NCBI GenBank assembly: GCA_009829735.1
Contig: CM020619.1
Location: 20,589,816 to 20,653,815 of the forward strand
Direction: 5' to 3'
DNA length: 64,000 bases
Source of the DNA: Pyropia yezoensis
Taxonomy: Eukaryota > Rhodophyta > Bangiophyceae > Bangiales > Bangiaceae
Part shown: positions 1 to 64,000 of the stretch, piece by piece
Numbering within the stretch: the first letter of the stretch is position 1
Layout: each line of letters begins with the position of its first letter
The notes under the pieces: model-generated
Seen by the model: the letters and a program-made list of their open reading frames with translations, nothing else
Databases searched by the model: none
Told to the model about the DNA's origin: nothing
Translations under genes and position numbers: made by a program

Positions 1-459
1 GACGATGCACCGCATTGGAATCTGGCTCATGGTCTGCGCGAACTGCCGCTGGTTGTTCAGGTTGCGCTCATGGAACAGCCTCTCAATCTTCTTCCGCGTA
101 TAGCCATGGTAGCGTAGCACACGGTAGACAGTGGCGGCGCTGGCGTGGACGTCGGCGTACTCGTCAGACATGCTTCTCAGCTCCTTTCAGAAGCTTGACG
201 TGGTCCTTCAGGAACGCAGCCGGTTCTGCCTCTACGAGGTGCTTCACAGCAGCAGCGAGCGGGAGACGAGAAGATGGCGGCGTCAAAGTGCGCGTTCTCA
301 CGCTCCTCACTCTGCCACACCTGTCCCCGCGTCCTCCCACCGGCCAACCCAGCGGCGCAGAGACCGGGGCGAGCAGCCGATGATGTCTGCCACCTCCTCC
401 TGGTTGTATTTTTCGGAATACAATCCGAGTGCGTGCAGTCTCTCCTGCTCAGAGAACAT
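1..459 (-). pseudogene. Tc1/mariner-IS630-like transposase, 3' part outside the window
   Basis: Seen: the minus strand encodes an N-terminal helix-turn-helix module starting FSEQERLHALGLYSEKYNQ and ending in RSLRRWVGRWEDAG. It is followed in other frames by LVEAEPAAFLKDHVKLLKG and by a second HTH-like stretch with TVYRVLRYHGYTRKKIERLF. The order (HTH, linker, HTH, then R-K-K-I-E-R before the catalytic domain) is typical of Tc1/mariner and IS630-like DDE transposases. At least two frame changes separate the three pieces, one near position 300 and one near 170, so this copy is decayed. The DDE catalytic domain would lie left of the window. No terminal inverted repeat was found on the right side. 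Confidence 0.62.
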
Positions 460-1540
460 CGCAGCAGCCGTGACGGAGCGCAAAGCAAAGCAGATGCAGT
501 GCATCCACCAGGGCATCCACTAAAACCGTGCGTGACGCGACACGCACCGCACTGTAGAGATCTTTGCTGCACGGGCGCCATTGGTCGTGCGGTCCGATGG
601 CAGTAAGTTGTGAGGGAAGGAACTCCCTCCTGGCGGTCTGTCCCTGGGCGGTCGCCAATCTTTGCAGACGTTCCCGGATTGCCGGCCGCTTCGGACTTCT
701 TTCCAAAAAGTGCTCGAATCCATGCATTCGTCAGTCGACACTGAATCGATCGGCCGGCACCAAGCCGACATTACAGTAAGCGACCTGCTCCCATTTTCTG
801 CCCCGAAATTCGTGATCACAGCCGAGGCAGACCCCGCGAGATGTGGGGCCGTCGTCGCCCGCCGTTCGACTACCGTCGTCAGCATCATGGACGTCGTCAC
901 AGCCGTCGTTCCCATACCACGACGCAGCACCCTGTGAGCACCGTGGCTTTTGATGCAGTACGTCACATGGTGACGACGTGGGGGCGAGAACGGTACGTTG
1001 GATGGTCGGGTGACTGGTCTTCTCGTAGATGTGCGTCGGTCATCACCCTGGTCCTCTCAGCTGTCATGCGGGACGGACTTGATGCGTCAGACGTAGTTGG
1101 GAGAGTCTTTTGCACGACCCGTGAGGCTCCCGGTCGTGTCGCAGACGCTGAATCCGATACTGACCCGGGTGCACTCTTGTCTTTTTCTCCACATTCACTC
1201 TCCTGGTGCAGTTGCCATCTATGTCGATTGATCAGATGCCGCGGTGTGCGCGCGCCGCGGGTGATCGCCGCGCCGACAGGGGCGAGGGCAGCTCTGCGGT
1301 CCGTCGGCGCGTTGCGCTGGGCGCCAGCGGCGTCATCGGGGGGGTGGGGGGGGGGGGGGGGGTTGCCGGTGGCCGGGCGTTCTCCATAACCGGCGGCAGA
1401 ACGCCTGGCTGCCTTTGCGCGGGCGTCGGGGGGGGGCAGTGGCGGCGGTGGCAGCAGCGGCGGTGGCGGCGGCGGCGGTAGCACTGCTTCCGCCACCGCC
1501 GCCACTGCCGCGGCTGGTGCCGCCGCCGCCGCCGCCACGA
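460..1540. other. Stretch without a supported gene
   Basis: I see no convincing gene here. The first half has ordinary composition. The second half (from about 1230) becomes extremely GC-rich, with a G run near 1340-1361, and shows long ORFs on several frames of both strands, which is expected by composition alone. Confidence 0.5.
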
Positions 1541-1546
1541 CCGTAG

Positions 1547-2829
1547 GTGGCCGCCTCCACCGGCACCTCCACACCATCCTGCGGTCGCTGGCGGCTGGCG
1601 ACGCGGCCGCGGCGGGCGCCGCGCTTGGCGCTGCCCGCGAAGAGGAGCTGGTGGCGGTGGGCCGCGGCGGGCCGGGTGGGTCGGCCGCGGCCGTGTACGC
1701 GGTGGCGGGGCGGCTGCGACTGCTGGGCGACGTCGAGGCCGCCGCGGCGGGGGTGTTGCAGCTAGGGCAGGCGACGGTCGCAGTGGCGGTGGCGGCGGGG
1801 TGGCGTGGGGAGGGGGGAGCACCCTGACGCGGCGCCTACCGCACCGCCGCATCGGCGTCGGCGGCGGCGGCGGCGGCGGCGCTTGCGGCCGCCGAGGCGC
1901 GGTGGCGCGTCGAGGCGCGGACGCTGTTGCCCGCCGGCCGGGCCGTGCGGTCCGATCTGACCGCCACCGCCGCTGCGCTGCGGCGGTGGCGCTGCGCTAC
2001 CGCCTGGCGGGAGTGCTGCGGCTGGGCGACCGACACCGCCGGCTGGGCGCCGACGCGGCGGCGCACCTGATGGCCACCGCCCCTGCTGGCGCGGGCTTGG
2101 CGCACGCCGGCCGGGTGGTGCGCGCAGTGGCGGCGGCCGGGGGGGGGGAGAGGAAGGGGGGGGAGGGGGGGAGCCCCCGTGGGGCTGCTGCGCCCGTCGT
2201 CGACGCGGACGCGGCGGCCATCCTGCTGGCAGGCGCCAAGGTGCTGTGGGCGGCGGGGGAGGACAGCTACTTCCGTTCGCGCGCGCAGCGGGCCGCCCTG
2301 CGGCTGGTGGCCGACCTCGGCGCCCGCCTCCCCGATGGCAGCCGCGGCGGCGGCGGCGGCAAGGGCACGGCGCGCGGTGGCACGGCGGCGGTGCCGCCGC
2401 CGCCAGCCGACGTGGCCGCCGCTGTGACCGCGACGACGGCGGGTGCCCGCCCTAGAGGCAGTTGACGTCGCGGTGGGCCCCGCCGCCGCCGCCGCTGCGG
2501 TTGAGCTGTCGGCGGTGCGCGCTGAGGCTTCTCGCGCCGTCGCCCGCTGGTCGGCCGACACGCGGGCGGAGCAGGTGCGAAAGGTGTTTGACACGAACCT
2601 CGGCCTGGGCGTTGCCGCGTGGGGTGGGGGGGGGGGGGGGGGACGGTCCGTCCGCGGCGGCTGCGGCGGCAGCGGCCGGCGACGCCGCCGCAGCCGCCGC
2701 CGACCAGGACCTGCTGCACCTGGAAGAAGACGACACGGACAGCGTCGACGGTGGCGTCGGTGGTGGTGGTGTCCGGCACCCCGACGCCCTGAACGCTGCC
2801 GAGGTCGACGCTGGCACTGGTGGCGACGG

Positions 2830-2862
<33 letters not shown>

Positions 2863-3169
2863 CGACGCCAGCATCGCCGCCTGGTCGGTGCTGACGCAGA
2901 TAGTCGGGGTCCTGGCGGTGGCTGCTGCCGCCGCAGCCGCCGCAGCCCTCTCGCGCGGGCTCGCCCTGTCCCCCTCTGACCTGCCCGCCGGGTGGGCGGC
3001 GACGCTGTTGAGCAGCCACCCACTGGCGGGCGCCACTCCCACCTTTCCCCCCAAGCTGGTGACCTGGTACCAACTGCACCCGCAAGCCGACGTGCCGTCA
3101 CGGGTGGCCGACTGGTGCTTGTCCGAGCGCCCCTCGAGGGTCGTCTGCGTGTGTCAACGCCACCTCTGA
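1547..3169 (+). CDS. Unassigned Ala/Gly-rich protein, coding-like but split over frames
   Basis: I do not recognise this gene. Plus-strand frames show helix-forming, charged segments interleaved with poly-Gly and poly-Ala. They include a segment with LHTILRSLAAGDAAAAGAAL (near 1570-1800), one with LVADLGARLPDG (near 2300) and one with ADTRAEQVRKVFDTNLGLG (near 2560). The last frame gives an acidic patch (LLHLEEDDTDSVDGG), a hydrophobic helix and the terminus PKLVTWYQLHPQADVPSRVA, with a stop at 3167-3169. Frame changes coincide with G runs near 2142-2176 and 2625-2642, so collapsed homopolymers or introns are likely. The true start is unknown. The helical character loosely recalls tethering-complex subunits, but this is too weak to name. 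Minus-strand ORFs over the same stretch look like shadows. Confidence 0.33.
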
Positions 3170-3344
3170 AAAATACACGAAACTCCACATTACCAACATG
3201 CACGCACCCTCCTCACAGGACACCGATTGAAAGTTGTCATGGCACGAGCAAAGGGAGAAATAGAAAGCACATGCGACGCAAACGGTTGCAGCCAACGAAC
3301 ACAAGAAGCAGGAAAGGACAGCACGCACCGAGACCCTGCACCTC

Positions 3345-6300
3345 CTAGTCGTCGCAGTAGTGCCGTTGAAAAGTACTGTTTGAACGGAAAACTCGCTGAC
3401 AATGACGACATGTCAAACGGACAAGCGCACCCCCAGGCAGACGAATAGCAAGACGATTGGGGTCGACCATGGGCCCCTTGCCCTTCGTGGACTTGCGCAC
3501 CGGCTCCTTAGCCTCGTATTGACGACGGCCGCTGCCGTTGCCAACACCGCCGTGACGACCTCCATGCCCGTTGCCAGCGCGGGCTCCCGCCTGACTGGAC
3601 CGACGGCGCGGGCTGCGGCTGTAACTTCTGCTGCGACGCCGCCCCCCCCGCCCAGTGAAATCGATACGGCCGCTGCTGCTGCCACTGGTGCTGCTGCTGC
3701 TGGAAGAGGGGCTCCAAGCACGACGACGGTAGTCACGTGCGTTGCGACTGCGCGACCTGCGGCGACTTCTCCGAGGGCTGCAACTGCGCGACCGGGAGCT
3801 GCGCGAAGAGGTGCCGCGGCTGCGACGGCTTGACGCACGACCGCGTCGGCTGCGGCTCCGGATGCGCTTGCGGCTGCGGTGGTTGTTGGGGTCGCGCCCC
3901 TCGCCGCGCGCAGTAGTCGGAGTGAGCCAAGTGTCGGGGTCCCCCGACGTCCCCGCGACGCGACCACCAGCACGTGCCCCAGACACTTCGTCAGCACCGG
4001 TTACAGCGCGAGCAGCATGCGGCCGCGCCGGTGCTGCGGTCGATCGCGCCACTGGCGGCGCCGCCGGGACAGTCGGCACATGCGGCCCAGGCGGCTCGGC
4101 CGGTGAAGTTACAGGCGGCGCAGGCTCCGCCGGCGCAGCGGCCGCTGCAGAGTGCACCATGTGCATGTCTGGCAAACCGATAAACTCCAACATGTCGCCG
4201 CCGTCCCGCGTAAACTCGTCCTGCGCCCGCCTCACAGTCGCTGCCAGGTTCATCAGCGACGCCTTGTCGTTCATCCGCTGCAGCAGCAGTAGGGATTGTT
4301 CGTGAGCGCGCCCAGTGCAATGCCGAAGCATGGCCACCGGTGAGTCGACGGCGCTGTTACACGCAGAGCACCACCATCGCTCGAAGTTCATCTCGCGCAA
4401 ATGCGCAGGGGGTGCCGCCTCCTGGTACCGCATCAACGCCATCCGCTTCTTGTGCGGCTGCCCAGCCAGATGCTGCTCCATTGGCGCCCGAGAACTAAGG
4501 TACTTGCGGCAGGCAGTGCAAATGAGGAAGGTGGAGTTCGCTACACTCTTGACGCAGGGCGGAAAACCTATGGCAGGCTCAAGATCAGCTCGCGGTCCGG
4601 CACCGCCGGCGACATCATAGTGGTAGCCGCCGTCCGCATCATAGTCACCGTCATCGCCAGCAAAGCCCCCGGCTACCTGACCTGTCCAGAGGTGTTCGCC
4701 ACCTTGCCCACAGGGGGTGCCGTCAACACCGTCAGCACCGCCGGGACAGCCGGAACCACTCGGACCCCCGGCATTACTCGGACCACCGCCAACAATCGGG
4801 CCACCGGGACGGTGGGTATATGCAGCATCGACACAGTGATGCCGTCTGCCGTCACGACCGGCGCCGGCGCCGCCACTCGGGTGGCCGGCACCAGCACCGC
4901 CGCGGGCGGCTTCACGTGCACCGCCAGCACCACCGCCACCGCCGCGTTCGCCGTACGCCCCCCCCGCAGCGACGCCACAACCCTCGTATGTCGCGCTGGC
5001 GCCGACACCACCGCCACCATAGACACCGCCGGTGGCCCAACGCGCATGTTCACCCACACCATGGGCAGAGTCACCGGCATGGAAATCACCGCCTCCACCA
5101 TCGCCACGGGGATAGCCGCGGACTGCACCGCCGCCGCCACGAGCACATCCGCCGTGAGCGCGGCCTCCACCACTCGCATAGGCACCACCGGCAGTGCCAG
5201 CGCCGTAAGCGCCGCCCGCACCGCTGGGGCCTCCACCGTAGCCGTCCCCGGCGCCGCCAGCACGGCCGCTAAACGCATCCCCAGCGCGGCCGGCGGCAGG
5301 ACGGGAACCTCCGCCGGCTGCACCCGCGCCTGCGCCGTAGCCGCCACCTGCACCTCCATCACGCCAATCATGAGCACCGCGGCCATCACCGTCGCCACGG
5401 GGATAGCCGTCGCCTCCGTTGCCACCGCCACGAGCGTGATCGCCACGCGGATAGCGGCCGCCTGCACCTCCATCGCGCCCACCATGAGCACCGGCGCCAT
5501 CACCGCCGCCACGGGGATAGCCGTCGCCTCCGTTGCCACCGCCACGAGCGTGACCGCCATGCGAAGGGCTGCCGCCTGCACCTCCATCGCGCACAGCATG
5601 AGCACCGCCGCCATCACCGCCGCCTCGGCGATAGCCGTCGCCTCCGTTGCCACCGCCACGAGCGTGACCGCCACGCAAATAGCTGCCGCCTGCACCTCCA
5701 ACACGCCCAGCATATGCACTGCCGCCATCACCGCCGCCACGGGAATAGCCGTCGCCTCCGTTGCCACCGCCACGAGCGTGACCGCCACGCGGATAGCCGC
5801 CGCCTCCACCGCCGCCGCCACGAGCACTTCCGCCGTCGGCACGGCGTGCTCCACGAGCATCGACACCGCCGGCGTAATCGCCGCCGCCATTGCCAGCAGG
5901 ACCAGCACTTCCGCCACTAGCGCCGCCGGCGTCGCCACCATTCTCGCCGGCCGAGCCACGGTCACTACAAGCATATGCCGCAGGGCCACGGCCGCCAGCG
6001 CGACCGTAGCCATCGCAGGGACGCTCTGCGGCACCGACAATCGCACCTCCTGCGCCGTCGGCACCACGAGCGAGGAGGCCGCCGTGAGCGGCAACAGCTG
6101 GAGCGTCCTGGCCGCCTTCAGGGCGCCCTGCGCCACCCCCAATCACACTGGAACCCGCGTCATATCCGCTGACGAGCACATCATCGCAATCTGCAGCTCT
6201 ACTAGTCGCATCCGCGGGGTCGTTCATATCGCCACCGTGACGATGACGAAGAACAGTACCCCCCGGCGCGTTACTCGCATCACCTGCATCATAGATGACG

Positions 6301-6356
6301 CCGGTGGGGCCGGCGGCACTGGCCGGCCCCAGAGCCTCCGCGTGTCGAAGCGGCAT
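3345..6356 (-). CDS. RS-domain protein with two U1/matrin-type and one terminal zinc finger
   Basis: Likely a nuclear RNA-binding or splicing-related protein of about 1003 residues (inference from domains). Seen: a Gly-rich N-terminal half with in-frame tandem repeats around residues 176-339. Two zinc fingers of spacing C-x2-C-x12-H-x5-H follow, at about residues 613-636 (CTACRKYLSS...) and 663-685 (CSACNSAV...). This spacing is that of the U1-C/matrin class, known for RNA or dsRNA contact in splicing factors. An arginine/serine domain (about 825-920) contains blocks such as RSRSRRGRASSRRSR. The last 24 residues form a C-x2-C-x12-H-x2-C finger. The frame stays open upstream to 6692, but the Met at 6356 was chosen because the stretch before it is Cys-rich and has none of the composition of the rest. 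A plus-strand ORF of 663 codons (4401-6392) opposite it is a shadow. Confidence 0.72.
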   Translation of the reverse strand: MPLRHAEALGPASAAGPTGVIYDAGDASNAPGGTVLRHRHGGDMNDPADATSRAADCDDVLVSGYDAGSSVIGGGAGRPEGGQDAPAVAAHGGLLARGADGAGGAIVGAAERPCDGYGRAGGRGPAAYACSDRGSAGENGGDAGGASGGSAGPAGNGGGDYAGGVDARGARRADGGSARGGGGGGGGYPRGGHARGGGNGGDGYSRGGGDGGSAYAGRVGGAGGSYLRGGHARGGGNGGDGYRRGGGDGGGAHAVRDGGAGGSPSHGGHARGGGNGGDGYPRGGGDGAGAHGGRDGGAGGRYPRGDHARGGGNGGDGYPRGDGDGRGAHDWRDGGAGGGYGAGAGAAGGGSRPAAGRAGDAFSGRAGGAGDGYGGGPSGAGGAYGAGTAGGAYASGGGRAHGGCARGGGGAVRGYPRGDGGGGDFHAGDSAHGVGEHARWATGGVYGGGGVGASATYEGCGVAAGGAYGERGGGGGAGGAREAARGGAGAGHPSGGAGAGRDGRRHHCVDAAYTHRPGGPIVGGGPSNAGGPSGSGCPGGADGVDGTPCGQGGEHLWTGQVAGGFAGDDGDYDADGGYHYDVAGGAGPRADLEPAIGFPPCVKSVANSTFLICTACRKYLSSRAPMEQHLAGQPHKKRMALMRYQEAAPPAHLREMNFERWWCSACNSAVDSPVAMLRHCTGRAHEQSLLLLQRMNDKASLMNLAATVRRAQDEFTRDGGDMLEFIGLPDMHMVHSAAAAAPAEPAPPVTSPAEPPGPHVPTVPAAPPVARSTAAPARPHAARAVTGADEVSGARAGGRVAGTSGDPDTWLTPTTARGEGRDPNNHRSRKRIRSRSRRGRASSRRSRGTSSRSSRSRSCSPRRSRRRSRSRNARDYRRRAWSPSSSSSSTSGSSSGRIDFTGRGGRRRSRSYSRSPRRRSSQAGARAGNGHGGRHGGVGNGSGRRQYEAKEPVRKSTKGKGPMVDPNRLAIRLPGGALVRLTCRHCQRVFRSNSTFQRHYCDD
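5340..5830 (-). repeat. 114-bp in-frame tandem repeat inside the RS-protein gene
   Basis: The block CGCCTCCGTT recurs at 5411, 5525, 5639 and 5753, a period of exactly 114 bp or 38 codons, with degenerate flanking units. On the minus strand each unit encodes a Gly-rich segment with HARGGGNGGDGY followed by RGGGDG. The period keeps the reading frame, so copy-number change would lengthen or shorten the protein without breaking it. Confidence 0.85.
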
Positions 6357-7099
6357 GAGAGCTTTCCTGAACCGACAAGAGAAATAGCGTGACACGGAAA
6401 TACAGAACACATGATCCGTCAGACACAGCTTCTCAACAGAGCGCCGCGGACAGGCACCGCGCGCACCAGATCGCGCCCACACACAAGAGACGGGAAATGA
6501 GCCACCGAGGACACCGGACACGCGTACAGCTAGTTCTTGATTCGCAACTTCCGCGTGTGGCAAAGCGTCTTCGCAGCTCTGGTCCCAACGTCCCCAGCTG
6601 CACAACGAAGATGCACAATCCAAACAGGGCGATACATGCACACGACGCCAGCAAGAGGGTCGCGACCCTCCACGACCCTCCGTCGTGACCACTCATCCAA
6701 CCACGTGGGGGCCTCGCCTCGCGCGACCAGCAGACACGAACAAGTAGACCCTGTGCCTGTTCTTCATATCTGCCGCAATGTTTGCCTGACTGTCCAATTA
6801 GAAGTGCCAAACGCGATTCTTCGATTCAACAGGGGTTGACCACGGCGCTCGACAACTGACGTGAAAATTTGGAAATGCAGCGGAGAAAAGGCACGGCACC
6901 CATCCGCGACGATGGACGTCGGGCGTCCCTACCGAATTTGTTTTCAATTGCACTCGAGAGCCAGGGGCGGCGGATTGGTGCCCCCAGGCGACTTGGCCGC
7001 AAAATGCGGGCAGGTGCTTCAGGCACATGTTGCAGCACATGTGCCAAACCGCGCGCAGACGCGAGGACGCTCGCGGCGCCGCCTTGTACCGGCTTTTGA
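6357..7099. other. Intergenic stretch, nothing recognised
   Basis: Only short ORFs without family signatures occur here. The part next to 6357 probably holds the 5' leader and promoter of the RS-protein gene, but no clear TATA box was seen. Confidence 0.45.
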
Positions 7100-9050
7100 C
7101 TGACCGTGCAACTGCCGCAAACGCCGCCGCAGCGGTCGCGTCTTGCGTCCCCGGTCCGCTGCCCCCACACTCACTCGACGTAGCCGGGGGGACGTTCGTG
7201 TTGTCAGCTTTGGTCGCCGCGGCGGCGACGGGGGCAACGCTGCTGTGGGAGGTCGCAGAGGGGGCGGTGGCGGTGGTCGCCGCCGCAGCAGCAGCGGCAG
7301 CGTTGTCCGCCGTGGCCACAGGGGCGTCCGTGCTGGAGTTCGCCGTCGCAGGCCCGGATGCGTCGTCAACGGCGGTGCTGGCCGCGGCGGCGGCTGTGCC
7401 GAACTTGTTGACGGCGGTCGCCGTGGCGGGACAGCGGCAGCGGCGGCGATGTTGAAGGTGGTCGCCGCGACGGCGTGTGCGGCGGCATTGTGGCCGGCGG
7501 TCGCCACGGCGGTGGCGGCAGACATGGCCGCCGCGGCGACGGCGGCGGCGGCGTTGTGGTTGACAGAGGTCACTACGGTGATGCCGGTAGAGGCCGCCGG
7601 GACTGCGGCAGCGGCGGCGATGTTGAAGGTGGTCGCCGCGACGGCGTGTGCGGCGGCATTGTGGCCGGCGGTCGCCACGGCGGTGGCGGCAGACATGGCC
7701 GCCGCGGCGACGGCGGCGGCGGCGTTGTTGTTGACAGAGGTCACTACGGTGATGCCGGTAGAGGCCGCCGGGACTGCGGCAGCGGCGGCGATGTCGGTGG
7801 TGGTCGCCGCGACGGCGTGTGCGGCGGCATTGTGGCCGGCGGACGCCACGGCGGTGGCGGCAGACATGGCCGCCGCGGCGACGGCGGCGGCGGCGTTGTT
7901 GTTGACAGAGGTCACTACGATGATGCCGGTAGAGGCCGCCGGGACTGCGACAGCGGCGGCGATGTCGGTGGTGGTCGCCGCGACGGCGTGTGCGGCGGCA
8001 TTGTGGCCGGCGGTCGCCACGGCGGTGGCGGCAGACATGGCCGCCGCGGCGACGGCGGCGGCGGCGTTGTTGTTGACAGAGGTCACTACGATGATGCCGG
8101 TAGAGGCCGCCGGGACTGCGGCAGCGGCGGCGATGTCGGTGGTGGTCGCCGCGACGGCGTGTGCGGCGGCATTGTGGCCGGCGGTCGCCACAGCGGTGGC
8201 GGCGGAGATGGCCGCCGCCGCGGCTGCGGCGTCGTTGCTTGCCGTGGTCTTCGCGGCCACCGCGACGGCGGTTTTATTCGCCGTGGTCGCCGAAGCCGCG
8301 GCAAGCGTGGCGTCGTTTGCGGTGGTCGCATCGGCGGCGGCCGCGGAGCCGTTGTCGGCGGTGGACGCCGACTGCGGCGGCAGCTGTGGCGACAATGTCG
8401 CCGGCGGTCGCCGTGCCGGCGCCAGTGATCGCCGCGGCGTTGTCGGCGGTGGTCGCCGCGGCGGTGGCGGCCGCGGGGTTGCGGGCGGTGATCCCCGCGG
8501 CGGCAGCTGTGGCGACAATGTCGCCGGCGGTCGCCGCGCCGGCACTAGTGGACGCCGCGGCGTTGTCGGCGGTGGTCGCCGCGGCGGCATCGGCCGCGGC
8601 GTTGCGGGCGGTGATCCCCGCGGCGGCAGCTGTCGCCGAAGGTCGCCGCGCCGGCGGCAGTGGTCGCCGCGGCGTTGTTCACTGTGGTTACCGCGGTGGC
8701 GCCCGCTGTGGCGGCGGCGGCGGCGTCCCGGTGAGGGGTGGTTGTCGCAGCGGTCTTGACGGCGGAGGTGTTGGTAGTTGTCGCCGCCGCCGCGCCGGCA
8801 GTGGTCGCTGTGGCGGCGGCGGCGACGACTTTTGTGTGCGGTGGTCATCCTGGCCACCGGGACGACGGCGTTGTTGGCGGTGGTCGCCGCAATGGCGGTG
8901 GCGGCGTACGACGCGGTGGTCGCCGCGGTGGCGGCTGCGGCGGAGTTTTTGGCACGGCCGCCACCGGCATCCACGGCGGCGGGTGTCGCAGTAGAGATGA
9001 GAGCTTCGGGCGATGCAGAATGGGGATGTCTGCGAGCCGGGGGTGAGGGC
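7100..9050. other. Ala/Thr-rich repetitive coding-like block, strand undecided
   Basis: Long open frames run on both strands: 538 codons on plus from 7143, and 702 codons on minus from 9127. Both translate as Ala-rich repeats with no known domain. The minus frame has recurring ATTANNA-like motifs; the plus frame has VAATACAAALWP units. GCC/GGC-rich repeats whose period is a multiple of three open both strands at once, so the ORFs alone do not prove a gene. I cannot tell which strand, if either, is translated. Confidence 0.4.
7449..8216. repeat. 171-bp tandem repeat, four full copies and a partial fifth
   Basis: Units starting ATGTTGAAGG or ATGTCGGTGG begin at 7449, 7620, 7791, 7962 and 8133, exactly 171 bp (57 codons) apart. 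Copies are nearly identical over most of their length. The fifth copy diverges after about 80 bp and grades into a looser GC-rich repeat region reaching about 8700. Confidence 0.9.
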
Positions 9051-9226
9051 GGAACTGTACGACGCCGGCTTCGACGCCGGCAAAGGGAGCGGTGGCGGAG
9101 GATGCATGTGGGAGAGCAGGGAGTCAATCTGAATATGAGTGAAAAGGGAAAAAGTTATGTTACGTTCACCGCGACGGGCAAGACCGATGCTCACCCACAG
9201 CCAGCACTCACAATGCCACCACAGAT

Positions 9227-9646
9227 TCAGTCGCGACGACCGCGAATGCGCCGCGCCAGCATGATATCCTTGAGGGTAACGGTGACGCGCTTGGCATGGG
9301 ACGCGCACAGCACAGCGTCCTCAAAAAGCTGCACAACGTGCTGCTCCCCCACCTCCTGCAGCGCCGAGAAGGCGGCCTCCTGGAAGCGCATGCCAGGGGT
9401 GGCGACATTATCAGCTATCTCACGAACAAGGCGCTTGAAGGGCGCCTGAGGGATGAGAAGGCCGGGGTGCTTCTGAAAGTGACGAATCTCTCGCAAGGCC
9501 ACGGTGCCAGGGCGATAATGACGCACAGGCATGCGAATGCCTGCGTTGGCATGAATGCGGCGCCGCGCGGCAGCGGTGGGCTTGCGCCTGGTCTTGGCGA
9601 CGAAAGGCGGGCAGCGCTGCGGCGTCACATTCTTCACGCGGCCCAT
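9227..9646 (-). CDS. CENH3: Divergent histone H3, centromeric (CENH3/CENP-A) type
   Basis: The 139-residue product has a full histone fold: [12 protein letters not shown] (residues 43-54), [18 protein letters not shown] (63-80), [18 protein letters not shown] (107-124) and the ending [11 protein letters not shown]. Three features argue for a centromeric variant that replaces H3 in kinetochore nucleosomes. The N-terminal tail ([20 protein letters not shown]...) lacks the canonical ARTKQTARKS sequence. Loop 1 ([12 protein letters not shown]) is one residue longer than in canonical H3. The core is clearly divergent. The Met at 9646 was chosen over an upstream in-frame Met at 9754 because the extra 36 residues are Pro/Ser-rich and unlike H3. 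The gene has no visible intron and a TATA box about 180 bp upstream. A non-centromeric divergent H3 variant is the alternative. Confidence 0.85.
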
Positions 9647-9825
9647 GTCGGTGGGTGGGAGGGGGGAGACGGGTGGAGAGACGGGCGGGGAGGGAGGGGG
9701 GTATGAAAGAGGGGTGCGGACAGCGGTGTGCACGTACAGAGCGACAGTGTGCACGAATGGGTGGGCTCCTGGGGGATAGGTGCGACCACCAGGTTGGTTG
9801 GGGGACGACAGTCGCCATCCTGGGC

Positions 9826-9833
9826 CTTTATAG
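9826..9833 (-). promoter_or_regulatory. TATA box of the H3-variant gene
   Basis: On the minus strand the sequence reads GCTATAAAGGC about 180 bp upstream of the chosen ATG. Other genes in the window have a TATA-like box at a similar distance, which supports the assignment. Confidence 0.55.
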
Positions 9834-11974
9834 CTGCAGCAGCCAGGGATGCCGACTGAGCCCGTCGGGCCGCAAAGACGACCGACAAACTCCGACGGTG
9901 GTCACCGCGGATGCCTCCTGCTTGCACAAAAACGCGGGAAACGTGGCGTGCCAAAAGTTATGGGCTTCCTGTGAGATGAAGAAATAAATGATGCTGCGCA
10001 GCCCCCACGGCGCTTTCCCGCAAACACGAGGCGCAGTGGTCCCTGCTGGTGAGAATGCAGAGGACGACCAGTTGTGACACTGTGTAATTCGTACTCGTGG
10101 GGATCCTGTGCGCTGGTGGTGCCCACCGGTTGTGGGGATACGTTTGTGGGGATACACCCTTGCCACAGCGTGTGCCTGCCCACCAACACGAAAGCAGTGC
10201 GGAGTGCGTGTGGGAATGCATCCCGCTCGGACGCATGGCAAGGGGTAGGCCAGTGCAGCTCTTTTTGAGCCGCGGAGAGAGAGGTGCTCAGCGAGCCGTC
10301 TTTCGTGCGGAACCCCCATGAGAAGATCTCACTGTCGGACGTGTGACTGTGCCCGTGACTGCACACGCTCCACACGTTGTTCAATCACAACCATCCACGT
10401 CGCTTGGCAGCCCCCCAGGCAGCACTGACCAATGACAAGGACGGAGCGTGGTCCCTGTTTGCGGCAGCCGAGAACAACCAGGACTGGAAGACCCGCTCCG
10501 ATTTCAGGGAATGGCCGCGGTCGGGCCGTCCGATTCACATCGCGAACAACCATGGCTCGCACAGAGGTCGTGGGCCGCCATATTTAGCAAACAGGGACGT
10601 GCATTAGCAAACCGGACTGGAACCACCTCGCCCATTTCACCGGTCCACACCAACCCACGGCAACCTGTGACACGGTTTGCGCAGTGGTCCCCGGAAGCCC
10701 GCGATCTGGCCATCGCGGAGCACGTGACCCCCACAACCAGCACTACTTCCCAACACAATGGAGCTACACGAAAGTCCGGCGGACGTGTGACACGCCTGGA
10801 AGACCAGCCAGGGGCGGTGTCGAGGTCCCGTCAAAGGTTGCGTTCCACACCGATGTGGCCATTTTTGGGAAAAGCACCATAGGCACCCCCAGTTAAGGCG
10901 TGCCCAGAGCGGACACTAGAGTTCAGAGCGATTCAGGATCAGCCATTGGCCCAGAGCGCTGTGTCAGGAGCAAATATGGCATATACTGAAAAATGTCACA
11001 CTATTCCAGGGTTCAAGCGACGTGTCTGATGAGAAATGGAACACAGCTGCCTGGGGCTGCTCTGGAGGGCCTCTTGCGTGGAAAATCGACATGGAATCAG
11101 CACATTTCTTCTCAATGAAAAAGCGCACAGTGCCTCACGGGCATCGCCACAGCAACGACGAAGTCACACAAGACAGCCCAAGGGGGAGCAGGTCCTCTAA
11201 GGCGGAAGGGGATCGTCGCACGGGAACAAGAGCAGCTCAGTTATTTCCCCGCATCCCAGAAGGTCTCTTTCTTGGGTTGGTCGGCGTATCTTCCTCCTCG
11301 GCATGCGCGCAAGTCGCACACGGGGCACCCAGGGGAACCTGAGCGAAGATATAGGAGCCTGGAAGATGTACAAAGGAATGTCCAGAGTACACAGGTCATG
11401 TGAAAGAACAGCCAGTGTGTCTTTAATCGTCAAGCATAATGGCAAGGCACATTTCCTCTGCAGCAGCGAGCAAGGCATCGTCGGCCTCTGCTTCGGCCTC
11501 CTCCGCCGCTGCTTCCTTGTCCTTTCGCTCTCATGTCCGGATCTGACCGTGGGCTCTGGCAGGAGCGGGTGGGGCCGTTCGATTTGCGCTGTGGATCAGA
11601 CGGATTCCCGGGAGAATTGTAAAACTTATATACAAGTGCGAGAGCCCCTGAAAGTTGCACTCGCGCGCGGACTAATTGCCGAACCACTTTGAACCATTGA
11701 CTTTTTATGCATGGAAAAAATGGCTCTCTTTACGGGGCATTTTTCTGTGCTACGGAAGAGATACGGCTGTACCTCTTTTTTCTCTTGTTATTTCTTTTGT
11801 GTTCTTGCTTCTTTTTTTCTTGCTGCGTATGGTCGTATATCTTTTGTCTCTTCCAACCAGGAAGCCGTATCGAGAGAGAAGTCGCCCGAACGTGGCACGT
11901 GTTGGATGTAATGCAGTATTCCCTCTGAACTCTAATGTCCGCTCTTAACTGGGGGTGTAGGGACGCCAGCGAGG
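9834..11974. other. Intergenic region, no gene seen
   Basis: Composition is closer to balanced than in the surrounding genes, and only short ORFs without recognisable motifs occur. A pyrimidine/T-rich tract lies at about 11755-11850. No tRNA, rRNA or transposon protein was identified. Its right end is the insertion site of element A1. Confidence 0.5.
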
Positions 11975-11979
11975 AGCCG
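11975..11979. other. Target-site duplication of A1, left copy (right copy 22881-22885)
   Basis: AGCCG directly precedes the left LTR and directly follows the right LTR, a perfect 5-bp duplication as expected for gypsy integrases. Confidence 0.9.
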
Positions 11980-12342
11980 TGTAGCACAATAGGAATCCGT
12001 CGCACGTCCACTCTCAGGGAACACTCACCAAGGGGGATCGGCACCAACGTCACCGGGAGGCCAAGGTTGCTGTCCTTGGAGCGCAAGCCACGGGACCAAG
12101 ATGGGAGCCCAAATGGGAGGGGTTTGTTGTTCTACCTTGGCCGGCGGTGGATTCGCCACCGGCCCCCTCGTTATAAACCCTCGGAGACACTACTAACTAC
12201 CCTCCACCCCAAGATGCAAGTCCCTCTGGTCATACGTAACTTATAGATACCGTGACCAGTTCGGACTCTCAAATTGAAAGTTAAGGATTAGAAGTAGCCC
12301 CCCTAATATTAGGGTCACAATACGGACAACCATATTGCTACA
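11980..12342 (-). repeat. 3' LTR of A1 (363 bp)
   Basis: On the plus strand it begins TGTAGCAC and ends TTGCTACA, giving inverted TGTAGCA/TGCTACA termini. TTATAAA lies at 12171-12177 and is nearly palindromic (TTTATAAA in A2), so it could serve either strand. It is nearly identical to 22518-22880 and related to 61317-61679. Confidence 0.93.
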
Positions 12343-12354
12343 TATCCCCCCCTT
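12343..12354 (-). other. Polypurine tract of A1
   Basis: On the sense (minus) strand AAGGGGGGGATA directly precedes the 3' LTR, the expected place for plus-strand priming of reverse transcription. Confidence 0.75.
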
Positions 12355-12926
12355 AGATTCGGCCCGTCCTCGGGTCGAGTTGCATTCGGGTTACCGAATG
12401 TAAGTGGGTCGCGTGACTGTTTACCCGTCGGGTGGGGCTTTGCGCCCCGTCGCGACAGACACCCCTTTTCGAGGTTGTCCGAGGGGGGTGCCCCCCTTTG
12501 TGTGGTACACACACGATCCGTTATCCGGACCGTTAATTTCCCGATGCGGGTTTTTGTTCACGACCCCCCTTTCCGAGGGGTGGTGCAAGCGGATCCGCCA
12601 CCAGGTGCCTGGTGGTAGGGGGGTCCCTCTCGTGTGGACGAGTGAGTAGGGGCGGGGGCTGCCCGCGTTGCGTGGGGGCGGTGGGGGGTGACCCCCCTTG
12701 CTTACCCCGTGCGTGGGGGTGGCCCCGTCCCGCCCAGGTGCCTGGGTGGGGCGCGTTCGTAGCCCCGTGCGGCGTGGGTCGACCCGCGTGTTTGTGGCGC
12801 TGCTCGTGGCCGTTTGTGGTCATAAGCGCGGGTGCCCACGCTTCCCTGGCTCGTCCCGGTTATCCCACCGTACCGGGTCGTAGCCGTCGACGGCTTGTGG
12901 GCGCGGGGGACTCTGCACCCGTTAAC
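12355..12926 (+). other. Leader between the A1 LTR and the antisense ORF, with hairpins
   Basis: No sense-strand ORF lies here. The G-run/C-run hairpin AGGGGGGTGCCCCCCT sits at about 12482-12497 and recurs at 61819-61834 in copy A2 in the same context. A second palindrome, CCACCAGGTGCCTGGTGG, lies at about 12598-12615. The leader has nearly the same length in both copies (about 585 bp). Confidence 0.55.
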
Positions 12927-15374
12927 ATGTCCTATCCCCAGGTGCTTGAAGAGGAGGAAGACCTCCTGATCGGGGAGGAGATGGAGGACGACGCGCCTGT
13001 CGGTCCCGACGCCGCGCGTTACGGGGTGAGCTCGTCTGACGACGACGAGCCTGCGGTGTCCGTCCGTCTGTCGGCCGGAGGACTGTCGTCCGTGTGCAGC
13101 GGCACGACGGTGCCGTCGGCCGGAGGTCAACCCGGCGGTCAACCGCGCGTGGCGGCTTCTACCCCCTCTCTGCCGGCTGCCCGGATGGAGCCTGGTGCCG
13201 GTGCCGGCTCACCGCAGCTACCTCAAGATGGTCCGCCCTGAGGCGGAGGTGGCGACCCGCAGCCGACTCCGGCTGGTCAAGGTGGTCCGGGTGTCCGGGC
13301 GGTGACTCCTCGAGGCGGTCCCGACGTTGACGCGGGTGGTGGTGGCGGTGCGACACCCGGTGCGGCGGGTCAAGACGGTGCGGGTGTCCGCACGGCTGGG
13401 GCTCCGGCTCCGGAGGCTGTCCAAGTGCCTTCCCCTTCCGAGGCGGGGGCTACGCCGACGGGTGGTGCCGGCGCCGGTACCATACCTGCGGTGCCGCGGG
13501 TGTCGAGCGGTCAAGACGCTCCTTCTCCCATGGCGCTTGACACCGGGAGTTACTCCGGGCGGGCGCCCGCCCTTCTTCTTCCTCCTCGGCCTCGTCCATC
13601 TCCGACGTCGGCCCCTCTGCCGGTGGTGCGTCCCCCGGCGCCCCCGATTCTTCCTGGTCCTGCCCGGGTTGCCCCGTTGGGTGGCGGCGTCGCCGTGGCG
13701 GCGGGTCAACCCGCCATGTCGAAGTCCGACTTGGTGGCTCGGGTTCGAGGCCTCACGGTGCAAGAGTCGATGGAGTCCGATGGGCGTATGCGGGTGGACT
13801 TCCACCTGGTGCATCCCCGTGGAGAATCCTCCCGGCGCGTCAAGGTGGACCCGAGCTGGGAGCGGGAGTTGGTGCGGCTGGTCAACCAGCCGAACGCGGT
13901 CCGGGTGGAACACCATTAGATCCTGAGTCAGCCGGACGACCGGCATGCGCAGCACTGGCGCACCCGGGTGGGACGGGGTGAGGTCTACCTCGACCCCAAC
14001 TTCGGGGTCTGCGACCTGATTGCCCCTGCGTTGCCGCGGGAGATTGACTACCCGGCTAGTGCTCGGGGGATTGCGGCGGCGGCGGAGCCGGTTGCGTTTG
14101 GGGAGACGGTGGGCAGTACCGGTCGGTATCCCGACTTTGACTACTACCCGAAGGTACCCCCGTATCTGTCGTTGACGGCTCCCTACCCGCCCATGGCGGG
14201 GTTGAAGTCGGCGTCGAGTTGGCGACGTAACCATGGTGTCATGGCGGATGCGTTCCGCACGGATATAACGTGTGCGTTGCAGACCGGCAACGGTCGTGCT
14301 CCGGTATACACTCCCGTGCGCCCGCCGCTATGGCAGGAGGGGTGGGAACCCGCCCCTGCTTTCCGGTTTGACACCGGCTCCTGTCTTCGCTACTTCGGGA
14401 GTGTGTTGGCCTCGCGACCGGTCCACCCGTTGCAGGGTACCTTCACCCTTGAGGTTACCCTCGGGCAGGCTTCATCCTTCTTGCTGTCCGTCCGCCGGCA
14501 GGGTCGCCTGTTTCATCTTCCGACGGGTGTCCGTCGGCACATCGCGCAGTTGGGCGTGGATCTGATAGCCGCCAAGACCGGGTTGGCCCGGGAGTTCGAA
14601 GCCCTGCTGGCTGTTCACGATGCCGTGAACTGGGCTGGGGTGTTGGCCCTTCCCCCGTACCGGGACCCGCAGGCTGGGGCTTCCCCCTTGCCTCGTCACT
14701 CGTTGCGTGTCCGGCGTACTCAGCCGGGTGAGCCCAGTTGCCATGGGTGGGCATCCACCGAGGCTGTTGCTGACCTGGGTATTCCCATGGTTATCCATGA
14801 CCCTCTTCAGGTCCTTGCTCCGTGGTTCGGTAACCCGATGCCGGCGGCGGTTGGCCGTCGTCCCCGAGAGTGGGGCTCTGTTGGTGGGGAGCGTGAGGTG
14901 TCCCGTCGTCGGGCGGAGTACCGCCGTGGTTACGGTGGAGCCCCTTCGGTAGGGTCCTACCGGGCCTCGTATCAGGTGCCACCGGCTCCGGTTGTAGCCG
15001 TGTCGGCTCCTGTGGCTCCTCTGGCTGCGCCAGTGTCACCTCCCGCCCCTGTTCTACATGACGGGGGTCCCCGTCTCTGGCATGAGGGCGTTGACGCCCT
15101 TGTTACCCGCGCAATGCGTGGGGGTCTCTCTGTTAGCTGGGGGGATATCCCCCCAGGTGCTGCGCTGGTTGGGTCAGCGCGTTGCTTCGGTGGCGTGCTG
15201 GACCGCCTCCAGAAAGCTCTGGAGGACGTGGAGGCTGGCCGCAGCACCCTCGTCCAGCTATGCACCGAGGTAACTCGGGTGGTCGACCGTCGTGACGTTG
15301 CCGACCGGTGGAGCACGGAGGTCTACGCGCTTACGCGTGAGTGGCCTCCCTCGGGCAGTGGGTCTACCCACTGA
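12927..15374 (+). pseudogene. Antisense accessory ORF of element A1 (aORF), broken
   Basis: An ORF on the strand opposite gag-pol, lying between the end of pol and the 3' LTR and converging on pol. One plus-strand frame is used throughout, with about two breaks. The N-terminus is acidic (MSYPQVLEEEEDLLIGEE...) and is followed by a Pro/Gly/Ala-rich linker. The central domain contains NHGVMADAFR, CLRYFGSVLAS and RLFHLPTGV (the last near 14509-14527), and a helical C-terminal region has VLDRLQKALEDVEAG. Copy A2 carries the same ORF from 62267. The antisense proteins of elements C and D have related motifs in the same order. Function unknown. Antisense ORFs at this position are known in some plant gypsy lineages such as Grande-type Tat elements. 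Confidence 0.72.
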
Positions 15375-15685
15375 GGAGTGCTATTGTTTGTGCGGGAGAG
15401 GGCCCCGGCAACCCTTATGGTAGCCGGGTAGTAGAGAGTATGAACTCATCCCCTTTGGGGGCATTGCTTGCCTCTGTTTGCTGCCCTGGGGAGTACCCCT
15501 TCTGGCTCAGTGGTGCCTTGCCTCCCGTCCAACTTCTTCCGGTAGGTTCATGCTTGGGGAGGTCATCCTCCCTCACTTGGTGTCTTGGCTTGGGGAGGTC
15601 ATCCTCCCGTGTAAGCTCCCTAGTTACTTCGATATTATCGGAGTTAGCCTTTACCTTTAAGTTAACTTATTAAGGTTCAGGTTTT
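15375..15685. other. A1 convergent intergenic stretch
   Basis: Lies between the stop of the antisense ORF and the hairpin array. It contains two copies of CTTGGGGAGGTCATCCTCCC about 37 bp apart (near 15553 and 15590). No ORF is supported. Confidence 0.5.
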
Positions 15686-15854
15686 ACTTAGTTACCTAAG
15701 CTTAGCTCTACTTAGTTACCTAAGCTTGGTTCGACTTAGAAACCTAAGTCTGATTTGACTTAGAAACCTAAGTCTGCCGTAACCATGTCACACCCTACTT
15801 AGTAGGTATGAGCCACTTAGAAACCTAAGTCTGATTTGACTTAGAAACCTAAGT
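15686..15854. repeat. Array of six short hairpins at the pol/antisense-ORF junction
   Basis: Six near-perfect 16-bp palindromes of the form ACTTAG-N4-CTAAG[T/C] start at 15686, 15710, 15734, 15758, 15815 and 15839. Most are 24 bp apart. Part of the array lies in an 81-bp tandem duplication (units starting near 15735 and 15816). The array sits where the sense pol transcript and the antisense ORF transcript would meet. Confidence 0.85.
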
Positions 15855-15933
15855 CTGCCGTAACCATGTCACACCCTACTTAGTAGGTATGAGCCTCACC
15901 CCCCAACAGCCGAAGTCGGTGTCGGTTGGGTTG

Positions 15934-18900
15934 TTACAGTAGGCGTCGTCGCCTCATGTACGGCATGAGGAGTTGGCGGGGTATATTTGCCGCCTGTTCC
16001 CAGGTGGGTGAGTCGTATCCGACCCACATAACCTTGACGTACCAGGGTCCTGGTAGGTCCGGGTCGGTGTGTCCGACCACGCTCTCTACTTGGTATGGAA
16101 TCCCATCCGGTCCCACCGGGTCATCTGACCGGTGGGTTGTAAGAGCTTCATGTAGCAACCCAGCCGGTACCGGCTGAGGCTGTTCCGGCATCGGAGCAGG
16201 TGTGACATCATTCATGCTGATGCGTTGAATCTCCGTATCGGAGTGTAAGATAACAGAGTGGTCATCTCTGTGGAGGATCTGGTACGGTCCCTTGACCGGT
16301 TGCATAAGCTTGTTCCCTCGGAACTTCTGGTGTCTGATATAGACCCAGTCACCTGTTACCAGGGTTGCGTTGCGCACCCGTAGTCGGGCGTCGAAGTTCT
16401 TCTTATATCGAAGTTGTGTTCTGTCAAGGGCACCCTTGAGCTTAGGAATCATCCACGATAGCTTGGCCAACCAAGCTAGGTGGATGCGTTCGGCGGGTCG
16501 GCCCTTCGGTGTATCATACCGAGTGCACCTGCCGGGTGGCAGCGTCAAGTTACCGACGCCTAGTGGCATGACCCACTCCAGCGGAGCAATGTTTGTGCTC
16601 CGATGTGGCCTGGCATTGTATGCCAGGGTGAGTACGGACAGAAGCCTGTCCCAAGTGTTCGTGTGCTCGGCCACGTAGCACTGTAGCATCTTTACGATGG
16701 TGCGGTTGAACCGCTCCACCTGCCCGTTGGACTGCGGGTGGTAGTCGGATGCCCGACGTGGTTCGATACCGAACATGCCCAGGACCTTAGTGCAGAATGC
16801 CGACGTAAGGTTTGCTCCGTTATCGGAGAGGAGTTGCTTCATGACTCCGTATGCACTGATCCAGTGGTCAACCACTGCGTTCATGATCGTTTATGCCGTA
16901 TCATTCGGGATGGCTGCCGCTCTTGACAGCTTAGTGAAGCGGTCAGACATGACCAGGATGTACCTGTTCCCTTCTTCCGTTATCGGAAGTGGCCCGAGTA
17001 TGTCGATAGCGACTTGCTCGTTGGGCCCATCAGGTGGGAATAGCTTCATGGCAGACGCCCGCCTATGTAGACTCATGCGGTTACGTGCACAGGGGTGGCA
17101 TCCCCTTGCGTGGTCGACCACGTCGACGGCCATTGCTGGCCAGTAGAAGAACCTTCGCATTGCTGCGAACATACGTGAACCCCCCGGGTGTCCGGCTGTA
17201 GGGTTCTCATGTTCTCGTTTCATGACGGCTTGCCGTAAGGACACGGGAACCACGACTTGATGTCGTCCATCGGCGGGTGCCCGCCGGTATATGAGTCCGT
17301 CTTCGTTCTCGGAGAAGATGCCGGCCGTACCGGCCAGGAGGTTAGCACGATGACGTCTACAGTCATCGTCGTTGGCCTGTGCCTCGCGGAAGTCCGCGAG
17401 GGTCAATGGGCACGCAAGGTGTGCCATGGTATGGTCAGCCATACCCTGGGTAGCATTACCCACCATGCACACCGGTACTACCTGGATGTCCTCGTCCACC
17501 GGGCGGGTATCCCCGCTCGGGGTGTCGAGTCGAGACAACGCGTCTCCGAGGTGGTGGGTTGACCCAGCCTTATACACCGTGCGGTAGTCGTGCTCGGCCA
17601 TCTTCAGCCTCCATCGGGCTAGCCTCCCATGGCTATCGGAATCCTTGTCACCAAGGTTGAGGAGCCATCGTAGGGGTTCGTGGTCGGACCTCACGATGAA
17701 CCTGGAGCCCTCCAGGTATGGACGGAGCAGTTGCACTGCCCATATAACTCCGAGGCATTCACGCTCGGTGGCACTATAGTTCCGCTCAGCCGGGTTGAGT
17801 GTCCGGCTGAAGTACCCTACCGGACGTAGGTCCGGGATAACGTTGTCGGTACCTATCAACGTCTCTCCCTGTAACAGGGTGCATCCCACTTGTGTATCAC
17901 ACGCATCGACATCGATGACGAAGGTACCCCGTCTATGCGGTAACGCAAGGACGGGTGGGGCTAGTAGGGCTCGCTTCAGCGACTCGAATGCCTCCTCTTC
18001 GCTAGGCGAAGGGGGTTGGAGTACCTTGGGTAAGGTACTGCTCGTAAGAACCGTTAACGGTTTAGCTATCCGAGCGAAGTCCTTGACGAACCGTCGGTAT
18101 ACATTGCACATTCCCAGGAAGCTCTTGAGCTGCGTCTGGGTGTTAGGGAACCGGGCATCCCGGAGTGCCCGGGTATTGGCTTCGAGTACCCCTAGTTTAC
18201 CAGGGGTTATCTGGTGGCCCAGATACTCGACCGTCTGTTGGAAGAAGGCGCACTTCTTCAGACGCAGGGTTACCCCGGCGTTCCTCAAGAGGGTGAGTAC
18301 CTCGTCAACATGTTGTACATGGTCATCCATGTTACGCGAGAAGACGATGACGTCATCGAGGTACACTAGGCAGTTACGCCACTTCACCCCCAACAGTATG
18401 ATGTCGATAGCCCGCTGGAATGTAGCGGGGGCGTTGGACAATCCGAAGGGCATCCTTAGGAACTCGTACACTCCACTGTGACAGACGAATGCCGTCTTGG
18501 GGATATCCTCGTCCGCCACCGGGATCTGCCAGTATCCGGCATTGCAGTCGATGGTGGTAAGCACCGTAGCCTCCCCCAGGGAGTCGATGCATTCATCCAT
18601 CTTTGGTAAAGGGTATGAGTCCTTCTTGGTAACCAAGTTGAGGCGTCGATAATCGATGCAAAACCGAGGGGTTTGATCCTTCTTCGGCACGATAACGACT
18701 GGGGCACCCCATTCCGACATCGAAGGTCGGATCACCTTAGCTTCACTCATCCTCTTCACTTCTCCATCAACGATCTCTCGTTGCATAGGTCCCGCTCGGT
18801 GCGGTTGTGAGCGGGCGGGTCGTGCGCCTGGTACCAGGTCTATACGATGTTGGGTTGCCCCAATGGTCCCCAAGGCCCCGCCTGTCCACATAACGTCATG

Positions 18901-20100
18901 CTTTCTTAGCATCCGTCGTACCCCTTCGGCTACCGAAGGGGGAAGGTGGTCGAGGTCAGCCTCGGCCAGTGCCTTCAAGGCCTCTTGGTCCTTTGGCGGC
19001 AGGTCCGCCGGAGCCGCCGATGGGTTAGGCTTCCCGTCATCGGGTTGCTGTCGCTCGGTGGTCTCGGCGACCGCCAGTACTTCAAGTGGTTCCACTTGAC
19101 CTTCCTTATCAGGGGTAAGGATATCTCCTTCGTAGAGTTCGGCAATCCCGAGGATAGTTCCCTTCGGGAGGGTGACTGCCTTACGGCGATAGTTCGCCAT
19201 CACTAGGAGGGACGACCCTCCTGCTGGGAGGTCTATGAGACCGTTGGCCATGGTCAACCCATGGCGCTTGTACGTCCGTAGGTTGGACTGGACTCTGCAG
19301 ATGCCTGCGAGGTCGCAGTTAACCGGGAGGACTGTCTCTGACAACGGCTCAAAGCGAGTTCGCTTGGCCAACCGAAGTGTCTTCGGCTCGACGCTTGCGT
19401 ACACCTCAGCCACGTTAACGTGGCTTCCTTGTAGCGTCAGGTCCCTGACGATAGCCGTGTGTCCTCGCTTCGTCCCGTCGGCTTCTTGAAGCTCGACGGT
19501 CCTCCGGCCTGGCCGGATTGCATCAACGTGAACGTTGATGAAGGTGCACCCCAGAATGCAGGGCACCGATAGCGTTTCACATACCAGGAAGTCAACTTCC
19601 GTGGTGAGATCCCCGATGGTAACCTGCAGCGACATCGCTGCGGTCGTACGAATGAGTCGACTATTCGCGTCCTTGATGGTGGGTCCCCGAGTCACTCTGA
19701 CTCGTGGAAGCCACTTGTCCGGGAGGGTATCCTTCCGGATAAGGTTGGGTCCAGCCCCTGTGTCCAGTACAGGGTAGTACGATCGTGTCGACTGGGGGTC
19801 AACCCCCAGTGTGGCTGATACCTTGAAGTTCTCCAAGGTAAACAACACATGTCCTACACCGATATCCGGTGTAGCTCGGGCATCCTGAACAGGGCCCTTG
19901 TCTGGTTCAACGTGACGGGGCTTCCCGTCCTCTCCTCCCAACCTTGGAGGTTGGTCATCAATCCCCTGACGCCGTGTCGTCGGGGCCGGAAGGTGTACCC
20001 GGGGGTTGATGCGGCGTCGGCTCAACCGCGCTCTCCGTGGGGCTTTCCCCGCGGTACTCCGGGGTGGCTTGCTTGGGTAACCCCAGCGCTCCCCGGTCAT
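15934..20100 (-). pseudogene. pol: pol of element A1 (protease, RT, RNase H, integrase, chromodomain)
   Basis: The sense strand encodes an aspartic protease (VLDTGAGPNLIR), a reverse transcriptase (RFCIDYRRLN..., DCNAGYWQIP, CLVYLDDVIVF), an RNase H (FVIDVDACDTQVG) and an integrase. The integrase has a zinc-binding region (GHPGGSRMF...C-x2-C), the core motif DILGPLPI, then LSDNGANL and YHPQSNGQVERFNRT. The C-terminus has a chromodomain-like segment (YVKVMWVGYDSPTWEQ), which marks a chromovirus. The reading begins 9 nt after the gag stop. About one break is present. Confidence 0.93.
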
Positions 20101-20108
20101 CCTTCCTC

Positions 20109-22298
20109 TTACTCGTTTCCCGCCCTTGGTAGGGTGCTGTCCGCCGGGACATCCGGCTGAGGAGGTGCCCCCTCGACGGCCAGTACTCCACCTGGAGCTG
20201 GCTGCCTACCCGGTGCGGGTCCGGGTGCTCGGGCGGGATACCCCCCGGTGGATGCCTTGCGTTGCGCCGCTGCCCGCCGAGACTCCTCGGGGATGAGTGG
20301 GCAGGAAGACACCCAGTGCTGGGGATCCCCACACAACATACACCCGGACGTGCCGGTCCCCCCTTGAGTTCGCATCGGGGTAGCCCCGTAGCTACGGTTG
20401 CCTCCCTCGGGCGCCCGAGTGCCTGCTCCCTGGTAGGCCTTGGGTCCTTGGGTCAACCGGAACATGGACTCCCCCAACCGGTTGGGTCGGCCCGCAATCT
20501 GCGGAGGTGCCTCCGTGCGCACCGCCCATGTTGGCAAGGGTTGGTAAGGGTTACCCGTCACCGGGGAGTACCCCGTAGTCCGCACATACGGGACGCGCCG
20601 TCCCGTTCCTTCGTTGACCTGGAACTGGGTTCCAGCCGGGGCGATGTACGCTACCGTACCATGTTCATCAATCACCGGCGTCGCCGGTAGCAACAGGTGG
20701 CCCTGTTGGTCGACTAGAGGGTCATCCTCACCAATAGGGGTATGTTCGGTCGCCACCAGTACTGGTGCGGCCTTACGTTCCACCTTCTCTTGCCTCGGTA
20801 CCGGGGTAAGACTGGGCTTGCCTCCCTCACCCTTGGGCTTCGGGGCCAAGGCACACTCCGGGTGTAGAACCCGGTAGGCGTCCCCTAGGGACTTGCACAT
20901 ATGCATCAGTCGACTGAAGTTCGTCCGTGCCGTGTTGGCGCCCCGTGCGGATATCCGCACGTAGTTGGGTACTCCTGCGAACAGGATGGCCCGTAGCTCC
21001 CCTTCTCCGAGGAGCTTCCCCAGCTCGTAGTCGACCTCTTGGATCCGGCGTCCAAACATCTCCTCATCCTCCCAGGACTGGGCGGTGGCAGTGCGAAGGG
21101 CCCGATAGTGGTCCTCGCACTTGTCCTCACTGAGGTAGCTGCTCAGCAGCTCCTTCAATATCCCACGGTAATCCATGGGGGTGGCCGCGACCCTCATTCC
21201 CGGCATCGGGGATGCCTGGCGAAGAATGCCTCGCACCCGTTCATCAACAAAGAACGGGAGGATCTTCAGGGCCAGCCCCTCGTTAACGAGCGCCTTGTCT
21301 GCGGCTGCCTTGAAGCTAGTCAAGAAGCCGATGACTGCCAACGGGCGTCCGTTCGGCCCCCCGAACATAGGGACTCCCTTCATAAGGGTCTGCATAGAGC
21401 GGATCGCCCGATGCGACGTATTACGCATCGATTCCGATACGGTGGTAGAGCGGTCCTCCAAACGATAACGTTCCGGAGTAAGAACCGACCGGAAGACCTC
21501 GTTGACGATCTCCGTGTCAGCGTCCTGGATATCCAGTCGCTTAGCCAGTTGATGAGCGAACTCATCGGACTCCATCCGCTTCAGTAGGCTCGCAGCTACC
21601 TGCGCGGTCATAGCTTCCACCACTGAAGATGGTACTTCAGGCGTCGGCACCTCGGGAACCCGAGTTGCCTGGCCTCCTTCGTCGTGGGGGTACTGCGAGA
21701 GGGTACCCCCTCCCCCAATAACCGACTCTCCCCCGGCGTACGTATCCGCCGGGTCGTGTCCGCGGAGTCCGCTTCGGGTGCTCCGAGCGTATCGCTCCGT
21801 GTGACTCCGTTCCAACTCTGCCGACGAGTCGGACCCATACCCCATTGTGTCCGGGGGTTGTCCAGGAGTAGCAACCCCGGGATTGACCCTGGTGGACTCC
21901 GAAAGTAGTCCGGCCGGTTCGAACCGTACCGGTGTGGGAGGAACACGACGGGGTCCCGTCGTGTGCCGTGTTGACATCAACACTGCCATTGCGTCCTCCG
22001 TCCGATCTTGACGGGCGTCGAGCCCGGAAAACCGGGCCTCGATGCGGGCCAATGATGCCATCAGGGAATCCCCTGGTGAAGGAGGCGGCGGAGTGAGGTC
22101 GGTCGACGACAGTTGAGGCGGGCCCCCGCCTCCTGCCGTCCGAGCCGTGCCAAACGTCGATCCGGCACCGGAAAGCATTGGCGTCTCAATGTTATCGATC
22201 GGGTTCCCGATCCCGGTTCCCGTAGTCACCTCCGGAGTCGGCGTCGACGCCGATCCGTCATCTTGAACGTTCCCCGTCTCTTGGGTAGACATAGTCAC
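20109..22298 (-). CDS. gag: gag of element A1
   Basis: An open 729-codon ORF upstream of pol on the same strand. The N-terminal third is Ser/Thr/Pro-rich, followed by a helical capsid-like region (about residues 270-470). A single CCHC zinc knuckle (CMLCGDPQHWVSSC) lies near residue 650. The length and the single knuckle fit gypsy Gag, the structural protein of the virus-like particle that also binds the RNA. It looks whole. Confidence 0.9.
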   Translation of the reverse strand: MTMSTQETGNVQDDGSASTPTPEVTTGTGIGNPIDNIETPMLSGAGSTFGTARTAGGGGPPQLSSTDLTPPPPSPGDSLMASLARIEARFSGLDARQDRTEDAMAVLMSTRHTTGPRRVPPTPVRFEPAGLLSESTRVNPGVATPGQPPDTMGYGSDSSAELERSHTERYARSTRSGLRGHDPADTYAGGESVIGGGGTLSQYPHDEGGQATRVPEVPTPEVPSSVVEAMTAQVAASLLKRMESDEFAHQLAKRLDIQDADTEIVNEVFRSVLTPERYRLEDRSTTVSESMRNTSHRAIRSMQTLMKGVPMFGGPNGRPLAVIGFLTSFKAAADKALVNEGLALKILPFFVDERVRGILRQASPMPGMRVAATPMDYRGILKELLSSYLSEDKCEDHYRALRTATAQSWEDEEMFGRRIQEVDYELGKLLGEGELRAILFAGVPNYVRISARGANTARTNFSRLMHMCKSLGDAYRVLHPECALAPKPKGEGGKPSLTPVPRQEKVERKAAPVLVATEHTPIGEDDPLVDQQGHLLLPATPVIDEHGTVAYIAPAGTQFQVNEGTGRRVPYVRTTGYSPVTGNPYQPLPTWAVRTEAPPQIAGRPNRLGESMFRLTQGPKAYQGAGTRAPEGGNRSYGATPMRTQGGTGTSGCMLCGDPQHWVSSCPLIPEESRRAAAQRKASTGGYPARAPGPAPGRQPAPGGVLAVEGAPPQPDVPADSTLPRAGNE

Positions 22299-22500
22299 AA
22301 TCAGTCCACCGACGCAACGATCACCACGAATAAGAGAGCGAGGGGGTAGATTGGGGAGAGTAACAGTATGTCACAGTCACAAGTAAAAGCTCACCACAAT
22401 CGATCAGGTCGCAACACCACGAGTACAAGAAAAGGACCGGATCCCTATCCGCGTGCCAGGGCCGAAGACGGCGTCACCACAAGGGTGACGGAAACCCGTC

Positions 22501-22517
22501 CCCTGCTGCTCCACCAA
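22501..22517 (-). other. Primer-binding site of A1
   Basis: The sense strand reads TTGGTGGAGCAGCAGGG directly inside the 5' LTR, matching the complement of a tRNA 3' end (…CCA). The tRNA species was not determined. Element C has a closely similar site. Confidence 0.75.
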
Positions 22518-22880
22518 TGTAGCACAATAAGAATCCGTCGCACGTCCACTCTCAGGGAACACTCACCAAGGGGGATCGGCACCAACGTCACCGGGAGGCC
22601 AAGGTTGCTGTCCTTGGAGCGCAAGCCACGGGACCAAGATGGGAGCCCAAATGGGAGGGGTTTGTTGTTCTACCTTGGCCGGCGGTGGATTCGCCACCGG
22701 CCCCCTCGTTATAAACCCTCGGAGACACTACTAACTACCCTCCACCCCAAGATGCAAGTCCCTCTGGTCATACGTAACTTAAAGATACCGTGACCAGTTC
22801 GGACTCTCAAATTGAAAGTTAAGGATTAGAGGTAGCCCCCCTGATATTAGGGTCACAATACGGACAACCATATTGCTACA
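22518..22880 (-). repeat. 5' LTR of A1 (363 bp)
   Basis: It differs from the 11980-12342 copy at four positions by eye and has the same TG...CA termini. It is followed by the right target-site duplication AGCCG. Confidence 0.93.
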
Positions 22881-22885
22881 AGCCG

Positions 22886-23193
22886 CTGCCCACCGAGGGA
22901 GCAGCTGGTCCACGGTGGGAGCAGGTACCGACATCAAGCACTGCACACTGGTCCCAGCGCCTGTGCAATCCGTGCAACCGGTGCAGCGCGCGAGCCCATC
23001 CGCGGAACGCCCAGTCGCTCACCCACTGGACCCAAATTTGCTCCCAAAAAGTACCATTCGGAAGTCCATTTCGAGTACAGCAGGCGAGACGGTCAATGCA
23101 GCCCCTTCGAAGCCTCATGCCGACTGTCGGCCGGCAACGCCAACGGTAGGCGATACCCGTGTGACTCTCACAGTCAGGCGCATCTGGACCTCT
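22886..23193. other. Flank between A1 and B1, no gene seen
   Basis: About 300 bp of non-repetitive sequence, presumably the old continuation of the locus that lies left of 11975. No ORF is supported. Confidence 0.5.
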
Positions 23194-23603
23194 TGTGCTA
23201 TAAAACTCGATCCTCTCAGACACGTGTCAATATCCCTCGGGGGAAACGGACAGGTAACACAGAAAGGGGAACTACGAGAGTGGTATGCCTGCTGACTCAC
23301 GTGCCTGCTCGCAGAGCAAGCAGATACGCACGGTAGTGCACACGGGGAAGAGGAAAGCAAACGCGCAGGTGTCTTTTACCTGAGGGCGCGGGCCAAGGGC
23401 GCCTCGCTGTCCCTCTTAACGTGCACCTGGGGGAGCCTCGGCACGTAGGCCAGGTAGCCCCCCCATACCCCGGAGTGGCCCCGACCCAAGTCTAATCTCG
23501 TCAGTTCGGGGGCCACTATTACTACTAGTTCTATTCCCACTCACTAATCTCACACTCAAATTCTCTCAAATCAAGTCCCTCACAAATATGCAAAAACCCA
23601 TCA
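23194..23603 (-). repeat. D-type LTR in B1
   Basis: It matches 49104-49520 in inverted orientation and, in part, 61111-61316. The outer end reads TGTGCTATAAAACTCG and the inner end ...CCCATCA. The inner boundary is approximate; a purine tract GTGAGAGAGGGA (minus strand) lies just inside it at about 23608-23619. Confidence 0.8.
23199..23205 (+). promoter_or_regulatory. TATAAAA on the antisense strand at the LTR end, with G-box 23219-23228
   Basis: TATAAAA lies 5 bp inside the LTR terminus, oriented toward the antisense ORF. About 14 bp further is the 10-bp palindrome GACACGTGTC, which has a CACGTG core (the plant G-box/E-box motif). The same arrangement is kept at 49485-49515. Confidence 0.5.
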
Positions 23604-23944
23604 GAAATCCCTCTCTCACGTATGGGTAGCGTAGTCCACCGCATCCCAGTGCCGGGCACGGGCCACGGCCGCCAACCATCACCACACGGCGGGCGTGTTC
23701 TGGCACCTAGTGCCCTCTGGTCGCCATCCCGGGTCGACGCGAAGTCGGGACCAGGGAGGCTACATAGCTCCCTCCCCAGTCCGGCACGTCCACGGGCCGT
23801 ACCAGGTGCCACCGTGCACAGCCTCGAACACGTCCACACTGGTGCCGAGGTCGAGCGTCTTCACCCCGAGCGCGATCACCTTCTCCAACCCTGCCCCCCC
23901 CCTCCTTCACCTTGACCTTCCCGTTCCCCCGGATTCTGGACGAC

Positions 23945-26062
23945 ATGTCCAGCTCCGGGATCCTGGTTGGGCCCGCGGCTCCGGCGGCGAGTGTTGCGGA
24001 GGAGAGCTCGGGCAGCCGTGCCCTTCTCCTGCCTCCGGTTCCTCGGATGTCGGTGCTGGCGTCGGTCGCCACGGCAGAGGCGGATCGACTTCCCCCGGCT
24101 TCTGCGTCGCGCCCGGTCGAGACCCCCCCGGCGGGTCTCCCGGAGGCGCTTCTTGGGCAGGATCCTCTGGCGGCCCGGCGCTACTCCACGGTGGTCGGCA
24201 ACGCCAGCGCGGCCCAGTGCCAGCAAGATTGTCTGGTCATCTGGCGCAAGGAACTCCAGCGCGGAGTCTTGACGGAAATGGACAAGACGCGTCTCCACGC
24301 GGCGGACCAGATGCGCCTGGCTCAAGACTGCTCCCAGAGCTTTTCGGGTTCCTCTTAGGTTGCCCGTCTGAAGGATCTCCCCTTCGCGCTGGAGCTGGAT
24401 CTTTCCTTGACCGAGCGTCGCGTGTCTGCGTCCGTTCTCCGGTGGCCGGAGGACGAAGGGTACGTCCAGCGGGCGCTCAAGGTCTAGGACGAGGCGCTCG
24501 AGGGGTCGGGGAGCCTGACGTGAGATCCCCGTCTGAGCATGGTCGCTCTGGAGCCGCCTTTCTTGACCCGGAAGTACTCCATGTTGTCGCCGGCGCGGGA
24601 GCAAGGCGAGCGGCGTGGGCGCCAGCGGGACTACATCGTGAGCTGCAACCATCAAGATTTCTGGAAGCTGGACAAGGCCAACTGGGCGGCGTACTACCCC
24701 AAGGTCATCCCGCAGCAGCAGGATGTCGAGATCCCGGTTGGGTTTGCTCCGTCCAGCATCCCCTTTACGTTGTACTTCCTGGACGCCTTGACCAAGGCGT
24801 CAATCAAGGGCTTCTTCCATTCCATCCCGTACATGATGTACATCTCCGAGATGACTGTCTTGGCTGCCAACCACCGGCTCCACGAGGTCTTGGTGTCCAA
24901 CCGGCTCTGGCTTCTCCCCGACCTCATGATGGTCTGGATTGTCGACAAGTTGACCGTCGACTTCCTGTGCAGCCAGGACGAGAAGTAAAAGGAGCTCTTC
25001 CAGGCGATGATCGACTTCCGGCGTCAACTCCCTGTGCATGACCGGAGCTTCTTGAACATGATCGCCGACCAGAACAGCCCGCGTCGGGATGGCTCGGGTT
25101 GGGTGCAGGTGGTCTACCAGTCTTCTCCGGCCAAGGTGCAGCTGGCGAAGCCGCTGCCAGCGTGGCCGCAGCTGGGCAGTCTTCCTGCTCCGGTCGCTCT
25201 TGATACTTCGCGAAAGGGGCCGTCGGTACAAGAGTTGGGATGGGCCGCGGCGGTCGGTCGGGCGTCTGCGGCGGCTTAACTTCCTCCAGTTGCGCCTGTC
25301 GCCCCGGTTGCTTCGCCTTTGCCGTCGCCGGCGCGTATGCGCCCAGCTCTACCTGTGCCGGTGCTTCAGGTCTCTCCGGCACCGCGCTTGTCTGCGGCGG
25401 CTCTTGGCGTTGCCATCCGGTCGCCAGCTACTCGAGCCGTTCCTCGTCGGGCGCCTTCTTCGCCTGGCGGCGGCCCGGTGCCCACCCTCGAGTTGGGGAC
25501 TCCGGTCTTCGGCGCCGCTGCTGACCGTCCGGGAGTGGCAAGCTCAGGTCGGTTCGAGATCCCGGCGCCGACTCTGCGCCTTTCCCACTTTCGAGTGCCC
25601 GAGTGGTACCTGACCCAAGGTGGCCCGACGTGCGACCAGTACGACGTCGGCATGCTTGAGGTCCATCTGGGTCGTCTTTCTGTGCAGGTCGAAGGCGTCG
25701 GGTCTTTCTTGGTGCTGGGCACATATGCCAGCGTCTTGAACGACGTAGTCGACCGGGTGCTTGCTTGCGCGGACAGCGGCCAGATGTCGGACAGCCCGGT
25801 GGTTGTTGAGCTTCTGGCGACCTTGACCCGGCATGGCTTGGCCCAGCGCTGGTTGGGGACGTTCACTAGCTTCCAGGGGCGCCGGCAGGCGTATCTGGAG
25901 AAGCGGGAGCGCCCGGTGACTACGGGTACTGCTCCGGTGGCGGGGTAAGTGGAAGCGCCTCGCCCGCCGCACTACGTCATCCCGTCTTCCTCTGGGTCCC
26001 GTCGTGCTGCGGAGGCGGCGCTGGAGGACGCTTCCGCGGCGCAGCGTCCGCGCCGGGAGTAG
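23945..26062 (+). pseudogene. Antisense ORF of B1 (D family), broken
   Basis: Closely similar to the antisense ORF of element D (46644-48761). It starts MSSSGILVGPAAPAASVAEE and carries the same domain motifs, such as GFAPSSIP, SNRLWLLPDLMM and a C-terminal helical region with VLNDVVDRVLACADSGQ. About four breaks are present. An alternative upstream beginning, MFWHLVPSG, is shared by B1 and D in position. Confidence 0.75.
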
Positions 26063-26186
26063 CACTTGGAGGCAAGGAGGCTGAGAGTCCAAGGAGGAGG
26101 GAGGAGGGAAGAGGCGGTGAGAAGGGTTGCTCGAGCGGGTGCTCGCTTGATCTCTGGTAGTTCCATGCTTGTATTGCTTGTTTGTG

Positions 26187-27339
26187 CACTACATCATGTC
26201 AAGTTGGGCATCTGACGGCGACCTGACTGCCCTCGCCATGCCTCGGTGCCTCAACAAGGGCCGTGCGCAAGCATGTTGAACGGTGCGTCTCACATGCGGG
26301 CTTCTTTTGAGAGGTCGCTTGCGTCTCGCACGCCGCTTGTTTTGTTAGTGACGCACACTGTCTCTGGCTGCGTGTGAACGACACCTGTGCGATGATGCTT
26401 GGCTCCTTTGTATTCATGTGTTGATGGGAGTTTTTTTGCGGGCTAATGTGCTCTCAGCCTCCTTATCTTGATCGTCCCTTCGAAGAGACCGCTGCACAAC
26501 CGCATGAACGCGTTCTTCTCCCTCTTTGGCCTCGCCACTGTCCTTTGCAGGATCGTTGCTCACAGTGGCGACAAGGACGAAGCGTCGTCATTTTTCGTGT
26601 ACGTCTTTCTTTTTATCTTTTGTGAGCTCTTGAGGTGGGGGTGAATCGGCCGAGAATGACGCATTGCCCACCATGTTGCCTCTCTCGCTGCATTCGTTTG
26701 GTCCGAGCGGGAGAGCCAGGACCGGATGGTGGTGCGGCTCCCGAAGCGTGCATGCGTGGTCAAGAGGGTAAGGGGTAGAAGTAAGGTGTGGGCGCCGCCT
26801 CCACCATCGCTCGCTCTTCGGGTAGGTGTGCAGGGGAAAACCGGTAAATAAAAAAAACGTACATCTTGTCTGCACAGAACATGTATGTTCGGACTGGTGT
26901 GAGCTGCCTGTGACGACGGTCAGTTGAAGGCATACGCTGTGGCCTTGTTGGTGTCTCCCCTGGACGTAGGTCTGTGGTCTGCGTGCTTGGTATGTTGAAA
27001 CTGTGAACGGAAGGATGGTATTTGTCTGACAATAATAGCGCGAGAACACCTGCGAATAGAGAAGTGGGGTACAATCGCCGGGACAAAACGATACGCTTTT
27101 TATACGCATGGCAAACAATAAACTGGTCATTGAGGAAAGGATACCGCAGTACAAAAAGCGGTCGGTGCGATAATATGTTACTGTGCTGTGCTCCCACAGC
27201 GGCCCTGGGGGGTGCGGCAACTGTCCATCGTCGCGAAGCGACCTTGTGCGCTCAGAACGCCAGTTTCGAGCGCAATTTGATCTAGGCCTCATGCCTAGCA
27301 CTGGGCTGAAGTGGATTGCCGCCCACATCTACAACCGCC
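26187..27339. other. Intergenic stretch, no gene seen
   Basis: Moderate composition with short ORFs only. I see no known protein, RNA gene or transposon end. Confidence 0.45.
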
Positions 27340-27795
27340 AACACCGCGGCGCGGCGCCACCTGCCGCGACCACTGCCAGCACGGCGGCGCAGCGCCGCCC
27401 ACCACGACCACCTCCAGCACCGCGGCACGGCGCCACTCTCCACGGCAACCGCCAGCGGCACGGCGCCGCCCAAAACGACCACCGCCAGCAGCGCGGCGCG
27501 GCGGACCACAAGGTCCAGCGCCAGCAGCGCCTCGCGGCGGATCATAATGTCCACCACCAGAAGCGCCGCGTGACGAAATACCACTTCCTCCACCAGCAGC
27601 GCCGCGCGGCGTGGCCCACCACGACCACCACCAGCAGCACCACGCGGCGGACCACGACGAGCACCACGAACAGCGCCGCGCGGCGGACCACCACGACCAC
27701 CGCCAGCACCGCGGCTTGGCGCGGCCCACTACGACCACCGCCAAGAGCGCGGCGTGGCGGACCTCAGCGACCAGCGCCAGCAGCAAGGCGGTGAC
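27340..27795. repeat. Degenerate GC-rich minisatellite
   Basis: About a dozen imperfect units of roughly 36-39 bp containing CGCGGCGCGGCG and CCACGACCACCGCCAGCA. ORFs open on both strands (for example 27183-27794 plus and 27786-27295 minus) but encode only His/Thr/Arg-rich or Ala/Trp/Gly-rich repeats, so I do not call a gene. Confidence 0.7.
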
Positions 27796-28191
27796 AAGTT
27801 CACCCTCCCCCTCTTAGCGTTCGAATAATAAAATACATAGATGCAGCGTAAGCGCAAGCAGAAGGGAGCACAAACAGAAGGCCCGCGTACACGCGACACA
27901 CAGCAACAGAAATGACACGAGAAACGGGGAAGGGACGCCGTTCAGCATCCTTCCCCCGCGCTTCTATTGTAACTCTCACGACCTTTCCCACCCGCGAGGC
28001 ACTTACACGTTGCCAACCGGCACGGCACCATCGTCGGCTGCGTCCTCCTACTCAATCGACTCATTCCCGTCTTCCTCGGGCGACAGGGTGCGGCACAGGT
28101 CGGCGCCATCAACGAGACGCAACCCGTTGTGCTCCTCGGCGTCGCGAGAGAGCTCCTCATGGACGCGGGGAAGTTCTTCCACCCTCACGTC

Positions 28192-29505
28192 TTAGATGCC
28201 CCCACCCACCCCCCTGCGCACCGGACGCAAGCCCGCCGCCACCTCTACGACAAAGCGAACAAAGAAGGTGACGAGAGCCACGTGCCCGAGGGTGCAGCTG
28301 ATGGTGTTGAGGTCACCTGCGTTCGCAGGCTGCACTACTCGGTCGGCGGCGCCCTTCAGCAAGAGAAAGGCCTCTACACCACAGAGCACCGCCGGGAAGC
28401 CACACACGGACGTAACGTAGCCCATGCTGTGCAGCAGCTGCTGGGCCTGCTGCGGGTAGATGTCGTCTCGTGATAGTCCGAGGGAGCCGAAGTAGGCCGC
28501 AGTGATGACTTCCTTCCACTGGTGCATGGTATGACCCTTTACGAAAACGATCGGCGTGCAGCGACAGACGCTCTTGAGCGCCAAACCGCCCTTGCGCGTT
28601 GGTAAGTCCGAGTAGCCCAGCAGCCAGTCCGAGGCCGCCGCCGCGTCGACGTCAAACACACTAGCGACGATGCTAACGTACTCGACCCAGCTGCGCGTCG
28701 CGCTCAGGCACACGTCGCAGGTGACGGTGGCCCCAGCCGTTCGCTCCACAAGAGCGCTGCGGGGGCGCCGCTTGATGTCGTAAATCTGCGCGTGGACGTC
28801 ATCGGCCTCAGACATCACAATGCCGCCACTTACGCGTGTCCGCACGTCCTCAAAGCTGATGCTCATGGACCCAAATGCCTGAGTGACGTCAGCGCGCATG
28901 AGGGTCAGCAATATGAGGACCAGTTCGTGTCTGCGCGCCAGCTTCTCGTGGCCCCTGCGTAGATGGTGGACCCCCTCCACCAGCCCACCGAGCGTCGTTT
29001 TGACGCTCTGCAGCCCTTCGCGCAGAGGAGCAATACCGCGTGCACCGGCATCGACAAGCATGTCTGCGCCATGGGCGGAAGTGGCCACATCCGCCGAGGA
29101 GCCCGCAGCGGGCGCTGACGCCTGGGGCGGCGCCGCTTGCGCAACCGAAGCGACGTCATCCAAAGGCGCAGCCCGCGCCATCCCGCCAGGCTCTCCAGGC
29201 ACAGCTGCGGCTGCAGCACCTGCCGAGCATGACAGTGGGGGCTCTTCGCCCAGTGACGGGGGAGGCGCCGTCGACAAAGCGGCCACAATTCGATCCGGGC
29301 ACGGAGGCGCGCCCGATAGCGTCGGAAAGGCGACGGGAATTATGCCGCCGTCTCGCAGAGGGATCGCCTCAGAGGTGCCGCGCACGACCGGCGGAATAGC
29401 CACTCTTCCAGAGCTGCCGCGCGTTTCGGTAATGATAGTGCTCGCCGTTCCGGCAGCCAGCGAGGCGGTGTCTTCCATCATTGCCAGGACCTCGAAAGCC
29501 TGCAT
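28192..29505 (-). CDS. Hypothetical protein, family not recognised
   Basis: An open frame of about 437 residues. The N-terminal part is Ala/Pro-rich and disordered-looking. The second half is globular and not low-complexity: a helix with VHHLRRGHEKLARRHELVLI, then SISFEDVRTRVSGG, a C-x2-C pair (TCDVCLSATRSW), HTMHQWKEVITAAYFGSL and a hydrophobic C-terminal stretch with LVTFFVRFVVEV. The stop is followed in the same frame by 47 further codons with coding-like acidic composition (ELPRVHEELSRDAEEHNG, ending at about 28049). The gene may therefore extend further through splicing, or be degraded. Its N-terminus may continue upstream in other frames (an NLS-like KGKRKKA lies near 29560). I cannot assign a function. 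Confidence 0.5.
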   Translation of the reverse strand: MQAFEVLAMMEDTASLAAGTASTIITETRGSSGRVAIPPVVRGTSEAIPLRDGGIIPVAFPTLSGAPPCPDRIVAALSTAPPPSLGEEPPLSCSAGAAAAAVPGEPGGMARAAPLDDVASVAQAAPPQASAPAAGSSADVATSAHGADMLVDAGARGIAPLREGLQSVKTTLGGLVEGVHHLRRGHEKLARRHELVLILLTLMRADVTQAFGSMSISFEDVRTRVSGGIVMSEADDVHAQIYDIKRRPRSALVERTAGATVTCDVCLSATRSWVEYVSIVASVFDVDAAAASDWLLGYSDLPTRKGGLALKSVCRCTPIVFVKGHTMHQWKEVITAAYFGSLGLSRDDIYPQQAQQLLHSMGYVTSVCGFPAVLCGVEAFLLLKGAADRVVQPANAGDLNTISCTLGHVALVTFFVRFVVEVAAGLRPVRRGVGGGI

Positions 29506-29613
29506 CACAGGCAGCAGGAGGGGCCATCGAGCGCGAGGGAGTCACGGCCTTCTTGCGCTTGCCTTTCGCACGTGATCTTGTAGCCCGGGCAGGCGCGCGG
29601 CTGCCGGCGGAGC

Positions 29614-29994
29614 CTACGCTGCTACCGCCAGCGTCGCCCGCGGGGCATTATCAGGCTGGCCAGCGTCGCCCGCGCCGGCAGCACAAGATGTTCCGCGGCC
29701 GCCCACGCGGAAAAGGCCAGAGGGTCGGCTGGCAGCAGCAGCTCCCCCCATAGGAAGTGCAAAACGGGAGCAGCACCCACCTTCAACGGCACCAATAGGC
29801 ACAGCCGCACTGGCGGCGGCGGCAGCGGCCCGCCCCACCGCAAAGGCGAGGCGCATTTTCCTCTTGTCGTTGCGCGCGACGTCACTTTGGGCAATGCGCC
29901 GGTCGGCAGACGGGGGTGCAGGGGCGACGCGGCTGCGCTCACTCAGCGCACGGCCACCGCCAACAGGGGTTGCGGGGGGCCTTGAGCGTGTCAT
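29614..29994 (-). CDS. Short hypothetical ORF, possible first exon of the downstream gene
   Basis: A 126-codon ORF starting MTRSRPPATPVGGG and ending in an Ala-rich tail, basic near residues 30-45 (ARNDKRKMRLAF). It lies immediately upstream of the hypothetical gene at 28192-29505 on the same strand. A TATA-like box sits about 165 bp before the ATG. It may be the N-terminal exon of that gene; no splice pair was confidently placed. Confidence 0.3.
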   Translation of the reverse strand: MTRSRPPATPVGGGRALSERSRVAPAPPSADRRIAQSDVARNDKRKMRLAFAVGRAAAAAASAAVPIGAVEGGCCSRFALPMGGAAAASRPSGLFRVGGRGTSCAAGAGDAGQPDNAPRATLAVAA

Positions 29995-30157
29995 TTTCTT
30001 GAAGGAGTTTGCAGGGTAAGGGAAGTTCGAGGTGGAGGCACGGTGGGGATGCGGACAGAGTGCGCGGGGCGGCGGGAAAGAAAAGTCGGCAACGGGGAAA
30101 GCAAGTGGGGCGGTGAGGGAGGGGGTGAGCTCGTCGGCCAAGGAAACCAACTCCGGC

Positions 30158-30167
30158 TTATTATACA
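30158..30167 (-). promoter_or_regulatory. TATA-like box upstream of 29994
   Basis: The minus strand reads TGTATAATAAG about 165 bp upstream of the ATG at 29994, similar to TATAATAA before the FIST gene. Confidence 0.4.
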
Positions 30168-31922
30168 TCGGGCACTGGTCCTCGGCGAGCTTCCGAGTCT
30201 TTGCGCTCGCCACGAGATGGGTAAAGTGACCCCCAGAGCAAGCATTGGCGCACATCCACCCGCACACGCACACACGGCTCCGGAGTGGCCGCCCATGCTC
30301 GCGATGCTCAGAAAACAGCATGCAGAGGGAGTAGGTGTGCATCATACCTCTGCTTGGCCATGCTAAGGGCCGAATGGTGGGCGGCATGCCGGCGCTCAAA
30401 GCCCTGCTCTACGTGTCCGGAGGCTCGCGGCGTGCCAAGCGAGAGTAGCAGATATTGGCGCAGTGAACAAGCGCTCGCGCGGACCAGGCTGGCAAGGCCC
30501 CACTCAGCGTGCAACACGAAGCTACTCGGCAGCTTTGGACCCGCTAGCCGGCCAGTGCTGTGTGATCACCTGACAGTCTTGGTTGGTATTCAACATAGTG
30601 TTGCTGATGGAAATACCGGATCGGGAGGTACGCCGGTGATCGCACTGTCCTGTGACACGCCCGGCCACGACCGCCTGCGCAGCACTGCTTATCACCTGTC
30701 AAAAATACCTTGCTTTTTTGGGAAATTCTTGAGGACAAACCTGCATAAAACCTGCATCGACCCCCCCTCAAGGCATCATAGACACCGCTTTTGCCCCCGC
30801 TTCTTGCCTTCTGCCTATAAAAGCTCGGGGGATTGGTAGTCGCCACCTCCCTAGGTATGATCGGAAGCGGACGGGGCAGGAGAGCATTCTCGTGAAGCGC
30901 AAAGAAGCGACCGACCATCGCTACGCTTGGGAGCAATGTTTATACCAACGCGTTTAAAAACCGCGCAATCTCTCCCGCTGGCTCAGCAGGAGCCTGCGCG
31001 ACGACAGCTTTCGAGGGTCTGCACGAAAAAATCTCTTCGCCTTGCTCAACATCTACAACGTGAATTATGACCAATGGAACGCTCCGTCCAGCAAAACAGC
31101 AGCGCCACCGCTGTTGTCATTGGTGGACAGAACACTGACAGCGGACGTCGTGTCGGTCATCCTGGGGGAGATTCATTGGCCTCAGCCCATCCCCTCGACG
31201 AGGAAAACAAAATTCTGCTCCAGCGGTATATTTTCGTGCTCGAGCAGGGCAAGAATTTGCACACGAAGCAAGAGATCTGGCCAAAATCGGGCTTGTATCT
31301 GGACAGGGGATAAATAGTGCTACACTGTCCCCGCCCGCGTTGCGTTGATGCGACATCGAGCGGTTTGACCGTCCTCGTGACCTTCCCGCCCACAACCTCG
31401 GCGTTGCCGGTGAGAAACTGGAACCAGATTTGCGCTGCCTGTGCGACTGGCGGCCATATCAACTGCCCTCCTGCGTCTACTCCCGCACCCAACCACTTGC
31501 CCCGCTCCTGAGTCTGGGCCGCGCCCCGGTTTTTCTCTACTTTACAAGCGCGGTGGCGCATAGCACGTTCGCGCCTTTACTGCAGGGCCGAAACGGCGCG
31601 CAGCTTCTGAGCCACGTACGCACGAGGGACACTGTACAATGAGGAGCTGCGGAGGATCAGCGAGAGCGCAGAGGAGGACCTACACTGAAAATTGTAATCA
31701 GGCATTGCATCTGCAGACTCCATTGGGCTGCCATTCACATTCCCATGCTCGATGGTGTCTCCATCGTACCCAGGGTATGCCTCCCGTCTATGCTTAATTG
31801 GCGCTGGTTGCGGCGTGTTTTATGCGTGGTCGCTGCTGGGCAGCTCGGTTGAGGGGCTGTCGACACGCAGTGGAAGGTACGCTTATCCGGCCCGCTGCCG
31901 ACGATGAGGTGTTAGTGGCCAG
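30168..31922. other. Intergenic stretch between divergent hypothetical loci
   Basis: No ORF with a recognisable motif. It separates a minus-strand hypothetical gene from a plus-strand decayed one, and probably holds both promoters. No structural RNA was identified. Confidence 0.45.
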
Positions 31923-33206
31923 TTGGGCGAGGGGGGTCTTTCAGGCGTGAGCGGCGGCGCGTGGGCTGTATGCGCATGCTCCACTACTCCTTCTTTTTCT
32001 GGCGAAGACGGCGGCGACCAGATTGGGGAGGACTGCTTGGTGCCGTGCTCCACGGGTTCAATGCCTGACGTCCCCCTTACACGCAAGCAGTTGCAATGCG
32101 TCATCTGCGCTCGCCTTTCTTCTACCCTTGGGAACCTGACCCACCAGAGTCGCACTTGCCATCTCAGCAGCTCCTCTGCCAGTGCTTTGCGCAGGCCAGC
32201 TCTAGCTCCGCGCTCCAGCGGTGAACCAGACAAGGTCCTTGACAAGGATGCGCAGCAGAATTGAGCACCAGCGCCAGCGCCACTGGGACAAGCGCCTCTG
32301 TCTTTGGTGCCGGCGGTGATCCACCCGCTGGTACTTAACGAGATGAGAGCTTGAAGGGCCGCGCCCTCCCGCCAGAACCTGCTGCGGCTTGCTGCAGCCG
32401 AGGCCGCGGCCCGCCCGGCCAATGGCAGATATGCGGAGTGTCTGTACCCCTCCATAAATACCCAGGTACGCTCCTTTTATGGGCGGATTCGGGACGATAC
32501 GGGGCTGCAGCCGCTGCTCCGTCAGCGAGAACGCGATCGCTCAGGTCAGTTTGAGTCGGAGCGCCTGCGGCTGCTGTAGGACTTTGTGCTGTCCCTGAAT
32601 CTGATCCAGGAGCACCAGACCAAGCTCTACAACCTGCTGGGTTTTTGAGAGCTGACAATGCCGGGCGCGCCTGGAGACGACGGCACTAGCGTTCCTCTTC
32701 TCCAGTCGTTCAGGTCTTCCCACGCCTTTCGCCAAGCAATCGCAGACGACATTGACCGTGCCATCACTGACGACGGCTGGATGAGCTGCAACATTACGGA
32801 GGGGGGCGTGGAGGCTGAGGCCTTCATTCTCAATGTGCTTCACCAGGGCACACGGTTATTGCGGGCGGCCAAGAAGGTCAGGTTTTGGAGGAGGGGTGAA
32901 GGTGCTTCTGAGCCCAGCGACCGGCGGGAGGGGCCCTTGGACGGCGACGCATGCCGTATGTGTGAGGCAGAAGTCGTTGCCGGCCATGGCCGGTCCGCGT
33001 TCGTTCTGGCCATCTACAACTTGAGCGACCGCCGCGTCGTGTCGTGGTCTGGTGGTAGCTTCGAGAGCTCCGTCGCTGGTGTGCAGCCTGGGGAGAAGGT
33101 GTGCTTTCGGCAGAGAGGCTTGACCGAGGCCTCAGTCGATCGAGGTGAGAATGTCGATGGTCAACCCTGTGAGAGATTGGGCCGGAATTCGGTACCAATA
33201 CTTTGA
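31923..33206 (+). pseudogene. Decayed hypothetical ORF with a C2HC-like finger
   Basis: One plus-strand frame gives protein-like sequence along the whole stretch and is interrupted by about four stops. The first part has QCVICARLSSTLGNLTHQ...C, a C-x2-C-x13-H-x4-C pattern. Later parts are helical (RSFYGRIRDDTGLQPLLRQR; LIQEHQTKLYNLLGF) and globular (SHAFRQAIADDIDRAITDD; EAFILNVLHQGTRLLRAAKK). I do not recognise the family. It could be a degraded host gene or an accessory gene of an unknown mobile element. It ends shortly before the estimated start of element C. Confidence 0.4.
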
Positions 33207-33299
33207 AGATTCGGGTCAAGTGGACCTGACCGGAAGTCGAAATTCACCCGACCCACGATGGTGAAACTTCTGACTTCTGGACGGAAATTCGACTAGGAC

Positions 33300-33706
33300 T
33301 TCCGACATACTAGAGCAGGGTAATGCTGCTGGTATTTGTTTCTTGGGATTTTTGCACGGGAGCCAGACGGATTTCTACGCTTTGAGTTCTTTGCATGTGG
33401 AGTGATATGATTGGTTTGTTTGAGGGTTCATTTTCTGAGTGTTTTGAGGGGTTGCGTGAGCGTGTGAGGAGGGTTGATAAGGAGGGACAGCAAGGCGGGG
33501 AGGGCCCACCTTGGCTGGCCAAGCAAGAAAACACCGTCTGGCTCCGACACATCTTGTTCGTGCCTTGGTGAGTGGACCCGCTCACCACACGCAAGTTCCG
33601 TGTTCGGCTGTGTGGAGGTGCTTGCTTCCGGTGTCCCAAGTTGGGATATCGGCAATACTCCTCTTCCTTCCCTGACTCGGGGTTGGTGCTTGGGAGTACT
33701 GCTACA
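33300..33706 (+). repeat. 5' LTR of element C (left edge estimated)
   Basis: Ends in ACTGCTACA at 33706, the same terminal heptamer as the A-family LTR, followed one base later by the primer-binding site. The start cannot be placed without the second LTR. Confidence 0.45.
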
Positions 33707-33707
33707 G

Positions 33708-33723
33708 TTGGTGGATCAGCGGG
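33708..33723 (+). other. Primer-binding site of element C
   Basis: TTGGTGGATCAGCGGG lies directly after the LTR end and differs from the A1 site (TTGGTGGAGCAGCAGG) at two of 16 positions. Families A and C probably use the same or a very similar tRNA primer. Confidence 0.65.
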
Positions 33724-34008
33724 GGAGAGGATATCGACTTTGGTACCTCCCTTGACCGGAGACGGGACCAAGTTGGCCCCTCTCCCCCTTCGGCACCGAG
33801 ACTTCCGGTGACACGATCGACTCGCCTACGTTCCGAGCGTTCGCTGGGCGACGAGGTTGGCCACCGTGAGTCTTGGTGGGAGACCCGGAGTTTCGGGAAA
33901 CCTCACCGCCTTCCTTGAGGCAGGTGGAGGGGTGGAACGTGCTCTAGGAACTCCCTAGCTGACGATCCCCGACTCTGGACACCGTTTGGTCGTTTTGGTT
34001 GACTCCAC

Positions 34009-35787
34009 GTGACTCTTGTGGAGATGGCTGCTGAGGGAGACCCCCCCATTGCGCCGAGTGTACCTGGGGAGGGGGAGCGTAGTCCTCCCCCGACGGGCGG
34101 AGTACCACCCAGGCCGGGCAGTGCGGATGTGGTGGGTCCAGAGGTTGGACCCCGACGGCGATCGGCCAGGTTCCTTCCCAGGCCGTCACCGGAAGAGACG
34201 GGCGGAGTTCGCCCTTCTCCGGTGGGAGCGCCGAGCCAGCGTCAGGCTCCGGCAACCTCTTCGGGGAGTGACGACACTCACTTCGGCATGGGACCGCCGA
34301 CCGGCAGAGGTGACGGGACAGGGAGTTCTGTACCCCGGGTTGGTGGGTCCGCGCCACGACTGGTGCCGGAAGGACCGGGTGGGAGCTCGAGTCAAGCTCC
34401 ACCTGGATCATCCGGTATCGTGGATAACTCGGTGATGACTGCCATCGCACAAGTCGTGCGAGAGGAGGTGGGGAAGGCGTTGAAGGGGAGCACCCCTCCG
34501 CCTGAGCAGGCCTCGAGGCGTCAGAAGCGACGGGAGATTCGACGTACTCTCCGTCGTGAGGTGGACTCGGAGTCTGAGTCCTCTGCAAGTGGCAAGTCGG
34601 GTGAAGAAGATCTTACTCGACATGGTCGTGTGACTCACACGGACCGTCTTGGGACTAGAGTCGTCCCAGGAAAGATCGTGGTGAATAATCCATTGTTCAA
34701 GGATGTCTTCGACTGTGAGACATATGGGTTGGTCAACAAGTCGTTGACCTACTCAAATAGCCAGGCCCGTACCCTGGGCCGGCGCAAGAAACACGTTGCG
34801 CAATCCTTCGGGGTCCGTTCAGAATGGGACGGGACTCCACCCCTGAAGGTCTTCCAGTTTTTGCGGAAGTTCGCAAAAGCCTGCGATGACAATGATGTCT
34901 CTGAAGCTGAAGCGTTTTTCATGCTTCAGGACTTCACCAAGGAGCCACTCCGCTCCGAGGTGATGAACGTCATGCCAAGTCGGCATGGTGGGAATCCGGG
35001 TGAGGTGACCTCCTACCTGGAGTTGGTTAATTGGATCCTTCGTCTTCACGCAGACGAGGCTTCCTTGGCTGTGCAGGTTGAAGAGTTCAACCGCGCCACC
35101 CAGAGTAAGGGTGAAGAGGAACGGGAGTTCGCTGAACGACTCCGTCAGCTGAACGTCCTCTGTGGATTCCTATATCCCCAAGGAGTCATTAAGGGACGCT
35201 TTGTGGAGGGTGTCCACCGAGCAGCTCGAGCGACTGTGCGAGAGCGTAATACTCCGACCATGACTCTGGCGGAGTTGGCACGCATCGCCCAGACTAAGGG
35301 TGATGAGTACCGCTGGCTCGTGTCTGAGCAGCGGAAGGAACGAGAGAAAGAAGTTAAGGGAATGGAAGCAAGTCGCTTCCGCAGAACTGCAAGGATGCCT
35401 TCCTACACGCGGACGTACCCTGCAGTACCTTCGTCCTCAACTCGAGAGACGGAAGGTATGGTGGCCGCCATCCCTGATAAGTCACAGGGAAAAGCGGGGC
35501 CATCGGCGTCGATGAGTGATCGGCCGTGTTGGCAGTGTTCCAAGTCGGGACACTGGGCAGCCCAATGCCCCACTCTGGACGTTCGTTTGAGAGCCCTGTT
35601 GGCTCGTATTGGGAAGCTCGGTATTCCGAGGACTGATTCGGATACCCGGCCACACACCACACGTGTGACGGCCATGACTCAACCTAAGTCAGAGGATGAG
35701 TCCACGCTTGAGAAGGGGGAAACCTCTTCCCCCAGCTCAAGTGGCAAGGATACTCCATCATCCGAGTCGGATGAGGGAAACGCCTAG
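34009..35787 (+). CDS. gag: gag of element C
   Basis: An open 592-codon ORF. The first 160 residues are Pro/Gly-rich. A basic stretch (RRQKRREIRRTLRREV) and a helical capsid-like region (about residues 230-430, with FLRKFAKACDDND and FAERLRQLNVLCGFLYP) follow. One CCHC knuckle (CWQCSKSGHWAAQC) lies near residue 507. The tail is Ser/Glu-rich. This is the Gag order usual for gypsy elements. The ORF ends 38 bp before the pol ATG. Confidence 0.9.
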   Translation: MTLVEMAAEGDPPIAPSVPGEGERSPPPTGGVPPRPGSADVVGPEVGPRRRSARFLPRPSPEETGGVRPSPVGAPSQRQAPATSSGSDDTHFGMGPPTGRGDGTGSSVPRVGGSAPRLVPEGPGGSSSQAPPGSSGIVDNSVMTAIAQVVREEVGKALKGSTPPPEQASRRQKRREIRRTLRREVDSESESSASGKSGEEDLTRHGRVTHTDRLGTRVVPGKIVVNNPLFKDVFDCETYGLVNKSLTYSNSQARTLGRRKKHVAQSFGVRSEWDGTPPLKVFQFLRKFAKACDDNDVSEAEAFFMLQDFTKEPLRSEVMNVMPSRHGGNPGEVTSYLELVNWILRLHADEASLAVQVEEFNRATQSKGEEEREFAERLRQLNVLCGFLYPQGVIKGRFVEGVHRAARATVRERNTPTMTLAELARIAQTKGDEYRWLVSEQRKEREKEVKGMEASRFRRTARMPSYTRTYPAVPSSSTRETEGMVAAIPDKSQGKAGPSASMSDRPCWQCSKSGHWAAQCPTLDVRLRALLARIGKLGIPRTDSDTRPHTTRVTAMTQPKSEDESTLEKGETSSPSSSGKDTPSSESDEGNA

Positions 35788-35825
35788 CCGCTGGGACTAA
35801 GACTGACCCAAAGGCTCCAGCGGTA

Positions 35826-38800
35826 ATGAAGCGGGTTGCTTCACGCTCACCGACCCATGGGAGAGTGAAGGTCCTGACTCGACCTCGAGGGGTGAGACCT
35901 AGGGACAAGGCCCCTCCTCAGAAGCACGACCCGAGTCGGATTGTGTCAGTGCTGGTAGGGAGTAACTACCAGGTCGCAGCTCGACTCTGGCTGCAGGATG
36001 GATATGAGTTTACCTCTCGTGTCATAGTCGACACAGGCTCTGCTGCCTCTCTCATTAGGGAAGACTTATTGCCAGAGGGGACAGATGTGAGCCCCGCCGG
36101 CTCACCCGAGTGGCGTATGTTTGATGTCAATGGGGGACTCCTCCCCATTGTTGGGTCTATTGCATTGACTGTTTGCATTGGGTTCTACCAGACGCAGGTG
36201 AACTTTGGAGTAGTCTCCAATATGTCAGTCCCCGTACTCCTGGGAACTGACTATCTGGACCTCCATGTCCCGGCCGTCTGTGGACCGGAAGGGATAATCC
36301 GAATGCGTAATGGAGAGACTGTCCCCATATTGCGTAAAGGGAGGACTGTTTCCCCTACGACTCATCAACCTAGGGAAAACTCTCCCAAGGGTGGAGGCTC
36401 TACGACCCATGTACGAGTATGTAAGGGTACGGTAGTCCCGCCCCGATCAAGGACCTTTGTGCGAGTACGCACACGGTTTCGAGGGAATGGACTTGTTTCC
36501 CCCGTGGACCGAGTCTATTATACTCACCAAGTGCAAGTTGCTTGGGGCCCCATGACTTGTGGGGATGACCAAACCTGGTGGGTGGAGGTCCTCAACACGT
36601 CGGAGGAACCTCGACGACTCCCCGGAGGCATGAAGATTGCGTCGATCTCTACCTTTGAGGGGAATGTCGTTGCTGTGACTCAACAGCAATGGGAGGATAT
36701 TGGAATGGCAGGCTCTGCCGACCAATCGAGTTCATCGACGGCTAAGTCGCCGACGGTACATCGGGAGAACATCCCGGAGTGTTTACATGGACGACTGGAT
36801 GAGTTAATCCAGAAGCATCACAAGTTGTGGAATGGTGACCTTGGGCTCATCAAGGCCACCGAACACAGAATCGTGTTGAAGCCAGGGGCTAGGCCAGTTC
36901 GCCTGAGTCCCTACCGTATGGGACCAGACTCACGGGAACTCACCCGAGAGCAGGTCCAACGGATGCAAGACATGGGTGTCATTGAGCCTTGCTCAAGTGA
37001 GTGGGCCAGTCCCATAGTCTTGGTGCCCAAGTCAGACGGCACGATGCGGTTCTGCATCGATTATCGTAAGCTAAACGAGCGGACGGTAAGGGATAGTTAC
37101 CCCTTACCCCGTATGGACGATTGCCTTGACTCACTCGGTGAGGCACAGTACTTTTCCACGTTGGACTGCAACGCGGGGTACTGGCAGATACCCATCCGCA
37201 AGGAGGACAGACACTTGACCACCTTCACGTGTCACTGTGGAGTTTATCAGTGTACACGGCTCCCTTTTGGGCTTTGCAATGCACCTGCGACTTTCCAGCG
37301 TGCTATTGACTTGATACTTGCCGGAGTCAAGTGGCAGATCGCCCTGGTGTATCTGGACGATATCATTGTGTTCTCCGGGACTGCCGAAGAACACTTGTCC
37401 CACTTGGACAGAGTGTTTACCCTGTTGGGTGAAGCAGGAGTAACACTCAAACCTACGAAGTGTCACCTCTTTAGTAATGAGGTGGAGTACCTCGGCCATA
37501 TAGTCCGGCCAGGTCGCATTCTGGTCAATGAGAAGAACCTCATGGCCATCCGTCGGGCGAAGTTCCCCCAGACACAGACACAACTCAGGAGCTTCCTGGG
37601 TATGTGTAACGTATACAGACGCTTTGTGGCGAACTATGCCAAAGTGTCTGCACCGTTGAACCACTTGGTAAGTTCCAAGATGCCCAAGCGCTTGGATGCT
37701 CCCAAACCCCCGGAGCAAGAAGCGTTTGATAGGTTGCGAGAGCTCCTCTGCAACCCACCGGTGTTAGCGATCCCGAGACCGGGGGCTCACTACATCGTTG
37801 ATGTGGACGCAAGTTACGACCAACTCGGTTGTTGCTTACTCCAACAACAGCCTTCGGGGGAGTATTTACCCGTTGGCTATTTCAGTAAGGGACTCTCACC
37901 CGCCCAGAAGAACTATTCTGTGACGGAGGTAGAGGGTCTTGGCGTGGTATGGGCAGTCTCCATGCTACGGCCATACATCGAAGGAAGGAAGTTCCTCATT
38001 CGATGTGACCACAAGGCTTTGAAGTGGATACTCACCACTACAGCCTGTACGAATAACCGACTCAATCGATGGCGACTCTGCCTCGCTGAGTTCGATTATG
38101 ATGTTGAATATCGGCCAGGCCCGAAGCATGCGGTTGCGGACGCGTTGTCTCGCATACCGACGGATGGGAAAGACACTTCCCCTATCCCTGAGGAACTCCC
38201 TCATGTGGCAGTGACCACTCGCTCCGGAACTGTCCTCGACCCGAGGATGCCTGGCATGGCCAAATTATTACCCGTGTCTTTGGATGAGTTTGTCCAGGCA
38301 CAGGAGAGCGACAAACTTTGTCGACGACTCAGGAAGGAGCTCGACCAGGCTCAACCGACTCGGTTCTTCCTGAATGACAACGGCATACTCTGCCGTAAGG
38401 GATATACCCAGGGGGACAAGCAAGTCGTCGTCCCCAAGGAGTTACGCAAGAGTATCCTCCAACGGGAGCACTCCTCACCGTTGGGTGGACACCCAGGGTC
38501 TACGAGGATGTATCAGACCCTACGTAAGAAGTACTATTGGCCATCACTCGTGGCTGATGTGTACGGATATGTAGCCGCATGCGCGACTTGCGCAAAGAAT
38601 AGACTCATGGAGTCCCGGCAGACTTCTTCCATGAGACTCTTTCCTGCAACAGAGCCGTTTGCAGCGATAGCAGTGGACTTACTCGGTCCACTACCACGAA
38701 CACCTGAAGGATATGAGTACCTTCTGGTGATGTGTGATCGCTTCACTAAGCTCACACGGGTATCCCCACTCAAGGATATCACAGCCGTGGACGTTCTGAG

Positions 38801-39815
38801 TGAGTTACTCGACGTCTGGGTTGCCAGTTATGGCATCCCCGACTCTATCCTTTCGGATAACGGACCACAGTTTGCGTCCGTCCTGTATCAGGGAGTCATG
38901 AAGATGTTGGGGGTGCAGACGAACTTCGCCACCCCTTACCATCCCCAGACTAATGGGCAGGTGGAACGATTCAACAGGACTCTAGTGCGCCAGTTGCGTC
39001 ACTATGTCCATGACCATGTAGTCACATGGGCTCGTTATGCGTCACTACTCGTGACAGCATACAACTCCCAGGTACACAGTAGTACGGGAGAGGCACCGTT
39101 TGCCTTCGTCTGCCCCCGACGACTTCCGTCAGTAGCTGTGGAGCGTCTCACCCAGACTGAGGGTGAGACTTCGACTCAAACACCGAGTCAGGCGAAAGCC
39201 TCCCTACTCCAGAGACGGGAGGAGATGATACCCCTTGTCCGGGCTACTATGGAGAAGGCCCAAGCCCGTTACAAGAGGTACTTCGATGTCCGAGTCAGAC
39301 ATCGTCGCGATCCGCTCCGAGTTGGAGATTGGATTTATGTTAACTCCCACGACAATAAGGGAGGGAAATTGGTCTTCAAGACTCTGGGACCATATCACAT
39401 CCTTAAAACGGATGGACGTCGGTTAACCATCGAGAGTGATGATGGTATCCGGACAATAAATGGGAATCACGCGACTCGCGCACCCGAACCCCCAGAGGGA
39501 GATCCCGCTTGGGAAAGGGCTTTGCAAGCATGGAAAGTCCCATCCTTGCCGACCTCTTCCAATAAGCCATTGGAGGCGGTGTTCGACAAGTTTGTCGGGC
39601 ACGGATATGATGAGTCGGGGCGACTCATGCTCCGAGTCAGGTGGTTCGGGTATGGACCAACTTCCGACACATGGGAGTTTGTAGAGGACCTACCAGTAGA
39701 GAAGGTCCGTAGATACTGCCAGACTGTGGGCATATCTATACGCCGACGTAGCACTCGTACGTCGGGGGATGAAGTCCCTGCTCCAAGTCAGAGCAGAGCG
39801 GCAAGCCAACCATGA
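35826..39815 (+). CDS. pol: pol of element C
   Basis: A single open frame of 1329 codons. In order: protease (VIVDTGSAASLIRE), RT (RFCIDYRKLNERTV..., DCNAGYWQIP, YLDDIIVFS), RNase H (YIVDVDASYDQLGCCLLQ), integrase HHCC domain (HSSPLGGHPGSTRM...CATCAKNR) and the DDE core (AVDLLGPLPRT; LSDNGPQFAS; YHPQTNGQVERFNRT). A C-terminal chromodomain has LMLRVRWFGYGPTSDTWE. All catalytic motifs expected for the family are present. It is separated from gag by a short gap and not fused to it. Confidence 0.95.
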   Translation: MKRVASRSPTHGRVKVLTRPRGVRPRDKAPPQKHDPSRIVSVLVGSNYQVAARLWLQDGYEFTSRVIVDTGSAASLIREDLLPEGTDVSPAGSPEWRMFDVNGGLLPIVGSIALTVCIGFYQTQVNFGVVSNMSVPVLLGTDYLDLHVPAVCGPEGIIRMRNGETVPILRKGRTVSPTTHQPRENSPKGGGSTTHVRVCKGTVVPPRSRTFVRVRTRFRGNGLVSPVDRVYYTHQVQVAWGPMTCGDDQTWWVEVLNTSEEPRRLPGGMKIASISTFEGNVVAVTQQQWEDIGMAGSADQSSSSTAKSPTVHRENIPECLHGRLDELIQKHHKLWNGDLGLIKATEHRIVLKPGARPVRLSPYRMGPDSRELTREQVQRMQDMGVIEPCSSEWASPIVLVPKSDGTMRFCIDYRKLNERTVRDSYPLPRMDDCLDSLGEAQYFSTLDCNAGYWQIPIRKEDRHLTTFTCHCGVYQCTRLPFGLCNAPATFQRAIDLILAGVKWQIALVYLDDIIVFSGTAEEHLSHLDRVFTLLGEAGVTLKPTKCHLFSNEVEYLGHIVRPGRILVNEKNLMAIRRAKFPQTQTQLRSFLGMCNVYRRFVANYAKVSAPLNHLVSSKMPKRLDAPKPPEQEAFDRLRELLCNPPVLAIPRPGAHYIVDVDASYDQLGCCLLQQQPSGEYLPVGYFSKGLSPAQKNYSVTEVEGLGVVWAVSMLRPYIEGRKFLIRCDHKALKWILTTTACTNNRLNRWRLCLAEFDYDVEYRPGPKHAVADALSRIPTDGKDTSPIPEELPHVAVTTRSGTVLDPRMPGMAKLLPVSLDEFVQAQESDKLCRRLRKELDQAQPTRFFLNDNGILCRKGYTQGDKQVVVPKELRKSILQREHSSPLGGHPGSTRMYQTLRKKYYWPSLVADVYGYVAACATCAKNRLMESRQTSSMRLFPATEPFAAIAVDLLGPLPRTPEGYEYLLVMCDRFTKLTRVSPLKDITAVDVLSELLDVWVASYGIPDSILSDNGPQFASVLYQGVMKMLGVQTNFATPYHPQTNGQVERFNRTLVRQLRHYVHDHVVTWARYASLLVTAYNSQVHSSTGEAPFAFVCPRRLPSVAVERLTQTEGETSTQTPSQAKASLLQRREEMIPLVRATMEKAQARYKRYFDVRVRHRRDPLRVGDWIYVNSHDNKGGKLVFKTLGPYHILKTDGRRLTIESDDGIRTINGNHATRAPEPPEGDPAWERALQAWKVPSLPTSSNKPLEAVFDKFVGHGYDESGRLMLRVRWFGYGPTSDTWEFVEDLPVEKVRRYCQTVGISIRRRSTRTSGDEVPAPSQSRAASQP

Positions 39816-39943
39816 GTACAAACACATACCATGGTTCTTCAAAGATTCTCTACTAACAAAGCCGACTATGGCACAATACAAAACGAGAAGAATACCCACC
39901 ACTCTTCTCACCAAGGAAAGAACAAGTCGTTCGACCGCTGACT

Positions 39944-41551
39944 CTAGCGTTCCATATGGCCACCCCCACCACTATAGGGACCGCCCGACCACGAACCCCC
40001 AGGGTCGTAGGCCGGTAGCGGAGGGGCGTAACCCACTCGGGAGGGCCCCGGAGTGGAAGCACTGGGAGGGGCCCGCCGACTCGCGGACCCATCCCCGTCG
40101 TAAGATAGATGTCCGGAGGTACTCCCTCCGTGACGCGGAAGCTGCTGCTGAGTCGACAGCAGCCGTTGGACAAACTCGTGTCCAACCGCGAGGCGAGTGA
40201 CCTCAGCTGCCAATGACTGTCGCGCCGTGGCTGAGTCGCCCGACGCGAGGAAGTGACTGACACGCCGGGTGACCCAAGCCAACGTGTCAAGGGAGGCCAC
40301 GAGTGAGGCCTCCACCGTGGCGTCATACATGATGGCTCCCAAGTTGGGAAGCATCTCGCCAACGCCACGCGCAATCGGCATGGGTACCGGAGTTCGGACC
40401 CGTAGCGAACCCAACGCCACGTCGGGGAAGGGCTCGAGGAACTGGAAGGGTGGAGCCTGAGTCGGCTCCACACCCCCCGAGGTCGGAGTCGCGACCCGCG
40501 GGGAAGTCGTCGGCACAGCTCGCCCGCGGCTTCGAGGGGCTCCTCGATGAGCACCACGACGAGTCGTCGCCGATGATGTCGCCCACCCAGAGCCAGGGGG
40601 CGACGTAGAGGGAGTAACCCCCTCTGCGTAGGGAAGGGAAGAGTCCCCCAACCCCTCACGCAAGAACAGCTGTCCCTGCACCAGAGTATGGGTGACATGG
40701 ACGAACTCCCGGGGTGGCTCACTCTCCAACCCCGGCTCTGGACGCTTGTTGCGGCGGAGGAAGGGTTCCAGCTGCGCCCAATCGAGTCGATTGTGCAGGG
40801 TGACCATACCCTTAAGGAGGAACGGAGCCAGGTCCCCCGCGCCCAAGGCTAACCAGTGGAAGCCAAGGGTTTCCATACCCTCCACCAGAGCCGGTGGGAG
40901 GTGCCACAGGTAACCCCGATGGACTACATCGGAGTACCAGCCCCGAGCCACCACGACCACCCAGTGCGTGGCGAGGTAGGCGAAGACCCGGTTACCCTCC
41001 GAGCTGGAGCGTAGCACGGAGCCAAAGTAGGCAACGAGGAGGGGGATCCGAGCCGGAAACCCACAAGGTACCTCCACTGTCTCCCACCACCCTGGGAGAA
41101 AAGGGTACTGGTGCTCACGCTCCTCCAGAGGTACGTGGGTGAACTCCACCCGCGACCCGTGGATGAGGAAGCCCGAGGAGCCCCGGAGTCGGAACTCCTC
41201 TCGCACCACGCCGTGTTGGGCGTGGGCGTCCTCTCCGCCCAGGTAGGGACGGGGAAGGGCACACCACTCGGTAGACACAACCGCGTGGGTGTCGTCGATC
41301 TCCTTGTCGCCCGACCCCAAGGCGAGGGAGGTTGACAACGCCTGGACTTCAGGCGCGTCCGCCAGGCAGAGTAGCGCTGGTAGGTCGCAGACCACCCCAT
41401 CAGGTAGAGTCACCTGGTTGGGGTACCGACGAGTCCGGCGGTACCATACGTCGGTCCGCCGTGGCTCGGGGATGATCAAGTAGACATCCTTGAGCTTGCA
41501 GTCGGGAAGCTCCCCGACTGACTTGGGAGGCGCCCAGGCTCGGGGCCCCAT
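39944..41551 (-). CDS. Antisense accessory ORF of element C (aORF)
   Basis: An open 535-codon ORF on the strand opposite gag-pol; its stop faces the pol stop across 128 bp. Motifs shared with the other families, in order: QHGVVREEFRLR (compare NHGVMADAFR in A1), VEVPCGFPARIP (VEIPVGFAPSSIP in D), AYFGSVLRSS (RYFGSVLAS in A1) and GYLWHLPPALV (RLWFLPDLLMV in D, RLFHLPTGV in A1). A C-terminal helical region has WVTRRVSHFLASGDS and QSLAAEVTRL. A Ser/Thr/Pro-rich linker separates the two parts. Upstream of the chosen Met the strand stays protein-like in another frame, so the true N-terminus may be longer. No known domain recognised. Confidence 0.75.
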   Translation of the reverse strand: MGPRAWAPPKSVGELPDCKLKDVYLIIPEPRRTDVWYRRTRRYPNQVTLPDGVVCDLPALLCLADAPEVQALSTSLALGSGDKEIDDTHAVVSTEWCALPRPYLGGEDAHAQHGVVREEFRLRGSSGFLIHGSRVEFTHVPLEEREHQYPFLPGWWETVEVPCGFPARIPLLVAYFGSVLRSSSEGNRVFAYLATHWVVVVARGWYSDVVHRGYLWHLPPALVEGMETLGFHWLALGAGDLAPFLLKGMVTLHNRLDWAQLEPFLRRNKRPEPGLESEPPREFVHVTHTLVQGQLFLREGLGDSSLPYAEGVTPSTSPPGSGWATSSATTRRGAHRGAPRSRGRAVPTTSPRVATPTSGGVEPTQAPPFQFLEPFPDVALGSLRVRTPVPMPIARGVGEMLPNLGAIMYDATVEASLVASLDTLAWVTRRVSHFLASGDSATARQSLAAEVTRLAVGHEFVQRLLSTQQQLPRHGGSTSGHLSYDGDGSASRRAPPSASTPGPSRVGYAPPLPAYDPGGSWSGGPYSGGGGHMER

Positions 41552-41867
41552 AGGAGGACGGGGCCGCGGCGGGAGTAGCAGCCGTGACTCAGGAAGGCGG
41601 GGATGGGAGTCACATCCCCTTCCGCCACCGGGTTGGAAGACCCATCCCCGGTGGGACCACGGCCGAGGGGGCAGTAGGAGGTGATGGGGCGGGGACGGCT
41701 GAGGCGGCCGCCTCCGACCCTCGCCCGGGACGAGTCGTCTCCATGGCCGACCCCCCGGCTGAGAGACTCCTCAGTCCCGAGGGCCTCCTCTCCCGTCCGT
41801 CGCTTGTCCGACAGAGACGTCGGAGACGGGGACAAAGGCCGACTCGGCCTCACCCGCCATCACGCGA

Positions 41868-42003
41868 CCAACCTTGACCGACTCGGTGAGGTTGAGCACG
41901 GGGGGGGACACGACCCGCTCCCCCTCCGACGACAACCAACCTTGACCGACTCGGTGAGGTAGAGCAAGGGGGGGGACACGACCCACACCCCCCACCGACA
42001 ACG
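41868..42003. repeat. 68-bp tandem repeat next to the gap
   Basis: CCAACCTTGACCGACTCGGT occurs at 41868 and 41936, each followed by a G run and GACACGACCC. About two units are visible before the N gap; the repeat may be why assembly stopped here. Confidence 0.7.
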
Positions 42004-42047
42004 AAGAAGCCCGACACAAGGGGCAGCGCGGGGAAGACACAACCCCG

Positions 42048-42547
42048 NNNNNNNNNNNNNNNNNNNNNNNNNNNNNNNNNNNNNNNNNNNNNNNNNNNNN
42101 NNNNNNNNNNNNNNNNNNNNNNNNNNNNNNNNNNNNNNNNNNNNNNNNNNNNNNNNNNNNNNNNNNNNNNNNNNNNNNNNNNNNNNNNNNNNNNNNNNNN
42201 NNNNNNNNNNNNNNNNNNNNNNNNNNNNNNNNNNNNNNNNNNNNNNNNNNNNNNNNNNNNNNNNNNNNNNNNNNNNNNNNNNNNNNNNNNNNNNNNNNNN
42301 NNNNNNNNNNNNNNNNNNNNNNNNNNNNNNNNNNNNNNNNNNNNNNNNNNNNNNNNNNNNNNNNNNNNNNNNNNNNNNNNNNNNNNNNNNNNNNNNNNNN
42401 NNNNNNNNNNNNNNNNNNNNNNNNNNNNNNNNNNNNNNNNNNNNNNNNNNNNNNNNNNNNNNNNNNNNNNNNNNNNNNNNNNNNNNNNNNNNNNNNNNNN
42501 NNNNNNNNNNNNNNNNNNNNNNNNNNNNNNNNNNNNNNNNNNNNNNN
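42048..42547. other. Assembly gap of exactly 500 N
   Basis: A run of 500 N, a round number typical of a placeholder for unknown size. The 3' LTR of element C and the 5' LTR and gag of element D are missing at this point, so the real gap is probably several kb. Confidence 0.95.
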
Positions 42548-42553
42548 GGGACC

Positions 42554-45500
42554 TTGCTCGTCCTGCGTAAGGAAAACCTCAAGATTAATGCTCGTATGCG
42601 TGTGGGGGATAGCCTCCCCAAGCTGTTACGCCGGTGGTCGACACGGGAGCCGGACCAAGCGTCATCACTGAGAACCTGTTACCTCCGGGCTGGCGGTCGA
42701 CATGCCTGGAGAGCGCCTACCAAGACCCGGATTGTAGACGCATCAGGTCAAACCCTACGACCGCTTGGCCGTCTTCCCGTCGCCATCTATGTCAACAATG
42801 AACCAATGCTTTTTCCCTTTCTAGTAGTCAAGACCTTATCAGTCCCCCTCATCCTAGGCTGGGACTTCCAGAAGCAGCATGTCAAGAGCATCCTACCCGG
42901 AGAAGGAAAGGTGCAGTTCAACCATGGGTTTGTGTCACCAGTGCTGGAGCACTTGGACACCAAGGTTCGTGTGGCCAAGAACCAGAAGGAACGCATCCCA
43001 CCCTCTACGTTGACCCTCATCAAACCGGTGCTCCTACCTCCTCGCTCGGAGACCAAGGTTCAAGTCACGACCCGGACTGCAGGTCAATGCCTGATCTACG
43101 GACGCAAGGAATTTCTGGCGAAACACCGATTATACCTAGCCCACGGACACCACAAGAAGGTGGAGAGGCACACCCCGTTCTCGGTGCTGATCGTCAACGT
43201 GAGCCGGAAGCCAATAACCCTCGCCAAGGGCACTCGAGTTGGTACAGCAGAGCCTTACCGGGGGTCCGCCCGCGCTATGAGCAAGGAAGACCTCTTCAAC
43301 CTGCAACAAGAGCTGGCATCCAACTTGACGGCCTTAGACGTATCTCCGGAACAAGAGCAGGCTGGCCGTACTACTCCGAAGACCGAACAAGCACCGCCCG
43401 GGATGCCGAAGGTCAACCAAGAAAACGTCCCTCTCGACTTGAAGGAGGCACTGGAGAAGCTTCTCCAGGAACATCGGCACCTGTGGTCCGGAGAGCTGGA
43501 CAAGATGGACGCCACCCTACACCGGATTCAACTCAAGCCAGATGCCAAACCAGTGCACATGCACCCATACCGGGCTGGACCTCATCGCCGGGATGAGATT
43601 GAGAAGCAGGTTAACAAGATGCTCAAGATGGATGTTATCGAGCCGTCTGATGGCGAGTGGGCTTTCCCGGTGGTAGTCGTCCCGAAACCTGGCGGTCACT
43701 TCCGTTTCTGCGTTGACTACAGACGCCTGAACGAGATGACAGTCAAGGATGTATACCCGATACCCCGGATGGATGATTGCCTCGACTTTCTCGGTGATGC
43801 CACCCTCTTCTCGACGCTGGATTGTAATGCCGGTTACTGGCAGATCCCTCTGGCTGACGAGGACAAGGACAAGACAACCTTCACGTGCCACATGGGACTG
43901 TTCCGGTGCAAGCGTCTCCCTTTTGGTCTCACTAATGCTCCGGCAACCTTCCAGAGAGCCATCGACATCATCCTGTCGGGGCTAAGGTGGAGAACATGTT
44001 TGGTCTACCTGGACGACATCATTGTTTTCTCCAAGACCCCAGCGGAACACCTGGAGCACCTTCGAGAGGTCCTGGCCCTCCTGTCCAAGGCTGGAGTTAC
44101 CCTCAAGGCCGAGAAGTGCCACCTGTTTGAGACTGAGGTGGAGTACCTGGGGCACGTGCTGAGTCCGGGGGAGCTCCGAGTCAATGAGAAGAACATCAAG
44201 GCCCTCCGGCATGCACGGCAACCTAAAACGCAGACGGAACTCAAGAGCTTCCTGGGTATGTGCAACGTCTACCGCCGGTTCGTACGGGACTACGCTCTGA
44301 TTGCCCGGCCCTTGACCAAGCTTACTAGCAAGAAGCTTCCAGCACAACTCCCGGTGTTCGACGAGAAGCAGACAGCAGCCTTCGAAGAGCTCAAGAAGCG
44401 CCTGACCACCACTCCAGTACTGGCGTTACCCAAGCGGGAGGGCCAGTTTGTTCTGGAGACTGATGCCTGTGGCGTCCAGGTGGGGTGCTCACTACTCCAG
44501 CAGCAACCTGATGGGCACTTCCTCCCGATAGGCTACTACAGTCGCGTCTTGACTCCAGCCGAGAAGAACTATTCCACGACCGAGCGCGAGTGCTTGGCGG
44601 TCGTCTGGGCTTGCTTCCTGTTACGTCCATATCTTGAAGGACAAGAGTTCCTCATCCGGACGGACCACGCCAGTCTAAGGTGGCTGCTATGCATGGACAG
44701 CAGTCAAGGAAGGGTCGCCCGGTGGCGCCTACGCCTTTCGGAGTTCAAGTACAAGGTGTGCACCAGAGCAGGGAGGGAGCACCACTGCGCCGACACCATG
44801 TCCCGGCTGGAGACTCCTGCAGCCGATACCGGTCCTATCCCGGAGGAAATACCTTGCTTCATCCTCCCGAATGTCGGACGTGGCTGGCACGCTCCCCTGT
44901 ACGAGACACCTGACGCTCATCAACCGGTAACCATTCACCGGATGCTGGAGGCACAATTGACGGACCCTCAATGCTTGGAGCTTCGCCACCAAATGGACCT
45001 GAACCGGAACAGTCGCTTCTCCGAGTCTACAGACGGACTCCTGGTACGGGTGTCACCCTTCGATGGGGCAACTCAAGTCTACGTACCCCGGAGCCTACGG
45101 ACTGACATCCTACGCCTGGAGCACTCGTCTCCCCAGGCCGGACATCCTGGTATCAATCGGATGTATGCTTCCATGAGACGACATTATTACTGGGAAACCA
45201 TGGCCAGTGACGTCCATAAGTGCCTGGAGGCTTGTATTTCTTGTGCAAGGAACCGGTTGTCCCAGAGGAGGAAGACTTCTAAGCTACGCCTATTCCCTGC
45301 GGCGGAGCCCTTTGCAAGCTTAAGCATGGACATCCTGGGGCCCCTACCTGAGACCTCCAGTGGCAACATATACCTGCTCATCATTTGTGACCGGTTCTCC
45401 AAGTTCACTCGAGCAATCCCGTTGAGAACCATCACGGCTCTGGATGTCACGTCGGCCTTCTGCGAGTACTGGATAGCTGCCCACGGCCCTCCAGACTCCG

Positions 45501-46498
45501 TCTTAACCGACAACGGTCCCCAGTTTGCATCCCTGTTCTTCCAAGGAGTCTGTGACCTGATGGGCATCAAGAACTTGTACACCACGACGTACCACCCTCA
45601 AACGAACGGCCAGGTGGAACGATTCAACCGGACCCTAGTGGACATGCTACGGCACTACGTGGAGGAGCATCAAGAAGACTGGGACGAGCTCCTGGCTGTC
45701 CTCACTCTAGCCTACAACTCCCGAGTTCACCGGACAACGGGAGTCGCTCCACTCGACTTTGTCACCCCAAGGCGGCTGACCAACTTCTCCCTGGAAAGAA
45801 TACCGGATGGTCTCCAGCCTGCACTGAAGTCAGGTCCCAAGGCGAAGGATGAGTTCCTGGAACAACTAAAGCTCCTGCTCCCAAGAGTCAAGGAGTCAAT
45901 TTCAAAGACCCAGGAGCGATACAAGCGGGACTATGACAAGGGTGTCCGGGAAAAGAACAAGGAACTGGGTGGTGGCGACTGGGTTTTTGTGGACAACCAT
46001 AGCAAGACCCGGGGGAAGCTGGACTCTAAGACGGATGGACCTTATGAGATTCTCAATACGGATGGCTGGACCTTCCTTCTAGACGTGGATGGCTCTCCGT
46101 ACCGGGTGAGCAGCGACCATGTCACCCGAGCTCCACCGCCAAGCCAACGGGACTTGACCCGGCGTAAGCGGACTGCGATACCCTGGCTATCCCAAGAAGA
46201 AGGTCGGGAATTTGTCTACGTCAAGTTTGTCGACCATGCCTGGAGAGATGGACGCCTGTACCTGCGAGTACGCTGGTTCGGCTTTAACCCAGCAGATGAT
46301 ACATGGGAACCCTCAAACCGGCTACCCATCGCGGACGTCTGTGCCTACACGCGACGGAACGGGATCGAGGGCACTCCAGTGGCCAGAGCCGGCAAGATTC
46401 TGGAGTCGGACACGGAGGAGGACCAAGAGGACGGGGCCAACCAAGACCCTCGGGACGAGACGAGCTCACCCGCAACGGATGCGGAACAAGAGGATTGA
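42554..46498 (+). pseudogene. pol: pol of element D
   Basis: Encodes RT (FCVDYRRLNEMTVKD, DCNAGYWQIP, CLVYLDDIIVFSK), RNase H (FVLETDACGVQVGCSLLQ), integrase (GHPGINRMYASMRRHYYW...C-x2-C; DILGPLPET; LTDNGPQFAS; YHPQTNGQVERFNRT) and a chromodomain (LYLRVRWFGFNPADDTWEP). A protease signature, VVDTGAGPSVI, is present at the 5' side close to the gap. About one break is present. RT and integrase are clearly related to those of C and A1, but they form a separate family. Confidence 0.9.
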
Positions 46499-46643
46499 GA
46501 AGAAGGGAACGGGTATATCAAGGATAACACGCAACGCAAGCATGGAACAATCAAGGAAAACAAGCACCCGCTCGAGCAACCCTTCTCTCCGCCTCTTCCC
46601 TCCTCGCTTCTCCCAAGACCCTCACCCTCCTTGCATCCAACTA

Positions 46644-48761
46644 CTACTCCCGGCGCGGACGCTGAGCCGCGGGAGTGTCCTCCGGCGTTGCCTCCGCGGT
46701 ACGACGGGAACCGGAGGAAGACGGGATGACGTAGTGCGGTGGACGCGGCGCATCCCGGTATGACGCCATCGGAGTAGTACCAGTAGTTGCCGGTGGCTCC
46801 CGCTCATCCAGATATGTCCGTCGGCGCCGCTGGAAGCCCGTGAAGGTCTCTGACCACTGCTGGGCCAAGCCATGCCGCGTCAAAGTCGTCAGAAGTTCGC
46901 CAACCACCGGGTTGTTCGACATCTGGCCGCTGTCCGCGCAAGCAAACACCCGGTCGACCACGTCGTTCAAGACGCTGGCGTAAGTACCCAGCACCAGAGA
47001 GGACCCGACGCCTTCAACCTGCACCGGAAGACGACCCAGCTGGTCTTCAATCATGCCGACGTCGTACTGGTCGCATGTTGGACCACCTTGGTTCAGGTAC
47101 CAGTCAGGCACCCGGAAGCGGGTGAGGCGCAGAGTCGGCGCCGGAATCTCGAACCGGCCCGAGGATGACACTACCGGACGGTCCACAACGGCCCCCGAGA
47201 CCGGAGTACCCAACTCCAGCGGAGGCACAGCGCCGCCGGCGTTGGAAGAAGGCGTCCGGGGTAGAGCGGCCGGAGTAATCGGCGACCGCACGGCCACTCC
47301 CAGACTCGCCGCAGACAAGCGCGGTGCCGGAGGAGCTTGAAGTACTGGCACAGCCGGAACAGGGCGCGGACGTGCCGGTGACGGTTCAGGCGAGGCAACC
47401 GGGGCGACAGGGGCAACAGGAGGAAGCGGAGCCGCCGCAGACGCCCGACCGACCGCCGCGACCCATCCCGACTCCTGTACCGGCGGCCCAACTGGCAGAA
47501 GATCAAGGGCGGCCGGAGCAGGAAAGCTACCTAGCTGCGGCCACGCCGGAAGCGGCGTCGCCAGCTGCACCTTAGCCGGAGAAGACTGGTAGACCACCTG
47601 CGCCCAACCGAAGCCATCCCGACGCGGGCGGTTCTGGTCGGCAATCGCGTTCAAGAAGTTCCGGTCATGCACCGGTACCAGACGCCGGAAGTCGATCATC
47701 GCCTGGAAGAGCTCCTTGTACTCCTCGTCCTGGCTGCACAGGAAGTCGACGGTCAACTTGTCGACAATCCAGACCATCAGGAGGTCGGGGAGAAACCAAA
47801 GCCGGTTGGACACCAAGACCTCGTGAAGCCAGTGGTTGGCCGCCAAGACTGTCATCTCGGACGTGTACATCATGTACGGGATTGAATGGAAGAAGCCCTT
47901 GATCGACGCCTGAGTCAAGGCGTCCAAGAAGTACCAGGTGCAAGGGATGCTGGAAGGAGCAAACCCGACCGGGATCTCGACTTCCTGCTGCTGCGGGATG
48001 ACCTTGGGGTAGTATGCCGCCCGGTTGGCCTTGTCCAGCTTCCAGAACTCCTGATGATTGCAGCTCACGATGAAGTCACGCTGACGCCCGCGTCGCTCAC
48101 CCTGCTCCCGTGCCGGCGACAACTTGGAGTATTTCCGGGTCAAGAAAGGCGGCTCCAGAGCGACCATGCTCGGACGGGGGTCGCAGTTCAAGCTTCCCGA
48201 CCCCTTGAGCGCCTCGTCCCAGACCTTGAGCGCCCGGTGGACGTACCCTTCCTCCTCCGGCCACCGGAGAACGGACGCGGACACGCGACGCTCGGTCAAG
48301 GGTAGATCCAGTACCAGCGCGAAGGGGAGATCCTCCAGACGAGCAGCCCAAGAGGAACCCGAGAAGCTCTGGGAGCGGTCTTGTGCCAGGCGCATCTGGT
48401 CCGCCGTATGAAGACGTGCCTTGTCCATCTCGGTCAAGACCCCGCGCTGGAGTTCCTTGCGCCAGAGGTCCATGCAATCCTGCTGGCACTGGGCCGCGCC
48501 GGCGTTGCCGACCACCGTGGAGTAACGCCGGGCCGCCAGAGGGTCCTGCCCAAGAAGCATCTCCGGGAGACCCTCCGGGGGGGCCTCGACCGGGTGCATC
48601 GCGGACGCCGGGGGAACTCGATCCGTCCCCGCCGTGGCGACCGGCGCCGGCACCGACATCCGAGGAACCGGAGGCAGGAGAGGGGCACGACGACCCGAGT
48701 TCTCCTCCGCAATACTCGCCGCCGGAACCACGGGCCCAGCTTGGATCTCGGAACTGGACAT
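46644..48761 (-). CDS. Antisense accessory ORF of element D (aORF)
   Basis: An open frame on the strand opposite pol, 705 codons from the Met at 48761 (the frame stays open to a Met at 49016). The N-terminus is Pro/Ala/Ser-rich (MSSSEIQAGPVVPAASIAEE). The central globular region includes VEIPVGFAPSSIPCTWYF, HWLHEVLVSNRLWFLPDLLM and FRRLVPVHDRNFL. A Pro/Ala-rich linker and a second globular region follow (LRLTRFRVPDWYLNQGG; VLNDVVDRVFACADSGQM), then a basic tail. The motif order matches the antisense ORFs of C and A1 despite low overall similarity. B1 carries a close relative. Function unknown. Confidence 0.75.
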   Translation of the reverse strand: MSSSEIQAGPVVPAASIAEENSGRRAPLLPPVPRMSVPAPVATAGTDRVPPASAMHPVEAPPEGLPEMLLGQDPLAARRYSTVVGNAGAAQCQQDCMDLWRKELQRGVLTEMDKARLHTADQMRLAQDRSQSFSGSSWAARLEDLPFALVLDLPLTERRVSASVLRWPEEEGYVHRALKVWDEALKGSGSLNCDPRPSMVALEPPFLTRKYSKLSPAREQGERRGRQRDFIVSCNHQEFWKLDKANRAAYYPKVIPQQQEVEIPVGFAPSSIPCTWYFLDALTQASIKGFFHSIPYMMYTSEMTVLAANHWLHEVLVSNRLWFLPDLLMVWIVDKLTVDFLCSQDEEYKELFQAMIDFRRLVPVHDRNFLNAIADQNRPRRDGFGWAQVVYQSSPAKVQLATPLPAWPQLGSFPAPAALDLLPVGPPVQESGWVAAVGRASAAAPLPPVAPVAPVASPEPSPARPRPVPAVPVLQAPPAPRLSAASLGVAVRSPITPAALPRTPSSNAGGAVPPLELGTPVSGAVVDRPVVSSSGRFEIPAPTLRLTRFRVPDWYLNQGGPTCDQYDVGMIEDQLGRLPVQVEGVGSSLVLGTYASVLNDVVDRVFACADSGQMSNNPVVGELLTTLTRHGLAQQWSETFTGFQRRRRTYLDEREPPATTGTTPMASYRDAPRPPHYVIPSSSGSRRTAEATPEDTPAAQRPRRE

Positions 48762-49103
48762 ACCGTCCAGACTCCGGGGAACGAGAGGGCCAAGGTGAAG
48801 GAGCGGAGGGGGGGGGGCAGAATCGGGGCAGGTGATCGTGACCGGGGTGAAGACGCCCGACCTCGGCACCGGTGTGGACGTGCTCGAGGCTGTGCACGGT
48901 GGCACCTGGTTCGGCCCGAGGACGTGCCGGACTAGGGAGGGAGCTATGTAGCATCCCTGGCCCCGACTTGGCGCCGACCCGGGACTGCAACCAGAGGGCA
49001 CCAGGTGCCAGAACACGCCCGCCGTGTGGCGATGGTTGGCGGCCGTGGCCCGTGCCCGGCACTGGGATGCGGTGGACTACGCTATCCACACGCGAGAGAG
49101 GGA

Positions 49104-49520
49104 TTTCTGATGTGTTTTTGCATATTTGTGAAGGACTTGATTTGAGAGAATTTGAGTGTGAGATTAGTGAGTGGGAATAGAATTAGTAGTGATAGTGGCC
49201 CCCGACCTGACGAGGTTAGACTCGGGTCGGGGCCACTCGGGGTTATGGGGGGGGCTACCGGGCCAACGTGCCGGGGTTCCCCCAGATGCACGTTAAGAGG
49301 GACAGCGAGGCGCCCTCGGCCCGCGCCCTCAGGAAAAAAAGACAACTGCGCGTTTGCTTTCCTCTTCCCCGTGTGCACTACCGTGCGTATCTGTTTGCCC
49401 TGCAAGCAGGCACGTGAGGCAACAGGCATACCATTCTCGTAGTTCCCCTTTCTGCGTTACCTGTCCCTTTCCCCCGAGGGATATTGACACGTGTCTGAGA
49501 GGATCGAGTTTTATACCACA
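49104..49520 (+). repeat. 3' LTR of element D
   Basis: Inverted match to 23194-23603. It is preceded on plus by the purine tract CGCGAGAGAGGGA (49091-49103). The inner edge is approximate (a TG lies at 49108). The outer edge ends ...TATACCACA. Confidence 0.8.
49509..49515 (-). promoter_or_regulatory. TATAAAA on the antisense strand at the D LTR end, with G-box 49485-49494
   Basis: The minus strand reads GGTATAAAACTCG 5 bp from the LTR terminus, followed by GACACGTGTC about 15 bp further. Transcription from here would run through the LTR into the antisense ORF. The same pair is kept in B1; in the fragment at 61111 the box is CATAAAA. Confidence 0.5.
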
Positions 49521-49525
49521 TACAG

Positions 49526-50602
49526 GGCTATGCGTGCCTGCGGGGGGTGGTCCGTGGCCTGGGTATTGAACGTGAACAGGCGCTTAGTACATTTGGAGGC
49601 TCCCGCTGTTGCTCGCGACCACGAGGACTTCGTCGTGCTTCACTGTGGATGTCCCAGGCCGTCTGCAGTATTGCAGTTTTCCGAATTTTGTCCCACGTGG
49701 ACAAGAGCAAGAGCAAGTGTACAAGAGCAAGGGCCAATCGCATGCTCGCAGCAGAGGGTTTACCAATGGCGTGCTGTAACACGTCAGTCGGAAGAACCTG
49801 ATGATTGGCTATGACCACAACTGCTCTCGCAACGAACGCTGGTTGGTCAAAGCACTCTTGTTTCTTCATCGGATCTCGCCGGTTGGCGCGCTTCAGCAGT
49901 GCTGTGTCAAATGTCCACCACCGGCGGAAATGTTGACCACACCAGGGTCTCCTGGAGGCCCCGAGGAGGCAGACTCGTGACCGCAGTATTTTCTTTTCTT
50001 TTTGTCTGCTACTTCCAAGTCAAGAACAAGAGAAGCACACATGGCCTGGGCATCAGGCCTTCCAGCAATGGGTACAGTCTTTCTCCATTGTTGGGCACCC
50101 TTTATGGCGACCGTAAGCCCAAGGATTCTAACTTGATTCCGCCCTCTGATTGGTCGGTGACAACGATCGAATGCTGACACATGCGTTGATCGCACCGTAG
50201 AGGTCGGTCGACCTGCATTGGTTACTAGACACCGTGCCCAAGAAAGGATGTCACAGCAATGGAGAAAGACTGTACTCATAGACGTTGTTGTTTTTCTTGT
50301 CATGCATCAAGACCACGGCATGTGGGGGGGCTGATTTCGACGGAAAGAGTGTTCCATTGCACATTTTATGTGTCTGAAATGAACCTCGCGGGCGGTTGTC
50401 TATAATAATCTCGTGGCGAGACTTTCTTACTGTGCTGTGGGGGGGGGGGTTCGGTCCGCTGAGTTCCTGCGAGGGCGCAGCGCAGGAGGGGCGTGTTGCG
50501 CAACTCTAATCGTGGGGGCCCCGCAGCTCGCCAGAGTGCACGTGCCTCGCGGTGCTTCCGATCCGCCTGGCCCCCCCCTGCCCCCTCGTGCTAGCTACGA
50601 TC
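49526..50602. other. Intergenic stretch upstream of the FIST gene
   Basis: No supported ORF. It contains the TATA-like TATAATAA at 50401-50408 and a G run at about 50441-50449. Confidence 0.5.
50401..50408 (+). promoter_or_regulatory. TATA-like box of the FIST gene
   Basis: TATAATAA lies 195 bp upstream of the chosen ATG (50603), a distance like that seen for the H3-variant gene. Confidence 0.45.
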
Positions 50603-52518
50603 ATGGACGGCAGCTGTTCCGCCGCTCGGACGGTGGCGTTTGGGGCATTCCCCCCGGCCGGGGCAGCGGCGACAGGTACGGCGAGGCGGGCTCTTTGTAC
50701 CTTGACTGGTGGGGGGGGGAGGGATATGGGCGTCGTTGGAGGGCGGGGGTGGAGTGGGGCGGGGTCTAGAGGTGGGCTGCCTGCTGGCTCGCTCATTCCC
50801 TTTGGTTGGCCCGCTGACGGGATGCGCGGGGCGATCCCGCGCCGCTCTGGTGGGTGGAAGCGGTTTTCACTGACGGGCTGCTGCCCCCCCTTTGTCTGGG
50901 CAATAAGGATGGGTGCTCGGAGAGTTCTCCCTTCGGCTTTTTGTCTTCTTTTTTTTTTTTTTTCGCTCTCCCCCTCTGCGGCTGCTGCGCCTCTCCGCTG
51001 GCGCCCCTTCCCGCGACCCATCCCCCACTCCCCTCAGGCCGTGACGTGGCGACGCCGGCCCGGGTCACACGGGTGCGTTTTCCCCCCTTGGGGGCTGGCG
51101 TTGCCGCCGCCGCAGGGCGACAGGTCAGCCGGTCGGCCGCGCGCCGCGGCAGCGCTGGTGCGGTTGGGGGCGCCCCCAGGTGGGCGCACCTCCCCCTTCC
51201 GCCCCCCCGGCGCGCGCCGCTGCCCCTGACCGCCGCGCTCGCCACCGGCTTTGGCCTCTCTGCCGCCGACGACACCCCCACCGCCGTGGCCGACGGGGTG
51301 GCAGCGGCGCGGCGGGGCCTCCCCGCGGGCTCCCCCCCCCCCGCGCTGGCGCTCGTGTCCGCCACCGCCCACCGGGACCTGGACGTGGTGGCCGCCGCGC
51401 TCGACGCCGCCCTGCCGGGCGTGCCCGTCCACGGGCTGTCGTCGTGTGGGGCGCTGCTGACGCCGGGGGGGGGGGTGCCCGCGGCGGTGGGGGTGCTCCT
51501 CCTGGCGCCGCGGGTGGGGGCGTCGGCGGCGCCTGCCACCATCGTCACGGCCGCCGCGGCGGATGCGGACCACGGCGGCGACGCGGGGGCGGCGGCCGCC
51601 GCCGCGGGAGCGGCGTTGACCGCCGCTGCGGGGGGCACGCGGCTGGCGTCCATCCTCTTTGCCGCCACCCCCGGTGGGGAGGAGGCTGCGCTGGCAGCGC
51701 TGGCCGCCGAGCACCCGGGCGTGCCCATCTCTGGCGGCTCTGCCGCGGACAATGACGTGGCGGGCGAGTGGCGGCTGCTGGTGGGGGGCGGCGCGACACT
51801 GGCCGCCGGGACGGCGGTGGTGGGCTTCCTCGTGGGCGGGGCCGTTGCCGCGTCTGGGGCGCTCGTCATGCCCTATGACCCGGCGGGGGTGTCGGGGGTG
51901 GTCACGTCTGCGGCAGGCCGGCGGGTGGAGACCATTGACGGAGCCCCCGCGGCGAGGGTAGTCGCGGGCTGGATGGGGGGGGCGCTCGACGCAGCCGCCG
52001 CGACCGGCGGCAGTGTCCTGGCGGAAATGTCTGTTCGCCCGCTGGGCGTGACGCCCGCCGCCGTCGACGGGGGCGCCACCGACGGCGACCGCCGCCCGAC
52101 CGTGTCGGTGCACGCGGCGGAACTGGGCCCCCCCCCCGACGGGGGCGTCTCCCTCTTCAAGGCCGTCACCGCTGGCGACACGCTATCGGTGCTGTCCCCC
52201 TGGGGCGGTTCCCCCACCGCCGCCGCGTCGGCCGCCATCACCGCCGCGTGGGCTGACGCCGCCGCGGGTCTGCCCGCCGGCCACCGGGACCCGGCGGGGG
52301 CGCTGCTCCTCTTCTGTGGGGGCATGGCCATGGCGGTCGGCGCCGACGGCCTCGACGCGGCGCTCCGGGGCGCGCTCGCCACCGCGGCCGGGGGGGTGCC
52401 GACGCTGGGCGTAACGGTCTTTGGGGAGACGGGGGTGGTGGGCGGCCAGCCAGGGGGGGGGGGGGGGGGGTACGCCACGCACGCCAACCTTGCCATTGGG
52501 GTGGTGCTGTTTGGGTGA
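50603..52518 (+). CDS. FIST-domain protein, two exons
   Basis: Exon 1 is 50603-50675 and exon 2 is 51038-52518, giving about 517 residues. The protein has FIST N and FIST C regions: VPVHGLSSCGALLTPGG, ILFAATPGGEEAAL, VPISGGSAADNDVAGEW, a C-terminal domain with SLFKAVTAGDTLSVLSPW, and the ending GVTVFGETGVVGG...HANLAIGVVLFG, which matches the usual FIST C-terminus. FIST domains are proposed small-ligand (amino-acid) sensor modules in bacterial signal transduction and also occur in eukaryotic FBXO22-like proteins. I see no F-box here. Exon 1 encodes MDGSCSAARTVAFGAFPPAG and joins in frame at GRDVATPARV. The frame also stays open upstream of exon 2 to 50854, but that part contains the intron's T run. 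Convergent with the PH-kinase gene. Confidence 0.78.
50676..51037 (+). other. Putative spliceosomal intron in the FIST gene (362 bp)
   Basis: The donor GACAG|GTACGG and the acceptor CCCCTCAG|GCC flank a stretch with a long T run (about 50949-50969) and a pyrimidine-rich 3' part. Splicing keeps the frame (phase 1) and replaces a Phe-rich open stretch by a compact N-terminus. Confidence 0.62.
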
Positions 52519-52898
52519 CCGCCGGCCTTGCGGCCAAAGGGGGGGGAGGGGAGCGGGGGAGCGAGACTTAAGCCGATGCGCGCGCGGCCTGCGGGGGCTG
52601 CCGGCCTGCAGCTGCCTGGTCAGGATGACTGGAATGGGGCGTGTGCTTGGGTCACCCGGTATCCCGCAGGTGCGCGGCGGCGCTGCCGCCGACGCGTTGA
52701 TTGCATTTGTCTTGGCCTCTATCGCCCCCTGCCACCCGTCCCAGGCACCGACGTGCGTGGGCACTGTGGGGGAGGCGGAGAGTGTGTGTCGCGGGGCCTC
52801 ATCCCCCGCCCACCCCCCGCCTTCCCTTCCTTTCCCTTCCCATCCCTTCCCTCCCTTCACCCCCTTCTCTCCCACTCTCGCCAGGACACCTCAGCCCC

Positions 52899-53125
52899 TC
52901 AGCCCAGGTCTCCCGCCACGCCCCCGCCCCCCCCCCGGGTCGTCCACGCCCGCCGCGGCGCGCGCACCGAGAGGCGGCGGGTCATAAAGCCGCCGGCGGT
53001 GGCGCGGTGGCGGAGATCCCCGTCCGCAACGGGCGCCTCCCAGCCGCCCACCGACGTGCGGGCGGGCGTGCTCCCGCCGTGAGCGCTGTCGCCGCTGCTG
53101 TCGCCGCCGCCGCCGCCACCGCCGC

Positions 53126-53157
<32 letters not shown>

Positions 53158-55895
53158 CCATCGCCACCGCCACTGGCATCGGCCACAGCGGCGCGGCGCG
53201 GCCGCACAGTCCGGGGAAAGAGGGTGCGTCCGCCAAGGGAGACGGCGTGAGCGAAGGGGCTGGTGGCGGCGCCGGCGGCCGCCACTGCGGGCGCGCTCGC
53301 CGCTGCCGCCGTCGCCGCCGCCGCCGCCGCCCCGCCGTCGCTGCCGCCACCGCCGCTGCCGCCGCCGCCGTCGGCGCTGCCGCCGTCGCCCGCGCCGTGC
53401 GCCGGTAGCGCCCCGTCGGCCGCGGCAGCAGCAGACGCAGACGCGGCGGCGGCGGCGGCGGCAGCGGCGGCAGCGGCGGCACGCGCGGCGCGCCCGCCGC
53501 TGGCCGGCCCAAACTCGGCACGGCTCGCGAGGCGGATCATGTGGCGCGCGGCGGCGGCGGCCTTGCCGCCGTCGTGCAAAGGGGTGCCCGCCGGTGGCGG
53601 GGCTGGCCCGCCCCCCTCCCCCCCGCCCTCCCCCCGCGCTGCCGCCGCCGCCGCGACCGCCGCGCCCAGCGACAGGGGCAGTGACCGCGGCGGCCGCGGC
53701 GGCCGAGGCTGGGGCGGCGGCGGCGGCGGCGGCGGCGGTGGCCGTGGTGGTGGCGGCGATACAGCTGGCAGGGAAGGCGGCGGCGGTGGCAGCGGCGGCG
53801 GCGCGGCGGCGGCGGCGTCGGCGGCCGCCACGGCGGCGGCGGTTGCTGACGCGCGCGCAAAGGCGACCAGCCGGGCGGCGGCGAGGAGGGCGTACAGCGG
53901 GGGGCGGCCGGCGGCAGCGAGGGCGTCGGAAAAGTAGCGCGAGCCAAGCGGCGACACCAGCACCCCGCCAGCCAGCGCCGGCGCTCCCCACACAATGCCC
54001 CCGCCGCGGCCGCGACCGCCGGCGCCGGCGCCGGCGCCACCGCCCGCGGGCGCCAGCAGGGAGCCCCCGGCGAGCAGCGACGGAGCAGATGTGACGGACA
54101 GGAGGGGGGACGCCGCGCCGGGGAAGGGGGGACTCCCCGCACCAGAGGGGGCGGGGGGGGCTCCCACGCCAGGGACCGCGGCGCCGGCGGCAGCGGCGCC
54201 GGCGGCGGGCGCAGGGCCGGGGTCGGCGCCGGTAGCGGTGTTGGTAGCAACACGGGGCGACGCGCCGCCGTTGGGGGCGCGAGCCGCCACCACCCCACCG
54301 CCGCCGCCGCCGCCGACACTCGCCGCCGAACGCTCCCCAATCCCCGCGAGCGCTCGATGGTGGAGCGCCGCGGCGGCGGTCAGCCGGCGCTCCACCACTG
54401 GCTGCAGCAGTGCCCGCAGCAGGCTCTCCACCGCCGGCGGCAGCGCGGCGACCGCCGGGATGACTGAGAGGTCACCCACCGGCGGGGCGCCCCCGCCCCC
54501 GCCTTCCCCGACCACCCCTCTCGCGGCGGTCGCCGCCGCCGCCACCGACCGCAGCGCCGCCAGCGCCTCCTCCACTGAGCGCGCCCCAGCGGTGGCGGGA
54601 TGGAGCTCCCCGGTAAGGAGCTGCAGCGCCACCACCCCCACCGCCCACACGTCGGCGGGGGGGCCCCCGCGGTCGCCTGCGGGCGCGGCCGCCGTCACCT
54701 CGGGAGCGAGGTAGTAGGGATTGCCTACTATGCCGCCCAGGCGGGGGTCCGTCGGACCCCACGGGATGCGCCCGTCCCCGCCGCCACCGCCGACACCGCC
54801 ACCGCCGCCAACCCCGCCGCCGCCGCCGCCGCCGCCGCTGCCGCCGCCACCGCCGCCGCCAGTCAGTGTGGACGACGGCGACGTGACCGCCGCAGCGGCG
54901 CTTCCCACCCCGACCGACGACGCGGTCGACACAGACACGGGGGTACGCCGGCGTGGCGGCCAGTCGCCCCCAGACGCACGGCTGTCCGCGTCGCTGGCGG
55001 CGGGAGCGCCGCCCCCCCCTGCCCCCCCCCCCTCATCGGGGCCGTCCCCCCCCCCCGCCCCCCCGCGCCGGCGGCGCCCCCCCCCCTGCCCGTCACGCCA
55101 GCCGCAACCGCGGCGCCCACCGCGGCGCCCACCGCGGCGCCCCGGGCGCCCAACGCGGCCACCCCCCCAGCCACGCCGCCCACCACGCCCGCGCCAACGC
55201 GGCTGGTGCGGCGGCTAAAGCCGCCGGCTGCTTCACCCCGGCCGTCGCTGCCGCCGCAGCCACCGCCGCTGCCGCCACCATCGGCCGCCGCCCCACCCCC
55301 CCTCCCCCGCAACGGCGGGGGCGCCGGCCGCGGGGAGCGGCGGAGCTCTGCAAACGCAAAGTCCACCACCACCGCCGACGCGACAGCAGCCGCCCCGCCC
55401 CCCCCCCCCCCCCCCTCGCCGCCGCCGCCACCGCCGCTGGCCGCACGTACACGTGCGGTGGGCGGATGTCCCGGTGGACCAACCCCGCGGCGTGGAGGGC
55501 GGCCAGGCCGCCCAACAGCGACGCAATGACGCCCAGGGCGTCGGCGAGGCGGATGCCCCCCCCCTTCCCCCCCCCCCCGGCCATCCACCACTCCAGCGGC
55601 ACCTCCCCGGGCACGCGGGCACGCACCAGGTACAGCCGCGCGCGGGTGTCAAAGACGTCCACCGCCCGCGCGAGCGCGGGGTGGGGCGGGATGGCGCGGA
55701 GGAGACTGCGCTCCGCGGCGGCGCGGGCGGCCGCCCGCGGCGCGCCCGCCCCGTCCTTGCGGATGATCTTGACGTACACCGCCGCGCCTGTGTCGCGGTG
55801 CACCGCCGCGCGGAGCGCCGCGTGCGGCGCCGGCGGCGGCAGCACCTCCCCGTCTGCCGCCGCGACAGACGCCCGGCCGCTGCTGTCCACCCCCC

Positions 55896-55934
<39 letters not shown>

Positions 55935-56508
55935 GGGCGCCACCGCCGCCACCGCCACCGCCGCCAGCGCCCCCCCCCCCCCGCCGCCATCCGCAGCGTC
56001 CACAAAGCGGTAGGTGTACTCAAACTTGCGGCGGCTCGCATCCGCCAGCGCCGCCGCCCAGGCGTCGCGAGCCGCCACGTCGGGGGCGGTGAGGAGCACC
56101 TTGCGGCTCGGGGTGGTGAGCACAAAGCTCAGCTCTGTGTCGCCCGCGTGGAGAGCGGTGCCAAGCACGGTGACCTCCCACGTGGGCGCCTCGGCGGGGC
56201 CCGCCGCGTTGGCCAGCACCGCACCGGTGAGAGTGAACCAGCGGCGACTGGTGCCAAAGCGCTTGTTCTCTTTGAGCAGGAACCCCCGCATTTGGGGGCC
56301 CCCGGGGAGGGGGGGGGGGGCGGGTCTGGCGCCCCACCCCCCACCTCCACCGCCCGGGAGGCGGGGGGGGGGGACGGCGGGAGGCGCGGGGGGGGGGCGC
56401 CCGCGGGCGGCAAGCCCCCCACCGTCTGGTGTGTCTGCGCCTCTGCACCAGCCGCCGCCGCTGTTGCCTCTGCCGCTCCCGTCGCCGCCGCCGCCGCCGC
56501 CGCTCCCG

Positions 56509-56545
<37 letters not shown>

Positions 56546-57040
56546 CGACGTCGTCGCCGTCGTCTCTGCCGAGAGGGTGGTGGCAGGGGTGGAGGCCGTG
56601 CGGGCAGGCACGCACGCCAACCGCGGGGGAGGCGGACGGCGCGGCAGGGGTGAAGACACCCTTGCCGGTGCAACGACCGCCATGGCCGCCGCCACACCAC
56701 CCGCCGCGAGCGGCAGCGCGGCGGGGGCGTGCCCGCCGCCGGCCTGGCCGCCGCGGCTGGCAAAAGGGGAAGGAGCAGGGACGTGCGAGCGAGTGGGGGG
56801 GGGGGGGATGGGGGGCAGACACCCAGACCGCGGCCCGCCCCCGCCCCCGCGGCCGTGGCGCGGCGCGGCGGCGCGGCGCTGCCGGCGAGGCGCGCGCCGC
56901 ACCGTACCGACGGCCGCCGCGGCCGACAGGAGGCGGCGAAAGGAGGCGGCCGCGCCGGGCGCAGCTGCAGCCGCGGAAGGGAAAGCGGGGAGGGAGTGGC
57001 GAGGCACGGAGTGTCGCCCCACCACCCGCTGCCAGCCCAA
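52899..57040 (-). CDS. PH-domain protein kinase, probably pseudokinase, frame split at G/C runs
   Basis: Minus-strand pieces in consistent order. First an N-terminal region from 57040 resembling a transit peptide (AAASFRRLLSAAAAVGTVRR). Then a PH domain (MRGFLLKENKRFG at 56291, RRWFTLTGAVL, DVAARDAWAAALADASRR), a poly-Gly linker and a kinase N-lobe (AAVYVKIIRKDG, AERSLLRAIPPHP). The catalytic loop HRDIRPPHVYV, the motif DFAFAEL, the segment GNPYYLAPEV and DVWAVGVVALQLLTGE follow, then a long Ala/Pro/Gly tail. The canonical HRDxxxxN Asn is His and DFG is DFA, so Mg-ATP binding is doubtful. The pieces fall in different frames that change at long homopolymers (56309-56320, 55970-55982, 55398-55415, and runs in 55012-55086), which suggests assembly length errors more than a dead gene. 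A very long Gly-rich insert separates DFA from APE. Confidence 0.62.
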
Positions 57041-57076
57041 CGTTCACAGCACTCCGTTTCGAAATCAGAGCGGTAA

Positions 57077-57083
57077 ATTTATA
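57077..57083 (-). promoter_or_regulatory. TATA-like box near the PH-kinase start
   Basis: The minus strand reads GTATAAATTTACC, 37 bp upstream of the ATG at 57040. If the usual distance of about 180 bp applies, a start further inside is possible. Confidence 0.3.
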
Positions 57084-57533
57084 CATGATCGGGGGAACCA
57101 TACCGTACAGTGGTTGTTTTAGGACATGTTTTCCTCCTCACACGATGAATTCCACTCCGCTCGCCTGTGGACGTGGTGGGTCAGTCAACACTCCTTCCAC
57201 TGCCCGGCGAAATTATTGGCATCCAGCATTCCTGTGGACCATAAACGCAGAAATGCAAGTTGGCGTGTGCGCTCCGTACCCCCCCTCTTGGATCCCTCTT
57301 CACGTCGTCCCCCTGTCTAGGTTCCGTGCTCCTTCACCTCCCGTCCTTTCAAACCATGCCACGTTCCCTTGACCCCTTCACGGGCCCCCCACCCTCCCCC
57401 GTCTCGTCCCCTCGCCTCCCTTCCTCTCCCCATCTCTCCTAGGTTTGCATGCCATGGGCTCCTTTCGCCTCTCACCTTTTTGCACGGCGCCCTTTGCCCA
57501 GCTCGCGCGCGCACGGCTGGGCCATCGGCGTTC

Positions 57534-58086
57534 ATGGGTCTGCCCGCCGCACTCCACGACGCCGCCCCCGGCCTTAGCGAGGCAACCCCTGGTGGTAAGC
57601 TGAAATGGGGGGGGGGCGGGGGGGAAGTGGGGAGGACCGTTTGGCCGCCCCCTTCCCCGCTGCCACCTCTGCCACCTTCCCCGCCACCACACCGCCCGCG
57701 TCACTGTGGGGAGGGAATCTCCGGGTGGAGGCACCCGCGGACGCCCGCCGCAGCCTTGTCGCTGAGGCCCCCTCCATGCCTGAAGCATCCCTTGCCCCCC
57801 CGTGTCCTACGCTTCGTGCGCGCTGCTCGCCCGCCGTTTCTGTCCTTCACCCGTCATCCCCCACCACTCCTCATTATTCCACTTTGCAGGCCACATCTTC
57901 ATCTACCTCGGCTACCTCGGCGCGTCCCCGCCATCATGCGTGCCGCCCCCCCCTCCTGTATTACCTGTGCCGTCTGCGCGCTGCCGTCGCCACCTTTCTT
58001 GTGGGGGTGGGCCGCCAGCGGAAACCGCTGCAGCAGCGGCGGCAGAGGCGACGCTCGATGAGGTGACGGCGCCTGGGGGGGGCTGA
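57534..58086 (+). CDS. Small putative two-exon gene, unassigned
   Basis: Exon 1 (57534-57594) starts MGLPAALHDAAPGLSEATPG and meets a good donor, GGTG|GTAAGC. Exon 2 (57890-58086) follows the pyrimidine-rich acceptor CACTTTGCAG|GCC and continues in frame with HIFIYLGYLGASPPS, a Pro-rich part and an Ala-rich acidic end. The product is about 85 residues with no known domain. The splice signals are better than the protein evidence. Confidence 0.3.
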
Positions 58087-58469
58087 CTGGTCTGTGTAGC
58101 CAAGGGGGTTAGGGATGAGCGGTTGGTTGAGGGGTGGTAGCCGTGTCGAGCGGGGCGGGGCGGGTTGATGGGTGGGCCCGCAGCGCCGTGCTGATGACAA
58201 GCGGACGAGGCTGCCGAGGGGAGAGTTGCACGCCATGGGGGGGACCGTGTCTGTTTGTTCATGCTGAGGATAGGCTCTGACGCTCTTGCTCGGCTCCTCC
58301 AGGCTGTCTGTGCTCTTATTCGGCCGTGCTTTTGTCCTTTCTTTTGCTGTGATGTGTCAGTTATGCCAGCGCTTGGCAAGCAACACACACAGCAAGTTTT
58401 TCAGTTCTGCATGAACAGATTCACACACAACTAGAAAAGACAATTCGTAGTCCTTCATCATGTCATAAT

Positions 58470-58540
58470 CTTATACACAGGGGTCAAATATTTCGACTGA
58501 TCTTTATAAACTTATACACAGGGGTCAAATATTTCGACTG
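58470..58540. repeat. 30-bp direct repeat, two copies 41 bp apart
   Basis: The 30-bp unit beginning CTTATACACAGGGGTCAAAT occurs at 58470-58499 and 58511-58540 without a difference seen, separated by 11 bp. It overlaps the 3' end of the short minus-strand ORF at 58525. Confidence 0.85.
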
Positions 58541-59844
58541 TCCGAATAGCCATATCGCGCAACCACATTGTAGACTTGCCAATAGTTTTTTGATGTGGAC
58601 TCCACCTGCAGACCGGGTGTGTGGACGAGGAATTCGGTGCTTTTGAACGCCCCGGCCGGCGGCTTATGACCGATCCGGGTGGTCGGCGTTGGAGCGCAAC
58701 GCCGCCTTTTGTTGTCTCTCGCCCTCGTCGTCGCTTCCCGCTGCAGCTCAAGCGCCCACAACCCCCCTGGCAAGGGTGCTACCAGCGATGCTGTGTCCTC
58801 GACACCACTGCTGCGCCGCCACCTCCTGGCCAGCCCGCACGTCAAGCCGCGCTTGAACGCCCGGACGTCCTCGGAGCGAACGTGCGCTGTGGGCAGGCTG
58901 TATTCTTTCTAACAAAGTGTTAATTACTGTGTTTGGCGCAGCCAGTAAGGACCTGGTCAGACGATGTCTCGGAGCGGCTCAATGATTGTGGAGTACTAGG
59001 CTTGGGTACAGTGACGACCCGGTTATATGGCATCCTTGCGCACTATGTGACCCCCTTTCCAGAAATGCAGAGTCCTTGCGCCGGGGCCCAGGACACGCCG
59101 CGTGTCGCCGTCTGGCTGGCGATCCTTCTCTCTTCAACGGCGATCACGGGTGATCCAGAGCTCAGATCACTGTGGATTTGAGATACAGTCGCAGCAGAAC
59201 CGGGACGTCGTCCTCAACGAATTCTTAGCAGATCCGCCCGGCAACTCGAGCAGTAAACATTGGAGAGCATTCACGCTCCACCTGCCCAAGCGCTGCAGCA
59301 TCTTGTAATTCTGGACCCTTCTGTTGCTGCGCCTTTTTGGCAGCTGGGACTGGTGTACACATGGACGAGGGAAGCGGCAATAAGAAAAGAAGTGAGTCAC
59401 TCATTGTCGCTGCCGGAAGACGCACCACCGTCACTGCCACCCTCGACACCCCTCCTGCTACTCTCAAACACAGTCGTGTCTACCGTCGCAGCCCTCACCC
59501 CCTCTTCGTCCTCAATCGTCGACGAGCCCTCCACAGCCAGCTCCCTTGAGGACAGTGGGGTGTCCCCAGACGCTTGCTCAAAGAGATATCGGAGAACAAT
59601 CGCATGTAACTGCCGTGAGGGATCGTGGACCGCTAAATGGCGCCAGTGTGGGTGGCGCATGTGGGCGGAGACGCGCGCGGGAAGCCCTCTATGGTCCCCC
59701 CAATGATACCGCCATGCTATTATACTACGCCAATTACCTGAAGGTGCGCTGTACGACGGACGATCGTTTGGAGATGCGATCGACTCCTGGAGAAAGGCCG
59801 GGTGTCATGTAACTGGGAGTCATATAACCGGGTCATGACATGTA

Positions 59845-59869
59845 TCACGCCCGGAAAACCGGGGCGTGA
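59845..59869. repeat. Short inverted repeat
   Basis: TCACGCCCGG, a four-base AAAA loop, then CCGGGGCGTGA: 10-bp arms with one bulged G. It lies within a cluster of TGACGTG/TCACG words (about 59836-59925) and may be a protein-binding or hairpin site. Confidence 0.5.
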
Positions 59870-61110
59870 CGTGTGAGCACATCCAATCATGCCCGATCAC
59901 GTCGTAATCACGCCCTTTTGTCCGCGTGTAGCGTATAGAGTAGCCTACGTACTTGTCTTCTGAGAGTGTCCCAAGTACACAGCATTGCGGAGTCACACCA
60001 TTGCGCAGTCAACGCCGAACGTAAGCAGGAACACTCGCAGCTTGACCCGACTCCCACCGATGCCCTCCGCCCCACCTCTGCCAATGTACATCTCTCCTCG
60101 TCGTAGGTCATCAGCAAGGCAAACCACGCCGCTGCCGGTAAACATCAGCGAGCCGCGGAGGCCCGCTGTGGCTTATGCCACTTCACGCAGACTCTCCCCG
60201 ACGAGACGTAGCCGTCCATATGTGAGGCCGGTGGTCGCGGCGGTGATGGCCAGCGCGGGTGGCGACGGCATCCCGAGCTGTAGGAGTCAGTAGCAGAATA
60301 AGCATCAGCTGAAGCGGGACTAGTGGAGCGGGGACTGAGCACGCTGCGGTAGTGATTGTGGCAATGCGGGGCTTCGCAAGCCTTTACCTGCGCCACAGTG
60401 AACGCGAGGCCCACGCAAAGAGGCCTACACACAAACTTCCTCGCCTGGGGTTCTCCGCTGCTCTCTGTCCCTCGACGAACTGCAATGGCAGCCATTGCTT
60501 GGCGTGGGAGGTAGAGGCACCGTGTAAAGATTTCCCCCCTAATCCCATGCCTAGTACTTGAGGGATAATATCTAGGACCTCTCCTTACAGATCCGGCGCA
60601 GGTGCCATGCACATACGACATTCCCAATTCAGCCGGCCAAAAGAATCTGACCTCGCTGATTACGTGGGGACGTCGTGCCGAGCACTCGACCTCTTCGGGC
60701 CGCACCTGTTAACGGATGGCCCCCAGCGCAGCAATGTCGTCGGGCACCAGCCTATAGAATTCTTGCGATAACATTTTCACCTCATGACCTCGACCACCGT
60801 GAAAAATGACACGAAATATAAGAACGTATCGACTTTTGGAACACATACTGGCCTTGGGTAAGTTTCGAACAGTCGCCTCCCGTCACCACCCTGCCACCTG
60901 GGCTACGCCCATCTCTCCGCCCCCACACCCGCCCCCTTTCTCACTATCCATTTGGTCCGTTCTCGCGCTCTTCATCCACAGGCACCCCAGTCACCCCCCC
61001 GCATCACGCTTGCGGGGAGGCCCCTGCTCTCCCGCCGCCCCTCCGAGAGTCGTTAGCACGTCCGCAGCGACGTGTACGTATGAGTTTAGACAGCCATTGA
61101 CCAAGACATA

Positions 61111-61316
61111 TGTGGCATAAAACTCGATCATTTCAGACACGTGTCAGTATCCCTCGGGGGAAAGGGACAAATAACACAGAAAAGGGATCTACGAGAGTGG
61201 TACGCCTGTTGCCTCACGTGCCTGTCGGCAGGGCCAACAGATACGCACGGTAGTGCACACGGTTAAAAGGAAAGCAAACGCGCAGTTGTCATTTTCCCTG
61301 AGGGCGCGGGCCAAGG
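61111..61316 (-). repeat. D-type LTR fragment interrupted by A2
   Basis: Starts TGTGGCATAAAACTCGATC and matches 23194 onward for about 200 bp, including GACACGTGTC at 61136-61145, until it is cut by the A2 LTR at 61317. The rest of this LTR should lie beyond the right edge, after A2. Confidence 0.82.
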
Positions 61317-61679
61317 TGTAGCACATTAGAGAACCGTAGCACGTCCACTCTCAGGGAACACTCTCCAGGAGGGATCGGCACCGACGTCACCGGGAGGCCA
61401 AGATTACTGTGTTTGGAGCGCAGGCCACGGGACCAGGATGGGAGCCCAAATTGGAGGGGTTTGTTGTTCTACCACGGCCGGCGGTGGATTCGCTGCCGGC
61501 CCCCTCTTTATAAACTCTAGGAGACACCACTAATTACCCTCCACTCCCAGAGGCAAGTCCCTCTGGTCATACCTAACTCGTAGATGCCATGATCAATACG
61601 AACTCCCCGCTTGACAGTTAAGGATTAGAAGTAGTCCCCCCAAAATTAGGGTTGCCAAACGGTCCTCCATATTGCTACA
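61317..61679 (-). repeat. 3' LTR of A2 (363 bp)
   Basis: Same length as the A1 LTRs, with termini TGTAGCAC and TTGCTACA. The internal TATA region reads TTTATAAA. It differs from both A1 LTRs at many positions, so A1 and A2 are separate old lineages of one family. Confidence 0.9.
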
Positions 61680-62266
61680 TATCCCCGCCTTAGATTCGGC
61701 CCGTCCTCGGGTCGATCTGCATTCGGCTTTCCAAATGTGAATGCGTCGCGCGACTGGTTACCTGTCGGGTGAGGCTTTGCGCCCGTTCACGAAAGCCACC
61801 CCTTTCCGGGGTCGGTTCAGGGGGGTGCCCCCCTCTGTGTGGTGCGTAAGCGATCGGTTCTCCTGGCCGTTGAATTTCCCGATGCGGGGATCGAGCCACG
61901 ACCCCACAGGACGGGTGTGGTGCAAGCGGATCCGCCACAAAGCGTCTGGTGGTGGGGGTGGCCGTCTCGTGTGGGCCAGAGAAGGGGGAAACGCCCGCGT
62001 TGCGCGGGGGCGGTTGCGGGGATCATTCCCCTGATTCACCTCGTGAGAGGGTGAGTCGTGGACCCAGGGGCCTGGGTAGGGCGCGCTGGTGGCGGGGTGT
62101 GGCGCCGGCGCGCGTCGTCGCGGTTGATACCCGATACCGGGTCGGGCGGTATACATTCGCGCGGGTGCCTGCGCTTCCCCGGATCGTCCCGGCGTGCCCC
62201 CTGCGCTGGTGTCGCGCCAGGGGCGGCCGGAGTGCGAAGGGAGCCCCTGCTGCCTCGGTCTCCATC

Positions 62267-64000
62267 ATGGCTGACCCTGAGGTGCCTCGTGACGTGAACG
62301 ACCTCATGAATGAGGAGGAGATGGAGGAGGACGCGGTTATCGCGCCTACTCCAGCGGAGCGCTTCCTAGCGAGCTTGTCGGACGACGACGAGGAGGACGT
62401 AACCGTTCTCGTATCGGCGGCTAGCCCGTTGGGGCGGCTGTCGTTAGTGTGCATGGGCAAGACGGCGCCGTCGGCGTGCGGTCAACCGCGTGTAGCGGCG
62501 CCGCTTCCTCCCGCTCCTGCCGCCCGGATGCAGCCGGGTGCCGGTGCCGGTGCGACAATTCCGCAAGATGGTTCTGCCGGTGGTGATGGTGTTATGCCTG
62601 TTGTCGGCGGCGGCCCTCCGCCGAGTACAGCGAATCAAGATGGTGCGGTTGCCCGCACGGCCGGTGCCTCGGCAACAGAGGTAGAGAACCAGCCCAGCCC
62701 TCACAAGGCCCCTCGGTGCGGGACATCCGTCGCGGCGGTGACGCTGACGGTTGGAAAGATACCCGCGGTGCCGCGGGCGTCAGGCGGTCAAGAAGTGTCT
62801 GCCCCCATGGCGGTGGACACCGGGACCTACTCCGGACGGGCGCCCGCCCTTCGTCTCCCTCTTCGGCCGCGCGCGCCTGCGCCGGTGCATTTGTCCGTCG
62901 GGCTTCCGCCGGCGCCGGCGCTCCTGCCAGGGCCGGCCCGGGTTTCCCCGTTGGGTGGCGGCGTGGCCATTGCGGGGAGGCCTCCACCTATGTCGGTCTC
63001 CGGTTTGGTGGCTCGAGTCCGTGGCTTTACCGATTAAGATTCCATGGACTCTGCTGGCCGGATGCGGGTGGACTTTCACCCGCCGAGCTACCGTGGAGGT
63101 TCCTCCAGTCGCGTCAAGCTGGACCTGTGTTGGAAGCGGGAGTTGGCGCGGCTGGTCGCCCAGCCGAATGCGGTCCGTGTCGAGCATCATTGTGTATTGA
63201 GTCAGCCGGACGACCAGCATGCCCAACTCTGTCGCGCCCGGGTCGGGCGGGGTGAGGTCTTCCTCAACTTCTCTTTCGGACTATGCGACTTGGTCGCTCC
63301 CGCGTTGCCGCGAGACGTTGACTACCCTGCCAGTTCTCGGGGGGTTGCAGCTGCTGTGCCCCCCTGGCGTTTGGGCAGACCGTGCCCGGTACCAACCGGT
63401 ATCCCGGCTTCAAGTACTTTCCGGGGGTACTCCCGTATCTGGCGTTGACGGCGCCCTTCCCGCCTATGGCTGGGCTGAAGTCAACATAGAGCTGGCGCCG
63501 CAGCCATGGTGTCATGCCAGATGCGTTCCGCACCGACATAACGTGTGCGTTGCAGACCGGTAACGGTCGCGCGCCACTGTTCACTGTGGTGCGCCCGTCT
63601 GGGTGGCAGGAGGGGTGGGAGCCCGCCCCGGCGTTCCGGTTTGACACCGGTCCGTGCCTCCAGTTTTTCGATAGATTGCTGGCCTCCCGGCCCGTGCAAC
63701 CGTTGCAGGGCACCTTCACCCTGGTGGTCACCCTCGGGCGGGCTTTTTCGTGCCTGTTATCCGCTCCTGGGCAAAGGCGGCTGTTTCATGATCCGACGGG
63801 TGTCAGTCGGCACATCGGAGAGCTGGGTGTTGACCCCATTGCTGCAAAGACGGGGCTGGCCCGTGAGTTGGAGGCCCTTCTGGCCGTTTACGATGCCGTG
63901 AAGCGGGCGGAGGTGTTGAACCTGCCTCCGTACCAAGATCCGCAGGCTGGGGCTCTCCCTCTTCCCCGTCACTCCCTACGCATCCGCCGGGCTCTTCCGA
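62267..64000 (+). pseudogene. Antisense ORF of A2 (aORF), broken, incomplete at window edge
   Basis: It has the same organisation as 12927-15374: an acidic start (MADPEVPRDVNDLMNEEEME), a Pro/Ala/Gly linker, then a central domain related to that of A1 (for example QPDDQHAQ in both copies, and the region around 63500-63700). About two breaks. Conservation of the protein-like parts in a clearly diverged copy supports that this ORF was once a functional gene. Confidence 0.7.

Follow-up and report, generated by a model that had tools for sequence, protein, structure and literature searches.

Open reading frames (ORFs) that run antisense to gag-pol and sit between pol and the 3' LTR are already known in plants. 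Passages of PMC7264820 and PMC11963269 describe such frames, termed aORF-3R, in the plant gypsy elements Grande (gene23), RIRE2 and Retand. Grande had also been named as a precedent by the first-pass annotation of the DNA studied here, in agreement with the passages of PMC7264820 that treat it. The same source describes the antisense product of maize Grande as a nuclear protein with a promoter of its own, for which a regulatory role has been proposed. For plant antisense ORFs in general, both a transcript-level effect and a role of the protein are held possible there, and their function is called unknown in passages of this 2020 review (PMC7264820) and of the 2025 Retand paper (PMC11963269). 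The Retand paper, in the part consulted, reports the Transposase_28 domain in 97% of clusters and in flowering plants only. No description of an antisense ORF in red-algal gypsy elements was found among the matches listed in a search of titles and abstracts of the open-licence literature.

Antisense ORFs in the Pyropia yezoensis window

The window, the whole stretch of 64,000 nucleotides analysed here, is G000:C2:20589816-20653815 of the red alga Pyropia yezoensis. The assembly comprises 107,475,971 bases in 11 contigs, with contigs C1, C2 and C3 accounting for 107.3 Mb, and a part of PMC7423979 describes the genome as three chromosome-equivalent scaffolds with 65% GC and 48% repeats, the majority of them LTR elements. 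The pol proteins of the window elements match the reverse transcriptase (RT), RNase H and integrase families of Pfam. Matches to the chromodomain at the end of pol are weak (C 16.7 bits, D 20.4 bits, against a Pfam cut-off of 25.1), and the Pfam search listed none in the pol of A; the chromovirus assignment made by the first-pass annotation is accordingly tentative.

Element A1 is complete in outline, with gag-pol on the minus strand (15934-22298). Its 3' LTR (11980-12342, minus strand; 363 bp, TG...CA ends) is 98.9% identical to the partner 5' LTR (22518-22880, minus strand), and between them lie a gag-position ORF without a Pfam match (20109-22298, minus strand), a pol reaching from protease to integrase (15934-20100, minus strand) and a plus-strand antisense accessory ORF (12927-15374). 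The last occupies a region of about 3.6 kb (12343-15933) between the pol end at 15934 and the 3' LTR. The strand and place first described for this ORF were right. The frame holds two in-frame stops (13239-13241 and 13917-13919), and because of these and a further one in pol (16891-16893) the A1 copy is judged to be damaged. In another A copy (L073) pol is open at the place of the A1 stop, and 88 of the 91 best-scoring genome matches listed for the last 468 codons of the A1 antisense ORF are free of stops. A second copy, A2 (61317-64000, plus strand), consists of an LTR (61317-61679) and the start of a decayed, A1-related antisense ORF that continues past the window edge.

Element C has gag-pol on the plus strand (34003-39815). 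Its 5' LTR (33168-33706, plus strand) corresponds to the 541-bp LTR that flanks another C copy on either side, and is followed by a gag-position ORF (34003-35784, plus strand) with a weak zinc-knuckle match (20.0 bits, cut-off 20.8), by pol (35775-39815, plus strand) and by the antisense accessory ORF on the minus strand (39944-41551), which has 535 codons in the window copy. Position and strand of this ORF were confirmed. Its start had been placed too far downstream, since in all nine C copies inspected the start codon lies 103 codons before it, at a point where the damaged window copy is out of frame. Five C copies compared with the copy L022 differ at 38-59 of 240 bases, with gaps, before that start codon and at 7-33 of 309 bases, without gaps, after it; the stretch upstream contains tandem repeats, which may raise divergence for other reasons. 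The 3' LTR of C is absent from the window because a 500-base N run (42048-42547) separates this element from D, and the placement of the antisense ORF before the 3' LTR was seen in another copy with both LTRs.

For element D, neither gag nor a 5' LTR was seen within the window. Its pol (42566-46498, plus strand) is followed by an open antisense accessory ORF of 705 codons (46644-48761, minus strand), which by strand and position lies as first described, opposite to pol and downstream of its end. B1 (23768-25945, plus strand) is a decayed antisense ORF in four pieces (23768-24355, 24524-24985, 24989-25276 and 25280-25945). It is related to D and, relative to it, has six in-frame stops, which corrects the first-pass annotation on the long ORF of this copy.

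Homology across families

Judged by sequence comparison, at least four families (A, C, D and E) carry a homologous antisense gene. The fourth, E, came to light when a profile built from C, D and A was run on 2846 ORFs; the two that it retrieved (loci L044 and L041, E-values 3e-23 and 1e-22) lie in flanks fetched for another purpose. In BLASTP comparisons of the antisense proteins, C matches E at 5e-46, A matches E at 3e-10 and D matches E at 2e-8, while C matches D at 1e-8 and A at 1e-4. The single-sequence comparison of D with A was not significant (best E 0.018, with 0.014 in a different, proline-rich register), so the link between A and D goes via E and C. Single-family hhalign comparisons for A, before C, E and D were combined, were similarly weak (A-C 0.045, A-D 0.095, A-E 0.0026). 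With profiles of D and A that take in copies read across damage, the C and E profile scored 47.6 against the D family (26.2 for the top one of 300 shuffles, 28.6 for the top one of 103 natural ORFs), and the C, E and D profile scored 48.3 against the A family (24.5 and 33.6, respectively). In these profile-profile comparisons, which the first-pass annotation had proposed, the placements of D and A outscore 300/300 shuffles and 103/103 natural ORF decoys, and the similarity between families is significant. A search with the C and E profile listed the D relative B1 (E 1.6e-5) and not D itself.

The conserved core spans approximately residues 143-261 of the C protein. The recurring motifs that had been noticed initially all fall in one register: QHGVVREEFR in C corresponds to NHGVMADAFR in A, C shares YFGSVL with A and VE[VI]PxGF with D, and LWHLP, LFHLP and LWFLP occur in C, A and D, respectively. 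A further ORF with a YFGS motif (28192-29541) was rejected as a member, scoring like a decoy (22.7 versus 48.3). Separately, an antisense ORF bordering an A element (L072) was missed by the profile and could be a lead to a further family, G. Identities between families are 41-64% for pol (for E, over part of pol only) and 23-37% for the antisense ORFs (in the five pairs alignable in one register), which indicates that the antisense gene evolves faster than pol. The closest pair is C-E in both, at 64% over 448 residues of pol and 37% in the antisense ORF.

Members of the family are numerous. Among the best-scoring matches listed, antisense ORFs number at least 83 for C, at least 91 for A and at least 95 for E. 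Exact matches to an RT motif pattern number 2599 genome-wide, against 0 for a control pattern, and among the 100 of these 2599 that were listed the RT variants belong to E (38, assigned by geometry), A (25), D (10) and C (3). Six antisense-ORF matches are listed for the first 2.85 Mb of contig C1. Five of them have an RT motif 2.5-3.1 kb away on the other strand; for the sixth, at C1:1560541, no RT motif occurs among the matches listed.

Coding frame and selection

Substitutions between related copies follow the coding frame of the antisense ORF. Between A1 and A2, changes at the three codon positions number 44, 33 and 98, and dN/dS is 0.20 for a stretch of 251 codons and 0.29 for one of 464; the upstream part of the ORF gives 0.47 with several indels. 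For D versus B1 the changes number 77, 87 and 150 and dN/dS is 0.39, falling to 0.29 from codon 96 on, and D versus the relative L071 gives 0.22. The other frames of the A1/A2 and D/B1 pairs have ratios above 1, except for the complementary frame with coinciding third positions (0.29-0.51), which contains 10-22 stops.

The same holds across genome copies. For A, dN/dS is 0.13-0.30 in 26 copies, a 27th locus being the window copy itself. For C it is below 0.5 in 19/19 copies, 18 of which have no indel. For E, where 5 of the 95 listed places were examined, it is 0.03-0.06 in four comparisons that share one reference copy and 0.15 in the fifth. The dN/dS test proposed at the outset thus gave values well below 1 in every family. 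The copies were drawn from the best-scoring lists, and hence are biased towards intact ones; among the matches listed, stops occur in 13/83 for C, 3/91 for A and 0/95 for E. A simulation null that preserves base change and CpG state gave a consistent answer: C has 232 replacement changes versus 294.8 (sd 9.3) under the null and A has 44 versus 74.1 (sd 4.8), with 0/500 simulations as low in either case.

In the pairs measured, from C and A, the antisense gene is less constrained than pol. The values for pol, gag and the antisense ORF are 0.26, 0.25 and 0.39 in the C copy L036 and 0.11, 0.24 and 0.32 in L038, and A1-A2 gives 0.16-0.18 for pol versus 0.29 for the antisense ORF. The pol comparison for a third C copy, L037, was left out while its antisense ORF was kept: most of the pol of this copy is deleted, and the value of 0.79 came from C pol aligning with a neighbouring A element. 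Collectively, selection and profile similarity uphold the original idea of one accessory gene family common to several gypsy families and extend it to E, and there is very little doubt that the antisense gene family is real, selected and homologous.

Protein features

The antisense proteins have no known relative above cut-off in Pfam, NCBIfam or PHROGs, where only weak sub-threshold matches occur. The Transposase_28 profile (PF04195) did not match C, D, A1, E or an open A copy at E-values up to 10, and a genome-wide search with it returned no match here or in any control genome. Further, the residues G, P, L, P, N and F of Transposase_28 at their published spacing are present at no more than 3/6 positions in C, A and E and at 4/6 in D, a count equalled by 67/500 shuffles of D. 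A PDB sequence search returned nothing for C and E. Weak PDB matches were not accepted as homology, namely those of D, the best of them to a Rieske subunit (E 0.0048, over query positions 474-555), and that of the C-D-A profile to mS26 (E 0.6). A search of viral contigs, which detects close relatives only, found none of C or D.

In the E protein the C-terminal 150 residues have a pI of 11.6 and contain runs of arginine; the corresponding tails of the C, D and A proteins are unremarkable (pI 8.4, 5.4 and 8.0). A basic tail is clear in E only, an observation that counts against a nuclear or regulatory explanation. Two AlphaFold models were too poor for fold comparison (mean pLDDT 32.7 and 30.7); in both, helices are predicted for the core and close to the C-terminus, separated by a proline-rich stretch.

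Possible roles of the antisense gene

The window has a GC content of 42-82% and many long ORFs on both strands, as expected if the antisense frames were chance products of GC-rich DNA with few stop codons and no product. Such an origin is next to impossible given the third-position bias, dN/dS values for the ORF frame that lie far below 1 in all comparisons, the simulations for C and A and the homology across families. That the antisense transcript itself matters, through double-stranded RNA or promoter interference, with the protein secondary, is held possible in plants in passages of PMC7264820; for the present family it is distinctly unlikely, as the constraint is at the protein level, with 64 silent versus 9 replacement changes summed over the four E comparisons made against a common reference copy. 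An envelope-like protein for movement between cells, one of the roles suggested initially, would suit the location between pol and the 3' LTR, which is the place of env. This role did not hold up and is highly improbable: the gene lies on the strand opposite gag-pol, and no transmembrane-like stretch was found in the four proteins, whose highest 19-residue mean hydropathy is 1.23-1.54 and nowhere reaches 1.6 (for C, excluding its first 103 residues).

A capsid-like or other structural protein beside Gag is rather unlikely. The basic tail of E and the predicted arrangement of helices around a proline-rich stretch would fit it; however, the helix likeness comes from low-confidence models, and the C gag ORF scores like a decoy against the family profile (19.2 versus 48.3). 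It is also unlikely that the gene reached its carriers by recent exchange among elements or by capture from the host, instead of descending together with pol. Four families are few, and C-E is the only firm sister pair, but the ranking of the antisense ORFs follows that of pol, C-E being closest in both, and searches of curated family databases found no known domain that would point to a host source.

The favoured explanation is a single accessory protein gene family, located between pol and the 3' LTR and read in the direction opposite to gag-pol. Being kept by selection, the protein probably aids multiplication of the elements. Its transcription would start from an antisense promoter in or beside the 3' LTR, and its product would be a soluble protein that influences expression of the element itself or its nuclear phase, with transcription, chromatin state or the integration complex as candidate targets, as proposed for plant antisense ORFs. 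In favour of this explanation count the coding, selection and homology results, the antisense arrangement at five of the six places compared with RT motifs, the absence of transmembrane-like stretches, the tail of E and the example of Grande; against it stand the weaker constraint relative to pol, the poor structure models and the non-significant comparison of A with D alone. Taken whole, the accessory gene family together with a nuclear or regulatory role has somewhat better than even chances; the nuclear or regulatory role by itself is the most likely role, and is held tentatively. Since the packaged sense RNA cannot yield the protein and selection is strong on the copy of each lineage, argument rather than data suggests that the protein prefers its own locus or closely related ones as targets. 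A bolder and clearly more doubtful proposal is that the family, of no known relative, belongs permanently to gypsy elements of a lineage remote from flowering plants and matters for their replication. It would have arisen independently of, or long before, plant Transposase_28, and would encode a locus-directed activator or anti-silencing factor. Such a role would explain a dN/dS of 0.03-0.06 in a gene untranslatable from packaged RNA. Family E, with its many near-identical copies and a protein under strong selection, offers a clean test ground for the function of antisense ORFs, and a protein family separate from plant Transposase_28 raises the question of whether such genes arose once or several times.

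Comparison with known systems

Like plant aORF-3R, as far as passages on the latter describe it, the gene family is antisense to gag-pol, lies between pol and the 3' LTR, is conserved and is present in most copies. It also resembles aORF-3R in its many copies and in a dN/dS close to, if somewhat above, the values for pol and gag. The Retand lineage, in the part of its description consulted, has a long region of 2,933-6,566 bp between pol and the 3' LTR with antisense ORFs, to which the corresponding region of A1 is comparable as a likeness of spacing, not kinship. Unlike plant aORF-3R, the proteins lack a Transposase_28 match and by all tests made belong to a different protein family. Outside plants, the fungal gypsy element Boty is described in a passage of PMC7264820 as having an antisense ORF between pol and the 3' LTR, a likeness by position alone. 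Passages of PMC7264820 and PMC11963269 likewise place a protein gene of HTLV-type retroviruses on the opposite strand near the 3' LTR; in the predicted proteins here, no known domain was found. The protein family of these antisense ORFs appears to be new. As far as tested, the absence of Transposase_28 (by two tests), the weak chromodomain-like tails of the carrier elements and the strength of selection in E are new as well.

Palindromes and copies of the antisense genes

The spacer separating the antisense ORF of A1, a copy of gypsy family A, from the A1 pol gene contains six CTTAGNNNCCTAAG palindromes (15687–15853), amounting to 12 strand matches against 0.35 expected. These could be protein-binding sites or hairpins close to the putative end of the antisense transcript. 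In A2, another copy of the same family, the palindromes are fewer than in A1 and degenerate.

The antisense protein of family E, an abundant gypsy family of this genome, showed an identical score and an open frame of 724 codons in most of the 95 genome matches listed. The uniformity of these matches, including loci L065–L070, resembles the pattern that would be seen after a very recent burst.

Other features of the window

An ORF of 449 codons on the minus strand (28192–29541) belongs to a diverse family with at least 83 genome matches among those listed, several members of which have open frames of 600–1100 codons; two members were searched against Pfam and neither matched. Tandem repeats of 114 bp (5226–5909) and 171 bp (7427–8410) lie within long ORFs, and both repeat lengths are multiples of three. 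A stretch of approximately 71–82% GC (52000–57000) carries numerous overlapping ORFs and short repeats. Finally, the gypsy elements C and D are separated by a run of exactly 500 Ns (42048–42547), which may be a withheld piece of sequence or a scaffold gap.
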